Below are positions 1 to 64,000 of a DNA stretch of 64,000 nt, in pieces. Position 1 is the first letter of the stretch, and every line of letters starts with the position of its first letter. A model generated the notes under the pieces. The model ran no database searches, was not told the DNA's origin, and saw only the letters and a program-made list of their open reading frames with translations. This DNA comes from Emcibacter sp. SYSU 3D8 (lineage in GTDB: Bacteria; Pseudomonadota; Alphaproteobacteria; SMXS01): positions 434,001 through 498,000 of the forward strand of contig NZ_JBBYXK010000001.1 of the NCBI RefSeq assembly GCF_039655875.1, read 5' to 3'. Both the position numbers and the translations under genes were made by a program.

Positions 1-2010
1 AACATGGCGCTGCTGATCGGCGGCGTCAGCTTCGACGAACAGGAGCGCAAGCTCGACCGGGGCGTCGACGTGCTGATCGCCACACCGGGCCGGCTACTCG
101 ACCATTTCGGCCGTGGCAAGCTGATGATGAACGGCGTCGACATCTTGGTGATCGATGAAGCTGACCGCATGCTCGACATGGGCTTTATCCCCGATGTCGA
201 GCGCATCTGCTCGCTGATCACCAAGAAGCATCAGACGCTTTTCTTCTCGGCCACCATGCCGCGGGAAATCCAGAACCTGGTCTCCAAGTTCCTGACCGAT
301 CCCAAGCGGATCGAAGTGGCGTCCCCCTCGTCAACCGCCACGACGGTCGAGCAGTTCCTGGTGCCGATGAACACCAGCGAAGCCGGCGCCAAGCGCGCCA
401 AGCTGCGCGAGCTGCTGCGCGGCGAGGAAATCAAGAACGCCATCGTCTTCTGCAATCGCAAGCGCGATGTGGACGTGGTTTACCGTTCGCTCGTCAAGCA
501 CGGGTTTGACGCGGCGGCCTTGCATGGCGACATGGACCAGGGCTCGCGCACGGAAGTGCTCGAAAAGTTCAAGGCCGGCAATCTTCGCCTTCTGGTTGCC
601 AGCGACGTGGCGGCACGCGGCCTGGATATCCCGGCCATGTCCCACGTTTTCAACTACGACGTGCCTTCTCATGCCGAGGATTATATTCACCGCATCGGCC
701 GCACCGGCCGGGCCGGTCGCAGCGGGCGTACCTTCATGATCTCGACACCGGCAGATTCCAAGTGGCTGCGCAACGTCCAGAACCTCATTGGCAAGGCCAT
801 CAGCACACTGACCGGCGCCGCGCCGAAGCCCGAAACCGAATCTCCGGCCGTCGCCGAGAATGATACGACGCCGGCCGAGGCGCCCAGAAGCGAAGCGGCC
901 CGGAACGACGCACCCGGAGACGACGCCTCCGAGGAAAAGCGCGGCAAGCGCCGCCGGCGCAGCCGGGGCGGCAAGCGCGGCGACGCGTCGAAGACCGCGG
1001 CACCGCCGCAAACCGAGGACGTGCCCGTGGTGACGCAACCGCAGGATCAGGCGGACGTGATCGACGAGCCGCGCAGGAATCAGGCATCGAAGCCGCGCCC
1101 GGACAAGGCTGCAGGCGAACAGCGCCGCGACGAGCCGCGCCGTGATGAACCGCGCCGTCAAGAGGCTCGCCGTGATGACAACCGGCACCGGGATTCGCGC
1201 CGCGACGACAGGCGGGACCGGGATCGGCCCCGTGACCGTCGCCCCTACCGCGACGATGATTTCGAGCCCGTTGTCGGCCTGGGAGACCATGTCCCTGAAT
1301 TCCTGCTGCGCGCTTTCAAGATCGCGCCGATTGCCGCCGATGACGACGACGACGAGATTCTGTTCGACACCGAGGCTGAGATTGAGGTCGCCGCCGAGGC
1401 TGACACCGACGCCGAGGCCGCCGATGCCGTAACGGCCGAGGACACCGCCGCAGCCGAGCCGCAGGACGCCACTGGCGATCGCAAGCCGAAGCGCAAGCGC
1501 CGTACCCGGAGCAAGAAGCCGCGGGACGCCGCCGCCGAGTCAGCCACGGCCGAGACTGCCGCCGCCGAGACTGCGGTTGCCGAAGCCCCGGCCGAATCGC
1601 CGTCTCCGGAACTCCAGCCCGAGCCGGTAACCGACGCGACTGAGCAACAGCCTGATTCGGCAGCGGGCGCGGTCCAGGAAGAGCCTGAAGTGCCCAACGA
1701 AACGCCTGCGGCCGAGGAGCAGCCTGCCCCCAAGCCGAAGCGGGTGCGCAAGCCTCGCGCCAAGGCTGCCGCGAAACCGGCTGAGCCTGACACGGACAAG
1801 GCCGAGACTGCCGCCGATGAGGCGCCCGCAGCGGCCGAGGAGCCCAAGGCCAAACCGCGCCGCCGCGCCGCGAAGCCGAAGGCGGATACCGCGAAGGCGG
1901 CGGCAGATGCCGCGGCGCCCGCCGGCGATGCACCGGAAGCGGATGCCAAGCCGAAACCGGCCCGCAAGCCGCGTGCGCCCCGTAAAAAAACGCCGCCCAA
2001 GGCAGCCTGA
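1..2010 (+). CDS. DEAD-box RNA helicase, RhlE-like (5' end outside window)
   Basis: ATP-dependent RNA helicase that remodels RNA duplexes in the cytoplasm. The reading frame is open from base 1 and the part seen begins between motifs Ia and Ib, so the Q motif, the Walker A motif and the true start lie upstream. Counting residues from the ATG at position 4: TPGR at 27-30, DEAD at 51-54, SAT at 82-84 and HRIGRTGR at 229-236, which is a complete RecA-like domain 2. The last ~400 residues are low complexity: an Arg/Asp-rich stretch (about 355-420), then long Ala/Glu/Pro/Lys-rich runs ending in a basic tail. Such tails in RhlE/CsdA relatives bind RNA or degradosome partners; that role here is inferred. 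The family is certain, the precise paralogue is not. Confidence 0.93.
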   Translation, partial: NMALLIGGVSFDEQERKLDRGVDVLIATPGRLLDHFGRGKLMMNGVDILVIDEADRMLDMGFIPDVERICSLITKKHQTLFFSATMPREIQNLVSKFLTDPKRIEVASPSSTATTVEQFLVPMNTSEAGAKRAKLRELLRGEEIKNAIVFCNRKRDVDVVYRSLVKHGFDAAALHGDMDQGSRTEVLEKFKAGNLRLLVASDVAARGLDIPAMSHVFNYDVPSHAEDYIHRIGRTGRAGRSGRTFMISTPADSKWLRNVQNLIGKAISTLTGAAPKPETESPAVAENDTTPAEAPRSEAARNDAPGDDASEEKRGKRRRRSRGGKRGDASKTAAPPQTEDVPVVTQPQDQADVIDEPRRNQASKPRPDKAAGEQRRDEPRRDEPRRQEARRDDNRHRDSRRDDRRDRDRPRDRRPYRDDDFEPVVGLGDHVPEFLLRAFKIAPIAADDDDDEILFDTEAEIEVAAEADTDAEAADAVTAEDTAAAEPQDATGDRKPKRKRRTRSKKPRDAAAESATAETAAAETAVAEAPAESPSPELQPEPVTDATEQQPDSAAGAVQEEPEVPNETPAAEEQPAPKPKRVRKPRAKAAAKPAEPDTDKAETAADEAPAAAEEPKAKPRRRAAKPKADTAKAAADAAAPAGDAPEADAKPKPARKPRAPRKKTPPKAA

Positions 2011-2031
2011 TACACTGATCGGGATGGCACG

Positions 2032-2054
2032 GGCGCGGCCGTTGAGGCCGCGCC
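2032..2054. other. perfect GC hairpin after the helicase gene
   Basis: A 9-bp inverted repeat (GGCGCGGCC / GGCCGCGCC) with a 5-nt loop lies 21 nt after the helicase stop codon. No T-run follows, so it is not a classical intrinsic terminator. It may protect the mRNA 3' end or act together with Rho. Confidence 0.5.
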
Positions 2055-2109
2055 GCTACTGCCACCTTGCCCGCATCCGCCTTCCGCATTAATCAAGGCT
2101 GACGGCGAT

Positions 2110-2131
2110 CTGCAGCGGATATCCGCTGCAG
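2110..2131. promoter_or_regulatory. perfect 22-bp palindrome upstream of the crotonase gene
   Basis: An uninterrupted perfect palindrome with half-site CTGCAGCGGAT lies 69 bp before the crotonase-family ATG at 2201. With no loop it resembles a dimeric repressor operator (TetR or GntR type) more than an RNA hairpin. A second, weaker inverted repeat, TCCTGCA (2153-2159) and TGCAGGA (2174-2180), lies closer to the start codon. The regulator is not in the window. Confidence 0.45.
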
Positions 2132-2200
2132 CGCCCGGAATCACAATCTGTGTCCTGCAATCGGTCGTTCTGCTGCAGGATTAGCGAGGGGAGATGGCCC

Positions 2201-2995
2201 ATGGAATTCGACAAGGTTTCGCTCGACATCAATGACGGCGTGGCCGTCGTGACGCTCAACGATCCGGAGGCGATGAACGCCGTCTCCCTGCCCATGCTGC
2301 AAAGCCTCAGGGAGGTGCTGACCATCCTGGAGGACCGCGAGAGCAAGGTGCGCGCTGTGGTGATCACCGGCGAAGGCCGCGCCTTCTGTGCCGGCGCCAA
2401 CCTCAAGAACCGCAAGCCGGCCGACCCCGACGATCCCGACAACACGGTCGCGACCCTCGACGTCTACTACCATCCCATGCTGAAACGCATGCGCGACCTG
2501 AAGGCGCCGATCATCACCGCCGTCAATGGCCCGGCGGCCGGCGCGGGCATGAGCCTCGCCATTTCCGGCGATCTCGTCTACGCGGCGCGCTCGGCCTATT
2601 TCATGCAGGCATTCATCAATATCGGCCTGGTGCCGGACGCGGGCAGCACGTTCATTCTGCCCCGTCTCATCGGCAAGGCCCGCGCTGCACGGATGATGAT
2701 GCTGGGTGAACGCGTTACTGCCGACCGGGCGCTGGAATGGGGCATGATCACCGAGGTGCTGGACGACGACAAATTGATGCCCGCGGCGATGGACCTGGCC
2801 GCCCGCATGGCCAAGGGACCGACCAAGGCCTATTCGTTCATCCGCAAGGCGCTGGCCGCCACCTGGGCGAACAATTACGACCAGCAGCTCGAGCTGGAAT
2901 ACAACCTCCAGATCCGTGCCTCGAAGACCTTCGACTACACCGAGGGCACCACGGCCTTCCGGGAAAAGCGCCCGGCCAAGTTCGAGGGCCGCTGA
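2201..2995 (+). CDS. enoyl-CoA hydratase/isomerase family protein
   Basis: Crotonase-fold enzyme of 264 aa acting on acyl-CoA thioesters in the cytoplasm. The start at 2201 is preceded by GAGGGGAG about 8 nt upstream; a longer frame from 2150 has no such site. The CoA/oxyanion-hole segments are CAGANL at 63-68 and NGPAAGAG at 109-116. At the catalytic loop it has GLVPDAGST (142-150) with Asp146, the arrangement found in PaaG-like isomerases rather than the two-glutamate hydratases. Hydratase or isomerase is therefore open; PaaG-like is my preference. It is monocistronic: the helicase lies upstream on the same strand, the tfoX-like gene converges 13 nt downstream, and a perfect palindrome sits in its promoter region. 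Confidence 0.85.
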   Translation: MEFDKVSLDINDGVAVVTLNDPEAMNAVSLPMLQSLREVLTILEDRESKVRAVVITGEGRAFCAGANLKNRKPADPDDPDNTVATLDVYYHPMLKRMRDLKAPIITAVNGPAAGAGMSLAISGDLVYAARSAYFMQAFINIGLVPDAGSTFILPRLIGKARAARMMMLGERVTADRALEWGMITEVLDDDKLMPAAMDLAARMAKGPTKAYSFIRKALAATWANNYDQQLELEYNLQIRASKTFDYTEGTTAFREKRPAKFEGR

Positions 2996-3008
2996 AACAT
3001 CCGTCGGG

Positions 3009-3383
3009 CTATTTCCGGCGCTTCGCCGGCTTTTTCGCAGCCTTGTCTTTGGTATTGGCCCGCAACGCCTCGTCGAGGGCCTTGCGGGCCCAATCCAGCA
3101 TTTCGTCATGGTCATCGAACAGGGAATCGGGCGCCTCGTAATACGACAGGATGCCGTGTTCGCCGGTCTTCGTCGGATAGGTGAACGGGCCGCAGCCCGC
3201 CTCGTCGAAATCGGCGCGGTTGCCGGCGCCCACCTTGAAGTAAAGCCGGTCGCCGGCGATCAGGCCGAACATCACCCCATGACAGAACAGGCCGGCGGCG
3301 CCAAACATGCGCCGCAGACTGACACCGTCCAGAGGCTCGAGGAGTTCCAGCACGAAAGCGCTGTATTCGGCGCTGACGGCCAT
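3009..3383 (-). CDS. TfoX N-terminal domain protein
   Basis: A 124-aa protein consisting of a single TfoX_N domain (SLRRMFGAAGLF, then DRLYFKV and FTYPTK), with a Lys/Ala-rich basic C-tail. Full-length TfoX/Sxy has a second C-terminal domain, missing here, so a competence role cannot be assumed; short TfoX_N proteins are widespread with unknown function. The ATG at 3383 shares its A with the TGA stop of the upstream ferredoxin, so translation is probably coupled and it is the last gene of the desulfurase-ferredoxin operon. A longer frame to 3602 is just a shadow of the ferredoxin gene. Confidence 0.8.
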   Translation of the reverse strand: MAVSAEYSAFVLELLEPLDGVSLRRMFGAAGLFCHGVMFGLIAGDRLYFKVGAGNRADFDEAGCGPFTYPTKTGEHGILSYYEAPDSLFDDHDEMLDWARKALDEALRANTKDKAAKKPAKRRK

Positions 3384-3721
3384 CAGACGTCCATCATGTT
3401 CACCGTGCGGTCCGGCAGTTTCACCACCAGTCCGTCGACCGAATCGGTGAGAACAACCTGGCACCCGAGACGCGAGGTCGGCCGCAGGCCGAAGGCCAGG
3501 TCCAGCATGTCCGCCTCGTCGCCGCTGGGCTTTGGCAGCTTCGCATAAAACGCCTTGTCGACGATGACGTGGCAGGTGGAGCACGCCATGGAGCCCTCGC
3601 ACACACCCTCGATATCGACGCCGTTGGCATGGGCGATTTCCAGCACGGACTGGCCGGCCTGGGCGGTTACATCCTTCCGGGTCTTTCCGTCCGCGCTGAC
3701 GAAGGTCATCCTGGGCATCAT
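3383..3721 (-). CDS. [2Fe-2S] ferredoxin, adrenodoxin/Isc type
   Basis: Small cytoplasmic electron carrier of 112 aa. The four cluster cysteines are Cys41, Cys47, Cys50 and Cys87, spaced CX5CX2C then C, the adrenodoxin/Fdx pattern. Fdx-type ferredoxins donate electrons during iron-sulfur cluster assembly on IscU, and two cysteine desulfurase genes directly upstream support that role. The start ATG at 3721 overlaps the desulfurase stop as ATGA; a second ATG follows at once and a third at codon 5, so the N-terminus is uncertain by up to four residues. No IscU, HscA or HscB gene is in the window. Other electron partners, such as a P450, cannot be excluded. Confidence 0.9.
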
Positions 3722-4881
3722 GCCGCCTTTCTCAACTGGGTTACTTTGCGTATCACCGTATCCACGGCGTAATCGATCTCGGCATCGGTTGTGAAGCGGC
3801 CGATTCCGAACCGTATCGTCGCCTGCGCCAATCGTTCCTCGACGCCCAGCGCCTGCAGCACATAGGATGGACCGGCGACCGCCGAGGCGCAGGCCGCGCC
3901 GGACGAGACCGCCAATTCACGGAGCTGGGCGAGCAGCAGGGCGCCGTCCAGCCCGGGAAAGCTGAGGCTGATATTGCCGGGAATGCGCCGGTCCCGGTGG
4001 CCGTTCAGCACCGCGCCCGGCACACCGTCCAGAACGCCGCCGACAAAGCGATCGAATTGACGCTCCAGGCGTTTCCCCTCGGCCTCCATCTCGTCGGCCG
4101 CCACGGCACAGGCCGCGCCCAGCCCGGCGCAGAGCGCCGGCGACAGGGTGCCGGATCGCAACCCGCCTTCCTGGCCGCCGCCGCTGATGATCGGATCGAA
4201 TTTGAGCCGCGACGCCGCCCGGCTGTAAAGCGCGCCGATGCCCTTGGGTCCGTAGACCTTGTGTCCGGAGATGCTCATGAGATCGATGTTCATTTCATTC
4301 ACGTCCAGCGCGATCTTGCCGGCGGCCTGGGCCGCATCGGTATGAAAGAACACGCGCCGCTCGCGGCACAGGGCGCCTATTTCGGCCAGCGGCTGGATCA
4401 CGCCGATCTCGTTGTTCACCGCCATCACCGACACCAGCAGCGTCTGGTCGCCGATCGCCGCCCGCAGCGCGCCGAGATCGACCAATCCGTCCGGCTTCAC
4501 CGGCAGATAGGTGACCGACATCCCTTCCCGTTCCATGGCGGCAAAGGATTCGAGCACGCATTTGTGCTCGGTGGCGACGGTTACCATGTGGCTGCGATGC
4601 TTGCGGTAGAACCGGGCCAGTCCCTTGATCGCCAGATTGTTGGATTCGGTCGCACCCGACGTGAAGATGACCTCCTTCGGTCCGGCGCCGACCAGCGCCG
4701 CCACCTCGCCGCGCGCGCGCTCGATGGCGTCCGCCGTTTCCCAGCCGAATTTGTGACTGCTGGAATGCGGGTTGCCGAATCTGGTGGTCAGGAAGGGCAT
4801 CATCGTCTCAAGCACCCGGGGATCGAGCGGGGTCGTCGCCTGGTAGTCCATGTAGATCGGCAGCTGGATATCGGTCGTCAT
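3718..4881 (-). CDS. cysteine desulfurase (IscS/NifS family), second of a tandem pair
   Basis: PLP enzyme of 387 aa that takes sulfur from L-cysteine as a persulfide for Fe-S clusters or thiolated cofactors. The PLP lysine is Lys208 in [10 protein letters not shown] and the persulfide cysteine is Cys331 in SSGAACAS, on the long loop typical of IscS-like (group I) enzymes. Other landmarks are TEHK at 104-107 and HTDAAQ at 180-185. The start at 4881 overlaps the stop of the preceding desulfurase as TGATG. It does not end in the IscU-binding tail of E. coli IscS, so its acceptor is unclear. It is only moderately similar to its neighbour, so the two look like old paralogues rather than a recent duplication. 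Confidence 0.9.
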
Positions 4882-6005
4882 CAGCCCGCCTTCCGCTGTG
4901 CCATGCGCCGGTGCAAGGCCGCCCAGGCGGTGAACAGCCGGTCCATGTCGGCTTCCGTCGTCCCCCAGCCCAGGCTGACGCGGATTGCCGAGCCCGCCAC
5001 ATCCGCATCGCAGCCCATGGCGGACAAGACGCGCGATGTCCTCACCTTGCCCGACGAACACGCCGCTCCGGCGCTGATCCCGATACCCGCCAGATCGAGC
5101 GCCATCACCTGGGTCTCGCTACCGGCGCCCGGCAAGGCGACGCAACTGGTATTCGCCAGGCGCGAGGCGCTGGCCGACAATATGACCGCCTCCGGAGCCG
5201 CCGTTCTCACCCTGTCCTCCCAGGCGTCGCGCAGCAGCGCCGTGTCTGCGGGCAGGCCAGCCAGCTCGGCGGCGACGCCGAACCCGACGATTCCGGGAAC
5301 ATTCTCGGTGCCGGACCGCCGGCCCTGCTCCTGGCCGCCGCCGCTGACCAGGGGCGTCAGCGCGCAGATCTCGCGCACCACGAGCGCGCCCACGCCCTGC
5401 GGCCCGCCCAGCTTGTGGGCGGACAGGGTAAGGTAATCCGCGTCCAGATCGTTGAAGCCGACCGGGATCTTGCCCGCCGCCTGCACCGCGTCGCAGTGCA
5501 GCCGAGCGCCGTAACGACGGGCGATCGCGGCCGCCCGGGCGACCGGTTCGATCACACCGGTTTCGTTGTTGGCCAGCATCAGCGAGATCAGTGTGCCGCC
5601 ATCGCGCGGCGCTTCGGCCAGAAGCCGCTCAAGCGCCGCCAGGTCGACAACACCCTCGGAATCAACGGGCATGGTTTGGACAGGCAGGCCGCCAGCCGCG
5701 GCCGTTTCCGTAACGGAATCATGCTCGATCGCCGAGATGATCAGCCGCGCGGCGCCGGTCCGGGTCAGCGCTGCCATGTTGGCTTCGGACCCGCCGCTGG
5801 TGAACACCACCTCGGACACCCGGGCGCCGACCAGCGCGGCGACACGCGCACGCGCCTGCTCGACAGCGGCGCGCGCCGCACGGCCGGCCTTGTGCACCGA
5901 GGACGGGTTGCCGACCCGTACCAGCGCTTCGGCGACGGCGGCCGCCACCTCGGGCCTGACGGGAGCCGTTGCGTTGTAGTCCAGATAGGTGAATCCGCTG
6001 GTCAT
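4881..6005 (-). CDS. cysteine desulfurase (IscS/NifS family), first of a tandem pair
   Basis: PLP-dependent cysteine desulfurase of 374 aa. The start at 6005 has GAGGA 5 nt upstream; the longer frame to 6140 lacks a site. PLP lysine Lys198 lies in [10 protein letters not shown] and the catalytic cysteine is Cys316 in [13 protein letters not shown] replaces the usual EH(K/P) region. It heads an operon of two desulfurases, ferredoxin and TfoX-like protein in which all three junctions overlap by 1-4 nt, so the products are probably made in balanced amounts. A divergent alpha/beta hydrolase starts 293 bp away. The family is sure; sulfur destination (Fe-S clusters, tRNA thiolation or a cofactor) is not. 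Confidence 0.9.
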
Positions 6006-6298
6006 AATCCTCTTCGAGCCCGCGCCGGCGGCACCAATCGGAGATTTGCAGTCGATCCCATGATCCGATGCTCGCATTTCGCAGATGGTCAATGCTATAT
6101 AACACGCCGCACTGCGATTTCCGGCAAGTGCCGGGGCCAACCCCTTGCAGTCGTCAGGTTACGGGTTATCTCAGGTGCCAGCCTGCGCGCTTCAAGATGC
6201 GTCAGTAATGCTCTGGCTCTACTGCACTTTTGAACCGCGACCTAATGCGTTTTGGTGCCGGGCAACCGACATGTAAGTTTAGCGTGGGAGAATTGTGA
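6006..6298. other. divergent intergenic region, desulfurase operon / hydrolase
   Basis: 293 bp holding the promoters for both directions. I see no convincing IscR site, riboswitch or small gene. A short AT-rich patch (about 6090-6108) is the likeliest place for a -10 element, but neither promoter can be fixed by eye. Confidence 0.4.
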
Positions 6299-6940
6299 AT
6301 GCCCGAGGTCATCTTTCCTGGGCCGGACGGCCGACTTGAAGGTCGCTACCAACCGCCGAAAGTGAAAAACGCGCCGATCGCGTTGATCCTGCATCCGCAC
6401 CCTCAGCATGGCGGCACCATGAACAACAAGGTGGTCTACCACCTGTTCCACGCCTTCGCGCGCCGGGGCTTCGCGGTGCTGCGCTTCAACTTCCGCGGGG
6501 TAGGCCGCAGCCAGGGTGAATTCGATAACGGCATCGGTGAATTGAGCGACGCCGCGTCGGCCCTCGATTGGCTGCAGACATACAATGCGGACGCGCCGAG
6601 CTGCTGGGTCGCCGGGTTCTCGTTCGGCGCCTGGATCGGCATGCAGCTGCTGATGCGCCGCCCCGAAATCCAGGGCTTCATCTCGGTCTCGCCGCCCGCC
6701 AGCATGTACGACTTCAATTTTCTCGCGCCCTGCCCGTCCTCGGGCATCCTCATCCAGGGCACCGCGGACGAAGTCGTTCCACAGGAATCCACGGCCAAGC
6801 TGGCCGAGAAACTGCAGGCGCAAAAGGGCATCACGGTCAATTACACGACCATTCCGGGCGCCAGCCACTTCTACGAGAACCACATGGAGCAGCTTATTGG
6901 CTCCGTCGACGGTTACCTGGACCAGCGCCTGAAAGCCTAA
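6299..6940 (+). CDS. alpha/beta hydrolase
   Basis: Cytoplasmic serine hydrolase of 213 aa. The nucleophile elbow is GFSFG with Ser108; the likely triad partners are Asp157 in GTADEVVP and His190 in GASHF. HPHPQHGG at 32-39 carries the oxyanion-hole region. This compact family often lies beside Fe-S assembly genes in alphaproteobacteria, as here, but its substrate is unknown. The start has GGGAG 8 nt upstream. Its stop overlaps the convergent anmK stop by 4 nt. Confidence 0.85.
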   Translation: MPEVIFPGPDGRLEGRYQPPKVKNAPIALILHPHPQHGGTMNNKVVYHLFHAFARRGFAVLRFNFRGVGRSQGEFDNGIGELSDAASALDWLQTYNADAPSCWVAGFSFGAWIGMQLLMRRPEIQGFISVSPPASMYDFNFLAPCPSSGILIQGTADEVVPQESTAKLAEKLQAQKGITVNYTTIPGASHFYENHMEQLIGSVDGYLDQRLKA

Positions 6941-8061
6941 TTCCTCGAAAACAGCCTGCCGCCCGTCAGGGGCGTCGGCACGCCGGTCGTGGTCGGCGTG
7001 CTCAGGGGCATGGCCTTGATCGACCGGACGGCCAGAAAAGCGAAAGCCTCTGCCTCGAGGAAGTCGCCGCGCAGGCCCATTGTTTCCACCGGATCGACCG
7101 GCACCTGCAAGACACGCTGCAGTCCCGCCATGATGACGGGATTGTGCCGGCCGCCGCCGCAGACCAGCCAGCGGCCGGGCGCCTCGGGCAGCACATCGCG
7201 GCCGGCGGCGATGGCGGCGACGGTGACCGCTGTCAGAGTCGCGGCGCCGTCCTCCAGTGACATGCCGTCAACCATGTCGACCGGAAAGTCGTTGCGGTCG
7301 AGCGACTTGGGATAGGGCCGGTCGAAGAAGGCGTGGCGCATCATCTCGCGCACCACCGCGTCGTCGACCCTGCCCGATGCGGCCATCGCGCCGTCCCGGT
7401 CCAGCGCCTCGCCCGTGTGCCGGTTGAGCCAGTCATTGATCAGGGCATTGCCCGGTCCGCAATCGAAGGCGATGACCGAGCCATCGCGGCCCAGCCAGGT
7501 GACGTTCGAGACGCCGCCGATATTGAGAATCGCAACCGGCCAGTCATCGTCCGCCAGCCCGGCCGACCCCAGCAGCGCCTGGTGGTAAAGCGGCACCAGC
7601 GGTGCGCCCTGCCCGCCGGCGGCGACGTCCGCCGTGCGGAAGTCGTTGACCACGGCGATGCCCAGCTCCTGCGCCAGCAGGCCGCCGTCGCCGATCTGCC
7701 AGGTCCAGCGCTCGGCGGGCCGATGCAGGATTGTCTGCCCGTGAAAGCCCACCAGATCGATGTCGGCAGCGGCAAGGCCGTCCTGATGCAGCAGCGCCTC
7801 GACCGCCCGCGCATGGGCGCGGGTCAGATCCTGCTCGACGGCGTGAACCACCGGCGAGCCCACGAGGTCGCGCCCCTGCTCGGCCGCCATGTCGAGCAGC
7901 ATCTTGAGCCGCATGGTCTGACCGCGGCTATAGGGTTCGAAATAGGTCGGCCCGAGATGCTCCACGGTGACACCGTCGGTGCGAAGCAGCGCCACGTCGA
8001 TTCCGTCGAGCGAGGTGCCGCTCATGAGGCCGATGGCCGTGAGTTGCGTCTTTGTGCTCAT
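6937..8061 (-). CDS. anmK: anhydro-N-acetylmuramic acid kinase
   Basis: Recycles murein: converts 1,6-anhydro-MurNAc to MurNAc-6-phosphate with ATP. The 374-aa length fits the family. GLMSGTSLDGID near the N-terminus is the signature phosphate-binding loop, followed by GFHGQTILHRP, NIGGVSNVTWLG and a C-terminal VCGGGRHNP loop. I chose ATG 8061 because the protein there begins a few residues before the signature, as in AnmK; the frame runs on to 8118 without a better site. It is divergent from tyrS with 62 bp between start codons, the arrangement seen in many alphaproteobacteria. Confidence 0.93.
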   Translation of the reverse strand: MSTKTQLTAIGLMSGTSLDGIDVALLRTDGVTVEHLGPTYFEPYSRGQTMRLKMLLDMAAEQGRDLVGSPVVHAVEQDLTRAHARAVEALLHQDGLAAADIDLVGFHGQTILHRPAERWTWQIGDGGLLAQELGIAVVNDFRTADVAAGGQGAPLVPLYHQALLGSAGLADDDWPVAILNIGGVSNVTWLGRDGSVIAFDCGPGNALINDWLNRHTGEALDRDGAMAASGRVDDAVVREMMRHAFFDRPYPKSLDRNDFPVDMVDGMSLEDGAATLTAVTVAAIAAGRDVLPEAPGRWLVCGGGRHNPVIMAGLQRVLQVPVDPVETMGLRGDFLEAEAFAFLAVRSIKAMPLSTPTTTGVPTPLTGGRLFSRN

Positions 8062-8123
8062 ATTCTCATGTGCTAGGTACGGGCCGCGCGTTTTCGCGGC
8101 TACCCTAGCACCGGGCACTCAAT

Positions 8124-9377
8124 ATGACCGAACCGAAATCAGACTTTCTGCGCACCTTCGTCGACCGCGGTTACCTGCATCAGGCCACGGACTTCGATGC
8201 ATTGGACGCGGCGCTGTGCAAGGGTCCGGTCACCGCCTATATCGGCTTCGACTGCACGGCGCCCAGCCTGCATGTGGGCAGCCTGCTGCAGATCATGATC
8301 CTGCGCCACCTGCAGCAATCCGGCCACAAGCCGGTCGTGCTCATGGGCGGCGGCACCACCAAGATCGGCGACCCCACCGGCCGCGACCTGTCGCGCCAGA
8401 TGCTGACCGACGAAATGATCAAGACGAACAAGGCAGGAATCCGGAAGGTGTTCGACCGGTTCCTGACCTTTGGCGACGGGCCCACAGATGCTATCATGGT
8501 CGACAACGACGACTGGCTGTCGGGCATCAACTATATTTCATTCCTGCGGGATTTCGGCCAGCACTTCTCGGTCAACCGCATGCTGACCTTCGACAGCGTC
8601 AGGCTCCGGCTCGAGCGCGAACAGCCGCTCAGCTTCCTCGAATTCAACTACATGATCCTGCAGGCCTACGACTTCCTCGAACTGAACCGCCGGATGAACT
8701 GCACGCTGCAGATGGGCGGCTCGGATCAGTGGGGGAATATCATCAATGGCGTCGAACTGGGGCGCCGCGTCGACCAGGCCGACCTGTATGGCCTGACCTC
8801 GCCGCTGATGACCACCTCCGCGGGCACCAAGATGGGCAAGACCGCCCAGGGCGCCGTCTGGCTCAACGCCGAGCAATTGTCGCCCTACGATTACTGGCAG
8901 TTCTGGCGCAATACGGACGACGCCGACGTGGCGCGCTTTCTCAAGCTGTTCACCGAGCTGCCGCTGGACGAGATTGCCCGGCTCGCCGCGCTCGAGGGCG
9001 CCGGCATCAACGAGGCCAAGAAGGTGCTGGCGACCGAGGCAACCTCCCTCGCCCACGGCCGCGACGCTGCCCTTCTCGCCGAGGAGACCGCGCGCACCAC
9101 ATTCGAGCAGGGCGGCCTCGGCAATGACCTCCCCACGGTCGAAATCGAGCGCACAGTGCTTGAAAAGGGCATCGGCATCCTCAATCTCCTAAGACAAGCG
9201 GGGCTGAGCGCGTCGAATGGTGAAGCGAGACGTCTCATTCAGGGGGGCGGCGCGAGGGTCAACGACGAAAAGGTCGAGGATGAGACACGTATCCTCGATC
9301 TGGACGCACTGAACTCCGATGGCGTTATCAAGTTGACGGCGGGCAAGAAGCGCCATGTGATTGTGCGACCCGTCTAG
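8124..9377 (+). CDS. tyrS: tyrosyl-tRNA synthetase
   Basis: Charges tRNA-Tyr with tyrosine in the cytoplasm. 417 aa, class I synthetase of the bacterial TyrRS type: the HIGH-like motif is LHVGSL at 49-54, the tyrosine-binding loop is GGSDQWGNI at about 198-206, and the KMSKS-like motif is KMGKT at 236-240. An S4 RNA-binding domain fills roughly residues 348-410 ([18 protein letters not shown]). It is an essential housekeeping gene and appears complete. Confidence 0.96.
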
Positions 9378-9406
9378 CCTGCTGAAAACGAAGAACGGAG
9401 CCTGCA

Positions 9407-9799
9407 ATGAACAAGATGCTGACCACGGGATTGATTGCCGCCGCCATCGCGGCCGGCGCCGCAATTCCGGCAGTGGCGGCAGAAAGCGGTGACAAGCCGC
9501 TGGTTCGCTGCATCGACATCACCCGCATGTCGAGCAGCAAGGTCATCGACAACAAGACCATCATCCTGAAGATGCGCGGCGGCAGGGACTACAAGATGAC
9601 CCTGGCCCATCGGTGTCCGGGCCTGAAAATGCAGGGCACGTGGCGGCACGATGCCAGGTCGCTGGCCAAATTGTGCGAGGTCGACACCATCGAGGTACCC
9701 GTGAATTCCTCGGGGGGCGTCCTGGGCAGTAATTTCACGCCCTGCATCATCGACAGCATCACCGAAATTCCGAAAGGATCCGACGGCAAGGCCCAGTAA
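9407..9799 (+). CDS. small secreted protein of unknown function
   Basis: A 130-aa protein with a clear Sec signal peptide (MNKMLTTGLIAAAIAAGAAI, probable cleavage after AVA at about 23-25). The mature part has four cysteines (RCID, HRCPGL, KLCEV, PCII), likely two disulfides. The pattern Cys-Ile-Asp-Ile, a Lys-Val-Ile-Asp-Asn segment and a later CPGL resembles DUF6491-type periplasmic proteins, but I hold that loosely. A CGGAG site precedes the ATG by about 9 nt. It follows tyrS by 29 nt, so the two may be cotranscribed. Confidence 0.75.
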   Translation: MNKMLTTGLIAAAIAAGAAIPAVAAESGDKPLVRCIDITRMSSSKVIDNKTIILKMRGGRDYKMTLAHRCPGLKMQGTWRHDARSLAKLCEVDTIEVPVNSSGGVLGSNFTPCIIDSITEIPKGSDGKAQ

Positions 9800-9808
9800 C
9801 CGGCCGCG

Positions 9809-10282
9809 TCAGATCCAGCGCCGCACCTCCGACCTGTAGGGTCGGTAGTCGTTCTCGTGCTTGGCCATCAGATAGGCTTCTTCCCGAAGCGCCGCAGAGT
9901 CGACGATCAACACCGCGACCGGCACCAGCAGCAGCATCCAGCCGCAGTCGATAAGCAGACCCGCGCCCGCCATGATGACCGCATAGCCCAGATAGGCCGG
10001 GTGCCGCGATATTCGATACGGCCCTGTCGTGACAACCGTCTCCGTGGCGTATTGGTGACCGAACACCTCGCCGTGGCGGCGGAACTCGCGCCATGCCAGA
10101 AGCCACAGCGCCGCTCCCAATGCCATGAGTACCGGTCCCACCACGATGCGGATCAGGTTGGCGGGCGCTATGGGCAGCGGTTTCAGCAACTCGATGACGA
10201 TCGCGGCCGCCGCCATCAGCAGAAACACCAAAGACGGTGGAAAGATCACGCTGGGCCTGGATCTCTTGCGCGGCTTAGTCAT
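9809..10282 (-). CDS. isoprenylcysteine carboxyl methyltransferase-family membrane protein
   Basis: Integral membrane protein of 157 aa in the ICMT/PEMT-like superfamily. It has about four hydrophobic segments and the superfamily's SAM-binding C-terminal signature: TGPYRISRHPAYLG, then REEAYLMAKH and YRPYRSEVRRWI. It probably methylates a lipid or small molecule at the inner membrane; the substrate is unknown. The start at 10282 overlaps the stop of the AsmA-like gene by 8 nt (ATGACTAA), so the two are likely translationally coupled. Confidence 0.8.
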   Translation of the reverse strand: MTKPRKRSRPSVIFPPSLVFLLMAAAAIVIELLKPLPIAPANLIRIVVGPVLMALGAALWLLAWREFRRHGEVFGHQYATETVVTTGPYRISRHPAYLGYAVIMAGAGLLIDCGWMLLLVPVAVLIVDSAALREEAYLMAKHENDYRPYRSEVRRWI

Positions 10283-13200
10283 CTTCCGGTGGACCTTTTG
10301 CCGGCGGATCGCTGGGTGCATTCGCCGGGCGCGTTACCTTGTCGCGCTCGTGCGGTGACGTCGAGAACACGTTGAACATGTTGCGCAGGAAACCGGGTGT
10401 CAGCGCCGACAATGGATTGACCGACACGTCGGGCTCGGCCGTCGTACCGCGCACCGAGAACCGGATTGCGATCAGACCCTCGTTCTCGCCACCTGAAATG
10501 ATCTGCCCCACGATCGGAACATAATCCAGAACGGTGTTCAACGTATAGGCCGGTGCCAGCGTACCGTCCAGATCGAGCCTGGTCTGGTTGTCGTAGAGAC
10601 GTCCGGACACGCGAATGCCCAGTTGAGAGCCGAACACCTTGGCGTCCTTGAGCAGCAGCGTGCCCTCGCCCATGTCGAATTCGGTGTCGAATCGGTCAAA
10701 GCCGATGCCATCGCCCGTCAGAGTATCCCGCAACCCCGACAGCGAGCCGAAGGTCAGCATCTGCGCCATCATGGGTGAATCCTTGACCCGGAAATCCTTC
10801 GCGCTGATCGTCCCGACCGTATGACGTTTTCCCCGCGGCCCGCTGATCGCCCCGCTGATGGTCATGCTGCCGCCAGTGACGCCGTCGAGCACGCCCAGGG
10901 TCCGCAGCAACTCGCCGGCATCGTCGGTCACCACGTCGATGCCGGGCTTGGCCCCGGTAAGCTGAAAATCCACCGACATGGACTTGCCGCTCTTGAGAAT
11001 GCCGGTGACCTGCGCGTCGATCACTTCGCCGCGTGCGATGGCGATGACGGCGTCCATGTCCCGGATCGGCACGCCCTTGGGCAGGATCGCTTCGTCAACG
11101 TCGAGAACGACGTTCGCAGCGAAGGTGGATTCTTCTTCCGTCTCCGGCCTGGCTGCGTCCTTGCCATCATCTTCGCCTTCCAGAAACGGACGGATGTCTG
11201 CCTTCCTGCCCGATATGTCGATATCGAGCGGACCATCCTCGGACGCGCGTAGAACCAGCGCGATATCACTTTCGCCCAGTTGAAGACTCGGCAACTCGAT
11301 CGCCGAAAAATTGCCTTCCGGGGTAAACTGAAGCCGCCCCGACGTGTTGAGGTCGGGCATGGAAACACTGAGCTTGCCGGGCAACAGGCCGCCGGGCTGC
11401 GACGCCATGTCCATGCTGAGCGTGCCCGGCTCGCCTGCCGGCTTCTCCCACTCCATGATGGGAAAGGCGAACGATGCGTTCTTCAGGTCGGCCCGCACGG
11501 TTCCCTGGCTGATTTTCGACCCTTTCCCCACCAGCACCGTGGTCGTGTCCATCGTGCCGTCCATCTCGAAGACATCCGGCATGCCAAGCTTGCGAGCCGC
11601 CTCCGGTCCAAGCGCGGCCCGCGCGGCGTAGCGGGTCGGCGTGCCTGACTTGTCGGTGAAGCTCTCGGTCCACTCCACAACGGTCGGGGCGCCCAGCATC
11701 ACGAAATCGCCCCTGGCGACCACACCCGAACGATCCAGCGTCAGTTGCAGATCTCCCGGCTGCAACTCCAGCTTCTCCAGTCCCTTGGTCAGCAGGAATT
11801 GCTCGGCGATCAGGGCGGCCTCGTAGGTCACGTCCTTCATCTGCAGCTTCTTGATCAACGGAATGCGGAACCGGACCTTGCCCCGCATCTGGCCGGTGAT
11901 CGTCTGCGGGTCGACCCCGAAACCCTTGGCATATCCGAGCGGTTTGTAGTCCAGCAGGGTGAGCAACTGGGGCACATCCGTGTCGAGGGCCAGCAGGATG
12001 TCGGCCTCATGCACGACCTTCTCGTCGAGATGATCGATCAGGCCATGCAGCGCGGCCACCTCGACGTCGAGGTTGTTGGCCGGGTCCGCGATCACGCCCT
12101 CATCGACCCAAAGCTCGAAAAACTGCGGGCGAAGACTGGCGCTTCCCTTCGCGCGGGAAATCGGCGGCATGGGGCGAAGATAATGCGCCTCCAGGCCGTC
12201 GAATTCGAAATCCAGGCCGAAATCCACTTGATCCGGCTGCCCCGGCGTCACGGGTTGCACATCGACCGTCAGCTGGCCTTTGGAAATAACACCAGCGGCG
12301 ATGTTCTTTGCGATCCAGCTGCGCGTGTTGGTCTTGAATTCCGGCGGCCACATGGCGGCAAGCGTCCGGAACGGCAGCTGGTGCAGGGTGGCGTCGAGCG
12401 TACCGCCGTCTCCTGCGGCAGAGGTGAAGGCCACGCCCTTGCCCTCAATGACCGCCCGCCCCACCATCAGCCGCATGGGATCGAGCGTCAGCCTGCCGGA
12501 TGCACGATCCAGATTGCCCTTGAGGATGGCGCTGTCGACATTGAAGGGCGCGGCCAATGCCGGCACGGTCAACCGGCCCTTCGCCGCCGTAAGGTCGAAG
12601 TCCAGGCGTTCCACATGGCCATCTGACTTGGCGTTCGCGGTCACCCGGCCGCTGACGGGCAGGTTCCAGCCGCGCAGCACCACAAGCGCACCCTCTGGCC
12701 GCGAAAACATGGAGGGTACGGCGCCGGTGATGTCGAGCGACAGGGCGGCCCGCTTGGTGGCCCCGTCGAAGTCGCCGCGCAGCTTGAATCCGGTCTTGCG
12801 CTCCGTTCCCGCCAGCGTCCCGACCAGCGTGGCGCCAAGGCCTTTGGCCGTGCGCCGCACGTCCAGCGACGCGCCGCTCACCAGCCAGTCCTCCTCGCCC
12901 GCCAGATCGTCGATGTCCACCACCGCATCCGTGATCGAAAACCGGCGCAGGTCATTGCGGTCGGATGGCGGCTCGAGCATGGATTTCAGCAGCTGTTCGA
13001 TGACATCCGATCCTTCCTGGGCGCGGTCGTCATGGCGCAGGATGAAGCTGCCATCGGCCTTGCGCGACAGCAGGACGAGGGGCGAGAAGAACTCGATGCG
13101 CCGCGGCGTAGGATGCCCGCGAAACAGCTTGGCCGCATTGAAGCCCACCGCCAGCTGCGGCAGTTCGACCACCGGCCGGCCGTTACGGTCTTTCAACGCC

Positions 13201-13442
13201 ACCCTGGTGATCCGCAGATCGATGGCGCGGCTCCAGCCGCCCCAGACCAGGACCGTGTGCTCGAAATCGACGGTGAAGCCGTCAAGCTGCCCGGCCAGGG
13301 CCCGCTGCATGGTAGGACGCAGAAAATCGACCTCGACGGGGCCCAACATGAGCCGCGCCACCAGCAACGTCAAAACGACGGCGACCAGAAGGACTATTGC
13401 CGCCGCGCCCCGCCATATCCACCGGAATGTCGCCAAGAACAC
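10275..13442 (-). CDS. AsmA/YhdP-like envelope protein
   Basis: A 1055-aa protein with one N-terminal membrane anchor (residues ~10-33) followed by a long, beta-rich periplasmic region ending in an AsmA-like C-terminal domain (around 840-1010: GGSMTISGAISGPRG, GSLSGLRDTL, YTLNTVLDYVPIVGQII). AsmA/YhdP/TamB-type proteins form hydrophobic grooves that bridge the periplasm and move phospholipids to the outer membrane. The C-terminus is Pro/Asp-rich and disordered. It is divergent from glnE with 25 bp between start codons and coupled to the ICMT-like gene. Which AsmA-clan member it equals functionally is unclear; YhdP is closest by length and architecture. Confidence 0.82.
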   Translation of the reverse strand: MFLATFRWIWRGAAAIVLLVAVVLTLLVARLMLGPVEVDFLRPTMQRALAGQLDGFTVDFEHTVLVWGGWSRAIDLRITRVALKDRNGRPVVELPQLAVGFNAAKLFRGHPTPRRIEFFSPLVLLSRKADGSFILRHDDRAQEGSDVIEQLLKSMLEPPSDRNDLRRFSITDAVVDIDDLAGEEDWLVSGASLDVRRTAKGLGATLVGTLAGTERKTGFKLRGDFDGATKRAALSLDITGAVPSMFSRPEGALVVLRGWNLPVSGRVTANAKSDGHVERLDFDLTAAKGRLTVPALAAPFNVDSAILKGNLDRASGRLTLDPMRLMVGRAVIEGKGVAFTSAAGDGGTLDATLHQLPFRTLAAMWPPEFKTNTRSWIAKNIAAGVISKGQLTVDVQPVTPGQPDQVDFGLDFEFDGLEAHYLRPMPPISRAKGSASLRPQFFELWVDEGVIADPANNLDVEVAALHGLIDHLDEKVVHEADILLALDTDVPQLLTLLDYKPLGYAKGFGVDPQTITGQMRGKVRFRIPLIKKLQMKDVTYEAALIAEQFLLTKGLEKLELQPGDLQLTLDRSGVVARGDFVMLGAPTVVEWTESFTDKSGTPTRYAARAALGPEAARKLGMPDVFEMDGTMDTTTVLVGKGSKISQGTVRADLKNASFAFPIMEWEKPAGEPGTLSMDMASQPGGLLPGKLSVSMPDLNTSGRLQFTPEGNFSAIELPSLQLGESDIALVLRASEDGPLDIDISGRKADIRPFLEGEDDGKDAARPETEEESTFAANVVLDVDEAILPKGVPIRDMDAVIAIARGEVIDAQVTGILKSGKSMSVDFQLTGAKPGIDVVTDDAGELLRTLGVLDGVTGGSMTISGAISGPRGKRHTVGTISAKDFRVKDSPMMAQMLTFGSLSGLRDTLTGDGIGFDRFDTEFDMGEGTLLLKDAKVFGSQLGIRVSGRLYDNQTRLDLDGTLAPAYTLNTVLDYVPIVGQIISGGENEGLIAIRFSVRGTTAEPDVSVNPLSALTPGFLRNMFNVFSTSPHERDKVTRPANAPSDPPAKGPPEDD

Positions 13443-13467
13443 CTAACCGTCTGCCGCCGGAGGCGGC

Positions 13468-16400
13468 TTGACCAGGACGGCGCAACTCAGCAGTGTCGTG
13501 CCCTCACCAGAAATCGAGCCATCTCCCGTGCAAGACTTAGACCTGCCCATCACTCTCGACAAGCTCCCGAAGCCATACGACACGGCGTTGGCGCGTCAAA
13601 AGCTGGAAGACTGGCAGGATGAGATCGCCGCAGGACCGGCAGCGCTGGCCGAGATGGCGGCGCGGCCAGAGGTCGAAAGCCTGATGCTGGCGGTGTTCGG
13701 TAACAGTCCGTTTCTGTCGATGTGTGTGTTCAAGGCGCCGGAAACGCTGGAAATCCTGCTGGCCCGGGGGCCCGACGCGGCGATGCAGGCGCTGGTCCAG
13801 GATCTGCGGTCCAGCCTGCCCGCGATCGAGGCGCAGGATTCCTTCATGCGGGCGCTGCGGCAGGCGCGGATCAGGGTTGCATTGATCACTGGTTTCGCCG
13901 ACATCGCCGGCGCATGGACGCTTGAGCAGGTCACCACGGCTCTCAGCGACTTCGCCGAACTGGCGGTGGATCATGCTGTCGCCCATATCCTGCGCGCTCG
14001 CATGGTGGCCGGCGACCTCGAGTGGACGCTGGAAAAGGGCTCGCCCGCCATCCCGGAACTCGGCCGCAATGCCGGCTACATCGTGCTGGGCATGGGCAAG
14101 CTCGGCGGCCGCGAGCTCAACTATTCAAGCGACATCGACCTGATCGTGCTGTTCGATCCGGAAGTGATCCGCTACGTCGGGCGGCGCGACGCCCATGATT
14201 GCTTCATCCGCATGACACGGGACCTGGTGAAGCTGCTGCAAGAGCGAACGGCCGACGGTTACGTGTTCCGCGTCGACTTGCAGCTTCGCCCGGATCCGGG
14301 CGCGACGCCGGTCGCCATTTCGGTCGACGCCGCGGAAATCTATTACCAGAGCGTCGGTCTGAACTGGGAGCGGGCCGCCATGATCAAGGCGCGTCCGGTC
14401 GGCGGCGATCTGGACGCGGGCAACGGCTTTCTCGACCGGATCAAGGCCTTTGTCTGGCGCAAGCACCTGGACTATGTGGCGCTGGAGGACATCCACGCCA
14501 TGAAGGCGCGTATCCATAGCCACCACCGACACCAGGGCATCCGGGCCGCCGGCCAGGACGTCAAGCTTGGCCCTGGGGGGATCAGGGAAATCGAGTTCTT
14601 CGTCGGCGCGCACCAGCTTATCTCCGGCGGACGGATGCCCGAGTTGCGGGTTCAGCAGACCCTGGTGGGCCTCGAGGTGTTGCGCAGCCTGGACATCATT
14701 TCCGACGAGGACGAAGCCGAGCTGAGCGATGCCTACCGGTTTCTGCGCAGTGTCGAACACCGGCTGCAGATGACCCGGGACGAACAGACCCACAAGGTTC
14801 CGGAGAAGCCGGAAGGGGTCGCCGCCGTCGCTGCATTCCTCGGCTATGCCGAGACCGCCGGTTTCGAGGCCGACATGCTGCGGCATCTGGGCAATGTGAG
14901 ACGGCGCTATGACGACCTGTTCAGGGACGCCCACACGGTCAGCGAGGATGAACACTGGAGCCGGTTGTTCGGTGCTGCGGAACCGTCGGCCGAGATGCTG
15001 ACCGATATCGCCGCTCTGGGCTTCGACGTTCCCGAGACAGTCGTCGACCTGGTACGCTCGTGGTCGACGGGCAGGTTCAGGGCCCTGCGAACGGAACGGG
15101 CGCGCGGATTGCTGAAGATCCTGATCCCGACAATCCTCGATGCGTTCGGCAAGACCGCCGAGCCGACCAAGGCGCTGCAGCGGTTCAACGACTTCCTGTC
15201 GCGGCTGCCATCGGGCGTGCAGCTGCTGACCCTGTTTCAGGCCAATCCGAAGCTGCTCGAGTTGGTGGCCGAGATTCTGGGCACCGCGCCAGCGCTGTCC
15301 GATTTCCTTGCCCACAACCATCTGCTGCTGGATTCCGTGCTCAGTCCCGGCTTCATGACCCGGTTGCCCGGCGAGCGGGAACTGGAACACGATCTGGACC
15401 ACACATTGTCGGCCGCCGCCGACTTCCAGGACGTCATGGATCTGTCGCGCCGGTGGGCCAACGAACGCAAGTTCCAGATTGGCGTCCAGTTGCTGCACGA
15501 CATCATCAGCGCCGCCGACGCAGCGGCCGCCCATACCGCGCTTGCCGAAGCGGTCGTGCGCGGCATGCTCGCGCCGGTCGAGGAAGATTTCGCGCGCCGG
15601 CACGGACGGGTGACGGGCGGCGGACTGGCGATCGTCGCGATGGGATCGTTTGGCGGATCGGAAACCACCTTCACCTCCGATCTCGACCTGATCTTCATCT
15701 ATCGGACGCCCGGCGTCGATGCCGTGTCGGACGGAGAAAAGCCGCTGCCTGTCAGCCAGTATTACGGTCGGCTGGGCCAGCGCATTATCAATGCGCTGAC
15801 GGCGCTGACCGGCGAAGGCCGACTCTATGAGGTCGATATGCAGCTTCGGCCGTCGGGACGCGCAGGGCCGCTGGCCGTGTCGGTCGAAGGGTTCGAGAGC
15901 TACCAGCGCAACCAGGCCTGGCTCTGGGAACACATGGCGCTGACCCGGGCGCGTCCGGTGGCCGGGCCGCTGGACCTTATGGCCGAGGTCGACAACCTGA
16001 TCCACTCGGTTCTGGCGATGCCGCGCGACGCGGACCGGGTGCTGTTCACCGTTGCCGACATGCGGCGCCGTCTCGCCGCCGAATTCGGGACGGAGAATCC
16101 CTGGTCGGTGAAGCATGTGCGCGGCGGCCTGCTCGACCTGGAGTTCATCGGCCAATACCTGCAGCTTCGCCACGGGATGGGTAATCCAGCCCTGTTCAGC
16201 CCGCGCACCCTGGCTGTATTCGAGAACATTCTCGGCACCGGGCTGATCACGACGTCATTGGCCGACGAACTGAAGCAGGCATGGGTACTCATGGACTCGA
16301 TCCGCGGTTTCTCCCGGCAAACGCTGGGCGGCGACTTCGACCCGGCCCAGCACGGCACGCCGGCCCTGCTCGCCGCGCTGACGCGAGCCACCGGCTATGA

Positions 16401-16530
16401 CAGTTTCGGTGCGCTGGAAAAGGCCTTGCTGGCACATGAAACGCGCGTGCGCCAGATATTCGACGAGATGATCACCATCCCCGCATCCAATCTCCCCCCT
16501 CAGGAGGAACCCAATGTCAAAGCAACCTGA
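13468..16530 (+). CDS. glnE: bifunctional glutamine synthetase adenylyltransferase/adenylyl-removing enzyme
   Basis: Controls glutamine synthetase by adding or removing AMP, under PII (GlnB) and glutamine. The 1020-aa length fits GlnE. Two nucleotidyltransferase domains are present: the deadenylylase motif GMGKLGGRELNYSSDIDL at 208-225, and the adenylylase motif AMGSFGG...TSDLDL around 725-742. The best start is a TTG at 13468 with GGAGGCGG just before it; in-frame GTG codons at 13498 and 13528 are alternatives, so the first 10-20 residues are uncertain. The 3' end overlaps the peroxiredoxin gene by 17 nt. Confidence 0.95.
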   Translation: MTRTAQLSSVVPSPEIEPSPVQDLDLPITLDKLPKPYDTALARQKLEDWQDEIAAGPAALAEMAARPEVESLMLAVFGNSPFLSMCVFKAPETLEILLARGPDAAMQALVQDLRSSLPAIEAQDSFMRALRQARIRVALITGFADIAGAWTLEQVTTALSDFAELAVDHAVAHILRARMVAGDLEWTLEKGSPAIPELGRNAGYIVLGMGKLGGRELNYSSDIDLIVLFDPEVIRYVGRRDAHDCFIRMTRDLVKLLQERTADGYVFRVDLQLRPDPGATPVAISVDAAEIYYQSVGLNWERAAMIKARPVGGDLDAGNGFLDRIKAFVWRKHLDYVALEDIHAMKARIHSHHRHQGIRAAGQDVKLGPGGIREIEFFVGAHQLISGGRMPELRVQQTLVGLEVLRSLDIISDEDEAELSDAYRFLRSVEHRLQMTRDEQTHKVPEKPEGVAAVAAFLGYAETAGFEADMLRHLGNVRRRYDDLFRDAHTVSEDEHWSRLFGAAEPSAEMLTDIAALGFDVPETVVDLVRSWSTGRFRALRTERARGLLKILIPTILDAFGKTAEPTKALQRFNDFLSRLPSGVQLLTLFQANPKLLELVAEILGTAPALSDFLAHNHLLLDSVLSPGFMTRLPGERELEHDLDHTLSAAADFQDVMDLSRRWANERKFQIGVQLLHDIISAADAAAAHTALAEAVVRGMLAPVEEDFARRHGRVTGGGLAIVAMGSFGGSETTFTSDLDLIFIYRTPGVDAVSDGEKPLPVSQYYGRLGQRIINALTALTGEGRLYEVDMQLRPSGRAGPLAVSVEGFESYQRNQAWLWEHMALTRARPVAGPLDLMAEVDNLIHSVLAMPRDADRVLFTVADMRRRLAAEFGTENPWSVKHVRGGLLDLEFIGQYLQLRHGMGNPALFSPRTLAVFENILGTGLITTSLADELKQAWVLMDSIRGFSRQTLGGDFDPAQHGTPALLAALTRATGYDSFGALEKALLAHETRVRQIFDEMITIPASNLPPQEEPNVKAT

Positions 16531-16984
16531 AGTCGGCGACAAGGCCCCGGCGTTCTCCATGCCCCGCGACGGCGGCGACCGGATTTCGCTCGCGGACCTG
16601 AAAGGCACAAAGGTGGTCCTCTATTTCTATCCGAAGGACGACACGCCGGGCTGCACCACGGAGGCCATTGACTTCACGGCACGGAAAGCCGACTTCGCCA
16701 GGGCCGGCGCCGAGGTGATCGGCGTCTCGCGCGACAGCGTCGCCAAGCACGAGAAATTCGCGGCGAAGCACAAGCTGGGGGTAACCCTGGGCGCCGACGA
16801 GGACGGCTCGGTCACCGAGGCCTACGGCGTCTGGCAGGAGAAATCCCTCTATGGCCGCAAGTATATGGGCATCATGCGCGCCACCTTCCTGATCGACGCC
16901 GACGGCGTGATCCGCCGCATCTGGCCGAAGGTATCGGTGAAGGGACACGCCGACGAAGTCCTGGCCGCCGTGCAGGCGCTCTGA
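16514..16984 (+). CDS. bcp: thiol peroxidase, BCP/PrxQ family (single cysteine)
   Basis: Cytoplasmic peroxiredoxin of 156 aa that reduces H2O2 and organic hydroperoxides. The active site is DDTPGCTTEA with peroxidatic Cys47. Position 52, where E. coli Bcp has its resolving cysteine, is Asp-Phe context and there is no other cysteine in the protein, so it must work as a 1-Cys enzyme resolved by an external thiol. AGGAGGA precedes the ATG inside the glnE 3' end, giving its own strong ribosome binding site within the 17-nt overlap. Confidence 0.93.
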   Translation: MSKQPEVGDKAPAFSMPRDGGDRISLADLKGTKVVLYFYPKDDTPGCTTEAIDFTARKADFARAGAEVIGVSRDSVAKHEKFAAKHKLGVTLGADEDGSVTEAYGVWQEKSLYGRKYMGIMRATFLIDADGVIRRIWPKVSVKGHADEVLAAVQAL

Positions 16985-16989
16985 ACAGC

Positions 16990-17811
16990 ATGTCCCAATT
17001 CGCGACACTGACGGATGGCGCCTGCGCCGTGCTTGGCACCGCCGACGCGCGGGCCAAGGCGTTGCTGTCCCGGCGGGTGGCCCAGGCCTGGCGAGACAAA
17101 GTGCTGCCGGAAATCGGCAGCACTGCGCCGCCGGATCGCCCCAGCCGTCCCGAGCGTCCCGAGCTGTTGGCGCCGGGCCGAATGCCGCGGCGCCGCTCGG
17201 CAGGGTCCCTGGCCACGCGGGTCGCCCTGCTGCACGCCCTCGCCCACATCGAATTGAACGCCGTCGATCTGGCCTGGGACCTGATCGCGCGCTTTGCCTC
17301 GCCTGACCTGCCGCGATCGTTTTTCGACGATTGGGTCACGGTCGCCGACGAGGAAGGGCTGCACTTCCTGCTGGTCTCCGACCGGCTGGCGGATTTGGGC
17401 GCGGGATACGGCGACCTGCCCGCCCATGACGGGCTGTGGGAGGCTGCGGTGGACACTGCCCATGATCTGATGGCGCGGCTGGCCATCGTGCCGCTGGTCC
17501 TGGAGGCGCGCGGGCTGGACGTCACGCCGGCCATGATCCGTCGCTTCGAGGGCGCGGGCGATCTCGAGAGCGCCGCGATTCTGCGCATTATCCTGCGCGA
17601 CGAGATCGGCCATGTGGCGGTGGGCATGCGATGGTTCGACTGGATGTGTCAGCGAAACCGTAATGATTCGCTTCCCATGTGGCGGAAACTGGTAAAAACC
17701 CACTTTCGCGGCGCGCTGAAGCCTCCGTTCAACCATGAAGCGCGACAAACGGCCGGATTTGCGCCCGATTTCCACGAAGGTTTGTGCAACGCGGCGGACG
17801 CAAGGCTCTAA
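16990..17811 (+). CDS. DUF455 ferritin-like protein
   Basis: A 273-aa four-helix protein of the DUF455 family in the ferritin-like superfamily. The probable di-metal ligands are in HIELNAVDLAWD, EEGLHF, LEARGLDVTP and RDEIGHVAVG, that is paired Glu/His helices as in di-iron proteins such as MiaE. The reaction is unknown. It starts 5 nt after bcp and its TAA stop overlaps the M23 peptidase ATG (TAATG), so glnE, bcp, this gene, the peptidase and the bactofilin probably form one operon. Confidence 0.83.
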   Translation: MSQFATLTDGACAVLGTADARAKALLSRRVAQAWRDKVLPEIGSTAPPDRPSRPERPELLAPGRMPRRRSAGSLATRVALLHALAHIELNAVDLAWDLIARFASPDLPRSFFDDWVTVADEEGLHFLLVSDRLADLGAGYGDLPAHDGLWEAAVDTAHDLMARLAIVPLVLEARGLDVTPAMIRRFEGAGDLESAAILRIILRDEIGHVAVGMRWFDWMCQRNRNDSLPMWRKLVKTHFRGALKPPFNHEARQTAGFAPDFHEGLCNAADARL

Positions 17812-19190
17812 TGAGTCGCGTCGGCCAGCGAAGTTTGTTAGAAACCTCGGCTGGTTCAATTGAGTGCAGATCGAGGGCAAAAGGCTTGCAGAAACGCGAC
17901 TGGCCGCGTTTGGAAGCGCTTCGTGTTTACCTCACGAAGCAGTACCAACATCACTTTCCCGAGCGTCAGATTTATTTTCGCTCGCGCGGTGTCGTGCGCT
18001 TCGTCTCGCTGTCGCCCCGCTTCCAGTCGATCTCGCTGGCCGTTGCCTTCACCGCCATGTGCTGGGTGGGCATCGCGTCGGCCACGATGATATTCGGCAA
18101 CCAGGTGATCGAGAGCAAGGACCGGCAGATCGCCGACCTGCGCGTGATCCGCGGCGACCTCCACAAGCAGCTGCTGACATTGCAGGACGACATCCTGAAC
18201 CGGACCCAAACCTTGCAGGCCCGGCAGGAAATGATCGACGGGTTGCTGTCGCGGTCGAAGGACGCCTTGCAGGGCAACCTGCCCAGCCGGGAAATGGCCG
18301 GCCGTTATCCGGCCGTCATCGACAGGCCCGGCATGAACGAGAAGCTACCGGTCGGCGGTCCCGAAACCACCGACGCGCCGCCGAGCCTGGTGCCGCGCAT
18401 CGGCCTGACCCCGGACCAGCGCAAGCGCAACCAGCAGCGGATGCCGATCGTGCTTCGCGGCGAGCGCACCTCCGATGCCAGCGACCCGCTGGGCAGCAAG
18501 CTCGACGACCTCGAAGGCATGCAGAGCGTGCTGATCGTCCGCATGGACAACCAGGTGCGCGACACCATCCGGCGCTACGAGCAGGCGTTGAAGATCGCCG
18601 GCCTCACCACCGACAAGGTGCTGGCCGCCGGACCGCGCCGCCTCGCCGCCGGCATGGGCGGTCCCTTTTTGCCCATGCGCTTTACCGCCTTCGACGACGA
18701 AAGCCAGACCAAGGCGCTGATCTCGCTGATGCAGAACGTCGACCGGCTCAGCCTGATCTACAAGACGCTGGAGCGTGCGCCGCTGTCGCTGCCGGTCGAG
18801 GAGTTCTACATCTCCAGCACCTTCGGCGGCCGCTCGGACCCGTTCAACGGCGCCCCCGCTTTTCATGCCGGTGTCGATCTGGGCAGCCACATGGACAAGT
18901 CGCCCATTTTTTCCACCGCCCCCGGCAAGGTCTCGTTCGCCGGCCGCGACGGCGCTTACGGCATGATGGTCGAACTCGATCACGGCAACGGTTTCGTGAC
19001 CCGCTATGGGCACCTCAGCAAGATCATGGTAAGACAGGGCCAACGTGTCGCCTTGCGCGAGGCAGTCGGTGTCATGGGGAGTTCCGGTCGCAGTACCGGC
19101 ACCCATCTGCACTATGAAGTGCGCTTCAACGGCACGCCTATTAATCCCGTGAAGGTCTTCAAGGCAGCACAGCATGTTCAGGCAATCTGA
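17811..19190 (+). CDS. M23-family cell-wall endopeptidase, membrane anchored
   Basis: Zn peptidase of 459 aa acting on peptidoglycan cross-links. After a basic cytoplasmic N-region there is one membrane segment (near residue 80, SISLAVAFTAMCWVGIAS), a coiled-coil region (about 100-160, SKDRQIADLRVIRGDLHKQ), a linker, and a C-terminal LytM/M23 domain with ligands in FHAGVDLG and HLHYEV. The ATG overlaps the previous stop as TAATG; initiation at TTG 17885 is possible. The adjacent bactofilin suggests a localisation scaffold, as in the CcmA-Csd1 and LmdC-BacA pairs; that is inference from gene order. Confidence 0.88.
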   Translation: MSRVGQRSLLETSAGSIECRSRAKGLQKRDWPRLEALRVYLTKQYQHHFPERQIYFRSRGVVRFVSLSPRFQSISLAVAFTAMCWVGIASATMIFGNQVIESKDRQIADLRVIRGDLHKQLLTLQDDILNRTQTLQARQEMIDGLLSRSKDALQGNLPSREMAGRYPAVIDRPGMNEKLPVGGPETTDAPPSLVPRIGLTPDQRKRNQQRMPIVLRGERTSDASDPLGSKLDDLEGMQSVLIVRMDNQVRDTIRRYEQALKIAGLTTDKVLAAGPRRLAAGMGGPFLPMRFTAFDDESQTKALISLMQNVDRLSLIYKTLERAPLSLPVEEFYISSTFGGRSDPFNGAPAFHAGVDLGSHMDKSPIFSTAPGKVSFAGRDGAYGMMVELDHGNGFVTRYGHLSKIMVRQGQRVALREAVGVMGSSGRSTGTHLHYEVRFNGTPINPVKVFKAAQHVQAI

Positions 19191-19701
19191 CCCCCGCGAC
19201 GGCAAGCAGCCAATCAAAGAAAGGGAAGGCAACGTAGTGTCCACCAATCCGAACCGCTCCGCCGCGAACACGCCGTCGATCATCGGCGGCGACGTCCAGC
19301 TCAAAGGTAACCTTGTCACCACCGGCGAAGTCCAGTTCGACGGCCGCATGGAAGGCGATCTGCATTGCGGCTCGCTGACGATCGGCGAAAGCGCCGAAGT
19401 CACCGGCAGCGTGGTCGCTGAAACTGTGATCATTCACGGCAAGCTGAAGGGCACCATCCGCGCCCGCCGCGTGCGCCTGGAGCGCACCGCCAAGGTGCAG
19501 GGCGACGTCTGGCATGAAATCATTTCCATCGAGGCCGGCGCCCATATCGAGGGCCAGTTCGTCCATGTGGACAACCCGCTGGAATCCGCCCCCGGCCGTC
19601 CGGTCGTCAAGCAGGCAGGTACGCCCGGCGCGCAGCCAGCCACGGCGGAGGCGCCGACCAACGGCGGTGCCCCGGCCCGCCCTACGACGCCGGCGAACTG
19701 A
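19174..19701 (+). CDS. bactofilin
   Basis: Polymer-forming cytoskeletal protein of 175 aa. The core (residues ~37-135) is a right-handed beta-helix with regular short repeats of hydrophobic and Gly residues (GNLVTTGEVQFDGRMEGD, GSVVAETVIIHGKLKG, IRARRVRLERTAKVQGDV), flanked by disordered tails, the last rich in Pro/Ala/Thr. Bactofilins assemble without nucleotide into filaments that position peptidoglycan enzymes. It overlaps the M23 peptidase gene by 17 nt and is the last gene before a clear terminator. An ATG or the GTG at 19237 could both serve as the start. Confidence 0.92.
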   Translation: MFRQSDPRDGKQPIKEREGNVVSTNPNRSAANTPSIIGGDVQLKGNLVTTGEVQFDGRMEGDLHCGSLTIGESAEVTGSVVAETVIIHGKLKGTIRARRVRLERTAKVQGDVWHEIISIEAGAHIEGQFVHVDNPLESAPGRPVVKQAGTPGAQPATAEAPTNGGAPARPTTPAN

Positions 19702-19735
19702 AGAAAAGCCAGTTCGACCTGTTCAGTTAAGCAAA

Positions 19736-19765
19736 GGGCGGCAGAAATGCCGCCCTTTTCGTTTT
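19736..19765 (+). terminator. intrinsic terminator after the bactofilin gene
   Basis: Perfect 8-bp stem GGGCGGCA / TGCCGCCC closed by a GAAA tetraloop, followed by TTTTCGTTTT. It ends the glnE-to-bactofilin operon. In the opposite direction the stem is followed by only three T, so it would serve prfB weakly. Confidence 0.93.
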
Positions 19766-19814
19766 CCGTGAAAATGCCCCTGCATCGCCTTAACCGGACA
19801 AGGCCAGCCTCGGG

Positions 19815-20946
19815 TCAGCTCAGATCCTCGATCGCCTCACCCGCCTTGCCGTCCACCTTGGCGGCAAGCGCGGCGGCGACAAAGTCGTCGATGCCGCCAT
19901 TGAGCACCAGGTCGGGCTGGGAAGATTCCACGCCGGTGCGCAGGTCCTTCACCATCTGGTACGGCTGCAGTACGTAGGAGCGGATCTGGTGGCCCCAGGC
20001 GATGTCCGTCTTTGACGCCGCCGCGGCCTGGGCCTTTTCCTCGCGGGCGCGCAGCTCGGCCTCGTAGAGACGGCTCTGCAGCATCTTCATGGCCGTGGCG
20101 CGGTTCTTGTGCTGGGAGCGCTCGTTCTGGCACTGCACGACGATACCGGTGGGGATGTGGGTGATGCGGATGGCGCTGTCGGTGGTGTTGACGTGCTGGC
20201 CGCCGGCGCCCGAGGACCGGTAGGTGTCGATGCGCAAATCCTTGTCGTTGATCTCGATCTCGATGGTGTCGTCGACCACCGGATAGACCGCGACGCTGGC
20301 GAAACTGGTGTGCCGCCGCGCATTGGAATCATAGGGCGAGATGCGCACCAGCCGGTGCACGCCGGCCTCGGTCTTCAGCCAGCCGAAGGCGTTCTCGCCC
20401 TTGATCTGGATGGTGGCGGACTTGATGCCGGCTTCCTCGCCGTCGCTGTTTTCCATCAGCTCGGTCTTGTAACCCTTGGATTCCGCCCAGCGGGTGTACA
20501 TGCGCAGCAGCATCGAGGCCCAGTCCTGGCTCTCGGTGCCGCCGGCGCCCGCGTGGATCTCCAGATAGGTGTCGTTGCCGTCCGCCTCGCCCGATAGCAG
20601 CGCGTCGATGCGCTTGGCGTTGGCCAGCACAGCCAGGTCGGCAAGCGCCTGCTGGGCATCGTCGACCATGGCCGTGTCGCCCTCGGCCTCGGCCATCTCG
20701 GCCAGCTCCAGGTTCTCGGCCAGGCCGGACTCGATCTGTTTGGTGGCGGTGATCGCCTCGTCCAGCCGGGTACGCTCGCGCATCAGTTTCTGCGCCTTGC
20801 CCGGGTCATTCCAGAGATTGGGATCTTCGGAAAGCTGGTTCAGTTCGTCCAGTCGTCTGAGCGCCCGGTCCCAGTCAAAGAGACCTCCTCAGCAGTTCCA
20901 ACGACTGCTCGATTGAGTCAACTTGCGTCTGAATTTCGGCTCGCAT
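19815..20946 (-). CDS. prfB: peptide chain release factor 2, programmed +1 frameshift
   Basis: Releases peptides at UGA and UAA. The gene is read as 23 codons from ATG 20946, then an in-frame TGA at 20877-20875, then +1 slippage (base 20877 skipped) into the main frame, giving 376 aa. The short first part ([19 protein letters not shown]) and the sequence just after the shift ([16 protein letters not shown]) together make a normal RF2 N-terminus. The GGQ motif is in [12 protein letters not shown]. The recognition tripeptide reads SPY ([14 protein letters not shown]) instead of the E. coli SPF. A plain ORF call would start wrongly at 20783. It follows mrcA by 27 nt. Confidence 0.95.
20874..20889 (-). 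promoter_or_regulatory. RF2 autoregulatory frameshift site
   Basis: On the minus strand: AGGAGG (20889-20884), a 3-nt spacer, CTT (20880-20878), TGA (20877-20875), then C. This is the canonical layout of the E. coli prfB site: an internal Shine-Dalgarno three bases before CTT-TGA-C. When RF2 is scarce the ribosome pauses at the UGA and slips from CUU to UUU, so RF2 controls its own level. Confidence 0.95.
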
Positions 20947-20973
20947 CGTTCTGACAACCTTCGATTTATGCGT

Positions 20974-23430
20974 CTAGTAAAGCCCACCGGTACCGACCGG
21001 CGCTGATCGTGCAGGCAATGGCATGCCGCCATCCGATCCGTCAACCCCCGATCCATCGAGCACGGTGCGATGCGCATTGGGCTCAGTACCGGGCTTGAAC
21101 GCTTCGAGGATCACATTGCGATCTTCGGGCGACGTGGGCAGCCCGGTCTTGCTGTTGACGCGCACCAGCCTGATATCGGGTGGAATACGGAAGGGTATCG
21201 CGGGCTGATCCTTCAGTGCGTTTTCCATGAATTCCTTGAAGATCGGCGCGGCCGAGCTGGCGCCGGTCTCCCGGCTGCCAAGGGTCTGCGGATTGTCGAA
21301 GCCCACATAGGCGCCCACCGCCAGGTCGGGCGCGAAGCCAACGAACCAGTTGTCGAAATTGTCGTTGGTCGTGCCGGTCTTTCCGGCGAGCGGCTTGCCG
21401 ATGGCGCCAACCCGCGCCCCGGTGCCACGCTGAACCACGCCTTCCAGCATGGAGACCATCTGGTAGGCTGTCGCCGGTTCGACCACCTGCTCGCGGGTAT
21501 CTTCGATGACCGGGGCGGGCTGGCCGCTCCAGCTCACGCCGGTGCACCCCAGGCACGGCCGCTTGTCGTGGCGGTAAACCGTCCGCCCCCAGCGGTCCTG
21601 AATGCGGTCGATCAGGCTGGGCGTGATCCGCTTGCCGCCGTTGACCAGCATGGCGTACGCGTTGGTCAGCTTCAGCACCGTGGTCTCGCCGGCGCCCAGC
21701 GACATGGCCAGCACCTTGGGCATCTTCTCGGTGATGCCGAATTTGTCGGCGTAGGCGGCGACCTTTTCCATGCCTACCTGCTGCGCCAGGCGCACCGTCA
21801 TGACATTGCGCGACTTCTCGATTCCCATGCGCAGCGTACTGGGGCCGTAGAATTCGTTGGAATAGTTCTGCGGCCGCCATTTGGGCAGGCCTGGCCCCTG
21901 ATCCATGACGAATGGCGCGTCGAGCACCAGATCCGACGGTGTGAAACCGCTGTCGAGCGCGGCGGCATACACGAACGGCTTGAACGCCGATCCCGGCTGG
22001 CGGGCGGCCTGCATGGCGCGGTCAAACTGGCTGGCGTTGTAATCGAAGCCGCCTACCAGGGCCAGAATGCGGCCGGTGTGCGGATCCAGGGCGACGATCG
22101 CGCCCTCGGCCTTGGGAATCTGCTGCAGGCTGTATTCATCGGCGCCGGCACCTTCGCCCGTGACCTTCTCGACCACGATGACGTCGCCTGGCTTGACCAC
22201 GTCCGAGGGCCTGGACGGCGCGGGCCCCACATTCTGTTCCTTCATGTTGGGCCGTGCCCAGGACATGCGCGAGAACGGAATGGTGCCGCGGTCGCCATCG
22301 ATGGTGCCGATCCCCGCGCCGGACGCATCAACCGACAACACCGCGGCCAGCCGCCATTCACGGGGGCCGGTGGATATCTTCAGGGCGGCGAGCTGATCCT
22401 TCCAGCCGGCAAGTTCGATATGGCGGATCGGACCGCGCCAGCCATGCCGGCGATCATAGGTCACGAGGCCATGCCGCAGCGCCGTCTCGGCGATGGCCTG
22501 CAGCCGCGAGTCCAGCGTGGAGCGAATCGACAATCCGCCGTCATACAGCGCGTCGTAGCCATAAAGGGCGGCGATCTCGCGGCGGATCTCTTCGTTGAAA
22601 TAGTCGGCCGTGAACACCCGTTCGCGTTGCGGCGCGCGCATCTGCAGCGGTTCGGCGATAGCCGCGTCGCGCTCCTTGCGGGTGATGAAACCATCGCTGG
22701 CCATGCGCCCGAGCACCCAGTCGCGCCGGCCCTTCGCCGCCCGCGGATGCCTGACCGGATGATAATTGCTGGGCGCCTTGGGCAGCGCCGCCAGATAGGC
22801 GGCCTCGGCGAGGTCCAGTTCGGACAGGGCCTTGTCGAAATACGACTGGGCCGCCGCCGCGACACCGTAGGACCCCTGCGGATGCATGCCCTGCCCCAGA
22901 TAGATTTCGTTCAGATACAGCTCGAGGATCTGGTCCTTGTCGAAGGCCCGCTCGATACGGTAGGCGAGGATCGCCTCCTTGATCTTGCGCGAATACGAGA
23001 CCTCATTGGTCAGCAGGAAGTTCTTCGCCACCTGCTGGGTGATGGTCGAGGCGCCCACCAGCCGATGGCCGGTGATCTTGTTGTAAACATTCTCGAAGAC
23101 GGCCCGGATCACGCCCAGATAGTCGATGCCGCCATGGTCGTAGAAGTTCTTGTCCTCCGCCGCCATGAACGCCTGGATCACCTGTTCGGGTATGGCCGCC
23201 AGCGGCACGAACAGCCGTCTCTCGCGCGCATATTCTCCCACCAGTTCGCCGTCGGCGGCGTGGATGCGGGTCGTGACCGGCGGCTCGTAGTCGCGCAGCT
23301 GATCCACGTCCGGCAACGCGGCGCCAAACCTGTACAGCACAACGACCACGACGATCACGACGGCAATGACGACGGCGCCGATGGCGCCCGCGGCGATCTT
23401 CAGATATCGGTTCATGTCACTTTGAGCCAT
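20974..23430 (-). CDS. mrcA: penicillin-binding protein 1A (glycosyltransferase/transpeptidase)
   Basis: Bifunctional class A PBP of 818 aa that polymerises and cross-links peptidoglycan at the inner membrane. One N-terminal membrane segment (about 10-33), then a GT51 domain (AAEDKNFYDHGG with the catalytic Glu, later ITQQVAKNFLL and EIYLGQG), an OB-like insert (SWARPNMKE region), and the transpeptidase with SXXK in QPGSAFKPF, SXN in KSRNVM and KTG in AGKTGTTN. I used ATG 23430; ATG 23415 would shorten it by five residues. It lies between amiC and prfB on the same strand, a common alphaproteobacterial order. Confidence 0.94.
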   Translation of the reverse strand: MAQSDMNRYLKIAAGAIGAVVIAVVIVVVVVLYRFGAALPDVDQLRDYEPPVTTRIHAADGELVGEYARERRLFVPLAAIPEQVIQAFMAAEDKNFYDHGGIDYLGVIRAVFENVYNKITGHRLVGASTITQQVAKNFLLTNEVSYSRKIKEAILAYRIERAFDKDQILELYLNEIYLGQGMHPQGSYGVAAAAQSYFDKALSELDLAEAAYLAALPKAPSNYHPVRHPRAAKGRRDWVLGRMASDGFITRKERDAAIAEPLQMRAPQRERVFTADYFNEEIRREIAALYGYDALYDGGLSIRSTLDSRLQAIAETALRHGLVTYDRRHGWRGPIRHIELAGWKDQLAALKISTGPREWRLAAVLSVDASGAGIGTIDGDRGTIPFSRMSWARPNMKEQNVGPAPSRPSDVVKPGDVIVVEKVTGEGAGADEYSLQQIPKAEGAIVALDPHTGRILALVGGFDYNASQFDRAMQAARQPGSAFKPFVYAAALDSGFTPSDLVLDAPFVMDQGPGLPKWRPQNYSNEFYGPSTLRMGIEKSRNVMTVRLAQQVGMEKVAAYADKFGITEKMPKVLAMSLGAGETTVLKLTNAYAMLVNGGKRITPSLIDRIQDRWGRTVYRHDKRPCLGCTGVSWSGQPAPVIEDTREQVVEPATAYQMVSMLEGVVQRGTGARVGAIGKPLAGKTGTTNDNFDNWFVGFAPDLAVGAYVGFDNPQTLGSRETGASSAAPIFKEFMENALKDQPAIPFRIPPDIRLVRVNSKTGLPTSPEDRNVILEAFKPGTEPNAHRTVLDGSGVDGSDGGMPLPARSAPVGTGGLY

Positions 23431-23538
23431 CGGCCTTTGCGCTCTTGCCCGCCGACAGGCAGGCCGCGAGGTATCCGGAAAATATGGCACCGGACACGCC
23501 GGGACAAGCCGCCATTGGTCGCACCGGGGTCGCGCGTC

Positions 23539-24789
23539 TCACTGCGCCGACAGACGGGCGTCGTGGCGCTGGAAGTATCCGTCCACGGAAGCCGCGATCG
23601 CCGCGGCAATCTCACGCTGTCCTCTTGCCGACTTCAGGTACCGGGTATCCTGAGCATTGGACAGATAGCCCATTTCGACCAGCACGGACGGCACGTCAGG
23701 CGCCTTCAGCACCCGGAACCCCGCGAAACGATGCGGGTTGTCGCGCATTTCCGCAGCCTGCTCCAGCTTGGGGATGAGCAGCCTCGCGAACTCGATCGAA
23801 TAGTTCATGGTCTCGCGCTGCATCAGATCGATCAGGATGCCGGTCACTTCGGGCGACTGCTTGCCCAGGTCCACACCCGCGATGATGTCGGCCTTGTTCT
23901 CCTTGCTGGCGAGGGCCGCAGCTTCCTTGTCCGAGGCCGTCTCGGACAGGGTATAGACGGTGCTGCCCCGGATGCTGCCGTTGGCGATGGAATCCGCGTG
24001 CAGGGAAATGAACAGGTCGGCCTTGCCGCGGCGCCCGATCTCGACCCGTTCGCCGAGCGGGATGAAGATGTCGTTCTGACGGGTGGCAATCACGTTGTAG
24101 CGCCCTGTCCGTTCCAGCTGGCGCTTCAACTCCAGCGCCACGCTCAACGTCACTGACTTCTCGTAGGTTCCGTCGCCGCTGATGGTACCCGGATCGACGC
24201 CGCCATGGCCCGCGTCGATCGCCACCGTGCGCCGGCTGTCACCGCGCTTTTGCGGCGCCGACTGGATGGCTGCCGGCGGCGATGCGGGCGCGGCCGGCGG
24301 CGACTGGACCGTCTTCATGAAGCGGGCGCGGTCGGTCGCCTCAAGATCGACGACGAAGCGGTAGCCATAGGCGCCCTGCGGGGGCAGGACGAAAGCCTGC
24401 CGCACCACAGCCGGTTTGCGCAGGTCTAGCACCAGCCGGGTATTGCCCTGCTGGAACAGGCCGAAACGATAGCGTTCGACCAGCCCCTGGGTCTCGCCCG
24501 CCTCGCCCTGTCCGCCATCGCCGACCTTCCAGTCGAGCGCCGGCATGTCGATGACGACCCGGTAAGGATCGGCCAGCGTGAACACGCTGACCGCGATATT
24601 CTCTGATACGTCGAGCACGAAACGCGTGGAATCCGGATGCGCGCCGATCCGCACCCCGGTCACCGACGGCTGGGCAAACGCCACTCCGAAAACAGCGAAA
24701 AGCACGGTAAACACAAACAGAATTGCGCCGGCGCGGCGAGCGCGCCCACTCCCAATCCCTGTCATCGACACATCATTGGATAGCCCCAT
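23539..24789 (-). CDS. amiC: N-acetylmuramoyl-L-alanine amidase (AMIN + Amidase_3)
   Basis: Periplasmic zinc amidase that splits septal peptidoglycan during cell separation. 416 aa from ATG 24789; ATG 24765 is an alternative and neither has a strong ribosome binding site. A signal peptide (AGAILFVFTVLFAVFGVAFA) is followed by an AMIN domain (about 45-145), a Pro/Ala linker, and Amidase_3 (about 190-410) with zinc ligands in DAGHGG, a TYEKS glutamate and SLHADS, and the catalytic Glu in VEMGYLSN. AmiA/B/C cannot be separated by sequence alone; the AMIN domain favours AmiC. It is divergent from rne. Confidence 0.9.
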   Translation of the reverse strand: MGLSNDVSMTGIGSGRARRAGAILFVFTVLFAVFGVAFAQPSVTGVRIGAHPDSTRFVLDVSENIAVSVFTLADPYRVVIDMPALDWKVGDGGQGEAGETQGLVERYRFGLFQQGNTRLVLDLRKPAVVRQAFVLPPQGAYGYRFVVDLEATDRARFMKTVQSPPAAPASPPAAIQSAPQKRGDSRRTVAIDAGHGGVDPGTISGDGTYEKSVTLSVALELKRQLERTGRYNVIATRQNDIFIPLGERVEIGRRGKADLFISLHADSIANGSIRGSTVYTLSETASDKEAAALASKENKADIIAGVDLGKQSPEVTGILIDLMQRETMNYSIEFARLLIPKLEQAAEMRDNPHRFAGFRVLKAPDVPSVLVEMGYLSNAQDTRYLKSARGQREIAAAIAASVDGYFQRHDARLSAQ

Positions 24790-25196
24790 GGGCGAAAGGT
24801 AATCATCATGGCGCGGCTTGGCCAGAGCGAGATCGCCGGAATGGCGGCAGCCGCTGGTTTTCATTGCAATTCAGAGGCTTGTCACGCTATGGTTCGCGTG
24901 CTCTCGTCTTTCGCGGCAAACCGAAGCGGGTTTTCCGGATGCAGCAGCGGAGGCCGTCCACGGACGGTGCCAGGCCTGTCAGCGCCGATGAAACGCCGGT
25001 TGATCGCTAACCGCGGAATGAAGACAGATCGTAAGGATACTGATGAACCCGCGGCCCGTCCCTGACCTAGATTCCCCATTGAATCAAGGCGTGGCGCTTC
25101 AGAACGAAGCGTCCTTCCGGGCTGTATTCCCCCACAACACACCCAGGCAGGACGCGCCCTCAAGACGCGACGCCAATGGGTTTGGAGCCCACTTTA
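24790..25196. other. amiC/rne divergent intergenic region with rne leader hairpins
   Basis: 407 bp with no credible gene. Two small inverted repeats lie in the probable rne 5' leader: CCGTCC/GGACGG (24955-24968) and CGCTTC/GAAGCG (25095-25111, 5-nt loop). In E. coli the structured rne leader is itself cut by RNase E to hold its level steady; a similar role here is inference. No promoter can be fixed by eye. Confidence 0.45.
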
Positions 25197-27725
25197 ATGT
25201 CCACACGTATGCTTCTAGATTCGGCCCACCCGGAAGAAACCCGGGTGGCTGTCGTCCGCGGCAACCGCATTGAGGAATTCGACTTTGAAGCCGCGAACAA
25301 GGCTTCATTAAGAGGCAACATCTACCTGGCTCGCGTCACGCGAGTCGAACCGTCGCTTCAGGCCGCTTTCGTCGAATATGGCGGCAATCGCCACGGCTTC
25401 CTCGCCTTCACCGAAATTCACCCCGACTATTACCAGATTCCGGTCGAAGACCGGCGCGCCCTGCTCGCCGAGCAGGCTGCCCACGATGCCAGCCGCCGCG
25501 ACGAATTCAACGACGAACCGCGCAGCCGCAGCCACAACGACGGCGGCGACGGCGAGGACGGCGACGATGTCGAGCATGTCGGCGCCGATGACGGCTACGA
25601 CGATGCCGCCGAAGTGCGGCGCTCGCCCCTGCAGCGGCGCTACAAGATCCAGGAAGTCATCAAGCGCCGCCAGATTCTTCTGGTCCAGGTGGTCAAGGAA
25701 GAGCGCGGCACCAAGGGCGCGGCGCTCACCACCTATATGTCACTGGCCGGCCGCTATTGCGTGCTGATGCCGAACACGGCGCGCGGCGGCGGCATCAGCC
25801 GCAAGATCCCCAGTTCCACGGACCGCAAGCGTCTGAAGTCGGTGCTTGGCGAACTCGACGTGCCGGAAGGCATGGGCTGCATCATCCGGACGGCAGGCGC
25901 CAGCCGCACCAAGGCCGAGATCAAGCGCGACTACTCCTATCTGCTGCGCTTGTGGAGCACCATCCGGGATCTGACGCTCAAGTCGATCGCGCCTGCGCTG
26001 ATCTACGAGGAAGGCAGCCTCGTCAAACGCGCCATCCGCGACATGTATATCGGCGACATCGACGAGGTGCTGGTCGAGGGCAATGACGGCTACCGGGACG
26101 CCAAGGAGTTCATGAAACTCCTGATGCCCAGCCACGCCAAGAAGGTGAAGCAGTACAAGGATCCGATCCCCCTCTTCCACCGTTTCCAGGTGGAGAGCCA
26201 GCTCGAGACCATGTACCACGCCACCGTGCCGTTGAAATCGGGCGGCTATCTGGTGATCAATCCGACCGAAGCGCTGGTTTCGATCGACGTCAATTCGGGC
26301 AAGTCGACCCGCGAGCGCAACATCGAACGCACCGCCTTCCGCACCAACATGGAAGCGGCCGACGAAGTTGCGCGCCAGCTCCGGCTGCGCGACCTGGCCG
26401 GCCTCGTCGTTATCGATTTCATCGACATGGAGGAGAGCCGCAACAACCGCGCCGTCGAGCGCCGGATGAAGGACGCTCTCAAGACCGACCGGGCCCGTCT
26501 GCAAGTGGGCCGGATCAGCAGCTTCGGCCTGATGGAAATGTCCCGGCAGCGGCTGCGGCCGGGTCTGCTGGAATCCAGCACCGTGGTCTGCCCGGTCTGC
26601 GCCGGCGCCGGTTCGGTTCGTTCCGTTGAATCCAGCGCCCTGCAGATCATGCGGGTAATCGAGGAAGAGGGCATCAAGGGCCGGGCGCTGACCGTGCATC
26701 TTACCGTGCCGCTCGACGTGGCGCTCTACATCCTCAATCACAAGCGTCATGACCTCAACGCCATCGAGGAACGCTTCCACATCAACGTCCAGATCTCCGG
26801 CGATTCATCCATGCACCGGCCGCATTACCTGCTGCGCCGCGAAGGCCAGCAGGACGCCGAGCACGAGACCCGGGTGATCACCCAGGACAGCTTCATGGTT
26901 GCCGAGGACGAAGAGGCCGCCGAAGCCGCCACGGATATCATCGAAGATGAGGCGGAAACCGACGACGTCGAGGCCACGGAGGCGGAAGCTGACGAGGTGG
27001 ACGCCGACGAGGCGGAAGCCCGTGACGAGGAATCGCGCCGCGAAGGCCGGGGCCGCCGGCGTGGCCGGGGCCGCGATCGCGATCGCCCCAAGAGTGAAGC
27101 GCAGCCGGTGCAGGCAGCCGATGCCGATGCCGATGCCGATGCCGATGCCGATTCCGACGCGGACGCCGACACCGATGCTGACACGCAGGGTGACACCCCG
27201 GCAGATCAGGCCGCGGATGGCGCCGAAGGCAGCGACGAGCAGCGCGCCAAGCGTCGCAGGGGTCGCCGCGGCGGTCGACGTCGGCGCAAGCAGCGCGCGG
27301 ATGGCCAGGCCGATACGAATGACAATGCCGAATCCGGCGAGAGCGGTGAGCACCAGGGCGACTGGGCCGATGAGGACAGCGCCGACACCGGTAACGAGCC
27401 GGCCGAGGGCGATACGGCCGAGCATTATTCAACCGACACACCGCAGCCGGAATACGCGACCATGGTGGAAGAGTCGGCCCCTGCCCCGGTGGATTGGTCC
27501 GAGCCTGTCGTTGCCCCGGCGGCACAGAGCGCCAACCTGCAAATCGACGATCAGCCCGAGCCATTCGTGGCCGACACCCTGATCGAGACGGCAGTGGCGC
27601 AGCCCGAAGCCGTTGTCGCGGCACCAGTTGCTGCTGCACCCGAACCGGAGCCGGTGACGGCGGATGCCGGGCCGGCCGGGACCGCCAAGCCTCCGCGCCG
27701 CCAGGGATGGTGGAACCGGGGCTGA
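25197..27725 (+). CDS. rne: ribonuclease E
   Basis: Endoribonuclease that starts mRNA decay and processes rRNA and tRNA; core of the degradosome. 842 aa. The S1 RNA-binding domain (about 32-125) is split by an acidic insert (about 90-140, rich in Asp/Gly/Ser) as in other alphaproteobacterial RNase E. The DNase I-like catalytic region has DVNSGKSTRERNIERTAF and VVIDFIDM with the metal-binding aspartates; the Zn-link is CPVCAGAG. After ~540 the tail is disordered: acidic stretch, RRGRGRRRGRGRDRDR basic patch, an Ala-Asp repeat, a second basic patch, and an acidic end. ATG 25197 is used, with GGAG 10 nt upstream. Confidence 0.95.
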   Translation: MSTRMLLDSAHPEETRVAVVRGNRIEEFDFEAANKASLRGNIYLARVTRVEPSLQAAFVEYGGNRHGFLAFTEIHPDYYQIPVEDRRALLAEQAAHDASRRDEFNDEPRSRSHNDGGDGEDGDDVEHVGADDGYDDAAEVRRSPLQRRYKIQEVIKRRQILLVQVVKEERGTKGAALTTYMSLAGRYCVLMPNTARGGGISRKIPSSTDRKRLKSVLGELDVPEGMGCIIRTAGASRTKAEIKRDYSYLLRLWSTIRDLTLKSIAPALIYEEGSLVKRAIRDMYIGDIDEVLVEGNDGYRDAKEFMKLLMPSHAKKVKQYKDPIPLFHRFQVESQLETMYHATVPLKSGGYLVINPTEALVSIDVNSGKSTRERNIERTAFRTNMEAADEVARQLRLRDLAGLVVIDFIDMEESRNNRAVERRMKDALKTDRARLQVGRISSFGLMEMSRQRLRPGLLESSTVVCPVCAGAGSVRSVESSALQIMRVIEEEGIKGRALTVHLTVPLDVALYILNHKRHDLNAIEERFHINVQISGDSSMHRPHYLLRREGQQDAEHETRVITQDSFMVAEDEEAAEAATDIIEDEAETDDVEATEAEADEVDADEAEARDEESRREGRGRRRGRGRDRDRPKSEAQPVQAADADADADADADSDADADTDADTQGDTPADQAADGAEGSDEQRAKRRRGRRGGRRRRKQRADGQADTNDNAESGESGEHQGDWADEDSADTGNEPAEGDTAEHYSTDTPQPEYATMVEESAPAPVDWSEPVVAPAAQSANLQIDDQPEPFVADTLIETAVAQPEAVVAAPVAAAPEPEPVTADAGPAGTAKPPRRQGWWNRG
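27117..27152 (+). repeat. hexanucleotide tandem repeat (GCCGAT)x6 inside rne
   Basis: Six perfect GCCGAT units, followed by diverged copies to about 27183, encode an (Ala-Asp)n tract in the disordered RNase E tail. Unit length is a multiple of three, so gain or loss of copies would keep the frame. Confidence 0.9.
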
Positions 27726-27823
27726 CACAACCGGGGGTGACTTCGGAGACGATTGGCAGGCTGCCCGCGTTGACCCAAGGTCACCGGGCACCTACCTTTG
27801 TCTCAATGGCTTCACGAGGCACG

Positions 27824-29248
27824 ATGCGGCACGCCCTCCAGTCTGCGCTCTGCGCCCTGCTGATCGTTGTCTCGGCCATCGGGCCGGCGCATGCCCAGCA
27901 GATATCGATCATCCGGGACGCTGAGATCGAGCGCGACATCAAGATCTACGCGACGCCCATATGGCATGCCGCGGGACTTGATCCGAATGTGGTCCGCGTC
28001 CACCTGGTGAACAACGACTCGATCAACGCTTTCGTCGCTGCCGGACAACGCATCTTCGTTTTCACCGGCATGCTCAAGGTCGCCGAGGACCCGCTGCAGG
28101 TAATCGGGGTGCTCGCGCATGAAACCGGCCATATCACCGGCGGCCATCTCGCCCGTTTCCAGGATGGCCTGAAGGGCGCCTCGACCATCTCGATCCTCAG
28201 CCTGGTGCTGGGCGCGGCAGCCATGGCGGCGGGCGCGCCGGCGGCGGGCGCCGCCATTCTTGGCAGCGGCGGCGAGTTCGCCACCCGCTCGTTCCTGATC
28301 TACAGCCGCACCCAGGAATCCGCCGCCGACCAGGCCGGCCTCAGCTTTCTGACGGCCTCGGAACAGTCGGGAAGCGGCCTGATCAGTTTCTTCGAATATC
28401 TCGGCGACCAGGAAGCGCTGATGACGGAGAACAAGGATCCCTATGTGCGGTCCCACCCGATGACCTCGGAACGCATCGAGCGGCTGCGCGCCGATGCCGA
28501 GAAAAGTCCGTACTGGAACACGCCGGCACGGCCCGAGGACATCGAGCGGCTGAACCGCATCAAGGCCAAGCTGATCGGCTTCCTGGAACACCCGACCATC
28601 GTGTTCCAGACCTACCCGCTCGGCGACACCAGCCCCTACGCCCGTTACGCCCGCACCATCGCGTATCATCGGCAGGCGCTGGAGACCCAGGCGATGGCCG
28701 AGCTGGATGCGCTGCTGGCCGACGCGCCGCACGATCCATATTATCTGGAGCTGAAGGCCCAGATCCTGTTCGAAAGCGGCAAGATCGAGGAATCGATCGA
28801 GCCCTATCGCGCCGCGGTAGCCGCCGCGCCTTACGAGCCCCTGATCCGCGTATCGCTGGCGCAGTCGCTGCTGGCGAAGGAAGACAAGGCGCTTGCCGAC
28901 GAGGCAATCGAACATCTGGTCGCGGCCAACCGGCTGGAAAACGACAACGGCTTCGCCTGGCACCAGCTCGCCCTCGCCTACACCATCAAGGACGACGTCG
29001 CCATGGCCGCGCTCTCGGCCGCCGAGCGCTATACCGTCTCCGGCGAAGCGCCACGGGCGGCGCGACAGGCCAAGATCGCCGTCGACAAGCTGAAGCCGCA
29101 ATCGCCGGAATGGTTCCGCGCCCAGGACCTCTATATGATTGCGCGGGCTGCCGTCGAGGACAGCTACCGCCGACGCGGCAAGGAGCCGCCGACGAATGAC
29201 GACCCCGAGGTTTCGCCGGGCAGCCTGAACGAGAAAACCGGAGGATGA
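27824..29248 (+). CDS. M48-family metalloprotease with TPR region (BepA-like)
   Basis: Periplasmic zinc protease/chaperone of 474 aa. Translation from ATG 27824 (GAGG 4 nt upstream) gives a clean signal peptide ending GPAHA; the frame is open further upstream but without such features. The M48 domain carries HETGH within LAHETGHITGGH and the third ligand in QESAADQAGL. A hydrophobic stretch (about 120-155) and a C-terminal TPR-like half (about 280-450, LDALLADAPHDPYYLELKAQ) match BepA/YfgC, which clears misfolded outer-membrane proteins such as LptD. It is followed within 5 nt by the DsbA-like gene. Confidence 0.9.
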   Translation: MRHALQSALCALLIVVSAIGPAHAQQISIIRDAEIERDIKIYATPIWHAAGLDPNVVRVHLVNNDSINAFVAAGQRIFVFTGMLKVAEDPLQVIGVLAHETGHITGGHLARFQDGLKGASTISILSLVLGAAAMAAGAPAAGAAILGSGGEFATRSFLIYSRTQESAADQAGLSFLTASEQSGSGLISFFEYLGDQEALMTENKDPYVRSHPMTSERIERLRADAEKSPYWNTPARPEDIERLNRIKAKLIGFLEHPTIVFQTYPLGDTSPYARYARTIAYHRQALETQAMAELDALLADAPHDPYYLELKAQILFESGKIEESIEPYRAAVAAAPYEPLIRVSLAQSLLAKEDKALADEAIEHLVAANRLENDNGFAWHQLALAYTIKDDVAMAALSAAERYTVSGEAPRAARQAKIAVDKLKPQSPEWFRAQDLYMIARAAVEDSYRRRGKEPPTNDDPEVSPGSLNEKTGG

Positions 29249-29252
29249 TGAT

Positions 29253-30017
29253 TTGACCCGTTTATTGAAGGCGCTGACTGTGGCGCTCGCCGTCCTGTGC
29301 ACGGTCACGGCTGCACAATCGGCGCTCGCCCTGTCCGAACGCGACAAGGCGCAGGTCGAGCAGATCATCAGCGATTACCTGAAGAACAACCCCAAGGTTC
29401 TGCAGGAGATGATCGACCGGCTCCAGGCGCACAACACCCGCGAAGCGTCCATCAACGCCGAAAAGAAGATCATCGCCAACAAGGTCGCCGTCCTTGGCAG
29501 CGACGGCGCGATGGTTGCCGGCAACCCGAGTGGCGATGTGACCGTGGTGGAATTCTTCGACTACCGCTGCGGCTATTGCCGCATGGCCCAACCCAGCATG
29601 GCCCGCCTGTTGGAGGAAGATCCTGACGTCCGCGTCGTGTTCAAGGAATATCCGGTGCTGGGCCCGCAATCGATCACGGCCTCGCGTGCGGCCATCGCCT
29701 CGGCGCGACAGGGCAAATATGTCGAATTCCACATGGCCCTGATGGGCCTCGAAGAGGCGCTGAACGACGACGTCCTGTACCGCGTCGCCGGCGAGGTCGG
29801 CCTCGATGTGGCAAAGCTGAAACAGGACATGAAGGACGAAGCAATCGACGAGGTGATTGCCGAAAACCACGAGCTCGCAGACAAGCTTGGCATCGAGGGT
29901 ACGCCCAACTTCATTATCGGCACCCAGCTGGTGCAAGGCATGGTGCCTTACGAGACGCTGACCGAATATGTGGAGAAGGCGCGCAAGACCAAATCTCTCA
30001 AGCCGGTGGAGGGGTGA
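29253..30017 (+). CDS. DsbA-family periplasmic thiol oxidoreductase
   Basis: A 254-aa exported thioredoxin-fold protein. The start is a TTG at 29253 with GGAGG 8 nt upstream; nearby ATGs are out of frame or stopped. Signal peptide to about residue 26 (SALA), then a helical N-terminal region (30-75) typical of ScsC/Com1-like DsbA proteins, then the active site CGYC at 106-109 in FFDYRCGYCR, and the cis-Pro loop GTPNF near 218. It may oxidise or isomerise disulfides; the N-terminal extension can mediate oligomers in this group. It is probably cotranscribed with the M48 protease and the next small gene. Confidence 0.9.
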   Translation: MTRLLKALTVALAVLCTVTAAQSALALSERDKAQVEQIISDYLKNNPKVLQEMIDRLQAHNTREASINAEKKIIANKVAVLGSDGAMVAGNPSGDVTVVEFFDYRCGYCRMAQPSMARLLEEDPDVRVVFKEYPVLGPQSITASRAAIASARQGKYVEFHMALMGLEEALNDDVLYRVAGEVGLDVAKLKQDMKDEAIDEVIAENHELADKLGIEGTPNFIIGTQLVQGMVPYETLTEYVEKARKTKSLKPVEG

Positions 30018-30018
30018 A

Positions 30019-30321
30019 ATGAGACTGGCAATTTTGACGATCGCATTGTCCCTGGCGCTGCCCGCCAACGCCATGGCCCAGAACGCCGAAGAAGTCCGCA
30101 ACGCGCCAACGCCTGGACAGGATAGCCGCGACGAGTTCGTCGGCGCGCCGCTCAACAGCTCGGACGGCATGACCGGCGAGGACTATCAGGACGAGGATTT
30201 GAGCCGCGGTGTCGGCAACAGGCTCAACCAGCAGCAGTGCATCGCCCTTGGCCGCTACCTTCAGCAGACTCAGACCACGGTCGAGGTACAACAGAGCCTG
30301 AAGGCGCGCGGCTGCTTGTAG
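30019..30321 (+). CDS. small secreted protein, unknown
   Basis: A 100-aa protein with a signal peptide (MRLAILTIALSLALPANAMA, cleavage near residue 20) and an acidic, mostly polar mature part. Two cysteines (QQCIALG and the terminal GCL) could form a disulfide. It begins 1 nt after the DsbA-like stop, with GGAGGGG about 6 nt upstream. I do not recognise a family; being next to a thiol oxidoreductase and having a cysteine pair makes it a possible client. Confidence 0.7.
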   Translation: MRLAILTIALSLALPANAMAQNAEEVRNAPTPGQDSRDEFVGAPLNSSDGMTGEDYQDEDLSRGVGNRLNQQQCIALGRYLQQTQTTVEVQQSLKARGCL

Positions 30322-30469
30322 CGCCGTCCTGGAGCGACGGCGGCTCGGGCCTGACATCGCCGACGGTCTTGCTGCCGGCGCTCAGGCTGGTGAACAGGCG
30401 CGACGATGGTCGTGGCGCATAGGGCGCCTCCCCTCCACGCCGCGGCGGCGAATACAAGGCGAAACGCCG

Positions 30470-31447
30470 CTAGATCAGCCCGCCCAGCGGCGAAGACGGA
30501 TCGGCGTAGAGCTTCTTCGGCATGCGGCCGGCCAGATAGGACAGCCTGCCCGCTTCCACGGCCAGCTTCATGGCCTTGGCCATCCGGATCGGATCCTTGG
30601 CCTGGGCGATGGCGGTGTTCATCAGCACGCCGTCGCAGCCCAGTTCCATGGCCACCGCCGCATCGGAGGCCGTGCCGACGCCAGCGTCGACCAAAACCGG
30701 CACCTTGGCGTTCTCGATGATGATCCGCAAAGTCACCGGGTTCTGGACGCCCAGGCCCGAGCCGATCGGCGCGGCGAGCGGCATGATGGCGCAGCAGCCC
30801 ATCTTCTCCAGTTCCATGGCCATGATCGGGTCATCCGAGCAATAGACCATCACCTGGAAATCTTCCTTGATCAGCATCTCGGCGGCGCGCAGCGTCTCGA
30901 CCATGTTGGGATAAAGCGTCTTCTGGTCGCCCAGCACTTCCAGCTTCACCAGCGACCAGCCACCCGCCTCGCGCGCCAGGCGCAGGGTGCGCACAGCATC
31001 CTCGCCGGTGTAGCAACCGGCCGTGTTGGGCAGGTAGGTGTATTTTTTCGGATCGACATAATCCATCAGCATGGGCTGCTTGGGATCCGAGATATTCACC
31101 CGGCGCACGGCCACGGTGACGATCTCGGCGCCCGAGGCGGCGATGGCGTCGCGGGTTTCGTCGAAGTCCTTATACTTGCCGGTCCCGACGATCAGCCGCG
31201 ACGTGAATCGCTGCCCGGCCACTTCGAAGCTGTCCGGCTCGTCCTTGCCGCCGCCGATGAAATGAACGATTTCCAACCGGTCGCCGTCGCCGACGACCAC
31301 GTCGCCATAGGTCGAACGCGGTACGATCTCGAGATTGCGCTCAAGCGCCACTTTCCGGGGATCGATGCCCAGTTCTTCGAGCAGTGAATTGAGCCGGAGC
31401 GGCGCGTTGAGCTGGCGGTCCTCGCCATTGATGGTGACGTGAATCAC
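30470..31447 (-). CDS. thiG: fused sulfur carrier ThiS / thiazole synthase ThiG
   Basis: A 325-aa fusion of two thiamine genes. Residues 1-67 are ThiS ([10 protein letters not shown] to IVHFIGGG), residues ~74-325 are ThiG, the TIM-barrel enzyme that builds the thiazole phosphate from DXP, dehydroglycine and ThiS-thiocarboxylate. The Schiff-base lysine is Lys168 in LVKLEVLGD; phosphate-binding Gly motifs and [10 protein letters not shown] follow. The start is a GTG at 31447 with GGAAGGAG just upstream. ThiS normally needs a free C-terminal Gly-Gly for adenylation by ThiF, yet here it is internal. This fusion is known in other alphaproteobacteria. No thiC, thiE, thiF or thiO is nearby. Confidence 0.92.
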
Positions 31448-31525
31448 AGGCTCCTTCCGTGCGCTTTTGACTTGGTAGTCCAAGGGATTTACAAGGTCTC
31501 CCTCTAATATAGGCGGGATCAGACC

Positions 31526-31981
31526 ATGGCAAGCGCAGCAGCCCCGACCGTCCTCGTACTCAACGGGCCGAATCTCAATATGCTGGGGACTCGCGAACCG
31601 GAGATTTACGGCGCCCACACGCTCATCGACATCGAGGCATCGGTGAAGGATCGGGCTCACGACCTTGGATTGTTTGTCGATTTCCGGCAGTCGAATTCGG
31701 AAGGCGAGCTGGTGACCTGGATCCAGGAGGCGCGTCTGACGGCGTCTGCCATCATCATCAACGCCGCCGGCTACACCCACACATCCGTGGCAATTCTCGA
31801 CGCCTTGCAGGCCTTCAAGGGCCCGATCGTCGAGGTGCACCTGTCGAACATCTTCCGGCGTGAGACGTTTCGGCACCATTCCTACATCAGCGGCGTGGCG
31901 ACCGGCGTCATCTGCGGCCTGGGCGCTAAAGGGTATCTCTTGGCGCTCGACGCTGTTGCGGATAAAGTCGCCCGCTCCTGA
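31526..31981 (+). CDS. aroQ: 3-dehydroquinate dehydratase, type II
   Basis: Third step of the shikimate pathway: dehydrates 3-dehydroquinate to 3-dehydroshikimate; dodecameric cytoplasmic enzyme. 151 aa, as usual. [17 protein letters not shown] at 13-29 carries Arg23 and the catalytic Tyr28; [11 protein letters not shown] holds the catalytic His; [18 protein letters not shown] the substrate-binding arginine and serine. It is divergent from thiSG and followed by accB, the standard alphaproteobacterial order. Confidence 0.95.
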
Positions 31982-31997
31982 AACAAGGCTAGGCTCG

Positions 31998-32444
31998 ATG
32001 GGCAAACTGACGCTCGACAAGGAAATGATCCGCCAGCTGGCGGCGCTGCTCGACGAAACCGGGCTGACTGAAATCGAAATCGAGGACAACGACGTCCGCG
32101 TCCGCGTGGCGCGCGGCGGCACTGTCGTCCAGGCCGCGGCGCCCGCCGCAGCGGCCTCGGCCACGGCGAGCGCTGCTGCCGCCCCTGCCGGCGACGGCGT
32201 CCATGGCCATCCCGGCCTGGTCGCCTCGCCCATGGTCGGCACGATTTACACCTCGGCCGAACCGGGTGCGCCGCCGTTCGTGCGCGTCGGCGACAAGGTG
32301 ACCGTGGGCCAGACCCTGCTGATCGTCGAGGCGATGAAGACCATGAACCCGGTCATCGCCAGCAAGGCCGGCACGGTCACCCGCATCCTGATCAGCAACG
32401 AGCAGCCCGTCGAATATGGCGAGCCGCTGCTGATCATCGAATAA
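31998..32444 (+). CDS. accB: biotin carboxyl carrier protein of acetyl-CoA carboxylase
   Basis: Carries the carboxybiotin between AccC and AccAD in the first step of fatty-acid synthesis. 148 aa: N-terminal helix region, an Ala/Pro-rich flexible linker (about 45-70), then the biotinyl domain with the biotinylated lysine in EAMKTMN. ATG 31998 lies 16 nt after aroQ's stop. It is cotranscribed with accC. Confidence 0.95.
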
Positions 32445-32448
32445 CGCC

Positions 32449-33792
32449 ATGTTCGAAAAGGTCCTGATTGCCAACCGCGGTGAGATTGCCCTGCGCATCC
32501 ACCGCGCCTGCCGGGAAATGGGTATCCGCACCGTCGCGGTGCACTCGCAAGCCGACGAGAACGCCATGCATGTGCGCCTCGCCGACGAGGCCATCTGCAT
32601 CGGCCCGCCCTCGGCCACGCACAGCTATCTGAACATTCCCGCCATCGTCTCCGCGGCCGAGATCAGCGGCGCCGACGCGATCCACCCGGGCTACGGCTTC
32701 CTGTCGGAGAACGCCAATTTCGCCGAGATCGTCGGCGACCACGGCATAACCTTCATCGGTCCCAAACCCGAGCATATCCGGGTGATGGGCGACAAGATCG
32801 AGGCCAAGCGCACCGCGCGCAGCCTGGGCATTCCCTGTGTGCCCGGCTCGGAAGGCGAGCTGACGACCGCCGCGGATGCGCTGGCGACCGCGAAGAAGAT
32901 CGGCTATCCGGTGCTGATCAAGGCCGCTTCGGGCGGCGGCGGCCGGGGCATGAAGGTTGCTCGGTCCGAGAGCGAACTGGAGCAGGCCTATTCGACTGCC
33001 CGCGCCGAAGCCAAGGCGGCGTTCGGCGACGACGCGGTCTACATGGAAAAGTACCTGGACAAGCCGAGGCACATCGAAATCCAGGTGATGTGCGACAGCC
33101 ACGGCAACGTGGTTCATCTGGGCGAGCGCGACTGCTCGCTTCAGCGCCGGCACCAGAAGGTGCTGGAAGAATCGCCCTCGCCCGCGCTCAACGACAGGGA
33201 CCGCACGAAGATCGGCGGCATTGTCTCGGATGCCATGAAAAAGCTGGGCTATCTGGGCGTGGGCACGGTCGAATTCCTGTACGAGGACGGCGAGTTCTAT
33301 TTCATCGAGATGAACACCCGGCTGCAGGTGGAGCATCCGGTGACCGAGATGATCACCGGCATCGACATCGTCCGCGAACAGATCCGCATTGCCGCCGGCC
33401 TGCCTATGGAAAACAGCCAGCAGGACATCGTCTTCCAGGGCCATGCCATCGAGTGCCGGATCAATGCCGAGGACCCGGTCACCTTCTCGCCGACACCGGG
33501 CAAGATCACCGAATACCATCCGCCAGGCGGCCTTAACGTGCGGGTCGATTCGGCGCTGTATGCCGGCTATTCCGTACCGCCCAACTACGACAGCCTGATC
33601 GCCAAGCTGGTGGTGCATGGCAAGACCCGCAACGCCTGTCTGATGCGGTTGCGCCGGGCGCTCGAGGAATTCGTCGTCGGCGGCGTGTCGACCACAATTC
33701 CGCTCCATGCACGGCTGATCCAGAACCCCGGCTTCATCGACGGGGTCTATCACATCCATTGGCTTGAAGAGTTTCTGGCCAAAAAAGAATAA
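32449..33792 (+). CDS. accC: biotin carboxylase subunit of acetyl-CoA carboxylase
   Basis: ATP-grasp enzyme of 447 aa that carboxylates biotin on AccB. The N-terminal domain begins [16 protein letters not shown]; the glycine-rich ATP loop is [12 protein letters not shown]; the biotin carboxylase signature [14 protein letters not shown] holds the catalytic Arg and Glu; the C-terminal domain includes [12 protein letters not shown]. It starts 4 nt after accB and ends before a strong hairpin. Confidence 0.96.
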
Positions 33793-33802
33793 GCTGTTGC
33801 AG

Positions 33803-33832
33803 ACCATAGGCAGCGCCTGCGCTGCCTATGGT
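33803..33832 (+). other. 13-bp perfect hairpin after accC
   Basis: ACCATAGGCAGCG / CGCTGCCTATGGT with a 4-nt loop (CCTG), 10 nt after the accC stop. It is placed like a terminator but has no T-run on either strand, so it may instead block 3' exonucleases or work with Rho. aat begins 49 nt further on. Confidence 0.7.
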
Positions 33833-33881
33833 GTAATCGTAGCGATCATCCCGTCGGTATGATCAGGGCCGCGCGGAAGCC

Positions 33882-34532
33882 ATGAAGCAGCTCACACCGG
33901 AAATCGTCCTCTCGGCCTATGCGTCGGGGGTTTTCCCCATGGCCGAGAGCGCCGACACGCCGACCCTGTTCTGGGTCGATCCGGAGCGGCGCGGCATTCT
34001 GCCGCTGCAGGGATTTCATGTCCCCAAGCGCCTGGCGCGAACCGTACGCTCGGACCGCTTCGATGTATGGGTCAACCGGGCATTCCAGGATGTGGTGCGT
34101 GGCTGCGCCGAACCCACGCCCGAGCGGCCATCAACCTGGATCAACGAGGAAATCTTTCGCCTGTTCGTGGACCTGTTCGAACGCGGCGCTGCCCATTCGG
34201 TGGAATGCTGGCGCGGCGGGGAGCTGGTCGGCGGACTGTACGGCGTGTCACTGGGCGGCGCGTTTTTCGGGGAAAGCATGTTCTCGCGCGAGCGCGACGC
34301 CAGCAAGGTTGCCCTTGTCCATCTGGTAGCCCGGATGATCGCCGGCGAGTACACCCTGCTGGACACCCAGTTCGTCACCTCGCACCTGTCGGGCTTCGGC
34401 GCGATCGAAGTGCCTCGCACGGTCTACCACCGGCTGCTCGGGCAGGCTCTCTCGGTCCAGGGAAATTTCCTGAAGCTGCCCGCTCACATCCCAGGCGCGA
34501 TGGCGTTGCAGTCGATCACCCAGACATCGTAG
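33882..34532 (+). CDS. aat: leucyl/phenylalanyl-tRNA-protein transferase
   Basis: Adds Leu or Phe from aminoacyl-tRNA to N-terminal Arg/Lys of proteins, marking them for ClpS-ClpAP (N-degron pathway). 216 aa, a usual length. Conserved segments are [53 protein letters not shown] and [14 protein letters not shown]. Its 3' end overlaps the convergent DUF2155 gene by 49 nt. Confidence 0.95.
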
Positions 34533-34921
34533 ACCGGGTGTTCCAGCGCCGACAGCGCGGGGCTGGATGCAAACATCCAGCCGCTGAACAGCTTCTGTTT
34601 CTCGCCGTCAGGCTTGACGTCGGCAATCTCGAGGAACGCCGTCACCTCCGGCGTCTCCTCCGGGGGCCGTTTGCTGCAGGTACGGGGCGTGATCTCCAGC
34701 GATCCGAAGCGCAGGGGCTGGTTCATGGGCGCCTTGATGTCGGTGACCTGCGCGGTGATCTTGTCGACGCCCCGCAGGGTGACGACCTGATCCTTCGGCG
34801 CGGCGGCCTCGCGGCGCGCCATCATCGCCAGAGCCTCCTGGGGATCCTCGGCAAATGCCGGTCCCGCCATCAGGCCCAGCATGACCAGGGCAAACGCCGA
34901 GCGCGCCCGCAAGCGAGTCAC
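34484..34921 (-). CDS. DUF2155 secreted protein
   Basis: A 145-aa exported protein with a signal peptide ([14 protein letters not shown]) and a DUF2155 domain in the second half ([20 protein letters not shown], then [27 protein letters not shown]). This family is found almost only in alphaproteobacteria; function unknown. Two conserved cysteines probably pair. It starts at a GTG (34921) overlapping the mlaD stop as GTGA, so it is coupled to mlaD and may act with envelope lipid transport. Confidence 0.87.
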
Positions 34922-35427
34922 GGGATCGCCTCCTCGGCCGAGGGTGCCGCCGGCGCCGCGTCCTCGCTGGGCGCCTTGCCGTCGGTGTCGGTCGAGCCAT
35001 AGATGAACCGCCCCAGCAGCCCCATCAGGTCGACGGCGCCCTGGGTGTAGCTGATCCGGTCGCCGCTTTTCAGCAATTCCTCGGAGCCGCCCGGCTCAAG
35101 GTTGACATAGCTGCCGCCGAGCAATCCGGAGGCGGCAATCTTCGCGGTGGTGTCCTCGGGCAACTCGACGTCGGTCTGAATGCCCATCTCGACGACAGCC
35201 TCGTAGGTTTTCGGGTCCAGCTTCTGGGCCGTCACGGTGCCGATCTTGATACCGCTGATCTTGACGTCGGCGCCATTGGCCAGATCGCCGACCTTGTCGA
35301 ACCGCGCACTGACCTGATAGCCGCCAACCGGACCCATCTCGGTGCGGGAATAGGCAAAGTACAGGAACCACGCGGCCACGAACAAGACGGCGCTGCCGAT
35401 CAGTGTCTCAACGAGAGTGCCGCGCAT
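34918..35427 (-). CDS. mlaD: MlaD-type MCE-domain lipid transport protein
   Basis: Periplasmic-facing, inner-membrane-anchored MCE protein of 169 aa. One N-terminal TM (about 8-26), an MCE domain (about 36-115: VSARFDKVGDLANGADVKIS, GIKIGTV, IAASGLLGGSYVNLEPGG), and a Pro/Ala/Glu-rich tail. MlaD hexamers carry phospholipids between membranes with MlaFEB; those partners are not in the window. It sits between NDUFA12 and DUF2155 genes, as in many relatives. Confidence 0.9.
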   Translation of the reverse strand: MRGTLVETLIGSAVLFVAAWFLYFAYSRTEMGPVGGYQVSARFDKVGDLANGADVKISGIKIGTVTAQKLDPKTYEAVVEMGIQTDVELPEDTTAKIAASGLLGGSYVNLEPGGSEELLKSGDRISYTQGAVDLMGLLGRFIYGSTDTDGKAPSEDAAPAAPSAEEAIP

Positions 35428-35456
35428 GAGCTATCGAGTCGCCTCGGTTGTGGGCC

Positions 35457-35837
35457 CTATTCGGGACGCCAAGCCTCGTAATCGCCTGTCACCGCGACGC
35501 GTTCACCGCGGGCGTTCAGGCTGCCCGGCGGGAAATAGGCGCCGACGGTGCCTGTCAGGTTGGGAACGTGTTCCTTCTCCCAAGGTTTCACCAGCGGCGG
35601 CTGTTTCGTCGGCGGCAACTCGGCGGTGTGATGGAGCCAGCGGTGCCATTCGGGCGGCACGCGAGACGCCTCGACGACGCCGTTATAGATCACCCAGCGC
35701 CGTTTGCCGGTCTTGTCCTGATAGTACTTGTTGCCTTGATCATCGTCGCCCACCGGCTTGCCGTGCAGCGCCGTGTGGAGCCAGGTTCCGACCGTCTGGC
35801 CATTCCACCAGGTGAATACCGAACTCAGGATACCCAT
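35457..35837 (-). CDS. NDUFA12 (B17.2)-family complex I accessory subunit
   Basis: A 126-aa homologue of the mitochondrial complex I accessory subunit NDUFA12/B17.2. Visible family signatures: [50 protein letters not shown] and [16 protein letters not shown]. In alphaproteobacteria it is a supernumerary NADH:ubiquinone oxidoreductase subunit encoded away from the nuo operon, as here. The ATG at 35837 is chosen because family homology begins there. Confidence 0.92.
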
Positions 35838-36279
35838 AACATTTCCGTGCTGTTGCGCGCCGGGCGGAATATGGCACCCGCTACCGGGCGCGTCCAGCCC
35901 CGATGCTCGCGGCACCCGTCGTGCATTTTCGCCGCATCGGCGGCCCCGACGCGCATCGGGCACATGGCCATGGGTTACCCCAACGGGTGAGACTCGGACG
36001 GCAGCCTGTTGCGATTCCAGACAGATTCCGCAACGTGATTCCGTTGCTGGGCCGAGAATGCCGCAGCCCCGTATGAAATAGCGGGTCTAAATCGTTGCAA
36101 TCCACAACATTTGGTGTTTGCAAGGATATTTTTTCCAAAATGTAGCAAATTCCAGCTTGATAGCGTCCGATTCAAAACCCTACCCTTTGTGTCACGGTTC
36201 GCCGCTCATACCATATGTATGTGCAGGAAATGGCGGACTTTTCCGGGTCGAAGTCTACTGAAGGTTCAGGGGGAAGCAC
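35838..36279. other. NDUFA12/nrdJ divergent intergenic region
   Basis: 442 bp. The part next to nrdJ is AT-richer than its surroundings. It holds two TTGCAA palindromes (36095-36100 and 36118-36123) flanking the imperfect inverted repeat ACAACAT/TTGGTGT (36104-36117), which loosely recalls an NrdR box, but only 5 of 7 positions pair and no second box at helical spacing is clear. No cobalamin riboswitch B12 box is seen. No gene is credible here. Confidence 0.45.
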
Positions 36280-39200
36280 ATGCGAGTCGAACGCCGCTAT
36301 ACGAAAGAAGGTCAGTCGCCCTACGAGGCGATCGCTTTCCGCAAGGCCGTGAGCGAAATCCGCAATCCCAATGGCTCGGTGGTGTTCCGGCTCGAGGATG
36401 TCGAGGTGCCCGAGGCATGGAGCCAGGTGGCGACCGACATCATCGCCCAGAAATATTTCCGCAAGAAGGGCGTCCCCGTCGCCGCGACACCGGTTGCCGA
36501 GGAGGGCGTGCCGGAATTCCTGTGGCGGCGCGAGCCTTCCGGCGATCCGGGCAATATGGGTGAAACCAGCGCCAAGCAGGTTTTCGACCGGCTGGCCGGA
36601 GCCTGGACCTACTGGGGCTGGAAAGGTGGCTATTTCGACAGCCCGGCCGACGCGCAGGCGTTCTGCGATGAACTGTGCTTCATGCTGGCCAACCAGATGT
36701 GCGCGCCCAATTCGCCGCAATGGTTCAACACCGGGCTGCACTGGGCCTATGGCATCGACGGTCCGGCCCAGGGACATTTCTATGTGGACCCGTCCACCGG
36801 CGAGGCAGTCCCGTCGGACAGCGCCTACGAACGGCCCCAGCCGCATGCGTGCTTCATCCAGGGCATCGCCGATGACCTGGTGAACGAGGGCGGGATCATG
36901 GATTTGTGGGTGCGCGAGGCGCGCTTGTTCAAATACGGTTCGGGCACCGGCAGCAACTTCTCGCGCATCCGCAGCGAAGGCGAGAACCTGTCGGGCGGCG
37001 GCACCTCCTCGGGCCTGATGAGCTTCCTGAAGATCGGCGACCGCGCCGCCGGCGCCATCAAGTCGGGCGGGACCACCCGCCGCGCGGCCAAGATGGTCGT
37101 GGTCGACGTGGACCATCCGGATGTCGAGAAGTTCGTCAACTGGAAGGTTGTCGAGGAGCAGAAGGTCGCGGCGCTGGTCGCCGGCTCGCGTCTTGCCGAG
37201 AAGCACCTCAACGAGATCATCGCAGCCTGCGCCGCCCACGACGACCTGACGGAAGAAGACCGCTTCGATCCCCGGCGCAACAAGGACCTGAAAAAGGCGG
37301 TGATCGGCGCCCGCAAGGCCATGCTGCCCGAGAATTACGTGCAGCGGGTCATCGAGTTTGCGCGCCAGGGCTATACCAACATCGATTTCCGCACTTACGA
37401 CACAGACTGGGATTCCGAGGCCTACCTGACCGTCTCCGGCCAGAATTCCAACAACTCGGTGCGGGTCACCGACGAGTTCATGCAGGCCGTCGCGGCCGGT
37501 GACGACTGGAACCTGATCCGCCGCACCGACGGCCAGATCGCCGAGACGCTCCCTGCCCGCCAGCTCTGGGACTCGATCGGCAACGCGGCCTGGGCCTGCG
37601 CCGATCCGGGGCTGCAGTTCCACACCACCATCAACGACTGGCACACCTGCAAGGCCTCGGGCGACATCCACGCCAGCAACCCGTGCTCCGAATACATGTT
37701 CCTCGACGATACGGCCTGCAATCTGGCGTCGCTGAACCTGATGACGTTCCTGAAGGCCGACGGAAACTTCGACATCGAAAGCTTCCAGCATGCCACGCGC
37801 CTGTGGACGGTCGTGCTGGAGATTTCGGTGCTGATGGCCCAGTTCCCGTCGCGCGAGATCGCCGAACGCAGCTATCGCTACCGCACGCTGGGTCTGGGCT
37901 TTGCCAATATCGGCGGCCTGCTGATGGCCTCTGGTCTGCCGTACGACAGCACCGAAGGCCGCGCCCTGTGCGGCGCCATCACCGCGCTGATGACCGGCGT
38001 CGCCTATGCCACCTCGGCCGAAATGGCGTCCGAACTGGGCGCCTTCCCGGGCTATGAACCCAACCGCGAACACATGCTGCGGGTGATCCGAAATCACCGC
38101 CGGGCCGCCCGCGGCGAGGCCAAGGGCTACGAGGGCCTGAACACGCCGCCGGTACCGCTCGACATTGCGGGCTGTCCGGATGCGGCCCTGACGGAGGCCG
38201 CGGCCGACGCATGGGACGAGGCGCTGTCGCTGGGCGAAAAGCACGGCTTCCGCAATGCCCAGGCGTCGGTGATCGCGCCCACCGGCACCATCGGCCTGGT
38301 GATGGATTGCGACACCACCGGCATCGAGCCCGACTTCGCGCTGGTGAAGTTCAAGAAGCTGGCCGGCGGCGGCTATTTCAAGATCATCAACCAGATGGTC
38401 CCTGCCGCGCTGCGCAAGCTCGGCTACCAGGAATTCGAAATCGTCGAGATCATCGACTATGCGGTGGGCTTCGGCACGTTGAAGAACGCCCCCGGCATCA
38501 ACCACGAGACGCTGGCCGCCAAGGGCTTCGGCCCGCTGGAGATCGAGGCCATCGAGGAGAACCTGGCCAGCGCCTTCGACATCAAGTTCGCGTTCAACAA
38601 GTGGAGCCTGGGCGAGACATTCTGCATTCACGGCCTTGGCTTCACCGCCGAGCAGCTCGACGATTTCGGCTTCGACATGCTGGCCCAGCTTGGCTTCACC
38701 AGGGCAGAAATCGACGCGGCGAACCTGCACGTTTGCGGCGCCATGACCCTGGAGGGCGCGCCCCGCCTGAAGGACGAGCACCTGCCGGTGTTCGACTGCG
38801 CCAATCCCTGCGGCCGCATCGGCAAGCGGTACCTGTCGGTCGAGAGCCACATCCGCATGATGGCGGCTGCCCAGCCCTTCATCTCGGGCGCCATCTCCAA
38901 GACCATCAACATGGCGAGCAACGCCAGGGTGACGGATTGCCTCAGCGCCTACGAACTGTCCTGGCGCCTGGCGTTGAAGGCCAATGCGCTCTACCGCGAC
39001 GGCTCCAAGCTGAGCCAGCCGCTGAACTCGTCGCTGCTGGACGATGCCGACCTGGACGAGGAAGACGCCGCGCCTGCGCCGGTATCCGCGCCCGTCGACA
39101 GGATCGTCGAGCGGATCATCGAGAAGATCGCGCCGGCCGCACGCGGCCGCCTGCCCCATCGCCGCAAGGGCTACACCCAGAAGGCCGTCGTGGGCGGCCA

Positions 39201-39918
39201 CAAGGTCTACCTGCGCACCGGTGAATATGACGACGGCCGCCTGGGCGAGATTTTCATCGACATGCACAAGGAAGGCGCCGCCTTCCGCTCGCTGATGAAC
39301 AATTTCGCCATCGCCATTTCCATCGGCCTGCAATACGGCGTGCCGCTGGAGGAATATGTCGATGCCTTTACCTTTACCCGGTTCGAGCCGTCGGGCCTGG
39401 TCGAGGGCAACGATTCGATCAAGATGGCGACCTCGCTGCTCGACTACGTGTTCCGCGAACTGGCGGTGTCCTATCTCAGCCGCTACGACCTGGCGCATGT
39501 CGAGCCGCACGAGACCCGCTTCGACGCGCTCGGCAAGGGCCAGAGCGAGGGCGAGGAACCGGCCACAAGGACGACCACCGCCCAGCAGACCATCGCCGCC
39601 ATTCGCGAGGTCGCGTCGTCAGGCTATGTCCGCAACAAGCTGACCGTCGTCGAAGGCGGCATGACCGCGAAGAAGGAAACCGTGGCCCGTTCCGTGGTGG
39701 TCGAGCGGACAAGCGACATCGCCGTTGGCCAGACCGGCGACGCCCTGCTGCTGACCCGCGCGGAAGCGGCCATGACCGCCACAGTCGAACTCGCCAAGGA
39801 AGCCCGCATGAAGGGCTATGAGGGCGACGCCTGCGGCGATTGCGGCAACTTCACCCTGGTCCGCAACGGTACCTGCATGAAGTGCAACACCTGCGGCGGC
39901 ACCAGCGGCTGTTCGTGA
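36280..39918 (+). CDS. nrdJ: adenosylcobalamin-dependent (class II) ribonucleotide reductase
   Basis: Makes deoxyribonucleotides with or without oxygen, using B12 to generate the thiyl radical. 1212 aa, the long alphaproteobacterial form. Residues around 120-140 ([12 protein letters not shown]) and 190-230 ([21 protein letters not shown]) form the first active-site strands with one redox cysteine; [20 protein letters not shown] holds the catalytic Cys and Glu; APTGTIG lies in the barrel. A C-terminal TSCPD-like segment and a Cys-rich tail ([16 protein letters not shown]) follow, probably metal binding or for disulfide exchange. No class I or III RNR is in the window, so whether it is the only RNR is unknown. 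Confidence 0.95.
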
Positions 39919-40047
39919 TCGGTTTCGCCTGAATCCGGGCTCGGGGCCGGCAGCATCCGGACGCTGCGGCCGTTGCCGGGGCTGGTGCTGCCGCGCTTGA
40001 CCGATGCAGCCGCTTGCAGTTTGCGTCGATGGCCCCATCATCCTGTC

Positions 40048-40473
40048 ATGGACCCGCAGGACAATCCCACCGAGATAACCGTCTCGCCGTTTTGGCGTTA
40101 CATCCTGCTGGCCGTGGGCTGGCTGTTCCTGGCGATCGGCGCAATAGGCGCGTTTCTGCCGATCCTTCCGACGGTGCCGTTCCTGCTGATCACCGCCTGG
40201 GCATGGTCGAAGAGTTCGCGTCGGCTGCACAGGTGGCTTTACCGCAACAAGACCTGCGGGCCGTACCTGGTCGCCTGGAACAAGCACGGCGTCATCCCGC
40301 CCCGCGCCAAGGTGCTGGCGATCGGCACCATGACTGTCGGCTGGCTCTTCCTGACCATATATGTCGCCACATCCTTCTGGGTGCCTCTCATCGTCGGCGC
40401 CATCGAGGTGGCGGTGTCCACGTTCATACTGACGCGGCCCAGCCGGGCGCCGCATGCGCCCCCGTCGAACTGA
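40048..40473 (+). CDS. DUF454 (YbaN-like) inner-membrane protein
   Basis: A 141-aa membrane protein with about three hydrophobic helices. The DUF454 signature is present: LGAIGAFLPILPTVPFLLI-like segment at 40-55, AWAWSKSSRRLHRWLYRN, and PPRAKVLAIGTMT. YbaN relatives have no assigned biochemical role. The start ATG at 40048 precedes the charged N-terminus; it is 129 nt downstream of nrdJ and may be transcribed separately. Confidence 0.82.
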   Translation: MDPQDNPTEITVSPFWRYILLAVGWLFLAIGAIGAFLPILPTVPFLLITAWAWSKSSRRLHRWLYRNKTCGPYLVAWNKHGVIPPRAKVLAIGTMTVGWLFLTIYVATSFWVPLIVGAIEVAVSTFILTRPSRAPHAPPSN

Positions 40474-40573
40474 ACCCTGAGGCGCCCGCAGCCGCGTGGC
40501 GGGCGCAAGCCCGCCGGAACATATCCGGATTCAACCGGTTGTCTCCTTGATAGGGAACAAGGCAAGGAGAACG

Positions 40574-40822
40574 ATGATGGCGAATGCGAGCAGAAAAACT
40601 CATGGCGCCGGCGTCAAGGGCAAGGGCGACGGCTCGGGCGCGGCGACGCAGCTGCCCGCCGGAGAGATCGCGGAAAACGAGGTGCTGTCCAACCGCGACA
40701 AGGCCTCGCGCAAGACCGGGCGCGGCCAGGACGGCCGCTGGAACCAGACCGAGAATTATCACGAGCACACGGCGAACCGCGAGCCGGGCTCAGATCAGAC
40801 CGTTTCCAAATCCAGGGCGTAG
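40574..40822 (+). CDS. small hydrophilic conserved protein, unknown
   Basis: An 82-aa, highly charged and probably disordered protein with Lys/Arg, Gly, Asn and Glu. It contains the segment NRDKASRKTGRGQDGRW and NREPGSDQ, reminding me of small alphaproteobacterial hypotheticals of unknown role. The ribosome binding site AAGGAGA 5 nt before ATG 40574 supports it being a real gene. Its 3' end overlaps phoB by 28 nt on the opposite strand. Confidence 0.65.
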   Translation: MMANASRKTHGAGVKGKGDGSGAATQLPAGEIAENEVLSNRDKASRKTGRGQDGRWNQTENYHEHTANREPGSDQTVSKSRA

Positions 40823-41487
40823 CCGGCCGAGCGGACGGTGCGGATCACGTCCTGGGCGCCGCCGTCGTTCAGCACCTTGCGCAGGCGCCTGATGTGCACG
40901 TCGACCGTGCGCGGCTCCACATAGACGTCGTGGCCCCAGACCGAATCCAGCAATTGCTCACGCGAGAACACCCGGTCCGGGTTTTCCAGAAAATGCCGCA
41001 GCAGGCGGAATTCCGTCGGGCCAAGCCGCACCGGCTTGCCACCCCGGGTCACCTTGTGCGCGGTCGCGTCCAGGGCGATGTCGGCATAGGTCAGCACCTG
41101 CCCCGAATAGGCCGGTCGCACGCGGCGCAGCACCGCGTTGATGCGCGCAAGCAGCTCGCGCGGCGAATAGGGCTTGGTGATGTAGTCGTCAGCGCCCGTA
41201 TCCAGGCCCCGGATGCGGTCGCCCTCTTCCGTGCGCGCGGTCAGCATGATGACCGGAATGCCCGCCGTCTCCGGCGACTTGCGGAGCCGGCGGCAGACCT
41301 CGATCCCCGGCACGAAGGGCAGCATCCAGTCGAGCAGGATCAGGTCGGGTGCGTGTTCCTTGGCCATCACCAGGCCTTCCTCGCCGTCGGCGGCGTGGAT
41401 GACATCGAACCCTTCCTTGTCCAGATTGTACCGTACAAGTTCGACGAGGCTCAGATCGTCCTCGATCAGCAGAACAGTCGGCTTCAT
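40795..41487 (-). CDS. phoB: phosphate regulon response regulator
   Basis: Winged-helix response regulator of 230 aa. The receiver has Glu10-Asp11, phosphoacceptor Asp53 in LLDWMLP, Thr in LTART and Lys in ITKPYSP; the OmpR/PhoB effector domain has FRLLRHFLENPDRVFSREQ, WGHDVYVEPRTVDVHI and RTVRSAGY. Activated by PhoR when phosphate is low, it binds Pho boxes such as that at 47007-47035. It is the last gene of the phoR-pstSCAB-phoU-phoB block, starting 28 nt after phoU's stop. A longer frame to 41592 is a shadow of phoU. Confidence 0.96.
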   Translation of the reverse strand: MKPTVLLIEDDLSLVELVRYNLDKEGFDVIHAADGEEGLVMAKEHAPDLILLDWMLPFVPGIEVCRRLRKSPETAGIPVIMLTARTEEGDRIRGLDTGADDYITKPYSPRELLARINAVLRRVRPAYSGQVLTYADIALDATAHKVTRGGKPVRLGPTEFRLLRHFLENPDRVFSREQLLDSVWGHDVYVEPRTVDVHIRRLRKVLNDGGAQDVIRTVRSAGYALDLETV

Positions 41488-41515
41488 GTCGGATTTTCCC
41501 GTCACTCTCGAACCA

Positions 41516-42235
41516 TCAATCGTCTTCGTTCGGCCGCAGCACCGTGTAGCTGGTGCGATCGCCCTTGGGACGCTTGTCCTCGAGGATTTCACCGTTGACC
41601 AGGTAGAACACGATTTCAGCCAGGTTGGTCACGTGATCTCCCATCCGCTCGACATTCTTGGCCGCGAACAACAGGTGGGTGCACGGCGTGATGGAGCGTG
41701 CATCTTCCATCATGTAGGTCAGCAATTCGCGGAACAAGCTATTGTACAATTCATCGACGGCGGCATCGCGCTCCCAGACATCGATCGCCTTGACCGCGTC
41801 CTGGTCGATATAGGCATCGAGCACGTCCTTCAGCATTTTCTGCACCAGATGGGCCATGTCGCCCAGGGTTCGAACGATGCGGAAATTGTCCGTTTCATTG
41901 ATCGCGGTAACCCGCTTGGCGATGTTCTTCGCATAATCGCCGATACGCTCGAGAATGCTCGACATCTTCAGCGCCGAGACGATCTCGCGCAGATCCGACG
42001 CCATGGGCTGGCGCCGGGCCAGAATGGAAATGGCATCCCGTTCGATGACGATTTCAAGCTCGTCGAGGGTCTTGTCGCCATCGACGACCTGCTGGGCCCG
42101 CTCGGCGCTGCGCTTGTAGAGCGCATCGACGGCGCCGGCGATCTGGGTCTCTGAAAGACCGCCCATGCGGGCGATGCTGGACCGCAGATTTTCCAGTTCC
42201 TTGTCGTAGGAAGAAACGATGTGATCGCTAGGCAT
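41516..42235 (-). CDS. phoU: phosphate signalling protein PhoU
   Basis: Negative regulator linking the PstSCAB transporter to PhoR. 239 aa with two PhoU three-helix repeats; each carries the family's acidic metal-binding motif, EIVIERDAIS with RIGDYAKN in repeat 1 and DDAAVDE-like ERDAAVDELY with RMGDHVTN in repeat 2. It starts 29 nt after pstB's stop. Confidence 0.95.
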   Translation of the reverse strand: MPSDHIVSSYDKELENLRSSIARMGGLSETQIAGAVDALYKRSAERAQQVVDGDKTLDELEIVIERDAISILARRQPMASDLREIVSALKMSSILERIGDYAKNIAKRVTAINETDNFRIVRTLGDMAHLVQKMLKDVLDAYIDQDAVKAIDVWERDAAVDELYNSLFRELLTYMMEDARSITPCTHLLFAAKNVERMGDHVTNLAEIVFYLVNGEILEDKRPKGDRTSYTVLRPNEDD

Positions 42236-42264
42236 GATGTCCGGCCCTTGATAGGTGGAAGGTG

Positions 42265-43077
42265 TTAACCGAAGCGGCCGGTGATGTAATCCCGGGTGCG
42301 CTCCTCGCGCGGATTGGTGAAAATCTGCTCGGTGTTGCCATGCTCAACGATATCGCCCAGGTGGAAGAAGGCGGTCTTCTGGGACACGCGGGCCGCCTGC
42401 TGCATGGAATGGGTGACGATGACGATGGCATAGTTCTCGCGCAGCTCGTCGATCAGCTCCTCGACCCTGGCGGTGGCGATCGGATCGAGCGCCGAGCACG
42501 GCTCGTCCATCAGGATCACCTCCGGGCTGACCGCGATGGCGCGGGCGATGCACAGGCGCTGCTGCTGGCCGCCGGACAGGGACGTGCCGCCCGACTCGAG
42601 GCGATCCTTCACCTCGTTCCACAAGCCAGCCTTCTTCAGGCTCGTCTCGACGATGGCGTCGATGTCGGGCTTCTTCGCTGCGAGGCCGTGAAGCCTGGGT
42701 CCATAGGCGATGTTGTCGTAGATCGACTTGGGGAACGGGTTCGGCTTCTGGAACACCATGCCGACCCGGGCACGGAGCTGGACCACGTCGACCTTCCTGT
42801 CGTAGATGTCGGTGCCATCCAGCAGGATCGTGCCCGTGACCCGGGCGCTGTCGACCGTGTCGTTCATCCGATTGAGGCAGCGCAGGAACGTCGATTTTCC
42901 GCAGCCCGACGGACCGATCAGGGCGGTGACCTCGTTATCGTAGATATCGAGGCTCACGCCGTTGATCGCCTGCTTCTCGCCATAGAACACGTGGACGTCA
43001 CGGTTCGAAAACTTGATCTTGTCTTGTCCGGTCGACACCCGAATCCTCGCTTCAACGTCAGCTTCAGCCATTTTCAT
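42265..43077 (-). CDS. pstB: phosphate ABC transporter ATP-binding protein
   Basis: ATPase driving high-affinity phosphate import. 270 aa: Walker [10 protein letters not shown] at 55-63, Q-loop [12 protein letters not shown] signature LSGGQQQRL at 167-175, Walker B VILMDEP at 187-193, then the D-loop SALDP and the switch His in VTHSMQQ. The PstB-specific [11 protein letters not shown] segment is present. It lies 6 nt after pstA. Confidence 0.96.
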
Positions 43078-43083
43078 ATCCGA

Positions 43084-44373
43084 TCACCACTTGCGTTCAA
43101 GACGTCGTCTCAGATAAATCGCGATTCCGTTCATCGTCAGCAGGAAGCCGACCAGCACCAGGATGGCCGCCGACGTGCGTGCGACGAATCCCCGCTCCGG
43201 GCTGTCCGACCAGATGAATATCTGCGTCGGCAGCGCGGTCGCCGGGTCGAGAATGCCGCCGGGGTCCGACGTGATGAACGCATTCATCCCGATCAGCAGC
43301 AGCGGCGCGGTCTCGCCCAGCGCCTGGGCCAGTCCGATGATGGTGCCGGTCAGGATGCCCGGCATGGCGAGCGGCAGCACATGATGGAGCACCACCTGAT
43401 GTTTCGACGCGCCGATGCCCAGGGCGCCTTCCCGGATGGAGGGCGGCACAGCCTTGAGCGCGGCGCGGGTGGCGATGATGATCGTCGGCAACGTCATCAG
43501 CGCCAGCGTCATGCCGCCGACCAAGGGTGCCGACCGCGGCAGGCCGAACACCTGGAGGAACACCGCCAGCGCCAGCAGGCCGAACACCACCGACGGCACT
43601 GCCGCCAGGTTGTTGATGTTGATCTCGATCAGATCCGTCCATCTGTTCTTGGGCGCGAATTCCTCGAGGTAGATCGCCGCGGCGATGCCGACCGGAAAGC
43701 TCAGCACGAAGGTGACCAGCAGCAGGTAGAACGATCCGACCAGGGCGCCGGAAAGGCCGGCCAGTTCCGGAAAGCGGCTGTCGGCCGAAAAGAACAGCGT
43801 CCAGTTGAAGGGCGTCGCGATGCGGCCGTCCGCGTCCAGCTTGTCGAACCAGGCGATCTGGCGATCGCTGACGCGCCGCTGTTCCTCGGGGACGTCGCGC
43901 GGGATCACCCCCTTGTGGAACTGGTCGAATGAATCGGCGACCGGAACACTGATCCTCACGGTGCTTCCCACCAGCGAGGGATCGTCGGCGACGATCTCGC
44001 GCAGCTTCAGTTGGGCGCCGCTGCTGAGGATGTCGAACAGCTGGCGCTGCTGCGGCCCCCTTGGGACATCCGGAAACAATCCCAGGAAACCCTCGCGCAC
44101 CATGCCGCGGTAATTGCCGTCGAACAGGTTGGCTGTGTCCACCTCGGCGGGATCCACGAACACGTCGAATGTCACGTGGGTCTGGACGAAGGACTTGTAG
44201 CCCGTGGCGGTCAGCGAGCCAAGCAGGATGGCCAGCAGGCCAACGGCGGTGACGACGGCCGCGAGGCCATAGAGCTTCAACCTGGTGTTGGCCGCATATC
44301 GCCGCCTGAGGTTCTTTCGCGCTGCGTCGGACGACCAGTGGCTGACCGGCAGCGAAGTGGGGGCATCAGTCAT
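43084..44373 (-). CDS. pstA: phosphate ABC transporter permease, long form
   Basis: Inner-membrane permease of 429 aa. TM1 is at about 35-55; a ~150-residue periplasmic loop (about 58-205) rich in charged residues separates it from the core of five further TMs. The permease EAA loop is GASKHQVVLHHVLPLAMPGILTG. E. coli PstA is about 296 aa, so the loop is an insertion found in this long subtype. The ATG at 44373 overlaps the pstC stop by 8 nt. Confidence 0.93.
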   Translation of the reverse strand: MTDAPTSLPVSHWSSDAARKNLRRRYAANTRLKLYGLAAVVTAVGLLAILLGSLTATGYKSFVQTHVTFDVFVDPAEVDTANLFDGNYRGMVREGFLGLFPDVPRGPQQRQLFDILSSGAQLKLREIVADDPSLVGSTVRISVPVADSFDQFHKGVIPRDVPEEQRRVSDRQIAWFDKLDADGRIATPFNWTLFFSADSRFPELAGLSGALVGSFYLLLVTFVLSFPVGIAAAIYLEEFAPKNRWTDLIEININNLAAVPSVVFGLLALAVFLQVFGLPRSAPLVGGMTLALMTLPTIIIATRAALKAVPPSIREGALGIGASKHQVVLHHVLPLAMPGILTGTIIGLAQALGETAPLLLIGMNAFITSDPGGILDPATALPTQIFIWSDSPERGFVARTSAAILVLVGFLLTMNGIAIYLRRRLERKW

Positions 44374-45751
44374 ATTGCTCTCTGTACTTCTGGACCACGC
44401 GCAGCGCGATGATGTTGAGCCCGAGCGTTATCAGGAACAGGACAAGGCCAAGCGCGAAGGCCGCGAGTGTCTTTGGGTTGTCGAATTCCGTGTCGCCGAT
44501 CAGCAGGGAGACGATCTGCACCGTAACCGTGGTCACGCCCTCGAGCGGATTCAGGCTCAGATTGGCGATCAGACCCGCCGCCATGACGACGATCATGGTT
44601 TCGCCGATGGCGCGGCTGGCGGCCAGCAGAATGCCTCCAACGATGCCCGGGAGGGCCGCGGGCAGCAGCACCTTGGTGATCGTTTCCCCTTTGGTCGCGC
44701 CCATGGCATATGACCCATCGCGCAGCGAGCGCGGCACGGCGGTCAGCGCGTCGTCGGACATGGACGAAATGAACGGAATGATCATGATCCCCATCACCGC
44801 GCCGGCGACCAGGGCACTGGTGGGCGCCACGTCCACGCCGATGACGCCGCCGCCCCCGACCACCGCCGGCGAGACGATGAGCACGGCGAAGAAGCCGTAG
44901 ACGACCGTCGGAATGCCGGCGAGCAGTTCCATGATCGGCTTGACGATATTGCGCACCCGGTCATTGGCGTACTCGACCAGATAGACCGCCGAGAACAGGC
45001 CGATGGGAATGGCGACCGCAAGCGCGATGGCGCTGATCAGCAGCGTGCCGGTGAAGACGGGAACCGCGCCGAATGCGCCGTATCCAGCGGTCTGGTCGGC
45101 GCGGATGGCGATCTGGGGCTCCCACCGCAGGCCGAAGAAGAACTCGGTCAGCGGCACCCGCTGGAAGAACCGGAATGCCTCGAACAACAGCGAGAGGACG
45201 ATGCCGACCGTCGTCAGGATCGCGATCAGCGAACACATGATCATCAGACCCGACAGGATGCGCTCGACACCGTTGCGCGCGCGGAATTGTGGATTGATGC
45301 GGGTCCAGGCCCATGCGAGTGCGGCAAGACATGACGCCGCCACGACGCCGACAAGCGCCCAGTTGGCCGTTTCGGTCAGGGCGCCGTAATGCCGCGCGGC
45401 TTCGGTGACCTCAGGACGCGGCTCCTGAAAGATCCGGCCGGCGTTGACGTTGACGATTTCGCTGAGCAGCAGGTCGCGTTGCGCCTGGTCGAGGCCTGCC
45501 GTGATCGAATCCGGCATGGCGGCAAGGACGAAACGCTGAACCATGGACTCTTGGAACAGCAACCACATGATCAGGATCAACAGCGCCGGCAGCACGATCC
45601 AGAGCGCGACGAACGCGGCGTGCTGTGACGGCAGGGAATGCAGATGCTGCCCGGAGGTCGTCCGCAGCCGCGAGGCGCGACCCGCACCCAGCAGGAACCC
45701 GGACAGGCTGAGTCCGAGGATGGTGAGAAAGGCGATCGTGATCGTAGACAT
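44366..45751 (-). CDS. pstC: phosphate ABC transporter permease, long form
   Basis: Inner-membrane permease of 461 aa that pairs with PstA. Like PstA it is longer than the E. coli protein (about 319 aa), with an added N-terminal region containing extra TMs (about 5-20, 48-68) and an intervening periplasmic segment. The permease loop is GATKGETITKVLLPAALPGIVGG. Two hairpins (45769-45841) separate it from pstS, so it is probably expressed at a lower level. Confidence 0.93.
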   Translation of the reverse strand: MSTITIAFLTILGLSLSGFLLGAGRASRLRTTSGQHLHSLPSQHAAFVALWIVLPALLILIMWLLFQESMVQRFVLAAMPDSITAGLDQAQRDLLLSEIVNVNAGRIFQEPRPEVTEAARHYGALTETANWALVGVVAASCLAALAWAWTRINPQFRARNGVERILSGLMIMCSLIAILTTVGIVLSLLFEAFRFFQRVPLTEFFFGLRWEPQIAIRADQTAGYGAFGAVPVFTGTLLISAIALAVAIPIGLFSAVYLVEYANDRVRNIVKPIMELLAGIPTVVYGFFAVLIVSPAVVGGGGVIGVDVAPTSALVAGAVMGIMIIPFISSMSDDALTAVPRSLRDGSYAMGATKGETITKVLLPAALPGIVGGILLAASRAIGETMIVVMAAGLIANLSLNPLEGVTTVTVQIVSLLIGDTEFDNPKTLAAFALGLVLFLITLGLNIIALRVVQKYREQYD

Positions 45752-45768
45752 GAGTTGGCCCTGGCACT

Positions 45769-45841
45769 GCGCGTCGGGGACGCGCCCTGGAAAGAGGCGG
45801 AGGACGGCCAGGCGCGACGATCCCGTGCGAGCGCCTGGCCG
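45769..45841. other. double hairpin between pstS and pstC
   Basis: Two inverted repeats in the 122-nt gap. Nearer pstS: CGGCCAGGCGC / GCGCCTGGCCG, 11 bp, 15-nt loop (45805-45841). Nearer pstC: GCGCGTC / GACGCGC, 7 bp, 3-nt loop (45769-45785). There is no T-run. Such structures commonly stabilise the upstream pstS message and dampen read-through into pstC; that role is inferred. Confidence 0.75.
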
Positions 45842-45873
45842 ACCGGCCTTTCGCTATGGTCGTCCGATACTGC

Positions 45874-46911
45874 TTATTTCGGAGCGGCCATCTTGGTGCC
45901 GCCAAGGACGGCCGCCTGAACTTCCTTGAACTTGGCATCAGACAGCGGAACCAGGCCACGCTCGATCAGGTAGCCGTTCTTGCCCATCGCTTCGGCGCTC
46001 ACATACTCCTTCAGGAAATCCTGCAGACCCGGAATGGCCCTCCGATGCGCATTCTTCACGTAGAAGAAGATAGGACGGGATATGCCATAGCTTCCATCCG
46101 CGATGGTGTCCGCTACGGGGGCGACGCCGGCAACTTTCACCGCCTTCAGGTTGTCCTGATTCTCATAGAGGAACGAGTAACCGAAGATGCCAAGGGCGGT
46201 CGGATCGGTGTTGAGACGCTGAACGATGAGGTTGTCGTTCTCGCCCGCTTCGACGAAAAGGCCATCCTGACGCATGCGGTCGCAGTTCGCCTTGATGTCC
46301 TTTTTTTCCATCTTCTTGTAGAAATCGATCTCCTTGCACCCCTCGCGCATGGCCAGTTCCACGAACGCGTCACGCGTGCCGGAAGTCGGCGGCGGGCCGA
46401 ACACCTGGATTTTCAGGTCGGGCAGCGACGTATCGATTTCCTTCCAGTTCTTGTAGGGATTGGCGATCAGCTTCCCATCCTTACCGGGCACCTGCGCGGC
46501 AAGAGCAAGGAAAATCTGCTTCTTGGTCAGGTCCATGTCCTTGCCCTTGCGCGAAACCGCGATGGACAGGCCGTCATACCCGATAAGCGCCTCGGAAACG
46601 TCCGTCACTCCGTTCTTCGCGCACAGCTCGAACTCGGATTTTTTCATGGCGCGCGACGCGCCGGTCACATCCGGATGGTCCGGGCCAACGCCCTGGCAGA
46701 ATATCTTCATGCCACCGCCGGTGCCGGTCGATTCGACGACGGGCGCGGGCTTGCCCGACTTGTTGGCGAATTCTTCCGCGGCGGCTTGGGAGTAGGGGAA
46801 GACGGTCGAGGAACCGACCACCTGGATGCGGTCGCGGGCATGGGCGGCACCCGAAGCGGCGGCGCTGACCACGGCGACGGTCGCCAGGCCGATGAGTGTC
46901 TTGTTGATCAC
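45874..46911 (-). CDS. pstS: phosphate-binding periplasmic protein
   Basis: Captures phosphate for PstCAB. 345 aa from GTG 46911 with GGAG 7 nt upstream. Signal peptide to about residue 26 (SGAAHA). Phosphate-binding segments: VGSSTVFPYSQA, STGTGGGMKIFCQG, DVTGASRAMKKSE and PPPTSGTRDAFVELAM. Six further cysteines or fewer in the mature part include FCQGVG and LCAKNG. It belongs to the PstS group with the SGTRDAF motif common in alphaproteobacteria. It is the first gene after the Pho box. Confidence 0.95.
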   Translation of the reverse strand: MINKTLIGLATVAVVSAAASGAAHARDRIQVVGSSTVFPYSQAAAEEFANKSGKPAPVVESTGTGGGMKIFCQGVGPDHPDVTGASRAMKKSEFELCAKNGVTDVSEALIGYDGLSIAVSRKGKDMDLTKKQIFLALAAQVPGKDGKLIANPYKNWKEIDTSLPDLKIQVFGPPPTSGTRDAFVELAMREGCKEIDFYKKMEKKDIKANCDRMRQDGLFVEAGENDNLIVQRLNTDPTALGIFGYSFLYENQDNLKAVKVAGVAPVADTIADGSYGISRPIFFYVKNAHRRAIPGLQDFLKEYVSAEAMGKNGYLIERGLVPLSDAKFKEVQAAVLGGTKMAAPK

Positions 46912-47001
46912 GATGTTTCTCCGATCATCAGTGGTGAGCCACGTCTTTGGGCGCGGCCTCGCCGGCACCCGTGGGTCGCACCCTATGGATGGGTGGTGAA
47001 A

Positions 47002-47035
47002 GCTATAAGTCAGTTAAGTTACAGTATTGTTACAA
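47002..47035 (-). promoter_or_regulatory. Pho box and -10 element of the pstS promoter
   Basis: On the minus strand three 7-nt units lie exactly 11 bp apart: TTGTAAC (47035-47029), CTGTAAC (47024-47018), CTGACTT (47013-47007), with AT-rich 4-nt spacers. Counting the first two as an 18-bp box, a TATAGC -10 (47007-47002) follows after 10 bp, the same geometry as the E. coli phoA promoter. The box is 96 bp before the pstS GTG. Confidence 0.88.
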
Positions 47036-47058
47036 GCCACCGCCGTGACCTGAATCAA

Positions 47059-48354
47059 CTACTTGGCGTTCTGGGATCCCGCGCGGGCCGGCAGATAGAC
47101 GCTGACCGTGGTGCCGACTCCGAGTTCGCTTTCTAACACCAGACGGCCCCGGTGCCTGTTGACGATGTGCTTGGCGATGGCAAGGCCCAGGCCCGTGCCA
47201 CCCTTTTGCCGGGACCGGGCGGGATCGACCCGGTAGAACCGGTCAGTGAGGCGCGGAAGATGCTCGCGGGCTATGCCCTCGCCGTCATTGGTTACCCTGA
47301 CCACCACGCCCGGGCCGCCGGTTTCAGGCAGTCGCTCGATCTGCTTCCCATCGATCCGGATGGCCGTGCCGATGCGCGCGTACTTGATCGCATTGTCGAC
47401 AAGGTTCTGGAACACCTGGGTCAGCTGGTCGGAATCGCCCACGACCGCCGGCATGCCGGCATCGATATCCACGGCAATGCTCATCTCGCGGTCACGGGCA
47501 GCCAGCGACAGGGCCTCGACCACGCCGTCGATCACATGCGCGAGATCGACGCTGTCCGACGGCACCACATGCTCGTCCAGTTCGATTCGCGACAGAGACA
47601 GCAAATCGTCGATCAGCCGCGCCATGCGGGCCGATTCCAGCGCCATGATCTCCAGGAAGCGGTCCTGGGCGGCAGGATCGCCCCTGGCGGGGCCCTGCAG
47701 GGTTTCGATGAATCCGATGATGCTGGCCAGCGGCGTACGCAACTCGTGGCTGGCATTGGCGACAAAGTCCGCGCGCAGCTGCTCGGATCGCTTCAGGGTT
47801 GTTATTTCATGCAGGGCGATGGCCATTGCGGGCATCGCCTCTCCCGCCGCCGGTCGCTCGCCTTCGATGGGCAGCGCCGCAAGCATGAAGTGCCGTTCGC
47901 CGGGACTCAGCAGGGTGATTTCCTCGCGCGATACCGCTTTGCTGGACAGAACCCGGTCCATGGCGCCGATAGCGGACGGGTGCCGCAACACCTGTGAGAA
48001 GTCCCGCCCGACCAGACGGACGCCAAACAACTCGCGCGCCGCGGCATTGGCCTCGACGACCCGGCGGCTCGCATCGAGCAGCACGAGCGCATCCGGCAGG
48101 ACGTCGATCACCGAACGTTCGACGGAGACCGCTGCCGCCGACATCTTGCCATCGGGTCTCGCCTCGACATTCGCATTGCCCGTCCGGCTTGCCCGCAACA
48201 GTAGCCACGCCGCCGGCGCGCTGGCCGCCACGAGCAGCACCGCATGGGCCAGATGCACATAACCCGCCAGGACAAGGCCGACGAGGGCGGCAACCGGCAA
48301 CACGGGCGCAGCCTGCCCCCAACCTTTGAAGACTTTTCTCACGGCGACGCCCAT
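47059..48354 (-). CDS. phoR: phosphate regulon sensor histidine kinase
   Basis: Membrane histidine kinase of 431 aa that phosphorylates PhoB in phosphate limitation. Two short hydrophobic N-terminal segments (about 16-32, 37-54), a PAS domain (about 78-185), HisKA with His203 in ASHELRTPLASI, and an HATPase with NLVDNAIKYA, GEGIAREHLPRLTDRFYRVD and GGTGLGLAIAKHI. ATG 48354 has no good ribosome binding site; GTG 48342 is an alternative. It lies upstream of the Pho box, so it may be transcribed independently of pstS. Confidence 0.93.
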   Translation of the reverse strand: MGVAVRKVFKGWGQAAPVLPVAALVGLVLAGYVHLAHAVLLVAASAPAAWLLLRASRTGNANVEARPDGKMSAAAVSVERSVIDVLPDALVLLDASRRVVEANAAARELFGVRLVGRDFSQVLRHPSAIGAMDRVLSSKAVSREEITLLSPGERHFMLAALPIEGERPAAGEAMPAMAIALHEITTLKRSEQLRADFVANASHELRTPLASIIGFIETLQGPARGDPAAQDRFLEIMALESARMARLIDDLLSLSRIELDEHVVPSDSVDLAHVIDGVVEALSLAARDREMSIAVDIDAGMPAVVGDSDQLTQVFQNLVDNAIKYARIGTAIRIDGKQIERLPETGGPGVVVRVTNDGEGIAREHLPRLTDRFYRVDPARSRQKGGTGLGLAIAKHIVNRHRGRLVLESELGVGTTVSVYLPARAGSQNAK

Positions 48355-48534
48355 CGATTCATTGCACCAAAACCCGCTCCCCGTCCCGGACCCGGGCACA
48401 GAATCACAACAACCATACAATTCCTCGAGCATGCAACCGCAGTCTCGTGACAAGGTCTTGCCTGATCGCGGGAAATGGCGCAAAAACGACAGCCAAACCG
48501 CCTGCCGGATACAAAACAAGAGGATTTCTGAAGG

Positions 48535-49659
48535 ATGGACCTGTCCTACTCCGATGAACAGATCATGCTGCGCGACAGCGCCGAGCGCTTCGTCGACGCC
48601 AATTGCGGCGCCGACAATCTCCGCAAGATGCGCGCCTCCGAAGAAGGCTTCAGCCGCGATTACTGGAAGCAGATGGCCGAACTCGGCTGGCTGGCGCTGC
48701 CCTTCACCGAGGACCAGGGCGGGCTGGACGGCACCGCCGTCGACACCAATGTGCTGATGGAAGCCTTCGGCCGCGGCTTGCTGCTCGAGCCCTATTTGAC
48801 CACCGTGGTCATGGGCGGCGGTGCGCTGAAGGCCGCCGGCGGCGCCGACGACCTGATCGGCCAGATCATCGAAGGCAGCTTGCTGCTGGCGGTGGCCTAT
48901 GCCGAACCGCAGGCCCGCTTCGACCTGTTCGACGTTGCCACCACCGCCCGCAAGGACGGCAATGGCTGGGTTATCGACGGGCACAAGGCCGTCGTGCTGC
49001 ACGGCGACAGCGCCGACAAGATCATCGTCTCGGCCCGCACCTCGGGCGATCGCCGCGACAGGAGCGGGATCAGCCTGTTCATCATCGACCGCGGTGCCTC
49101 CGGCCTGGAGCGCCGCGCCTATCCGACCGTCGATGGATCGCGCGCCGCCGAGCTGTTCCTCAACAGCGTCCAGGTCGGTCCGGACGCGCTGCTGGGCGAA
49201 GAAGACCAGGGCCTCGCCATCCTCGAGAAGGTCTCCGACAATGCCATTACAGCGCTGTGCGCCGAGGCCGTCGGCGCCATGAAGGTGCTGCTCGACACCA
49301 CGGTCGAATATACCAAGACCCGCGAGCAGTTCGGCCAGCCGATCGCCAAGTTCCAGGTGCTGCGCCATCGCATGGCCGACATGATGATGGAATACGAGCA
49401 GGCCAAGTCGATGGCCCTCGTCGCCGCCCTCAAGGTCGACAGCGAAGATCCGATCGAGCGCCGCAAGGCGGTCTCGGGCGCCAAGGTCCAGATCGGCAAG
49501 AGCGGCCGGTTCGTCGGCCAGCAGGCCGTACAGCTTCACGGCGGCATGGGCATGACCGACGAATTGTCGGTGGGCCACTATTTCAAGCGGCTGACCATGA
49601 TCGACATTCTGTTCGGGAATGTGGATCATCACCTGAAGCAGTTCAGCGCCGCGGCCTGA
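48535..49659 (+). CDS. acyl-CoA dehydrogenase, small subunit of a heteromeric pair
   Basis: FAD-dependent acyl-CoA dehydrogenase of 374 aa; forms an alpha-beta double bond in an acyl-CoA. It starts MDLSYSDEQIMLRDSAERF and has LGWLALPFTEDQGG, ELFLNSVQVGPDALLG and AVQLHGGMGMTDELSVGHYF. The usual YEGT region with the catalytic Glu is not recognisable. With the next gene it resembles the two-subunit dehydrogenases (PimD/PimC-like, or FadE pairs of steroid degradation). It is divergent from phoR and 25 nt before its partner. Confidence 0.87.
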   Translation: MDLSYSDEQIMLRDSAERFVDANCGADNLRKMRASEEGFSRDYWKQMAELGWLALPFTEDQGGLDGTAVDTNVLMEAFGRGLLLEPYLTTVVMGGGALKAAGGADDLIGQIIEGSLLLAVAYAEPQARFDLFDVATTARKDGNGWVIDGHKAVVLHGDSADKIIVSARTSGDRRDRSGISLFIIDRGASGLERRAYPTVDGSRAAELFLNSVQVGPDALLGEEDQGLAILEKVSDNAITALCAEAVGAMKVLLDTTVEYTKTREQFGQPIAKFQVLRHRMADMMMEYEQAKSMALVAALKVDSEDPIERRKAVSGAKVQIGKSGRFVGQQAVQLHGGMGMTDELSVGHYFKRLTMIDILFGNVDHHLKQFSAAA

Positions 49660-49684
49660 GTACGGAAGAAAACGGGGATAGACC

Positions 49685-50881
49685 ATGGACCTGTCGTTCA
49701 CGCCCGACGAGATTGCCTTCCAGAACGAAGTGCGGGCATGGATGGCGGACAATTTCCCCGCCGACCTGCGCACCAAGGTCGAGGCCGGCGAGAAGCTGTA
49801 CAAGCCCGACCTGCTGCGCTGGCAGAAGATCCTGGCCGCCAAGGGCTGGATCGCGCCGGCATGGCCCGTCGAATATGGCGGGCCCGGCTGGACGCCTACC
49901 CAGCGCTATATCTATGCCAACGAGATGGCGCTGGCCGGCGCACCCGACTTGCCTGCCTTCGGGCTGAAAATGGTCGGCCCGGTGATCTACACCTATGGCA
50001 ACGAGGCGCAGAAGGCGCATTTCCTGCCGCGCATCCTCAGCGGCGAGGATTGGTGGTGTCAGGGATATTCCGAGCCGGGTTCGGGCTCGGACCTGGCCTC
50101 GCTCAAGACCAAGGCGGTCAGCGACGGCGACGATTACATCGTCAACGGCTCGAAGATCTGGACCACCGGCGCCCACGATGCCGACTGGATTTTCTGCCTC
50201 GTGCGCACCGACGACACCGGCAAGAAGCAGGAAGGCATTTCCTTCCTGCTGATCGACATGAAGACGCCCGGCATCGAAGTCAGCCCGCTGATCATCATCA
50301 ACGGCGACCACACGGTGAACCAGGTGTTCTTTACCGACGTGCGCGCCCCGAAGAAGAATTTGATCGGCAAGGAAAACGAGGGCTGGACCTACGCCAAGTT
50401 CCTGCTCGTCAACGAGCGCAATGGCATCGCCCAGGTGGGCCACAAGAAGCACACGCTGCGCCGCATCCGCAAACTCGCCGACAAAACCGACATGAACGGC
50501 GGCAAGCTGGCCGATGAGGCCGGTTACCAACGCAGGCTGGCCGAGACCGAAGTGGCGCTGATGGCGCTGGAATATTCCGAACTGCGGTTCCTGTCCGGCC
50601 AGAAGACCGAACATGCGCCGGGCACCGAGGCCAACATGATGAAGGTGGCCGCGACCCAACTGCAGCAGAGCATGTCCGAGCTGTTCATCGAAATCGCGGG
50701 CTATTACAGCTTTCCCTATGACGGCTTCCGCGACACGAAAGGCTCCAACGAACCGCCTGTCGGGCCGACCGAGGCCGGCGGCGCCATGTTCGACTTCCTC
50801 TATGGGCGCGCCGCGACCATCTACGGTGGCTCCAACGAGATCCAGCGCGACGTCATCGCCAAGGTGCTGCTGAGCATCTGA
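49685..50881 (+). CDS. acyl-CoA dehydrogenase, large subunit of a heteromeric pair
   Basis: 398-aa partner of the preceding gene. It starts MDLSFTPDEIAFQNEVRAW; FAD-binding segments WCQGYSEPGSGSDLASL and KIWTTGAHDADW; substrate loop HTVNQVFFTDVRAPKKNLIG; C-terminal IYGGSNEIQRDVIAKVLL. Where most acyl-CoA dehydrogenases have the catalytic Glu in YEGT, this one has YGGS, so the base is probably placed elsewhere or supplied differently, as in other heteromeric members. The substrate is likely a bulky or dicarboxylic acyl-CoA by analogy only. Confidence 0.88.
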   Translation: MDLSFTPDEIAFQNEVRAWMADNFPADLRTKVEAGEKLYKPDLLRWQKILAAKGWIAPAWPVEYGGPGWTPTQRYIYANEMALAGAPDLPAFGLKMVGPVIYTYGNEAQKAHFLPRILSGEDWWCQGYSEPGSGSDLASLKTKAVSDGDDYIVNGSKIWTTGAHDADWIFCLVRTDDTGKKQEGISFLLIDMKTPGIEVSPLIIINGDHTVNQVFFTDVRAPKKNLIGKENEGWTYAKFLLVNERNGIAQVGHKKHTLRRIRKLADKTDMNGGKLADEAGYQRRLAETEVALMALEYSELRFLSGQKTEHAPGTEANMMKVAATQLQQSMSELFIEIAGYYSFPYDGFRDTKGSNEPPVGPTEAGGAMFDFLYGRAATIYGGSNEIQRDVIAKVLLSI

Positions 50882-50909
50882 GGCGAATGCCGTCGGAATT
50901 GGGGGCGCC

Positions 50910-53105
50910 TTGAAAACGGACCGGACGCCGGGCCTGCTGATTTCCGTGGTCTATACCTCGGCCATTTTCCTCAGCGCCGTGCTGATCTTCTGGCTCGAGC
51001 CCATGTTGCCCAAGGCCATCCTGCCGCTGATGGGCGGGACGCCGGCCACCTGGGTGACGGCGCTGATGTTCTATCAGGCCATCCTGTTGCTCGGGTACAC
51101 CTACTGCTATGTGCTGACCCGCTGGGCGCCGTACCGCGTGCAGGCCGCCGTGCACGTGGCGCTGCTCGCGCTCGCGGCGGTGGCATTGCCGCCCGGGCTG
51201 CCCGGCATGGAAGCCGGCACCGCCTCGCCCGTGCTGCAGGTGCTGTTCATGCTGACGGTGGGCGCCGGGTTGCCACTGTTGGCCCTGTCGGCCACCGCGC
51301 CCCTGGCCCAGCACTGGTTCTCGCGCACCGGCCATCGCAACGCGCACGATCCATATTTCCTCTACGCCGCGAGCAATGTGGGCGGCCTCGGCGCGCTGCT
51401 TGCCTATCCGGTGCTGATCGAGCCCCATATAGGGCTGATCGAGCAGGCCCGGCTGTGGACCATCGGATGCGCCGTGTTCGCGGTGGTCATCGGCGGCTGT
51501 ATCGTCCTGGGACGCCCGGTGAAGCCGGCGGCGCCAGCCGCCGGGGCGACGGATATTGCGGCAGCGCCCCCTGCCCGCCGCGCTGGCCAGCGCTGGATGT
51601 GGCTCCTCCTGGCCGCCGTACCGTCAAGCCTGCTGTCAGGCACCACCACCCGCATCACCACCGACATCGCCGCCGGGCCACTGTTCTGGGTGGTGCCGCT
51701 GGCGCTCTATCTGCTGACCTTCGTGCTGGCCTTCGCCCGGTGGCGCATCCTGCCCATGCGACTCGTGCTGATGCTGCAGCCTGTGGCGCTGGCGCCGTTG
51801 ATCATCGTCATGTTCGGCGGTGAGCAACTGATCCGCGCATGGGACATGGTCGCGGCGACGGTCGTCCTGCTGTTCCTGTCCGCCTATATCTGCCACGCCC
51901 GCCTGGCCGACAGCCGCCCCGGTCCCGAGCGCTCGAGCGAATTCTACCTGATGATCGCGCTGGGCGGCCTCCTCGGCGGCGCATTCAATGCGGTGGTTGC
52001 GCCCAATTTGTTCATCGGCGTCACCGAATATCCGCTGGCGCTGGTGCTGGCGGTCGCGCTGCGCCCCATGCAGAGTCCGGGCCGCATCCGCTGGGGCCTG
52101 GACGTGGCGATTCCGGTCGCTGCCGGCGCCATCGCAATTGCCGTCCTGCTGCAAACCCCGCCGGACCACGTCCGCATGGTGACCGGAATCATCGGGCTCG
52201 TATTCGCGGTGGGTCTGGTCGCCCTGGCGGGGAACCCGGTCCGGTTCGCCATCGGCCTCGCCGCCGCTTTCCTGCTCAGTACCGCGCCTCGGCTGGCCGA
52301 GCCCCCACTCGATCAGCAACGCAACTTCTTCGGCGTGGTCAAGGTGCTCTATGACGCACCCCATGACATGACCCTGATGGTGAACGGCTCGACCTCCCAT
52401 GGCGGCCAGCTCCGCGCGCCGGACAAGCGCCGCGTGCTGACCAGCTATTACGGCGCGCGCGGCCCCTATGGCGACGTCATCGCCGTGCGCACCGCCCAGG
52501 GACGCGCCCGCGACATCGCCGCCATCGGCCTGGGCACCGGCACCATCGCCTGCTCAGGCCCGCCGGAGGCCCGCTGGACGTTCTTCGAGATCAACCCGGT
52601 CGTGGTCGAGATGGCGCGCAACCCGCAGTTCTTCTCGTTCCTCGCCGACTGCCAGCCCGATGCGCGCGTGCTGACCGGCGACGGCCGCCTGCTGCTGGCC
52701 CGGGAAAACCAGCGCTTCGATCTGATCGTGCTGGATGCCTTCAGTTCCGACGCCATTCCCATGCACCTGCTGACCCTGGAAGCGTTCGAGATCTATTTCA
52801 GCAAGCTGAAGCCCGACGGCATGGTGGTGATCAATATCTCGAACAAGTTCGTCAACCTGAACCCAGTGCTGGCAGCACTCGCCGAGCGTCTTGGATTCAC
52901 AGTGCTCGGCCGCTTCGACGAGGTCACCGACCGGATCATCCATTCCAGCCGTTGGGCGGTGATGGCCCGCGACCCGGCAACCCTGGCGCCGGTGCTGGCG
53001 CGCCCCGGATGGCAGGTGCTCACGCCCGACCGCGACCTGCTCTGGACCGATGACAAGTCCGGCCTGTTCGAGCTGCTCAGCGTCCAGCCGGATTTGAACA
53101 AGTGA
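50910..53105 (+). CDS. fused MFS-like membrane/spermidine synthase-like protein
   Basis: A 731-aa fusion. The first ~460 residues have a dozen or so hydrophobic helices (ending around RFAIGLAAAFLLSTAP); the C-terminal ~270 are a spermidine-synthase/methyltransferase fold: IGLGTGTIAC (SAM/dcSAM-binding Gly motif), FFEINPVVVEMARN, LTGDGRLLLA and DLIVLDAFSSDAIPMHLLT. NCBI calls such proteins fused MFS/spermidine synthase; no function is proved. The frame begins at TTG 50910 after a G-rich stretch, so the first residues are uncertain. Its TGA overlaps the binding-protein GTG as GTGA. Confidence 0.8.
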   Translation: MKTDRTPGLLISVVYTSAIFLSAVLIFWLEPMLPKAILPLMGGTPATWVTALMFYQAILLLGYTYCYVLTRWAPYRVQAAVHVALLALAAVALPPGLPGMEAGTASPVLQVLFMLTVGAGLPLLALSATAPLAQHWFSRTGHRNAHDPYFLYAASNVGGLGALLAYPVLIEPHIGLIEQARLWTIGCAVFAVVIGGCIVLGRPVKPAAPAAGATDIAAAPPARRAGQRWMWLLLAAVPSSLLSGTTTRITTDIAAGPLFWVVPLALYLLTFVLAFARWRILPMRLVLMLQPVALAPLIIVMFGGEQLIRAWDMVAATVVLLFLSAYICHARLADSRPGPERSSEFYLMIALGGLLGGAFNAVVAPNLFIGVTEYPLALVLAVALRPMQSPGRIRWGLDVAIPVAAGAIAIAVLLQTPPDHVRMVTGIIGLVFAVGLVALAGNPVRFAIGLAAAFLLSTAPRLAEPPLDQQRNFFGVVKVLYDAPHDMTLMVNGSTSHGGQLRAPDKRRVLTSYYGARGPYGDVIAVRTAQGRARDIAAIGLGTGTIACSGPPEARWTFFEINPVVVEMARNPQFFSFLADCQPDARVLTGDGRLLLARENQRFDLIVLDAFSSDAIPMHLLTLEAFEIYFSKLKPDGMVVINISNKFVNLNPVLAALAERLGFTVLGRFDEVTDRIIHSSRWAVMARDPATLAPVLARPGWQVLTPDRDLLWTDDKSGLFELLSVQPDLNK

Positions 53106-54121
53106 CCGCGCCAGACCGCAGAACCGTGCTGCGCGGCGGCATGGCTGCCATGGCCGCCGCCGCGATTCCGGGCCTCGCCGTCGCCCAGCCGCTCGCCGCC
53201 GCCGCCTCGGAAAAGCTGGTGCTGCACCTGGAGTGGCTGCCCCAGGCGGAATTCGCCGGCTATCTGGTCGCCAGGGAACTGGGGCTGTTCAGCAAACGCG
53301 GGCTCGACGTGACCATTCTTCCCGGCGGCCCGGACCATCCGGCCCTGGCCGAGGTGGCGACCGGCGCCGCGCATATCGGCATCGGGCCGTCGAGCCTGTT
53401 GTTCGTCGCCCGCGCCAAGTCGGTGCCGGTGAAGATCATCGCCCTGCCCCTGCAGGACAGCATTTTCCGCTTCGTGCTCAAGGCCCGAAACCGCATCCTC
53501 TCGCTGCGCCAGCTTGCGGGCCAGCCCATCGGGCTACGGCTCGGCGGCGACGAGGCCGAGTTTGCCGCCATGGCTGCCAAGCAGGGCATGACCCTGGCCG
53601 ATTTCAAGGTCGTCAGGCAGGATCAATCCCTTTCCGGCTTCCTGGAGGACCGCTATGTCCTGAGCCAGGTGACGACCATCAATGAACTGATCCTGCTGCG
53701 CAACGAGGGCTATCCGGAATCGGAACTGCAGATCCTCAGCCCCGCGGAATATGGTGTCGCCATGCCGTCGGACTGCCTGTTCACCACCGACACGATGCTG
53801 GAGACCCGCCGGGACACCCTGGTCCGCTTCATCGACGGCGCCCGCGATGGGTGGCGGACCGCCTTTGCCGACAAGGAAGCCGCGGTGCAATTGCTGGTTT
53901 CACGCTATCCCGAACTGGATGCCGGCCACCAGATGGATCAGCTGAAGGCCATGGAACCGCTGGTATCCGGACCGGACGGCGGCGTGCCCTTCGGCCGGAT
54001 CGACACGGTGGCCATGGAACGGATGCAGCAGGAGATGGTCACCGCGAGATTGCTGCCGGGTGTCCTGTTCCTCAATGATGTGGTCGACGCCAGCCTGCTG
54101 CGGGACCTGCCCGAAGGCTAG
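53102..54121 (+). CDS. NMT1/SsuA-type ABC substrate-binding protein, Tat exported
   Basis: A 339-aa periplasmic binding protein. It starts at GTG 53102, coupled (GTGA) to the previous gene. The N-terminus has a twin-arginine motif DRRTVLRGG followed by an Ala-rich region and cleavage near AVAQP. The mature part is NMT1/THI5-like (LHLEWLPQAEFAGYLVARELGLF, VTILPGGPDHP, GIGPSSLLFVARA). Relatives bind sulfonates, taurine, thiamine precursors or aromatic ligands; which it binds is unknown. No permease or ATPase gene accompanies it. The stop overlaps the aldolase stop in CTAG. Confidence 0.85.
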   Translation: MTAPDRRTVLRGGMAAMAAAAIPGLAVAQPLAAAASEKLVLHLEWLPQAEFAGYLVARELGLFSKRGLDVTILPGGPDHPALAEVATGAAHIGIGPSSLLFVARAKSVPVKIIALPLQDSIFRFVLKARNRILSLRQLAGQPIGLRLGGDEAEFAAMAAKQGMTLADFKVVRQDQSLSGFLEDRYVLSQVTTINELILLRNEGYPESELQILSPAEYGVAMPSDCLFTTDTMLETRRDTLVRFIDGARDGWRTAFADKEAAVQLLVSRYPELDAGHQMDQLKAMEPLVSGPDGGVPFGRIDTVAMERMQQEMVTARLLPGVLFLNDVVDASLLRDLPEG

Positions 54122-54873
54122 TCGTTCATCTCCCGGACCAGATCGAAGCCGGCACGGACCAGCCCCATGTCGGAGGTCACGGTCACCAGGTCGAAGCCCT
54201 TGGCGATCATCTGCTTCGAGTAGTCGACGCCGTTATTGACGATGGCGGTGCGCAGGCCATGCCGCCTGGCGGTCTCCAGGATTCGGTCGATTGCGTCCAT
54301 GACGACCGGATCGGACTGGTTGAGGCGCGGCTCGCCCCCCAGCGACAGGCCCAGGTCGGACGGGCCGATCAGCAGCGCGTCGAGGCCCGGGGTGGCGCAG
54401 ATGCCCTCGAGGTTATCCAGCGACTCCTGCGTCTCGATCATGGCGAAGGTCAGCAGCACGTCGTTCGCCCACTTCATGTAGTCGCCGCCCGCATACAGGA
54501 TCGCCCGGTTCGGACCGACGCTGCGATATCCGTCCGGAACGTAACGGCAGGCGCCGACGAAGCGCTCGCACTCCTCGCGCGTGTTGATCATCGGACAGAT
54601 CACGCCGTAGGCGCCGGCATCCAGCGCCTTCATGATCACGCCGGGCTCGTTCCACGGCACCCGGACCAGCGGCGTGACCGGCGATGCCGACACCGCCGCC
54701 AGCATGGCATGCATCTCGCTTACCCCGATCAGGCCATGCTGCATGTCGATGGTCAGCGAATCCCAACCCTGCGCCGCCATGGCCTCGGCCACATAGGCGC
54801 TGTCCGAGGCGATCCAGCAATTGGTCGCGGCCTCTCCCCGCGCCCATATGGCCTTCAGCCGGTTCTCCCGCAT
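54118..54873 (-). CDS. HpcH/HpaI-type class II aldolase
   Basis: Metal-dependent pyruvate aldolase of 251 aa that cleaves 4-hydroxy-2-oxo acids. The key residues are His46 in IDMQHG, Arg71 in LVRVPW, metal ligands Glu147 in MIETQE and Asp173 in LIGPSDLGLSLG, as in HpaI and 2-dehydro-3-deoxyglucarate aldolase. ATG 54873 is used; a GTG at 54879 overlaps the dehydrogenase stop as GTGA. It follows the zinc alcohol dehydrogenase and P450 on the minus strand and would release pyruvate from a ring-cleavage or similar product. Confidence 0.88.
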   Translation of the reverse strand: MRENRLKAIWARGEAATNCWIASDSAYVAEAMAAQGWDSLTIDMQHGLIGVSEMHAMLAAVSASPVTPLVRVPWNEPGVIMKALDAGAYGVICPMINTREECERFVGACRYVPDGYRSVGPNRAILYAGGDYMKWANDVLLTFAMIETQESLDNLEGICATPGLDALLIGPSDLGLSLGGEPRLNQSDPVVMDAIDRILETARRHGLRTAIVNNGVDYSKQMIAKGFDLVTVTSDMGLVRAGFDLVREMND

Positions 54874-54875
54874 GG

Positions 54876-55895
54876 TCACGGCTCCAGCAATATCTTGCAC
54901 TGGCTGGTGGGCTTTCGCAGCGCCTCGAACGCGGCGGGGAACTGCTCGAAGGTGAGCACGTCCGTCACCAGTCCCTCGACGTCGATCCGGCCCGCGGCGA
55001 GCATGTCGACGACAAACTGAAAGTCGGCCTTGTCCTGGGCAATGACAAAGTTCATCGACAATTCCTTGGCCATGGCGAAGGCCGGCATGAAAGTGTCTGG
55101 CTGGGCGCAGAAGCCGACGACGATGATCTCGCCGCCATAGGGCGCCAGTTCGGTGCATTTGGCGATCATGCCCGGCACGCCGACGCATTCCATGATCAAT
55201 TCGGGCTCGGCGCCGGTCAGTTCACGGAACTGGGCGCCCACGTCGCCGGTCGCGTCGACCAGGCCGGTGGCGCCGTAGCGCAGGGCCATCTGGGCCCGGC
55301 CCGGATCCAGTTCGCTGACGATGACATGGCGCGCGCCGAAGAAGCTGCACCATAGCGCCGTGGTCAAGCCGATAGGTCCGGCGCCGATCACCAGTACATT
55401 CTTGCCCGCCAGCCCCTTCCTGATGGCGCGCACACCGTGCAGCGAAACCGCCAGCGGCTCGACCAGCGCCCCGGATTTCCAGCTTACCGGATCGGGCAGC
55501 GCAACGGCCGAGTTCAGATGCACGCGTGTGTATTCGGCAAAGCCGCCGCCGACGTCGCCGAGACCGATGATCAGCTTGGTGGCGCATTGCCACGGCTTGC
55601 CGAGCAGGCAGGCGGCGCACCTGCCGCAGCCGATAAACGGCAGCGAGGTCAGCCGATCGCCTTCCTTCCAGCCGGCCGGCGTGTCCTTGCCGAGCGCGAC
55701 GATCTCGCCGCAGAATTCGTGTCCCATGACCATGCCACCTGCCTTGCGGCCGTGATCCTCGGTGGCGTGCAGGTCGGTCCCGCAGACGCCGCAATGGCGC
55801 ACGCGGATGATCGCCTCGCCGGCCTCGGGCGACGGATCGGGAATGGTCTCGATGGCAAGCGGCTTGCCTGCCTCGCGGAATACGGCGGCCTTCAA
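54876..55895 (-). CDS. zinc-dependent alcohol dehydrogenase (MDR family)
   Basis: Medium-chain dehydrogenase/reductase of 339 aa. Catalytic zinc site Cys38, His59, Glu60 (GVCGTD, GHE); structural zinc cysteines 90, 93, 96 and 104; Rossmann motif GAGPIGL. It resembles threonine/sorbitol-type rather than class III enzymes. The start is a TTG at 55895, whose translation begins MKAAVF, the normal N-terminus of the family. The P450 stop lies 4 nt upstream; substrate unknown. Confidence 0.87.
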   Translation of the reverse strand: MKAAVFREAGKPLAIETIPDPSPEAGEAIIRVRHCGVCGTDLHATEDHGRKAGGMVMGHEFCGEIVALGKDTPAGWKEGDRLTSLPFIGCGRCAACLLGKPWQCATKLIIGLGDVGGGFAEYTRVHLNSAVALPDPVSWKSGALVEPLAVSLHGVRAIRKGLAGKNVLVIGAGPIGLTTALWCSFFGARHVIVSELDPGRAQMALRYGATGLVDATGDVGAQFRELTGAEPELIMECVGVPGMIAKCTELAPYGGEIIVVGFCAQPDTFMPAFAMAKELSMNFVIAQDKADFQFVVDMLAAGRIDVEGLVTDVLTFEQFPAAFEALRKPTSQCKILLEP

Positions 55896-55899
55896 ATTC

Positions 55900-57150
55900 C
55901 TATCCCTTCCTGTCGAACGTGATCCAGAGTTCCTTCAACCCGCGCAGGCACAGATGCGGATGGTGCTCGAAACTGTTGCGGGCGGGGGCGTAGGCCAGAT
56001 TGTCCATGCGCGCCAGGATCGCCTCGAACGAGGCGATCATCTCGTAGCGGGCAAGCTGGGCGCCCAGGCAATGATGGATGCCGGCGCCGAACGCCAGATG
56101 GGCGCCGGCGTTTGAGCGTTCGACGTCGAGCTGGTGTGGACAGCCGAACTTGGCCGCGTCCCGGTTCGCCGCCGCATAACGGAGCATGACCCGCGCGCCT
56201 TTCGGGATCGCGTAGCCGCCCAGTTCCGTATCCTGCTTCACCACCCGGAACAGGCCCTGCACCGCGGATTCGAGCCGCAGGGTTTCCTCGACGAAGGTGG
56301 GAATCCGCGCCGGGTTCTCGCGCAGCAGCCGTTGCTGGTCTGGATTGTCGATCAGCAGGGTCATGCCGGCGGCAATGGAGTTGGTGGTGGTCTCGTTGCC
56401 GGCTACCAGCACCTGCGAGATGATCGACAGCAGTTCGCCATTATCGAGCGGCTTGCCATCGTCGTCGCGGACCTCGAGCAGCGCCGACAGCAGGTCGTCG
56501 CGGGGGCGTTCGCGGCGCTCGTCCAGCGCGTTGACGAAGTATTTCTGGAATTCCAGCAACTTGGTGGCGCTGTCGATCCACTCGTCGTCGGTCAGCATCA
56601 GGCCAAGCGGCGCCACGGACGCGTCCGACCATATCTTGAATTTCGGCGCGTCATCGCGCGGCACGCCAAGCTGGTCGGCGATGACATAGAGCGGCACGGG
56701 CACCGCGAATTCGTGGATCAGCTCGACCTCGCCGCGATCGATGAAGGCATCGATCAGCATATTGGCGATCTCGTCCATATAGGGCTTCATGGCCCGGACC
56801 CGCTTGGGCGTGAACGCGTAATCCACCATCTTGCGATAGCGCGTGTGGCTGGGCGGATCGTTGGTCACCATGGTGTTGACCTTGGGCCAGCCACGCTTCT
56901 CGATCTCCCTCACCTCGGGCGGCGGGGCGCGCATTTCGGCCGGCGCCTGGCTGCCGATGTTGGAGAACACATCGGTGTTGCGGATCGCTTCCATCAGCAG
57001 ATCGTAGCGGCTGACGATATAAACCTTCAGGTTGGGGTCGTAATAGACCGGCGCCTGTTCCCGCAAAACGTCGTAATAATCGTAGGGGTTCTCCTGAACC
57101 TCGACGTTGGCAAGGGACCGGTCGCCCGGCGCGCCCGCTATGGCATCCAT
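55900..57150 (-). CDS. cytochrome P450
   Basis: Soluble bacterial P450 of 416 aa that monooxygenates a hydrophobic substrate with electrons from a ferredoxin. I-helix AGNETTTNS with the acid-alcohol-type oxygen-activation residues, the ExxR pair in EETLRLE, and heme-thiolate Cys361 in FGAGIHHCLGAQLAR. It heads a minus-strand operon P450, alcohol dehydrogenase, aldolase, with GGGGAGAAG 8 nt before the ATG. No own ferredoxin is adjacent; the ferredoxin at 61352 is Rieske type. Subfamily not assigned. Confidence 0.93.
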   Translation of the reverse strand: MDAIAGAPGDRSLANVEVQENPYDYYDVLREQAPVYYDPNLKVYIVSRYDLLMEAIRNTDVFSNIGSQAPAEMRAPPPEVREIEKRGWPKVNTMVTNDPPSHTRYRKMVDYAFTPKRVRAMKPYMDEIANMLIDAFIDRGEVELIHEFAVPVPLYVIADQLGVPRDDAPKFKIWSDASVAPLGLMLTDDEWIDSATKLLEFQKYFVNALDERRERPRDDLLSALLEVRDDDGKPLDNGELLSIISQVLVAGNETTTNSIAAGMTLLIDNPDQQRLLRENPARIPTFVEETLRLESAVQGLFRVVKQDTELGGYAIPKGARVMLRYAAANRDAAKFGCPHQLDVERSNAGAHLAFGAGIHHCLGAQLARYEMIASFEAILARMDNLAYAPARNSFEHHPHLCLRGLKELWITFDRKG

Positions 57151-57275
57151 CGTCTTCTCCCCATTTCAGGCTCCCATGACCTAGCCAATGACGCTATGGC
57201 CGCGCAAAAAGGCAGTCAAGCCGCATGGCTGCGTGCTATCCATTGGCGAGCAACGAGAGACAGGACCATTCCTGC

Positions 57276-58370
57276 ATGAAGATCACCGCTGCCATCGCGC
57301 AAGGCCCCGGCCAGCCCTTCGCCATCGAGCAGATCGACCTCGATGATCCGCGGTCCGACGAGGTGCTGGTGCGGCTGGTTGCCACGGGCGTATGCCACAC
57401 CGACATGTATTTCCGCGACCTGATGCCCCTGCCCGCTGTGCTGGGCCACGAAGGCGCGGGCGTGGTCGAGGCGGTCGGTGCGGATGTACGCAAGGTACGG
57501 CCCGGCGATCACGTGGTGCTGTCCTATGGCTCGTGCGGCGTGTGCCCCAGCTGCGACGCCGGTTCTCCGTATTATTGCCACCACTTCGATGCTCATAACG
57601 CCAGCGGTGCCCGGCCGGACGGCACGCCGACCCTGACCCGTAACGGCGAGCCCCTGTTCGGCAACTTCTTCAGCCAGTCGTCCTTCGCCAGCCACGCGCT
57701 CGCCAACCAGGCCAACGTGGTCAAGGTGCGCCAGGAAGCGCCGCTGGAAATGCTGGGGCCGCTGGGCTGCGGCGTACAGACCGGCGCGGGTTCGGTGATG
57801 AACGGGCTGGAGCCGCTGCCCGGCGAGGCGCTGGTGATCTTCGGGGCCGGCACGGTTGGCCTGTCGGCGATCATGGCGGCCAACCTGATCGGCTGCGAGC
57901 CGATCGTCGCCGTCGACCCGGTCGCCGCCCGCCGCGACATGGCGCTGAGCCTTGGCGCCCATCACGCCATCGACCCCACGTCGACCGATCCGGTGGCCGA
58001 AATCATGCGGCTGACCGGCGCCGGTGCGCTGCATACCCTGGAGTGCACCGGTATTCCTGACGTGTTCGAGCAGGCCGTGTCCTGCCTGGCGCCGCGCGGT
58101 ACGTGCGGCTTAATCGGTGCGCCGCCACCCGGCAGCAAAGCCTCGATCCGGCTCGACAAATTGCTGTCGAAGGGCATCCGGATCCGCGGCCTGATCGAGG
58201 GCGAGAGCCAGATCGACGCGTTCATCCCGCATCTGGTCGAGCTGTTCCAGGACGGCCTGTTGCCCATCGACCGGCTGGTCACCTTCTACGATCTGGACCA
58301 GATCAACGACGCTATCGCCGACAGCCTGGAAGGCCGCACGATCAAGCCGGTCCTGCGGATGCCGCGCTAG
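57276..58370 (+). CDS. zinc-dependent alcohol dehydrogenase (class III/aryl-alcohol-like)
   Basis: MDR enzyme of 364 aa, NAD(P)-dependent. Catalytic zinc Cys40, His58, Glu59 (GVCHTD, GHEGAG); structural cysteines 87, 90, 93 and 101; Rossmann motif GAGTVGLS; the 90-130 insert GARPDGTPTLTRNGEPLFG is typical of class III and aryl-alcohol dehydrogenases. It is a different subtype from the enzyme at 54876. It is divergent from the P450 with 125 bp between; an inverted repeat GCCAATG/CATTGGC (57184-57190, 57241-57247) lies in that gap. Confidence 0.88.
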   Translation: MKITAAIAQGPGQPFAIEQIDLDDPRSDEVLVRLVATGVCHTDMYFRDLMPLPAVLGHEGAGVVEAVGADVRKVRPGDHVVLSYGSCGVCPSCDAGSPYYCHHFDAHNASGARPDGTPTLTRNGEPLFGNFFSQSSFASHALANQANVVKVRQEAPLEMLGPLGCGVQTGAGSVMNGLEPLPGEALVIFGAGTVGLSAIMAANLIGCEPIVAVDPVAARRDMALSLGAHHAIDPTSTDPVAEIMRLTGAGALHTLECTGIPDVFEQAVSCLAPRGTCGLIGAPPPGSKASIRLDKLLSKGIRIRGLIEGESQIDAFIPHLVELFQDGLLPIDRLVTFYDLDQINDAIADSLEGRTIKPVLRMPR

Positions 58371-58691
58371 AGCAGCGGCTCGTCGAGCGGCAGCGGCAAT
58401 TGCGTCACCGGCTCACCCTGCTCGGGGGCCAGCAGAAAACATGTCAAAATGGCCATTCGCGAGCGTTTCCGTGCGACCGATAACCCCGAAGCGCGAGCTT
58501 CAGATTGGACAGGCGGTGTAATTCATTAACTGGCGCGCTGATATCCGCCCCCGGTTCGCTACCCGCGAATCTTGCCATATCGCCACCATCTGGAGGATCG
58601 CGACCGGATGCCGCAAACCCGGCGCCGTCATTGCCGGTGGCTCTGCGGTCCGAGGTTTTCGGCTGCGCTGCAACTTTGCCCTTGCCTGGTC
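58371..58691. other. gene-free stretch after the alcohol dehydrogenase
   Basis: 321 bp between convergent genes. I see no convincing terminator; a 29-codon minus-strand frame (58367-58456) is too short to support. The rest shows nothing distinctive. Confidence 0.4.
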
Positions 58692-59063
58692 CTACTTCGT
58701 CGACATTGTCAGGGTGTAGAAGAAGTTGCCCTTCCCGTTGGAAGGCGCTCCGACCATCGTTCCATCCTGTATGATGATCAAGGTCGTGCTGTCCGAGTAG
58801 ACCACGCCGTTCAAGGGATCGGTGCCGTTGGTATCATTGCCGCCGCCGGCAAGAAGCTTGCCAGGGCCGCCGTCATTCCGGAAACCGATGATCTTGCCGT
58901 TTCCGGTTTCATGCACTTTCAGAATGGCGATCACCTCGCCCGCGACCACATTGTCCATGTGAGCGTCGGAAAGGAGCATCGCGCCCTGCGACTGTTCTGC
59001 GAAGGCTGACGATCCGAACAGGCAGATGCCTGCGGCAGCCAGAATCAAGCTCTTGATAGTCAT
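58692..59063 (-). CDS. small secreted protein with LSDAHMDNVVAG motif
   Basis: A 123-aa protein. A Sec signal peptide (MTIKSLILAAAGICLFGSSA, cleavage after AFA) is followed at once by LSDAHMDNVVAGE, the L-x2-x2-MD-x-V-x-AG pattern seen in many small exported proteins and reminiscent of double-glycine leaders. Then come Gly/Asn-rich segments (GPGKLLAGGGNDTNGTDP) and an amphipathic strand-rich C-terminus. I do not recognise a family. It lies alone in AT-rich DNA unlike its neighbours, with a perfect inverted repeat in its promoter region. Confidence 0.75.
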   Translation of the reverse strand: MTIKSLILAAAGICLFGSSAFAEQSQGAMLLSDAHMDNVVAGEVIAILKVHETGNGKIIGFRNDGGPGKLLAGGGNDTNGTDPLNGVVYSDSTTLIIIQDGTMVGAPSNGKGNFFYTLTMSTK

Positions 59064-59401
59064 TGATATGCCCTGCCCATAAGAAAGAATGCCCGTCATA
59101 GTCGAACGTCTCTTAGCCCACGTTCGACGCAGAAAAAGGCTAGCATCGAAGTATTATCGGGTCCATGACATATGGTAACTGGTTACGGTATATTCATCAC
59201 TTTGTTGTCATCAAGAAACACACGCTAATAAATTAATTAAAAACCGTAATAAAAATACACCTCAAAGTAGTATAGCGCACCAGATCATGGTTGAGTTATT
59301 CGGATACTCCGCAGGGGACCGGCAAAACATACGGACGACTCGGCAAAGACGTCGCGGGTCCGCCGGGTTTCACGTCGAGGCTGGCTGCCTGGTGAGTGTG
59401 A
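59064..59401. other. AT-rich intergenic island
   Basis: 338 bp, with about 59160-59290 strongly AT-rich (ATTAATTAAAAACCGTAATA and similar), in sharp contrast to its GC-rich surroundings. It carries the promoter side of the small secreted gene and the 3' side of the CMD-family gene. There is no gene I can support. It looks like acquired DNA or a silencing/regulatory patch. Confidence 0.5.
59101..59128. promoter_or_regulatory. perfect 9-bp inverted repeat upstream of the small secreted gene
   Basis: GTCGAACGT (59101-59109) and ACGTTCGAC (59120-59128) with a 10-nt gap, 38 bp before the ATG at 59063. Half-site centres are 19 bp apart, close to two helical turns, as for a dimeric operator. Confidence 0.5.
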
Positions 59402-59974
59402 TTACTCCGCCGCGCGCTGGGGCACGAACGGGCAGTATTCCTCCTTCGCCACAAGGTCGAGCACGAAGGCCATCTTGTTCATGCCGCCCAGGATGGCGCC
59501 GACCATGGACAGCTCGACAATGTCGCCGTCGCTGAAATGCTCCTTGAGGCGTGCATAGAGCGCCGGGGTCAGCGAGCCGCCCATATTGGTCAGGGCAAGC
59601 TGCTCGGCCAGCGCGATGGCGGCCTTGTCGGCGCCCGAGAACGGGCCGTTCTCGTAATCCTCCATGGCGTCGAGTTCGGCCTCGGTCAGGCCGGCCTCCT
59701 TGGAGGATGCGCGGTTGTTCAGGTTGCAATAATGGCAACCATGGATCAGCGACAGCCGGTAGCGCACCAGTTCCTTGTAGCGGCGCGGCACATCGCCTTC
59801 GAAGAACAGTTCCTTGTAGAAGTGCTGGCCGAACATCTTCGACGCCTTGGGGGAATTGGCGAATACCTCCAGAATGGTGGTGTCTTCGCAGATCGCCTTG
59901 GCGTGGTCCCAGCCGGCCTGCTGCTCAGGCGACAATTGCTCGCGCGGCACCCGGTTCATCAGCGTATTGGTCAT
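59402..59974 (-). CDS. carboxymuconolactone decarboxylase/AhpD-like protein
   Basis: A 190-aa CMD-fold protein. HGCHYCNLNN holds the CxxC pair common in AhpD-like peroxidase members; helix-rich, about residues 40-170. It may act as a decarboxylase, lactonase or thiol peroxidase; the pair of cysteines favours redox. ATG 59974 has GGGGAG 8 nt upstream. It is divergent from the epoxide-hydrolase-like gene. Confidence 0.82.
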   Translation of the reverse strand: MTNTLMNRVPREQLSPEQQAGWDHAKAICEDTTILEVFANSPKASKMFGQHFYKELFFEGDVPRRYKELVRYRLSLIHGCHYCNLNNRASSKEAGLTEAELDAMEDYENGPFSGADKAAIALAEQLALTNMGGSLTPALYARLKEHFSDGDIVELSMVGAILGGMNKMAFVLDLVAKEEYCPFVPQRAAE

Positions 59975-60071
59975 GTCCCGTCTCCCCTGACGAATGAACG
60001 AAATCTTCAAACTTATGACCACAGAACATATGCTAAGAAGGCAACGGATTGCAATTCATGGGGAGGATCGA

Positions 60072-60437
60072 ATGAGCAACAGCCAGATCGTCAAGAACTT
60101 CATCGCCGCCTGGAACGAGAACGACATCGACAAGGCCTGCGACATGATGTCCGAGGACATTTTCTACCACAACATCCCCATGGAACCGGTGAAGGGCCGC
60201 GAGGCGTCCCGCGCCATGCTGAAGGCCATGGGCCCGCTGACCGACGTGAACTGGGAGCTGCTCGCCATCGCCGAGAACGGCGAGGTGGTGATGACCGAAC
60301 GGGTCGACCGCATGACCATGGGCGGCAAGAAGGTCGCCATCCCGCTGATGGGCATCTTCCGGATCAGGAACGGCGAGATCTACGAGTGGAAGGACTATTT
60401 CGACCTGGGCGACTTCCAGCGCCAGATGGCGGGGTGA
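60072..60437 (+). CDS. limonene-1,2-epoxide hydrolase-like protein
   Basis: A 121-aa cone-shaped SnoaL/NTF2-fold protein. The limonene-epoxide-hydrolase catalytic set can be placed: Arg77 and Asp79 in TERVDRM and Asp108 in EWKDYFD. LEHs open epoxides by direct attack of water. GGGAGGA precedes the ATG 4 nt upstream. It is expected to hydrolyse an epoxide made by the P450 or Rieske enzymes nearby, but that link is inference. It is the only plus-strand gene between the CMD and ThuA genes. Confidence 0.85.
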   Translation: MSNSQIVKNFIAAWNENDIDKACDMMSEDIFYHNIPMEPVKGREASRAMLKAMGPLTDVNWELLAIAENGEVVMTERVDRMTMGGKKVAIPLMGIFRIRNGEIYEWKDYFDLGDFQRQMAG

Positions 60438-60491
60438 TCAACTCCTTATTCGTCATTCCCGCGCACGCGGAAATGACGATATGGCTGATGC

Positions 60492-61250
60492 TTACGCCAG
60501 ATCCCCGGCGCAGTAGGCGATTCCCCGGCGCAGGATTTCGTAGAACACGGGCTGATCCCAGGCGCAGCGATCGACGGTGGGCCATTCGTCCATGATCGGG
60601 ATCATGTCGTATTTGCCGCGGCAATGGCCGAGGGCGCAGTACACCACTTCGCCGGCGCCCTGCTGCTTGGTGTAGAGCATGTAATGGCGTCCGGTGCCGC
60701 CGGTCCAGTCGCCCTCGATGAAGCCGTCGCAGGTGCCGTGCCAGTGGGTTTCCAGCAGCACCCGGTTGTCGCCGTAATATTCGGCGCAATAGATCTCGTC
60801 GTTGACGGTGAAGGCGTCGATGCCCTTGACCAGCGGATGGTTCTCCTCGCCGGGCGTGACCGTCACCTGGAAGTCCTGCAAAGCCGGATGGGCGATGAAC
60901 TGGCTGCCGATCATCTCCATGAAGCGCGGCGCCTCGCGCGGCGTCGCCACGCCGCCCTCGACGAAACGCAGCACCGAGTTGGTGCCGTGCAGCGCGAACC
61001 ATTTACCGCCGCGCTGGAGGAACTGGTGCAGCGCCTCGGTCTGGTCTTCGGTGGGCTGCACGTCGCAGGTATAGGTGATCAGCACGTCACAGGCGGCGAT
61101 GCTGGCGGTGTCGGCATAGTCCACGGACACGGTCGCCAGGTAGCGCTCGTCCTCGGCCAGCAGCTTCAGGAGCTCGACCCGCGCGAAATTGATGTCGTGA
61201 TATTTGCCGGACGCCACGAGATGGAACCGGACTGGGCCTTTCTTGGCCAT
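60492..61250 (-). CDS. ThuA-like protein
   Basis: A 252-aa ThuA-family protein with a class I glutamine amidotransferase-like fold. It has ADTASIAACDVLITYT, RGGKWFALHGTNSV, HPLVKGIDAF and GRHYMLYTKQ. ThuA was linked to trehalose/sugar utilisation; the enzymatic role is unclear, and this copy next to Rieske oxygenase genes may have a catabolic job. GGGGAG precedes ATG 61250. It is the last gene of the Rieske operon on the minus strand, 101 nt after the ferredoxin. Confidence 0.82.
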   Translation of the reverse strand: MAKKGPVRFHLVASGKYHDINFARVELLKLLAEDERYLATVSVDYADTASIAACDVLITYTCDVQPTEDQTEALHQFLQRGGKWFALHGTNSVLRFVEGGVATPREAPRFMEMIGSQFIAHPALQDFQVTVTPGEENHPLVKGIDAFTVNDEIYCAEYYGDNRVLLETHWHGTCDGFIEGDWTGGTGRHYMLYTKQQGAGEVVYCALGHCRGKYDMIPIMDEWPTVDRCAWDQPVFYEILRRGIAYCAGDLA

Positions 61251-61351
61251 GCGCGCTCTCCCCTTTTGCAGCCGCCGTCCCAGAGGCGGTGATCCGACTT
61301 TAGCCGCGGCGCGTTCCGCGCGGCCAGTGATTTCTCGGGTTTGTCCGCAGC

Positions 61352-61741
61352 CTAGAAGAAGCCGCTGGCGCCCGGGATGGCAAACGGGTTGCCGGGCTTC
61401 TTCTTCGGCTCGACGAGCTGGACCAGAACGTCCTCGCCCTCGACCTTCACCGGATAAACGGTAATCGGCAGCACGGCCGGCGCGCTCATGGCCTTGCCGG
61501 TCTCCAGGTCGAAATTGGCGCCGTGATGCGGGCACACGATCTTGCCCGCGCGGATACGGCCGCCTTCCATGGACTTCTTCTCGTGCGAGCACTGGTTCTC
61601 GATGGCCTTGAAGCCGCCATGGGGCATGTGGATGACCAGCACGTTGCGGCCTTCCAGCGGAACACACTTGGTCTTGCCCGGCTCGACGTCCGTGGTCTTG
61701 GCCACGAAGCGGAATGGAATCTCGGCGGCTTGTTCGGTCAT
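61352..61741 (-). CDS. Rieske [2Fe-2S] ferredoxin
   Basis: A 129-aa Rieske ferredoxin. Cluster ligands Cys51-His53 (CSH) and Cys70-His73 (CPHH). It most likely passes electrons from a reductase (not in the window) to the Rieske oxygenase encoded 8 nt upstream. The C-terminus has a Lys/Pro-rich extension (EPKKKPGNPF). ATG 61741. Confidence 0.93.
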   Translation of the reverse strand: MTEQAAEIPFRFVAKTTDVEPGKTKCVPLEGRNVLVIHMPHGGFKAIENQCSHEKKSMEGGRIRAGKIVCPHHGANFDLETGKAMSAPAVLPITVYPVKVEGEDVLVQLVEPKKKPGNPFAIPGASGFF

Positions 61742-61749
61742 GATCTGCC

Positions 61750-63054
61750 TTACGCGTCGTTGGCGTAGTCACCGTTTATATAGCCCATCAACGCCTTGTG
61801 CATATGGCGGATGCGGCGCTCCTGATGGGAAATCCACAGGCCCTTGAACGCCGACGAATTATTGCCCCGCTGCACATGCGGCAGGTTGACCGAGTCCTGG
61901 TCGAGGACAAGGCCGAGCGAACGCTCGCCGTGATTGACATGCTCGTGGTCGGGCAGCGGCGGGCGCGGCTGGCCCTTCTTGATCCGCGCGAACATCCAGA
62001 CGTCGTAATACATCTTGTTGGGATCGGATTCGTGGGGCCGCTGGCGGAACATCATCATCCGGTCGGCGAAGGTGTTCAGCGTCAGGTTGGGGAAGATGTT
62101 GTAGTGGTAGTCGTCGGTCAGCTGGTCGTCGTTCAGCTCGGAATAGTCGACGCCCAGCGCTTCCTGGTTCTCGCGCTTGAACACCTGGATGGCCCGGCGC
62201 GCCTCGGAGACGCGGCCGCGGAACTCTTCCGGATTCATGCCCAGCGCCGTCATCTTGCTGGCGATGATCTCGGGCACCTCGTCCAGCTCCTCGCCAAGGC
62301 GCGGGCTGTAGGTGTGGAACGGCACCAGATAGCGGTTGTGCTTGTCATAGAGGTCGATCTGCACGTCGACGTCATCGTTGTCGTAGAGCAGTTCCGGATG
62401 GATGCACTGGACATGGTAGACCTCGTTGAACGCGTCCACCGACGTCTTCCAGTTGCAGTCCCAGTTGATGGTGACGTTCATCACCATGGCCATCTTCTCG
62501 AAATGGTACGGGTCCAGGTGTTCGGGAATGATGTTCAGATAATCCAGCAGCGGCTCGGCGTCCGGGTTCATGTTGAACCACACGAAGCCGCCCCATGTAT
62601 CGGTATGGATCGTCTTCAGGCTGAGCTGGTCCTTCGGGCAACCCTGGGTGAAGTCCTGCTCGTCGGGAACGCTGACCAGCCGGCCGGTCAGATCGTATTC
62701 CCAGAAGTGATAGGCGCATTGCAGTGTGCGGGAATTGCCGGTCTTGTCGAACTTGACCTGGTTTCCGCGGTGGTTACAGACGTTGTAGAAGGTCCGCGCC
62801 TTGCCATCCTCGCCGCGCACGATCAGCAGCGATTCAGGGCCGATCTCGGTGGTGATGTAATCGCCGGTCTCGGGAATTTCCTCCTCGCGGCAGCCGATCA
62901 GCCAGGTCTTGGTCCACATGCGCTCCCATTCGAGCTGCATGAACTCCCTGGAGACGTAACGCTCCTTCGGAATGATCGCATTGCCGAGATCGGGCTCGGG
63001 CGCCTTTTCCGCCGGCGTGCCCGTGCTTTGATTGACCCTGATGACCGCGACCAT
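61750..63054 (-). CDS. Rieske non-heme iron oxygenase, alpha subunit
   Basis: Oxygenase component of 434 aa. Rieske ligands Cys93-His95 and Cys113-His116; catalytic iron His214 and His219 in NEVYHVQCIHPE with bridging Asp207; the third Fe ligand is likely an Asp in LDQDSVNLP near 390. The family hydroxylates aromatic rings, sterols or demethylates; the substrate is not readable. GGAG is 7 nt before ATG 63054. A paralogue lies 83 bp upstream. No beta subunit is seen, so it is probably a homomultimer. Confidence 0.93.
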   Translation of the reverse strand: MVAVIRVNQSTGTPAEKAPEPDLGNAIIPKERYVSREFMQLEWERMWTKTWLIGCREEEIPETGDYITTEIGPESLLIVRGEDGKARTFYNVCNHRGNQVKFDKTGNSRTLQCAYHFWEYDLTGRLVSVPDEQDFTQGCPKDQLSLKTIHTDTWGGFVWFNMNPDAEPLLDYLNIIPEHLDPYHFEKMAMVMNVTINWDCNWKTSVDAFNEVYHVQCIHPELLYDNDDVDVQIDLYDKHNRYLVPFHTYSPRLGEELDEVPEIIASKMTALGMNPEEFRGRVSEARRAIQVFKRENQEALGVDYSELNDDQLTDDYHYNIFPNLTLNTFADRMMMFRQRPHESDPNKMYYDVWMFARIKKGQPRPPLPDHEHVNHGERSLGLVLDQDSVNLPHVQRGNNSSAFKGLWISHQERRIRHMHKALMGYINGDYANDA

Positions 63055-63137
63055 TCGAAAACTCCAAATATCTGGCGACGTGTGCCCTTTGTGCCGCCTG
63101 CGGCAGCATCAGGCAACCTCATTCATACACAACTTTT

Positions 63138-64000
63138 TTATATCGCGATATACTTCATCAGTGTTTCATGCATATGCCGGATACGCCGCTCGATATGGCT
63201 GATCCACAGGCCCTGATAGGCAGATGAGTGCATGCCCTTCTGGATGTGCGGCAGATTTACCGAATCCTGGTCCAGCACAAGACCCAGCGACCGGTCACCG
63301 TGTCTGATGTGCTCGTGATCCGGCGCCCGCGGGCGCGTCTCGGCTTTCGTCAGCCGGCGCATGATCGACAGGTCGAAATACATCCGGTTCGGATCGGTCT
63401 CATGCGGCCGCTGGCGGAACATCATCAGCCGGTCGGCGAAGATGTTCATCGTGATGTTGGGAAAGACGAAATAGTGATAATCGTCCGACAACTGGTCGTC
63501 GCCGAGGCGGTTGTAGTCATAGCCCAACTCCTCCGCCGTCTCGCGCTTGTGGACCTGGAAGGCGCGGCGCACTGCGTCCACCCTGCCCCGGAACGCGGCC
63601 GGCTCCATGCCCAGGGCCAGCATGTCGGCGGCCATGATGTCGGGCACCTCCTGCAATTCGCCCACCCTCGGCGCGGGCCGCTGGAACGGGATCAGGTAGC
63701 GGCTGTGCCTGTCATAAAGGTCGATCTGCACATCCACGTCGTCGTGCAGATAGGACAGTTCCGGATGGATGCAGGCCGTGTGGTAATATTCGTTGAATGC
63801 ATCGACCGAGGCCTTCCAGTTGCAGTCCCAGTCGACGGTGAGGTTCATCACCATCGCCATCTTCCCGAACTCGTAGGGATCGAGGTGTTCGGGAATGATG
63901 CCCAGATAGTCGCCCAGCGGCTCGGAATCCGGGTTCAGGTTGAACCAGACGAAACCACCCCAGGTATCGGTCTTCACGGCCTTCAGGCTGAGTTGATCTT
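63138..64000 (-). CDS. second Rieske oxygenase alpha subunit (5' end outside window)
   Basis: The C-terminal two thirds of a paralogue of the preceding oxygenase, open through the window edge (reading DQLSLKAVKTDTWGGF). The catalytic iron pair is in NEYYHTACIHPE; RMYFD, PDHEHIRHGDRSLGLVLDQD and the end IRHMHETLMKY match the first copy closely. The Rieske domain lies beyond the window. The two genes are tandem on the same strand and clearly diverged, so likely with different substrates rather than a recent duplicate. Confidence 0.92.
   Translation of the reverse strand, partial: DQLSLKAVKTDTWGGFVWFNLNPDSEPLGDYLGIIPEHLDPYEFGKMAMVMNLTVDWDCNWKASVDAFNEYYHTACIHPELSYLHDDVDVQIDLYDRHSRYLIPFQRPAPRVGELQEVPDIMAADMLALGMEPAAFRGRVDAVRRAFQVHKRETAEELGYDYNRLGDDQLSDDYHYFVFPNITMNIFADRLMMFRQRPHETDPNRMYFDLSIMRRLTKAETRPRAPDHEHIRHGDRSLGLVLDQDSVNLPHIQKGMHSSAYQGLWISHIERRIRHMHETLMKYIAI

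Follow-up and report, generated by a model that had tools for sequence, protein, structure and literature searches.

The window, the whole 64,000-nucleotide stretch of Emcibacter sp. SYSU 3D8 DNA that was analysed, ends within a conserved gene cluster of 35 kb for oxygen-dependent degradation, probably of recalcitrant ring-bearing organic compounds, arranged around a Rieske oxygenase/ThuA pairing in this freshwater-type alphaproteobacterium. The cluster spans position 48535 to about 83600 (extended coordinates). The first-pass annotation had placed the island within 15.5 kb; extension past 64 kb revealed further catabolic genes and showed that ~19.6 kb more of the cluster lies beyond the window edge. 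Every gene family named in that annotation was verified with Pfam and NCBIfam profiles. The genes occupy both strands in several short runs.

Two acyl-CoA dehydrogenase (ACAD) genes, separated by 25 bp, begin the cluster on the forward strand. The first (48535–49659, +) encodes a PimD-like small subunit with Pfam ACAD domains, an REQFG motif and a conserved place in the gene order, and scored 433 bits with TIGR03203 (pimD), below the cut-off of 653. The second (49685–50881, +) encodes a PimC-like large subunit scoring 451 bits with TIGR03204 (pimC), below the cut-off of 624. Each protein prefers its own subunit model by far. As in the pimeloyl-CoA dehydrogenase PimCD, neighbouring small and large subunits match the two models over nearly their full length; unlike PimCD, the present pair falls short of both equivalog cut-offs and is set among oxygenases. 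In the PDB, the closest solved relative of the large subunit is 4x28_A, followed by 6wy9 and 6wy8 with the rest far behind, and these entries are steroid side-chain enzymes. Judged by sequence, the pair is classed as a heteromeric dehydrogenase of the PimCD/ChsE type (PMC12543098).

The interval 50910–54121, which had been counted in the island, encodes a fused MFS/spermidine-synthase-like protein and an NMT1-type binding protein; it was rejected as a cluster component and its two genes are read as insertions, being missing between the ACADs and the aldolase in several relatives. A missing pathway gene in the seemingly empty interval 46912–48534 was likewise rejected, since a PAS-HisKA-HATPase histidine kinase is encoded there; this kinase is the left neighbour of the cluster and adjoins pst genes.

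The aldolase (54118–54873, −) belongs to the HpcH/HpaI type (PF03328), and its 144 bits with the HpaI model TIGR02311, against a cut-off of 369, do not identify it as a 4-hydroxy-2-oxoheptanedioate aldolase. It is followed by a zinc-dependent alcohol dehydrogenase (ADH; 54876–55895, −; PF08240 and PF00107) present in all relatives compared, and by the first of two cytochromes P450 in the cluster (55900–57150, −; PF00067), for which searches, including the PDB, singled out no substrate class. A second zinc-dependent ADH (57276–58370, +; PF00107/PF08240) is NDMA-type-like, with 261 bits against the TIGR03989 cut-off of 440. P450s, zinc ADHs and SDRs are broad families that are little informative alone. 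The CMD-family protein (59402–59974, −; PF02627, TIGR01926 below cut-off) looks AhpD-like and has a CHYC (CxxC) motif in its sequence. The limonene-epoxide-hydrolase (LEH) family enzyme (60072–60437, +) scored 84 bits with PF07858 against a cut-off of 24 and, when aligned with the solved LEHs 5aih and 5aif, retains the YHN, ERxD and WxDYFD positions, so that both the family domain and the catalytic positions of limonene-1,2-epoxide hydrolases are present.

The ThuA-family protein (60492–61250, −) is the core of the conserved module. In its longer open frame it scored 65.2 bits with PF06283 (cut-off 33.4; 11-row alignment), and its fold matches ThuA-like 1t0b (Foldseek E 8e-8), which places it in the ThuA domain family. 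Searches against PDB sequences gave no significant match with the single sequence and a marginal one with a profile. The adjacent Rieske ferredoxin (61352–61741, −; PF00355/PF13806), with a CSH...CPHH cluster motif, is the likely electron donor.

Two Rieske alpha subunits had been claimed; there are three in tandem. Alpha 1 lies at 61750–63054 (−), alpha 2 at 63138–64421 (−), cut by the window end at 64000 and backed by its position in the tandem set and by a tree, and alpha 3 outside the window at 64521–65825 (extended coordinates). PF00355 and PF00848 are over cut-off in all three. In an alignment of 13 sequences, C93, H95, C113 and H116 of the Rieske cluster (CxH...CxxH) are invariant, as are E211, H214, H219 and D387; by family precedent the last three form the 2-His-1-carboxylate iron site, with E211 as the bridging position. 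No beta subunit adjoins the alphas, as it would in an alpha-beta ring-hydroxylating dioxygenase: genome-wide, Ring_hydroxyl_B gave three weak matches, of which a single one narrowly exceeded the cut-off and none lay near the cluster. The best NCBIfam model was GbcA (NF058607), which scored 146 bits where 670 are required. The glycine betaine and carnitine monooxygenases GbcA and CntA are also alpha-only Rieske oxygenases, but the present proteins score far below cut-off and sit in a ring or acid catabolism setting. An AlphaFold model of a Rieske alpha was discarded (mean pLDDT 51).

Beyond the window, the extended part encodes an enoyl-CoA hydratase, an aldehyde dehydrogenase, two CoA ligases, the second P450, a CurA-like reductase, an SDR, a second ThuA, an ACAD, another enoyl-CoA hydratase, a luciferase-type monooxygenase and a dienelactone hydrolase. 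No sugar-uptake genes were seen in the cluster, and in this genome it lacks the thiamine-dependent E1/E2 genes.

Scattering of these genes in relatives had been named beforehand as evidence against a common pathway. Nine relatives across three genera (six other genomes of the same genus and three of sister genera) share the gene order, which is stable across both strands while other genes come and go; some members of the family lack the first P450, one ADH or the CMD gene. Because the same order recurs in nine relatives, the clustering is beyond chance, and the assignment to one locus is well supported. The cluster is one evolutionary unit.

The first-pass annotation had singled out the ThuA-ferredoxin-Rieske core as the most unusual part, a view upheld by the co-occurrence search it had proposed and by gene linkage; the Rieske-ThuA core is the strongest part of the observation. 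Among 385 alphaproteobacterial genomes, the Rieske subfamily was found in 15, all of which (15/15) also carry the ThuA subfamily, itself present in 18. Five families, and 8 of 12 plasmid records, have the two genes no more than about 5 kb apart. Both subfamilies are present but unlinked in Croceicoccus, N. resinovorum CP017076, G245 and G096, and the ThuA subfamily occurs without the Rieske subfamily in f116. Neighbourhoods of ThuA, with genes located by six-frame scan, were enriched in Rieske oxygenase, SDR, Rieske ferredoxin, thiamine-dependent E1/E2 and ACAD genes, whereas control regions were not. In distant bacteria, too, Rieske, ThuA and ACAD genes are grouped together, and both the Rieske and the ThuA subfamily are present on a marine Dehalococcoidia contig. 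Beta-oxidation genes form part of similar clusters on plasmids, N. aromaticivorans pNL2 among them; on pNL2, the Rieske-ThuA pair stands with OB-fold, thiolase and ACAD genes. In N. aromaticivorans DSM 12444 the Rieske and ThuA genes are SARO_RS18605 and SARO_RS18610; the Rieske gene ESD82_RS10400 of Paracoccus pantotrophus DSM 2944 is a closer homologue. No paper describing a ThuA-Rieske association was found in the literature searched, which was mostly without subscription papers, and the recurring pairing is apparently undescribed.

We favour, at slightly below even confidence, the reading that the region is one catabolic locus, retained by vertical descent, through which an alicyclic (terpenoid-, steroid- or CRAM-like) carboxylic acid is degraded oxidatively, with beta-oxidation as the last stage. 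That the genes form one pathway is what we infer, together with its substrate class, step order, ThuA reaction and electron partners. The P450s and alpha-only Rieske oxygenases would oxygenate a ring, the Rieske alphas drawing electrons from the adjacent ferredoxin and a reductase encoded elsewhere. An epoxide product would be converted to a diol by the LEH-family enzyme, and the alcohol to a ketone by the zinc ADHs (an SDR in relatives). ThuA may then work on the resulting ketone or ketol and aid C-C or C-O bond breakage. The opened skeleton would be cut or oxidised by the HpcH aldolase and, in relatives, by the thiamine-dependent E1/E2 complex, and the CoA ligases, the heteromeric ACAD, the further ACAD and the enoyl-CoA hydratases would complete beta-oxidation.

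ThuA is known from rhizobial trehalose use (thuAB). The present protein shares the ThuA domain and fold and also stands with dehydrogenase genes; it differs in forming a separate subfamily tied to Rieske oxygenases, in a cluster devoid of visible sugar-uptake genes. A more tentative, rather doubtful proposal is that ThuA has a catalytic part in a ring-degradation module that is started by a Rieske oxygenase and has not been described before, breaking a bond in the ketone produced by oxygenase and dehydrogenase. Such a module would comprise an alpha-only Rieske oxygenase, an SDR, ThuA and often thiamine-dependent E1/E2 and a heteromeric ACAD, and would extend over several orders of Alphaproteobacteria and Chloroflexota.

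A sphingomonad-type steroid/bile-acid locus, in which the ACAD would function as Scd4AB does, the Rieske alphas would hydroxylate steroids and the cluster would serve the sphingomonad side-chain route, is considered unlikely. It is favoured by the steroid side-chain enzymes 4x28 and 6wy8/6wy9 as best solved relatives of the large ACAD subunit, and by N. aromaticivorans F199, which grows on bile salts and carries both the Rieske-ThuA pair and the Hsh3 homologue WP_011906908 on pNL2. On that plasmid, however, the ThuA region is ~128 kb from the Hsh3 gene, and the Rieske gene adjoining ThuA has only 31% identity to alpha 1. The present ACAD pair, moreover, best matches the pimeloyl-CoA dehydrogenase models, and the cluster showed no steroid ring-cleavage genes. 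The accessible text on the Sphingomonadaceae clusters (Sphingobium sp. Chol11, N. aromaticivorans F199 and C. tardaugens; PMC8399759, PMC12175502, PMC12882949) describes large clusters that likewise combine a heteromeric ACAD with a CoA ligase, Rieske oxygenases and SDRs, and makes no mention of ThuA; the present cluster differs also in showing no ring-cleavage genes and in having an ACAD pair closer to PimCD. Side-chain degradation in Sphingomonadaceae is stated to be unknown (PMC8399759).

Degradation of an aromatic, lignin-type compound, with direct attack of the Rieske alphas on aromatic rings, is improbable. The Pfam family and top PDB matches of the alpha are aromatic dioxygenases, and alpha-rich SAR202 genomes have been interpreted as aromatic degraders (PMC6946804). 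The PDB alignments are nonetheless confined to the N-terminal half, a beta subunit is missing near the cluster, no extradiol or intradiol ring-cleavage dioxygenase is among the annotated cluster genes, and the LEH, heteromeric ACAD and CoA ligases better suit alicyclic acids. Equally poor is the case for independent catabolic operons lying side by side with no common pathway: 51 Rieske alphas and ~38 P450s genome-wide make some chance neighbours expected, and both strands, short runs and the non-universal genes fit, but the order kept in three genera and the renewed clustering in distant bacteria oppose it.

If the Rieske-ThuA ring-degradation module is real, it would be a new route for degrading refractory alicyclic organic matter. 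Bacteria carrying alpha-only Rieske oxygenases by the dozen are suspected of turning over refractory organic matter, but their substrates and pathways are guesswork. Culturable strains (of Novosphingobium aromaticivorans, Paracoccus pantotrophus and Niveispirillum) also have the conserved Rieske-ThuA module, so that the question can be tested in the laboratory, and the module supplies a functional setting for the ThuA subfamily. The 51 Rieske alphas of the present genome form an expansion resembling that reported for SAR202, where about 50–60 alpha genes accompany few beta genes per genome (PMC6946804); the present family differs in being alphaproteobacterial and in its ThuA link, which is not reported there (a search of that paper for ThuA gave no match).

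The locus is a cluster of oxidative catabolism genes that includes a recurring module of which no description was found in the literature searched. The host genome (G000; 4.07 Mb in 17 contigs, completeness rated 100%) holds the window at G000:C1:434001-498000. Its class is Alphaproteobacteria, since Niveispirillum lacus belongs to that class too (match coordinates are shared between G245 and G311). A further 44 kb past the window was read, with genes called by codon bias and then annotated; coordinates above 64000 continue past its right end, and genome position equals 434000 plus the coordinate. The cluster spans 48535 to about 83600 in these extended coordinates, and its left flank carries a PAS-HisKA-HATPase kinase and pst genes. 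Domain and family annotation recovered every gene family named in the first-pass annotation, but the two tandem Rieske alphas described there are three: alpha 1 (61750-63054, minus strand), alpha 2 (63138-64421, minus strand), which is split by the window end, and alpha 3 (64521-65825). Beyond them lie an enoyl-CoA hydratase (65871-66716), an aldehyde dehydrogenase (66760-68274) and a RidA-like protein (68496-68885), the latter two assigned from the sequence, two CoA ligases (68941-70506 and 70625-72193), a second P450 (72344-73579), ABM-domain and MAPEG proteins, a CurA-like reductase (74621-75631), an SDR (75777-76541), a second ThuA (77347-78252), a polysaccharide-exporter-type protein, an ACAD (79897-81063), a further enoyl-CoA hydratase (81087-81878), a luciferase-type monooxygenase (81909-82799) and a dienelactone hydrolase (82898-83629). 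A reductase of the kind that the first-pass annotation suggested seeking past 64 kb was not found in the annotated part of the cluster.

Relatives were gathered by name with the ThuA protein as bait and by kinship; in the sample of relatives, the family of G000 is the only one of its order. Gene order across the whole stretch compared was identical in three congeners (G001, G002 and G004; protein identity 77-97%), was kept from the second Rieske gene through the ACAD pair in G006 (75-94%), and was consistent on the short contig of G005. It was likewise preserved in G003 and the sister genera G007, G008 and G009, where it reaches, as far as sequence covers, the second P450, reductase, SDR, second ThuA, ACAD and enoyl-CoA hydratase. 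The genes are thus not scattered in relatives, a possibility raised in the first-pass annotation; their order is kept in G001-G009, which supports a single locus. P450-1, the second zinc ADH and the CMD gene (59402-59974, minus strand) vary among genera, and the aldolase (54118-54873, minus strand) was not seen in G003. The genes at 50910-54121 are absent between the ACADs and the aldolase in G006, G003, G008 and G009; they encode a fused MFS/spermidine-synthase-like protein and an NMT1-type binding protein, and only some relatives have them at this place. Between the ADH and CMD genes (58371-59401), an orphan 135-aa frame (58692-59099, minus strand) has no Pfam match, and G006 has almost no room at the counterpart of this gap.

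Three Rieske alphas are present in the cluster in G000, G001, G002 and G004, two in G003 and G007, and one in G008 and G009. In a tree with middling support at several forks, alpha 1 and alpha 3 separate close to the family's base, and alpha 2 is a copy at the level of the genus. The three share 72-80% pairwise identity and retain the Rieske and iron-site residues; contig C4 carries two more close copies, 78-79% identical to alpha 1. A Rieske ferredoxin adjoins the alphas, and no beta partner was found in the cluster. Their bridging position is Glu (E211); it is Asp in many dioxygenases and Glu in carnitine monooxygenase.

A ThuA profile built from 11 sequences (E <= 1e-30) detected the subfamily in 18 of 385 alphaproteobacterial genomes. 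The Rieske subfamily, searched with the alpha-1 protein (E <= 1e-95), occurred in 15 of the 385, and all 15 were among the 18 ThuA-positive genomes, bearing out, for ThuA and the Rieske alpha, the conserved co-occurrence that had been suggested as a check. Hypergeometric P was 2e-24 when genomes were counted, 2e-15 for genera and about 1e-10 for families (assuming 150 families); these values disregard shared ancestry, and the family-level figure is therefore the safest. By the positions listed, genes of this Rieske subfamily and ThuA lie within about 5 kb of each other in f1, f51 (G165), f13 (G294), f65 (G252) and f49 (G164, G244, G363). They are apart in G245, G096, G057 and G149, in several of which other Rieske genes are close to ThuA.

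Among 12 plasmid records with this Rieske gene at >=52% identity, ThuA lay within about 5 kb in eight (five near-identical Paracoccus, one each from Niveispirillum, Terrarubrum and Sphingobium). The genes are unlinked in two Croceicoccus records (85 kb apart) and in N. resinovorum CP017076 (36 kb), and record PP1Y gave no ThuA match. On the Niveispirillum cyanobacteriorum plasmid (L127), three consecutive tryptophan-halogenase-family genes (20784-25257) adjoin the Rieske-ThuA region and a TonB receptor. A marine Dehalococcoidia contig, probably SAR202-type, encodes a Rieske protein that shares 57.6% identity with alpha 3; about 9 kb away lies a ThuA gene whose product is 48.8% identical to the first ThuA of G000. 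No paper on a Rieske-ThuA link was found in the literature searched; one may nevertheless exist. On pNL2 of N. aromaticivorans, a Rieske gene adjoins ThuA, with ACADs, an OB-fold protein, a thiolase and E1/E2 nearby, and the strain grows on bile salts (PMC12175502). This Rieske protein shares only 31% identity with alpha 1 and therefore represents a different subfamily in the same setting.

Comparison of 30 ThuA regions with 20 control regions showed enrichment of RHO (20 vs 1), SDR (25 vs 3), E2 (17 vs 0), Rieske ferredoxin (12 vs 0) and ACAD (15 vs 2), with Fisher P of 2e-6 to 3e-3, values that are optimistic because the ThuA regions include close relatives. In first-look counts, the median number of Rieske alphas per genome was 20 in ThuA-positive genomes vs 1. 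G000 itself has 51 Rieske alphas, at most one credible beta subunit and about 38 P450s (43 stretches matched, with some genes matched more than once). In first-look counts over 289 class genomes, only members of its family and G060 (family f26; 56 matches in 3.6 Mb, contamination estimate 7%) reached at least 50 alphas. SAR202 genomes show an alpha-rich, beta-poor Rieske pattern, which G000 resembles in its many alphas and few betas (PMC6946804).

The ACAD pair (48535-49659 and 49685-50881, plus strand) matches PimD and PimC over nearly the full length, yet under the equivalog cut-offs. The best solved relative of the large subunit is 4x28, which is mycobacterial ChsE4-ChsE5. The REQFG motif is present in the small subunit and absent from the large, which would fit a shared active site. 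Beta-proteobacterial PimCD homologues serve dicarboxylates and resemble ChsE12 (PMC12543098). The LEH-family enzyme retains the YHN, ERxD and WxDYFD positions of solved LEHs. The first ThuA (60492-61250, minus strand) has a ThuA-like fold (model pLDDT 74; Foldseek match 1t0b, E 8e-8), and its frequent SDR neighbourhood resembles the dehydrogenase-ThuA pairing in trehalose use, an analogy which suggests that it may act on a ketone.

The second ThuA is 22% identical to the first over part of its length; it lies near the first in two families (L086, L088, L091) and adjoins E1/E2 genes in f49. The f49 genomes G057, G164 and G244, of only about 1.4 Mb with some 15-19 Rieske alpha candidates each, carry two ThuA kinds next to Rieske genes. 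Outside the cluster, G000:C1:1-4046 groups counterparts of module genes, namely the end of an SDR, both E1 genes (alpha and beta) and an E2 gene; this set lies at the contig end and is followed by an MmgE/PrpD gene.
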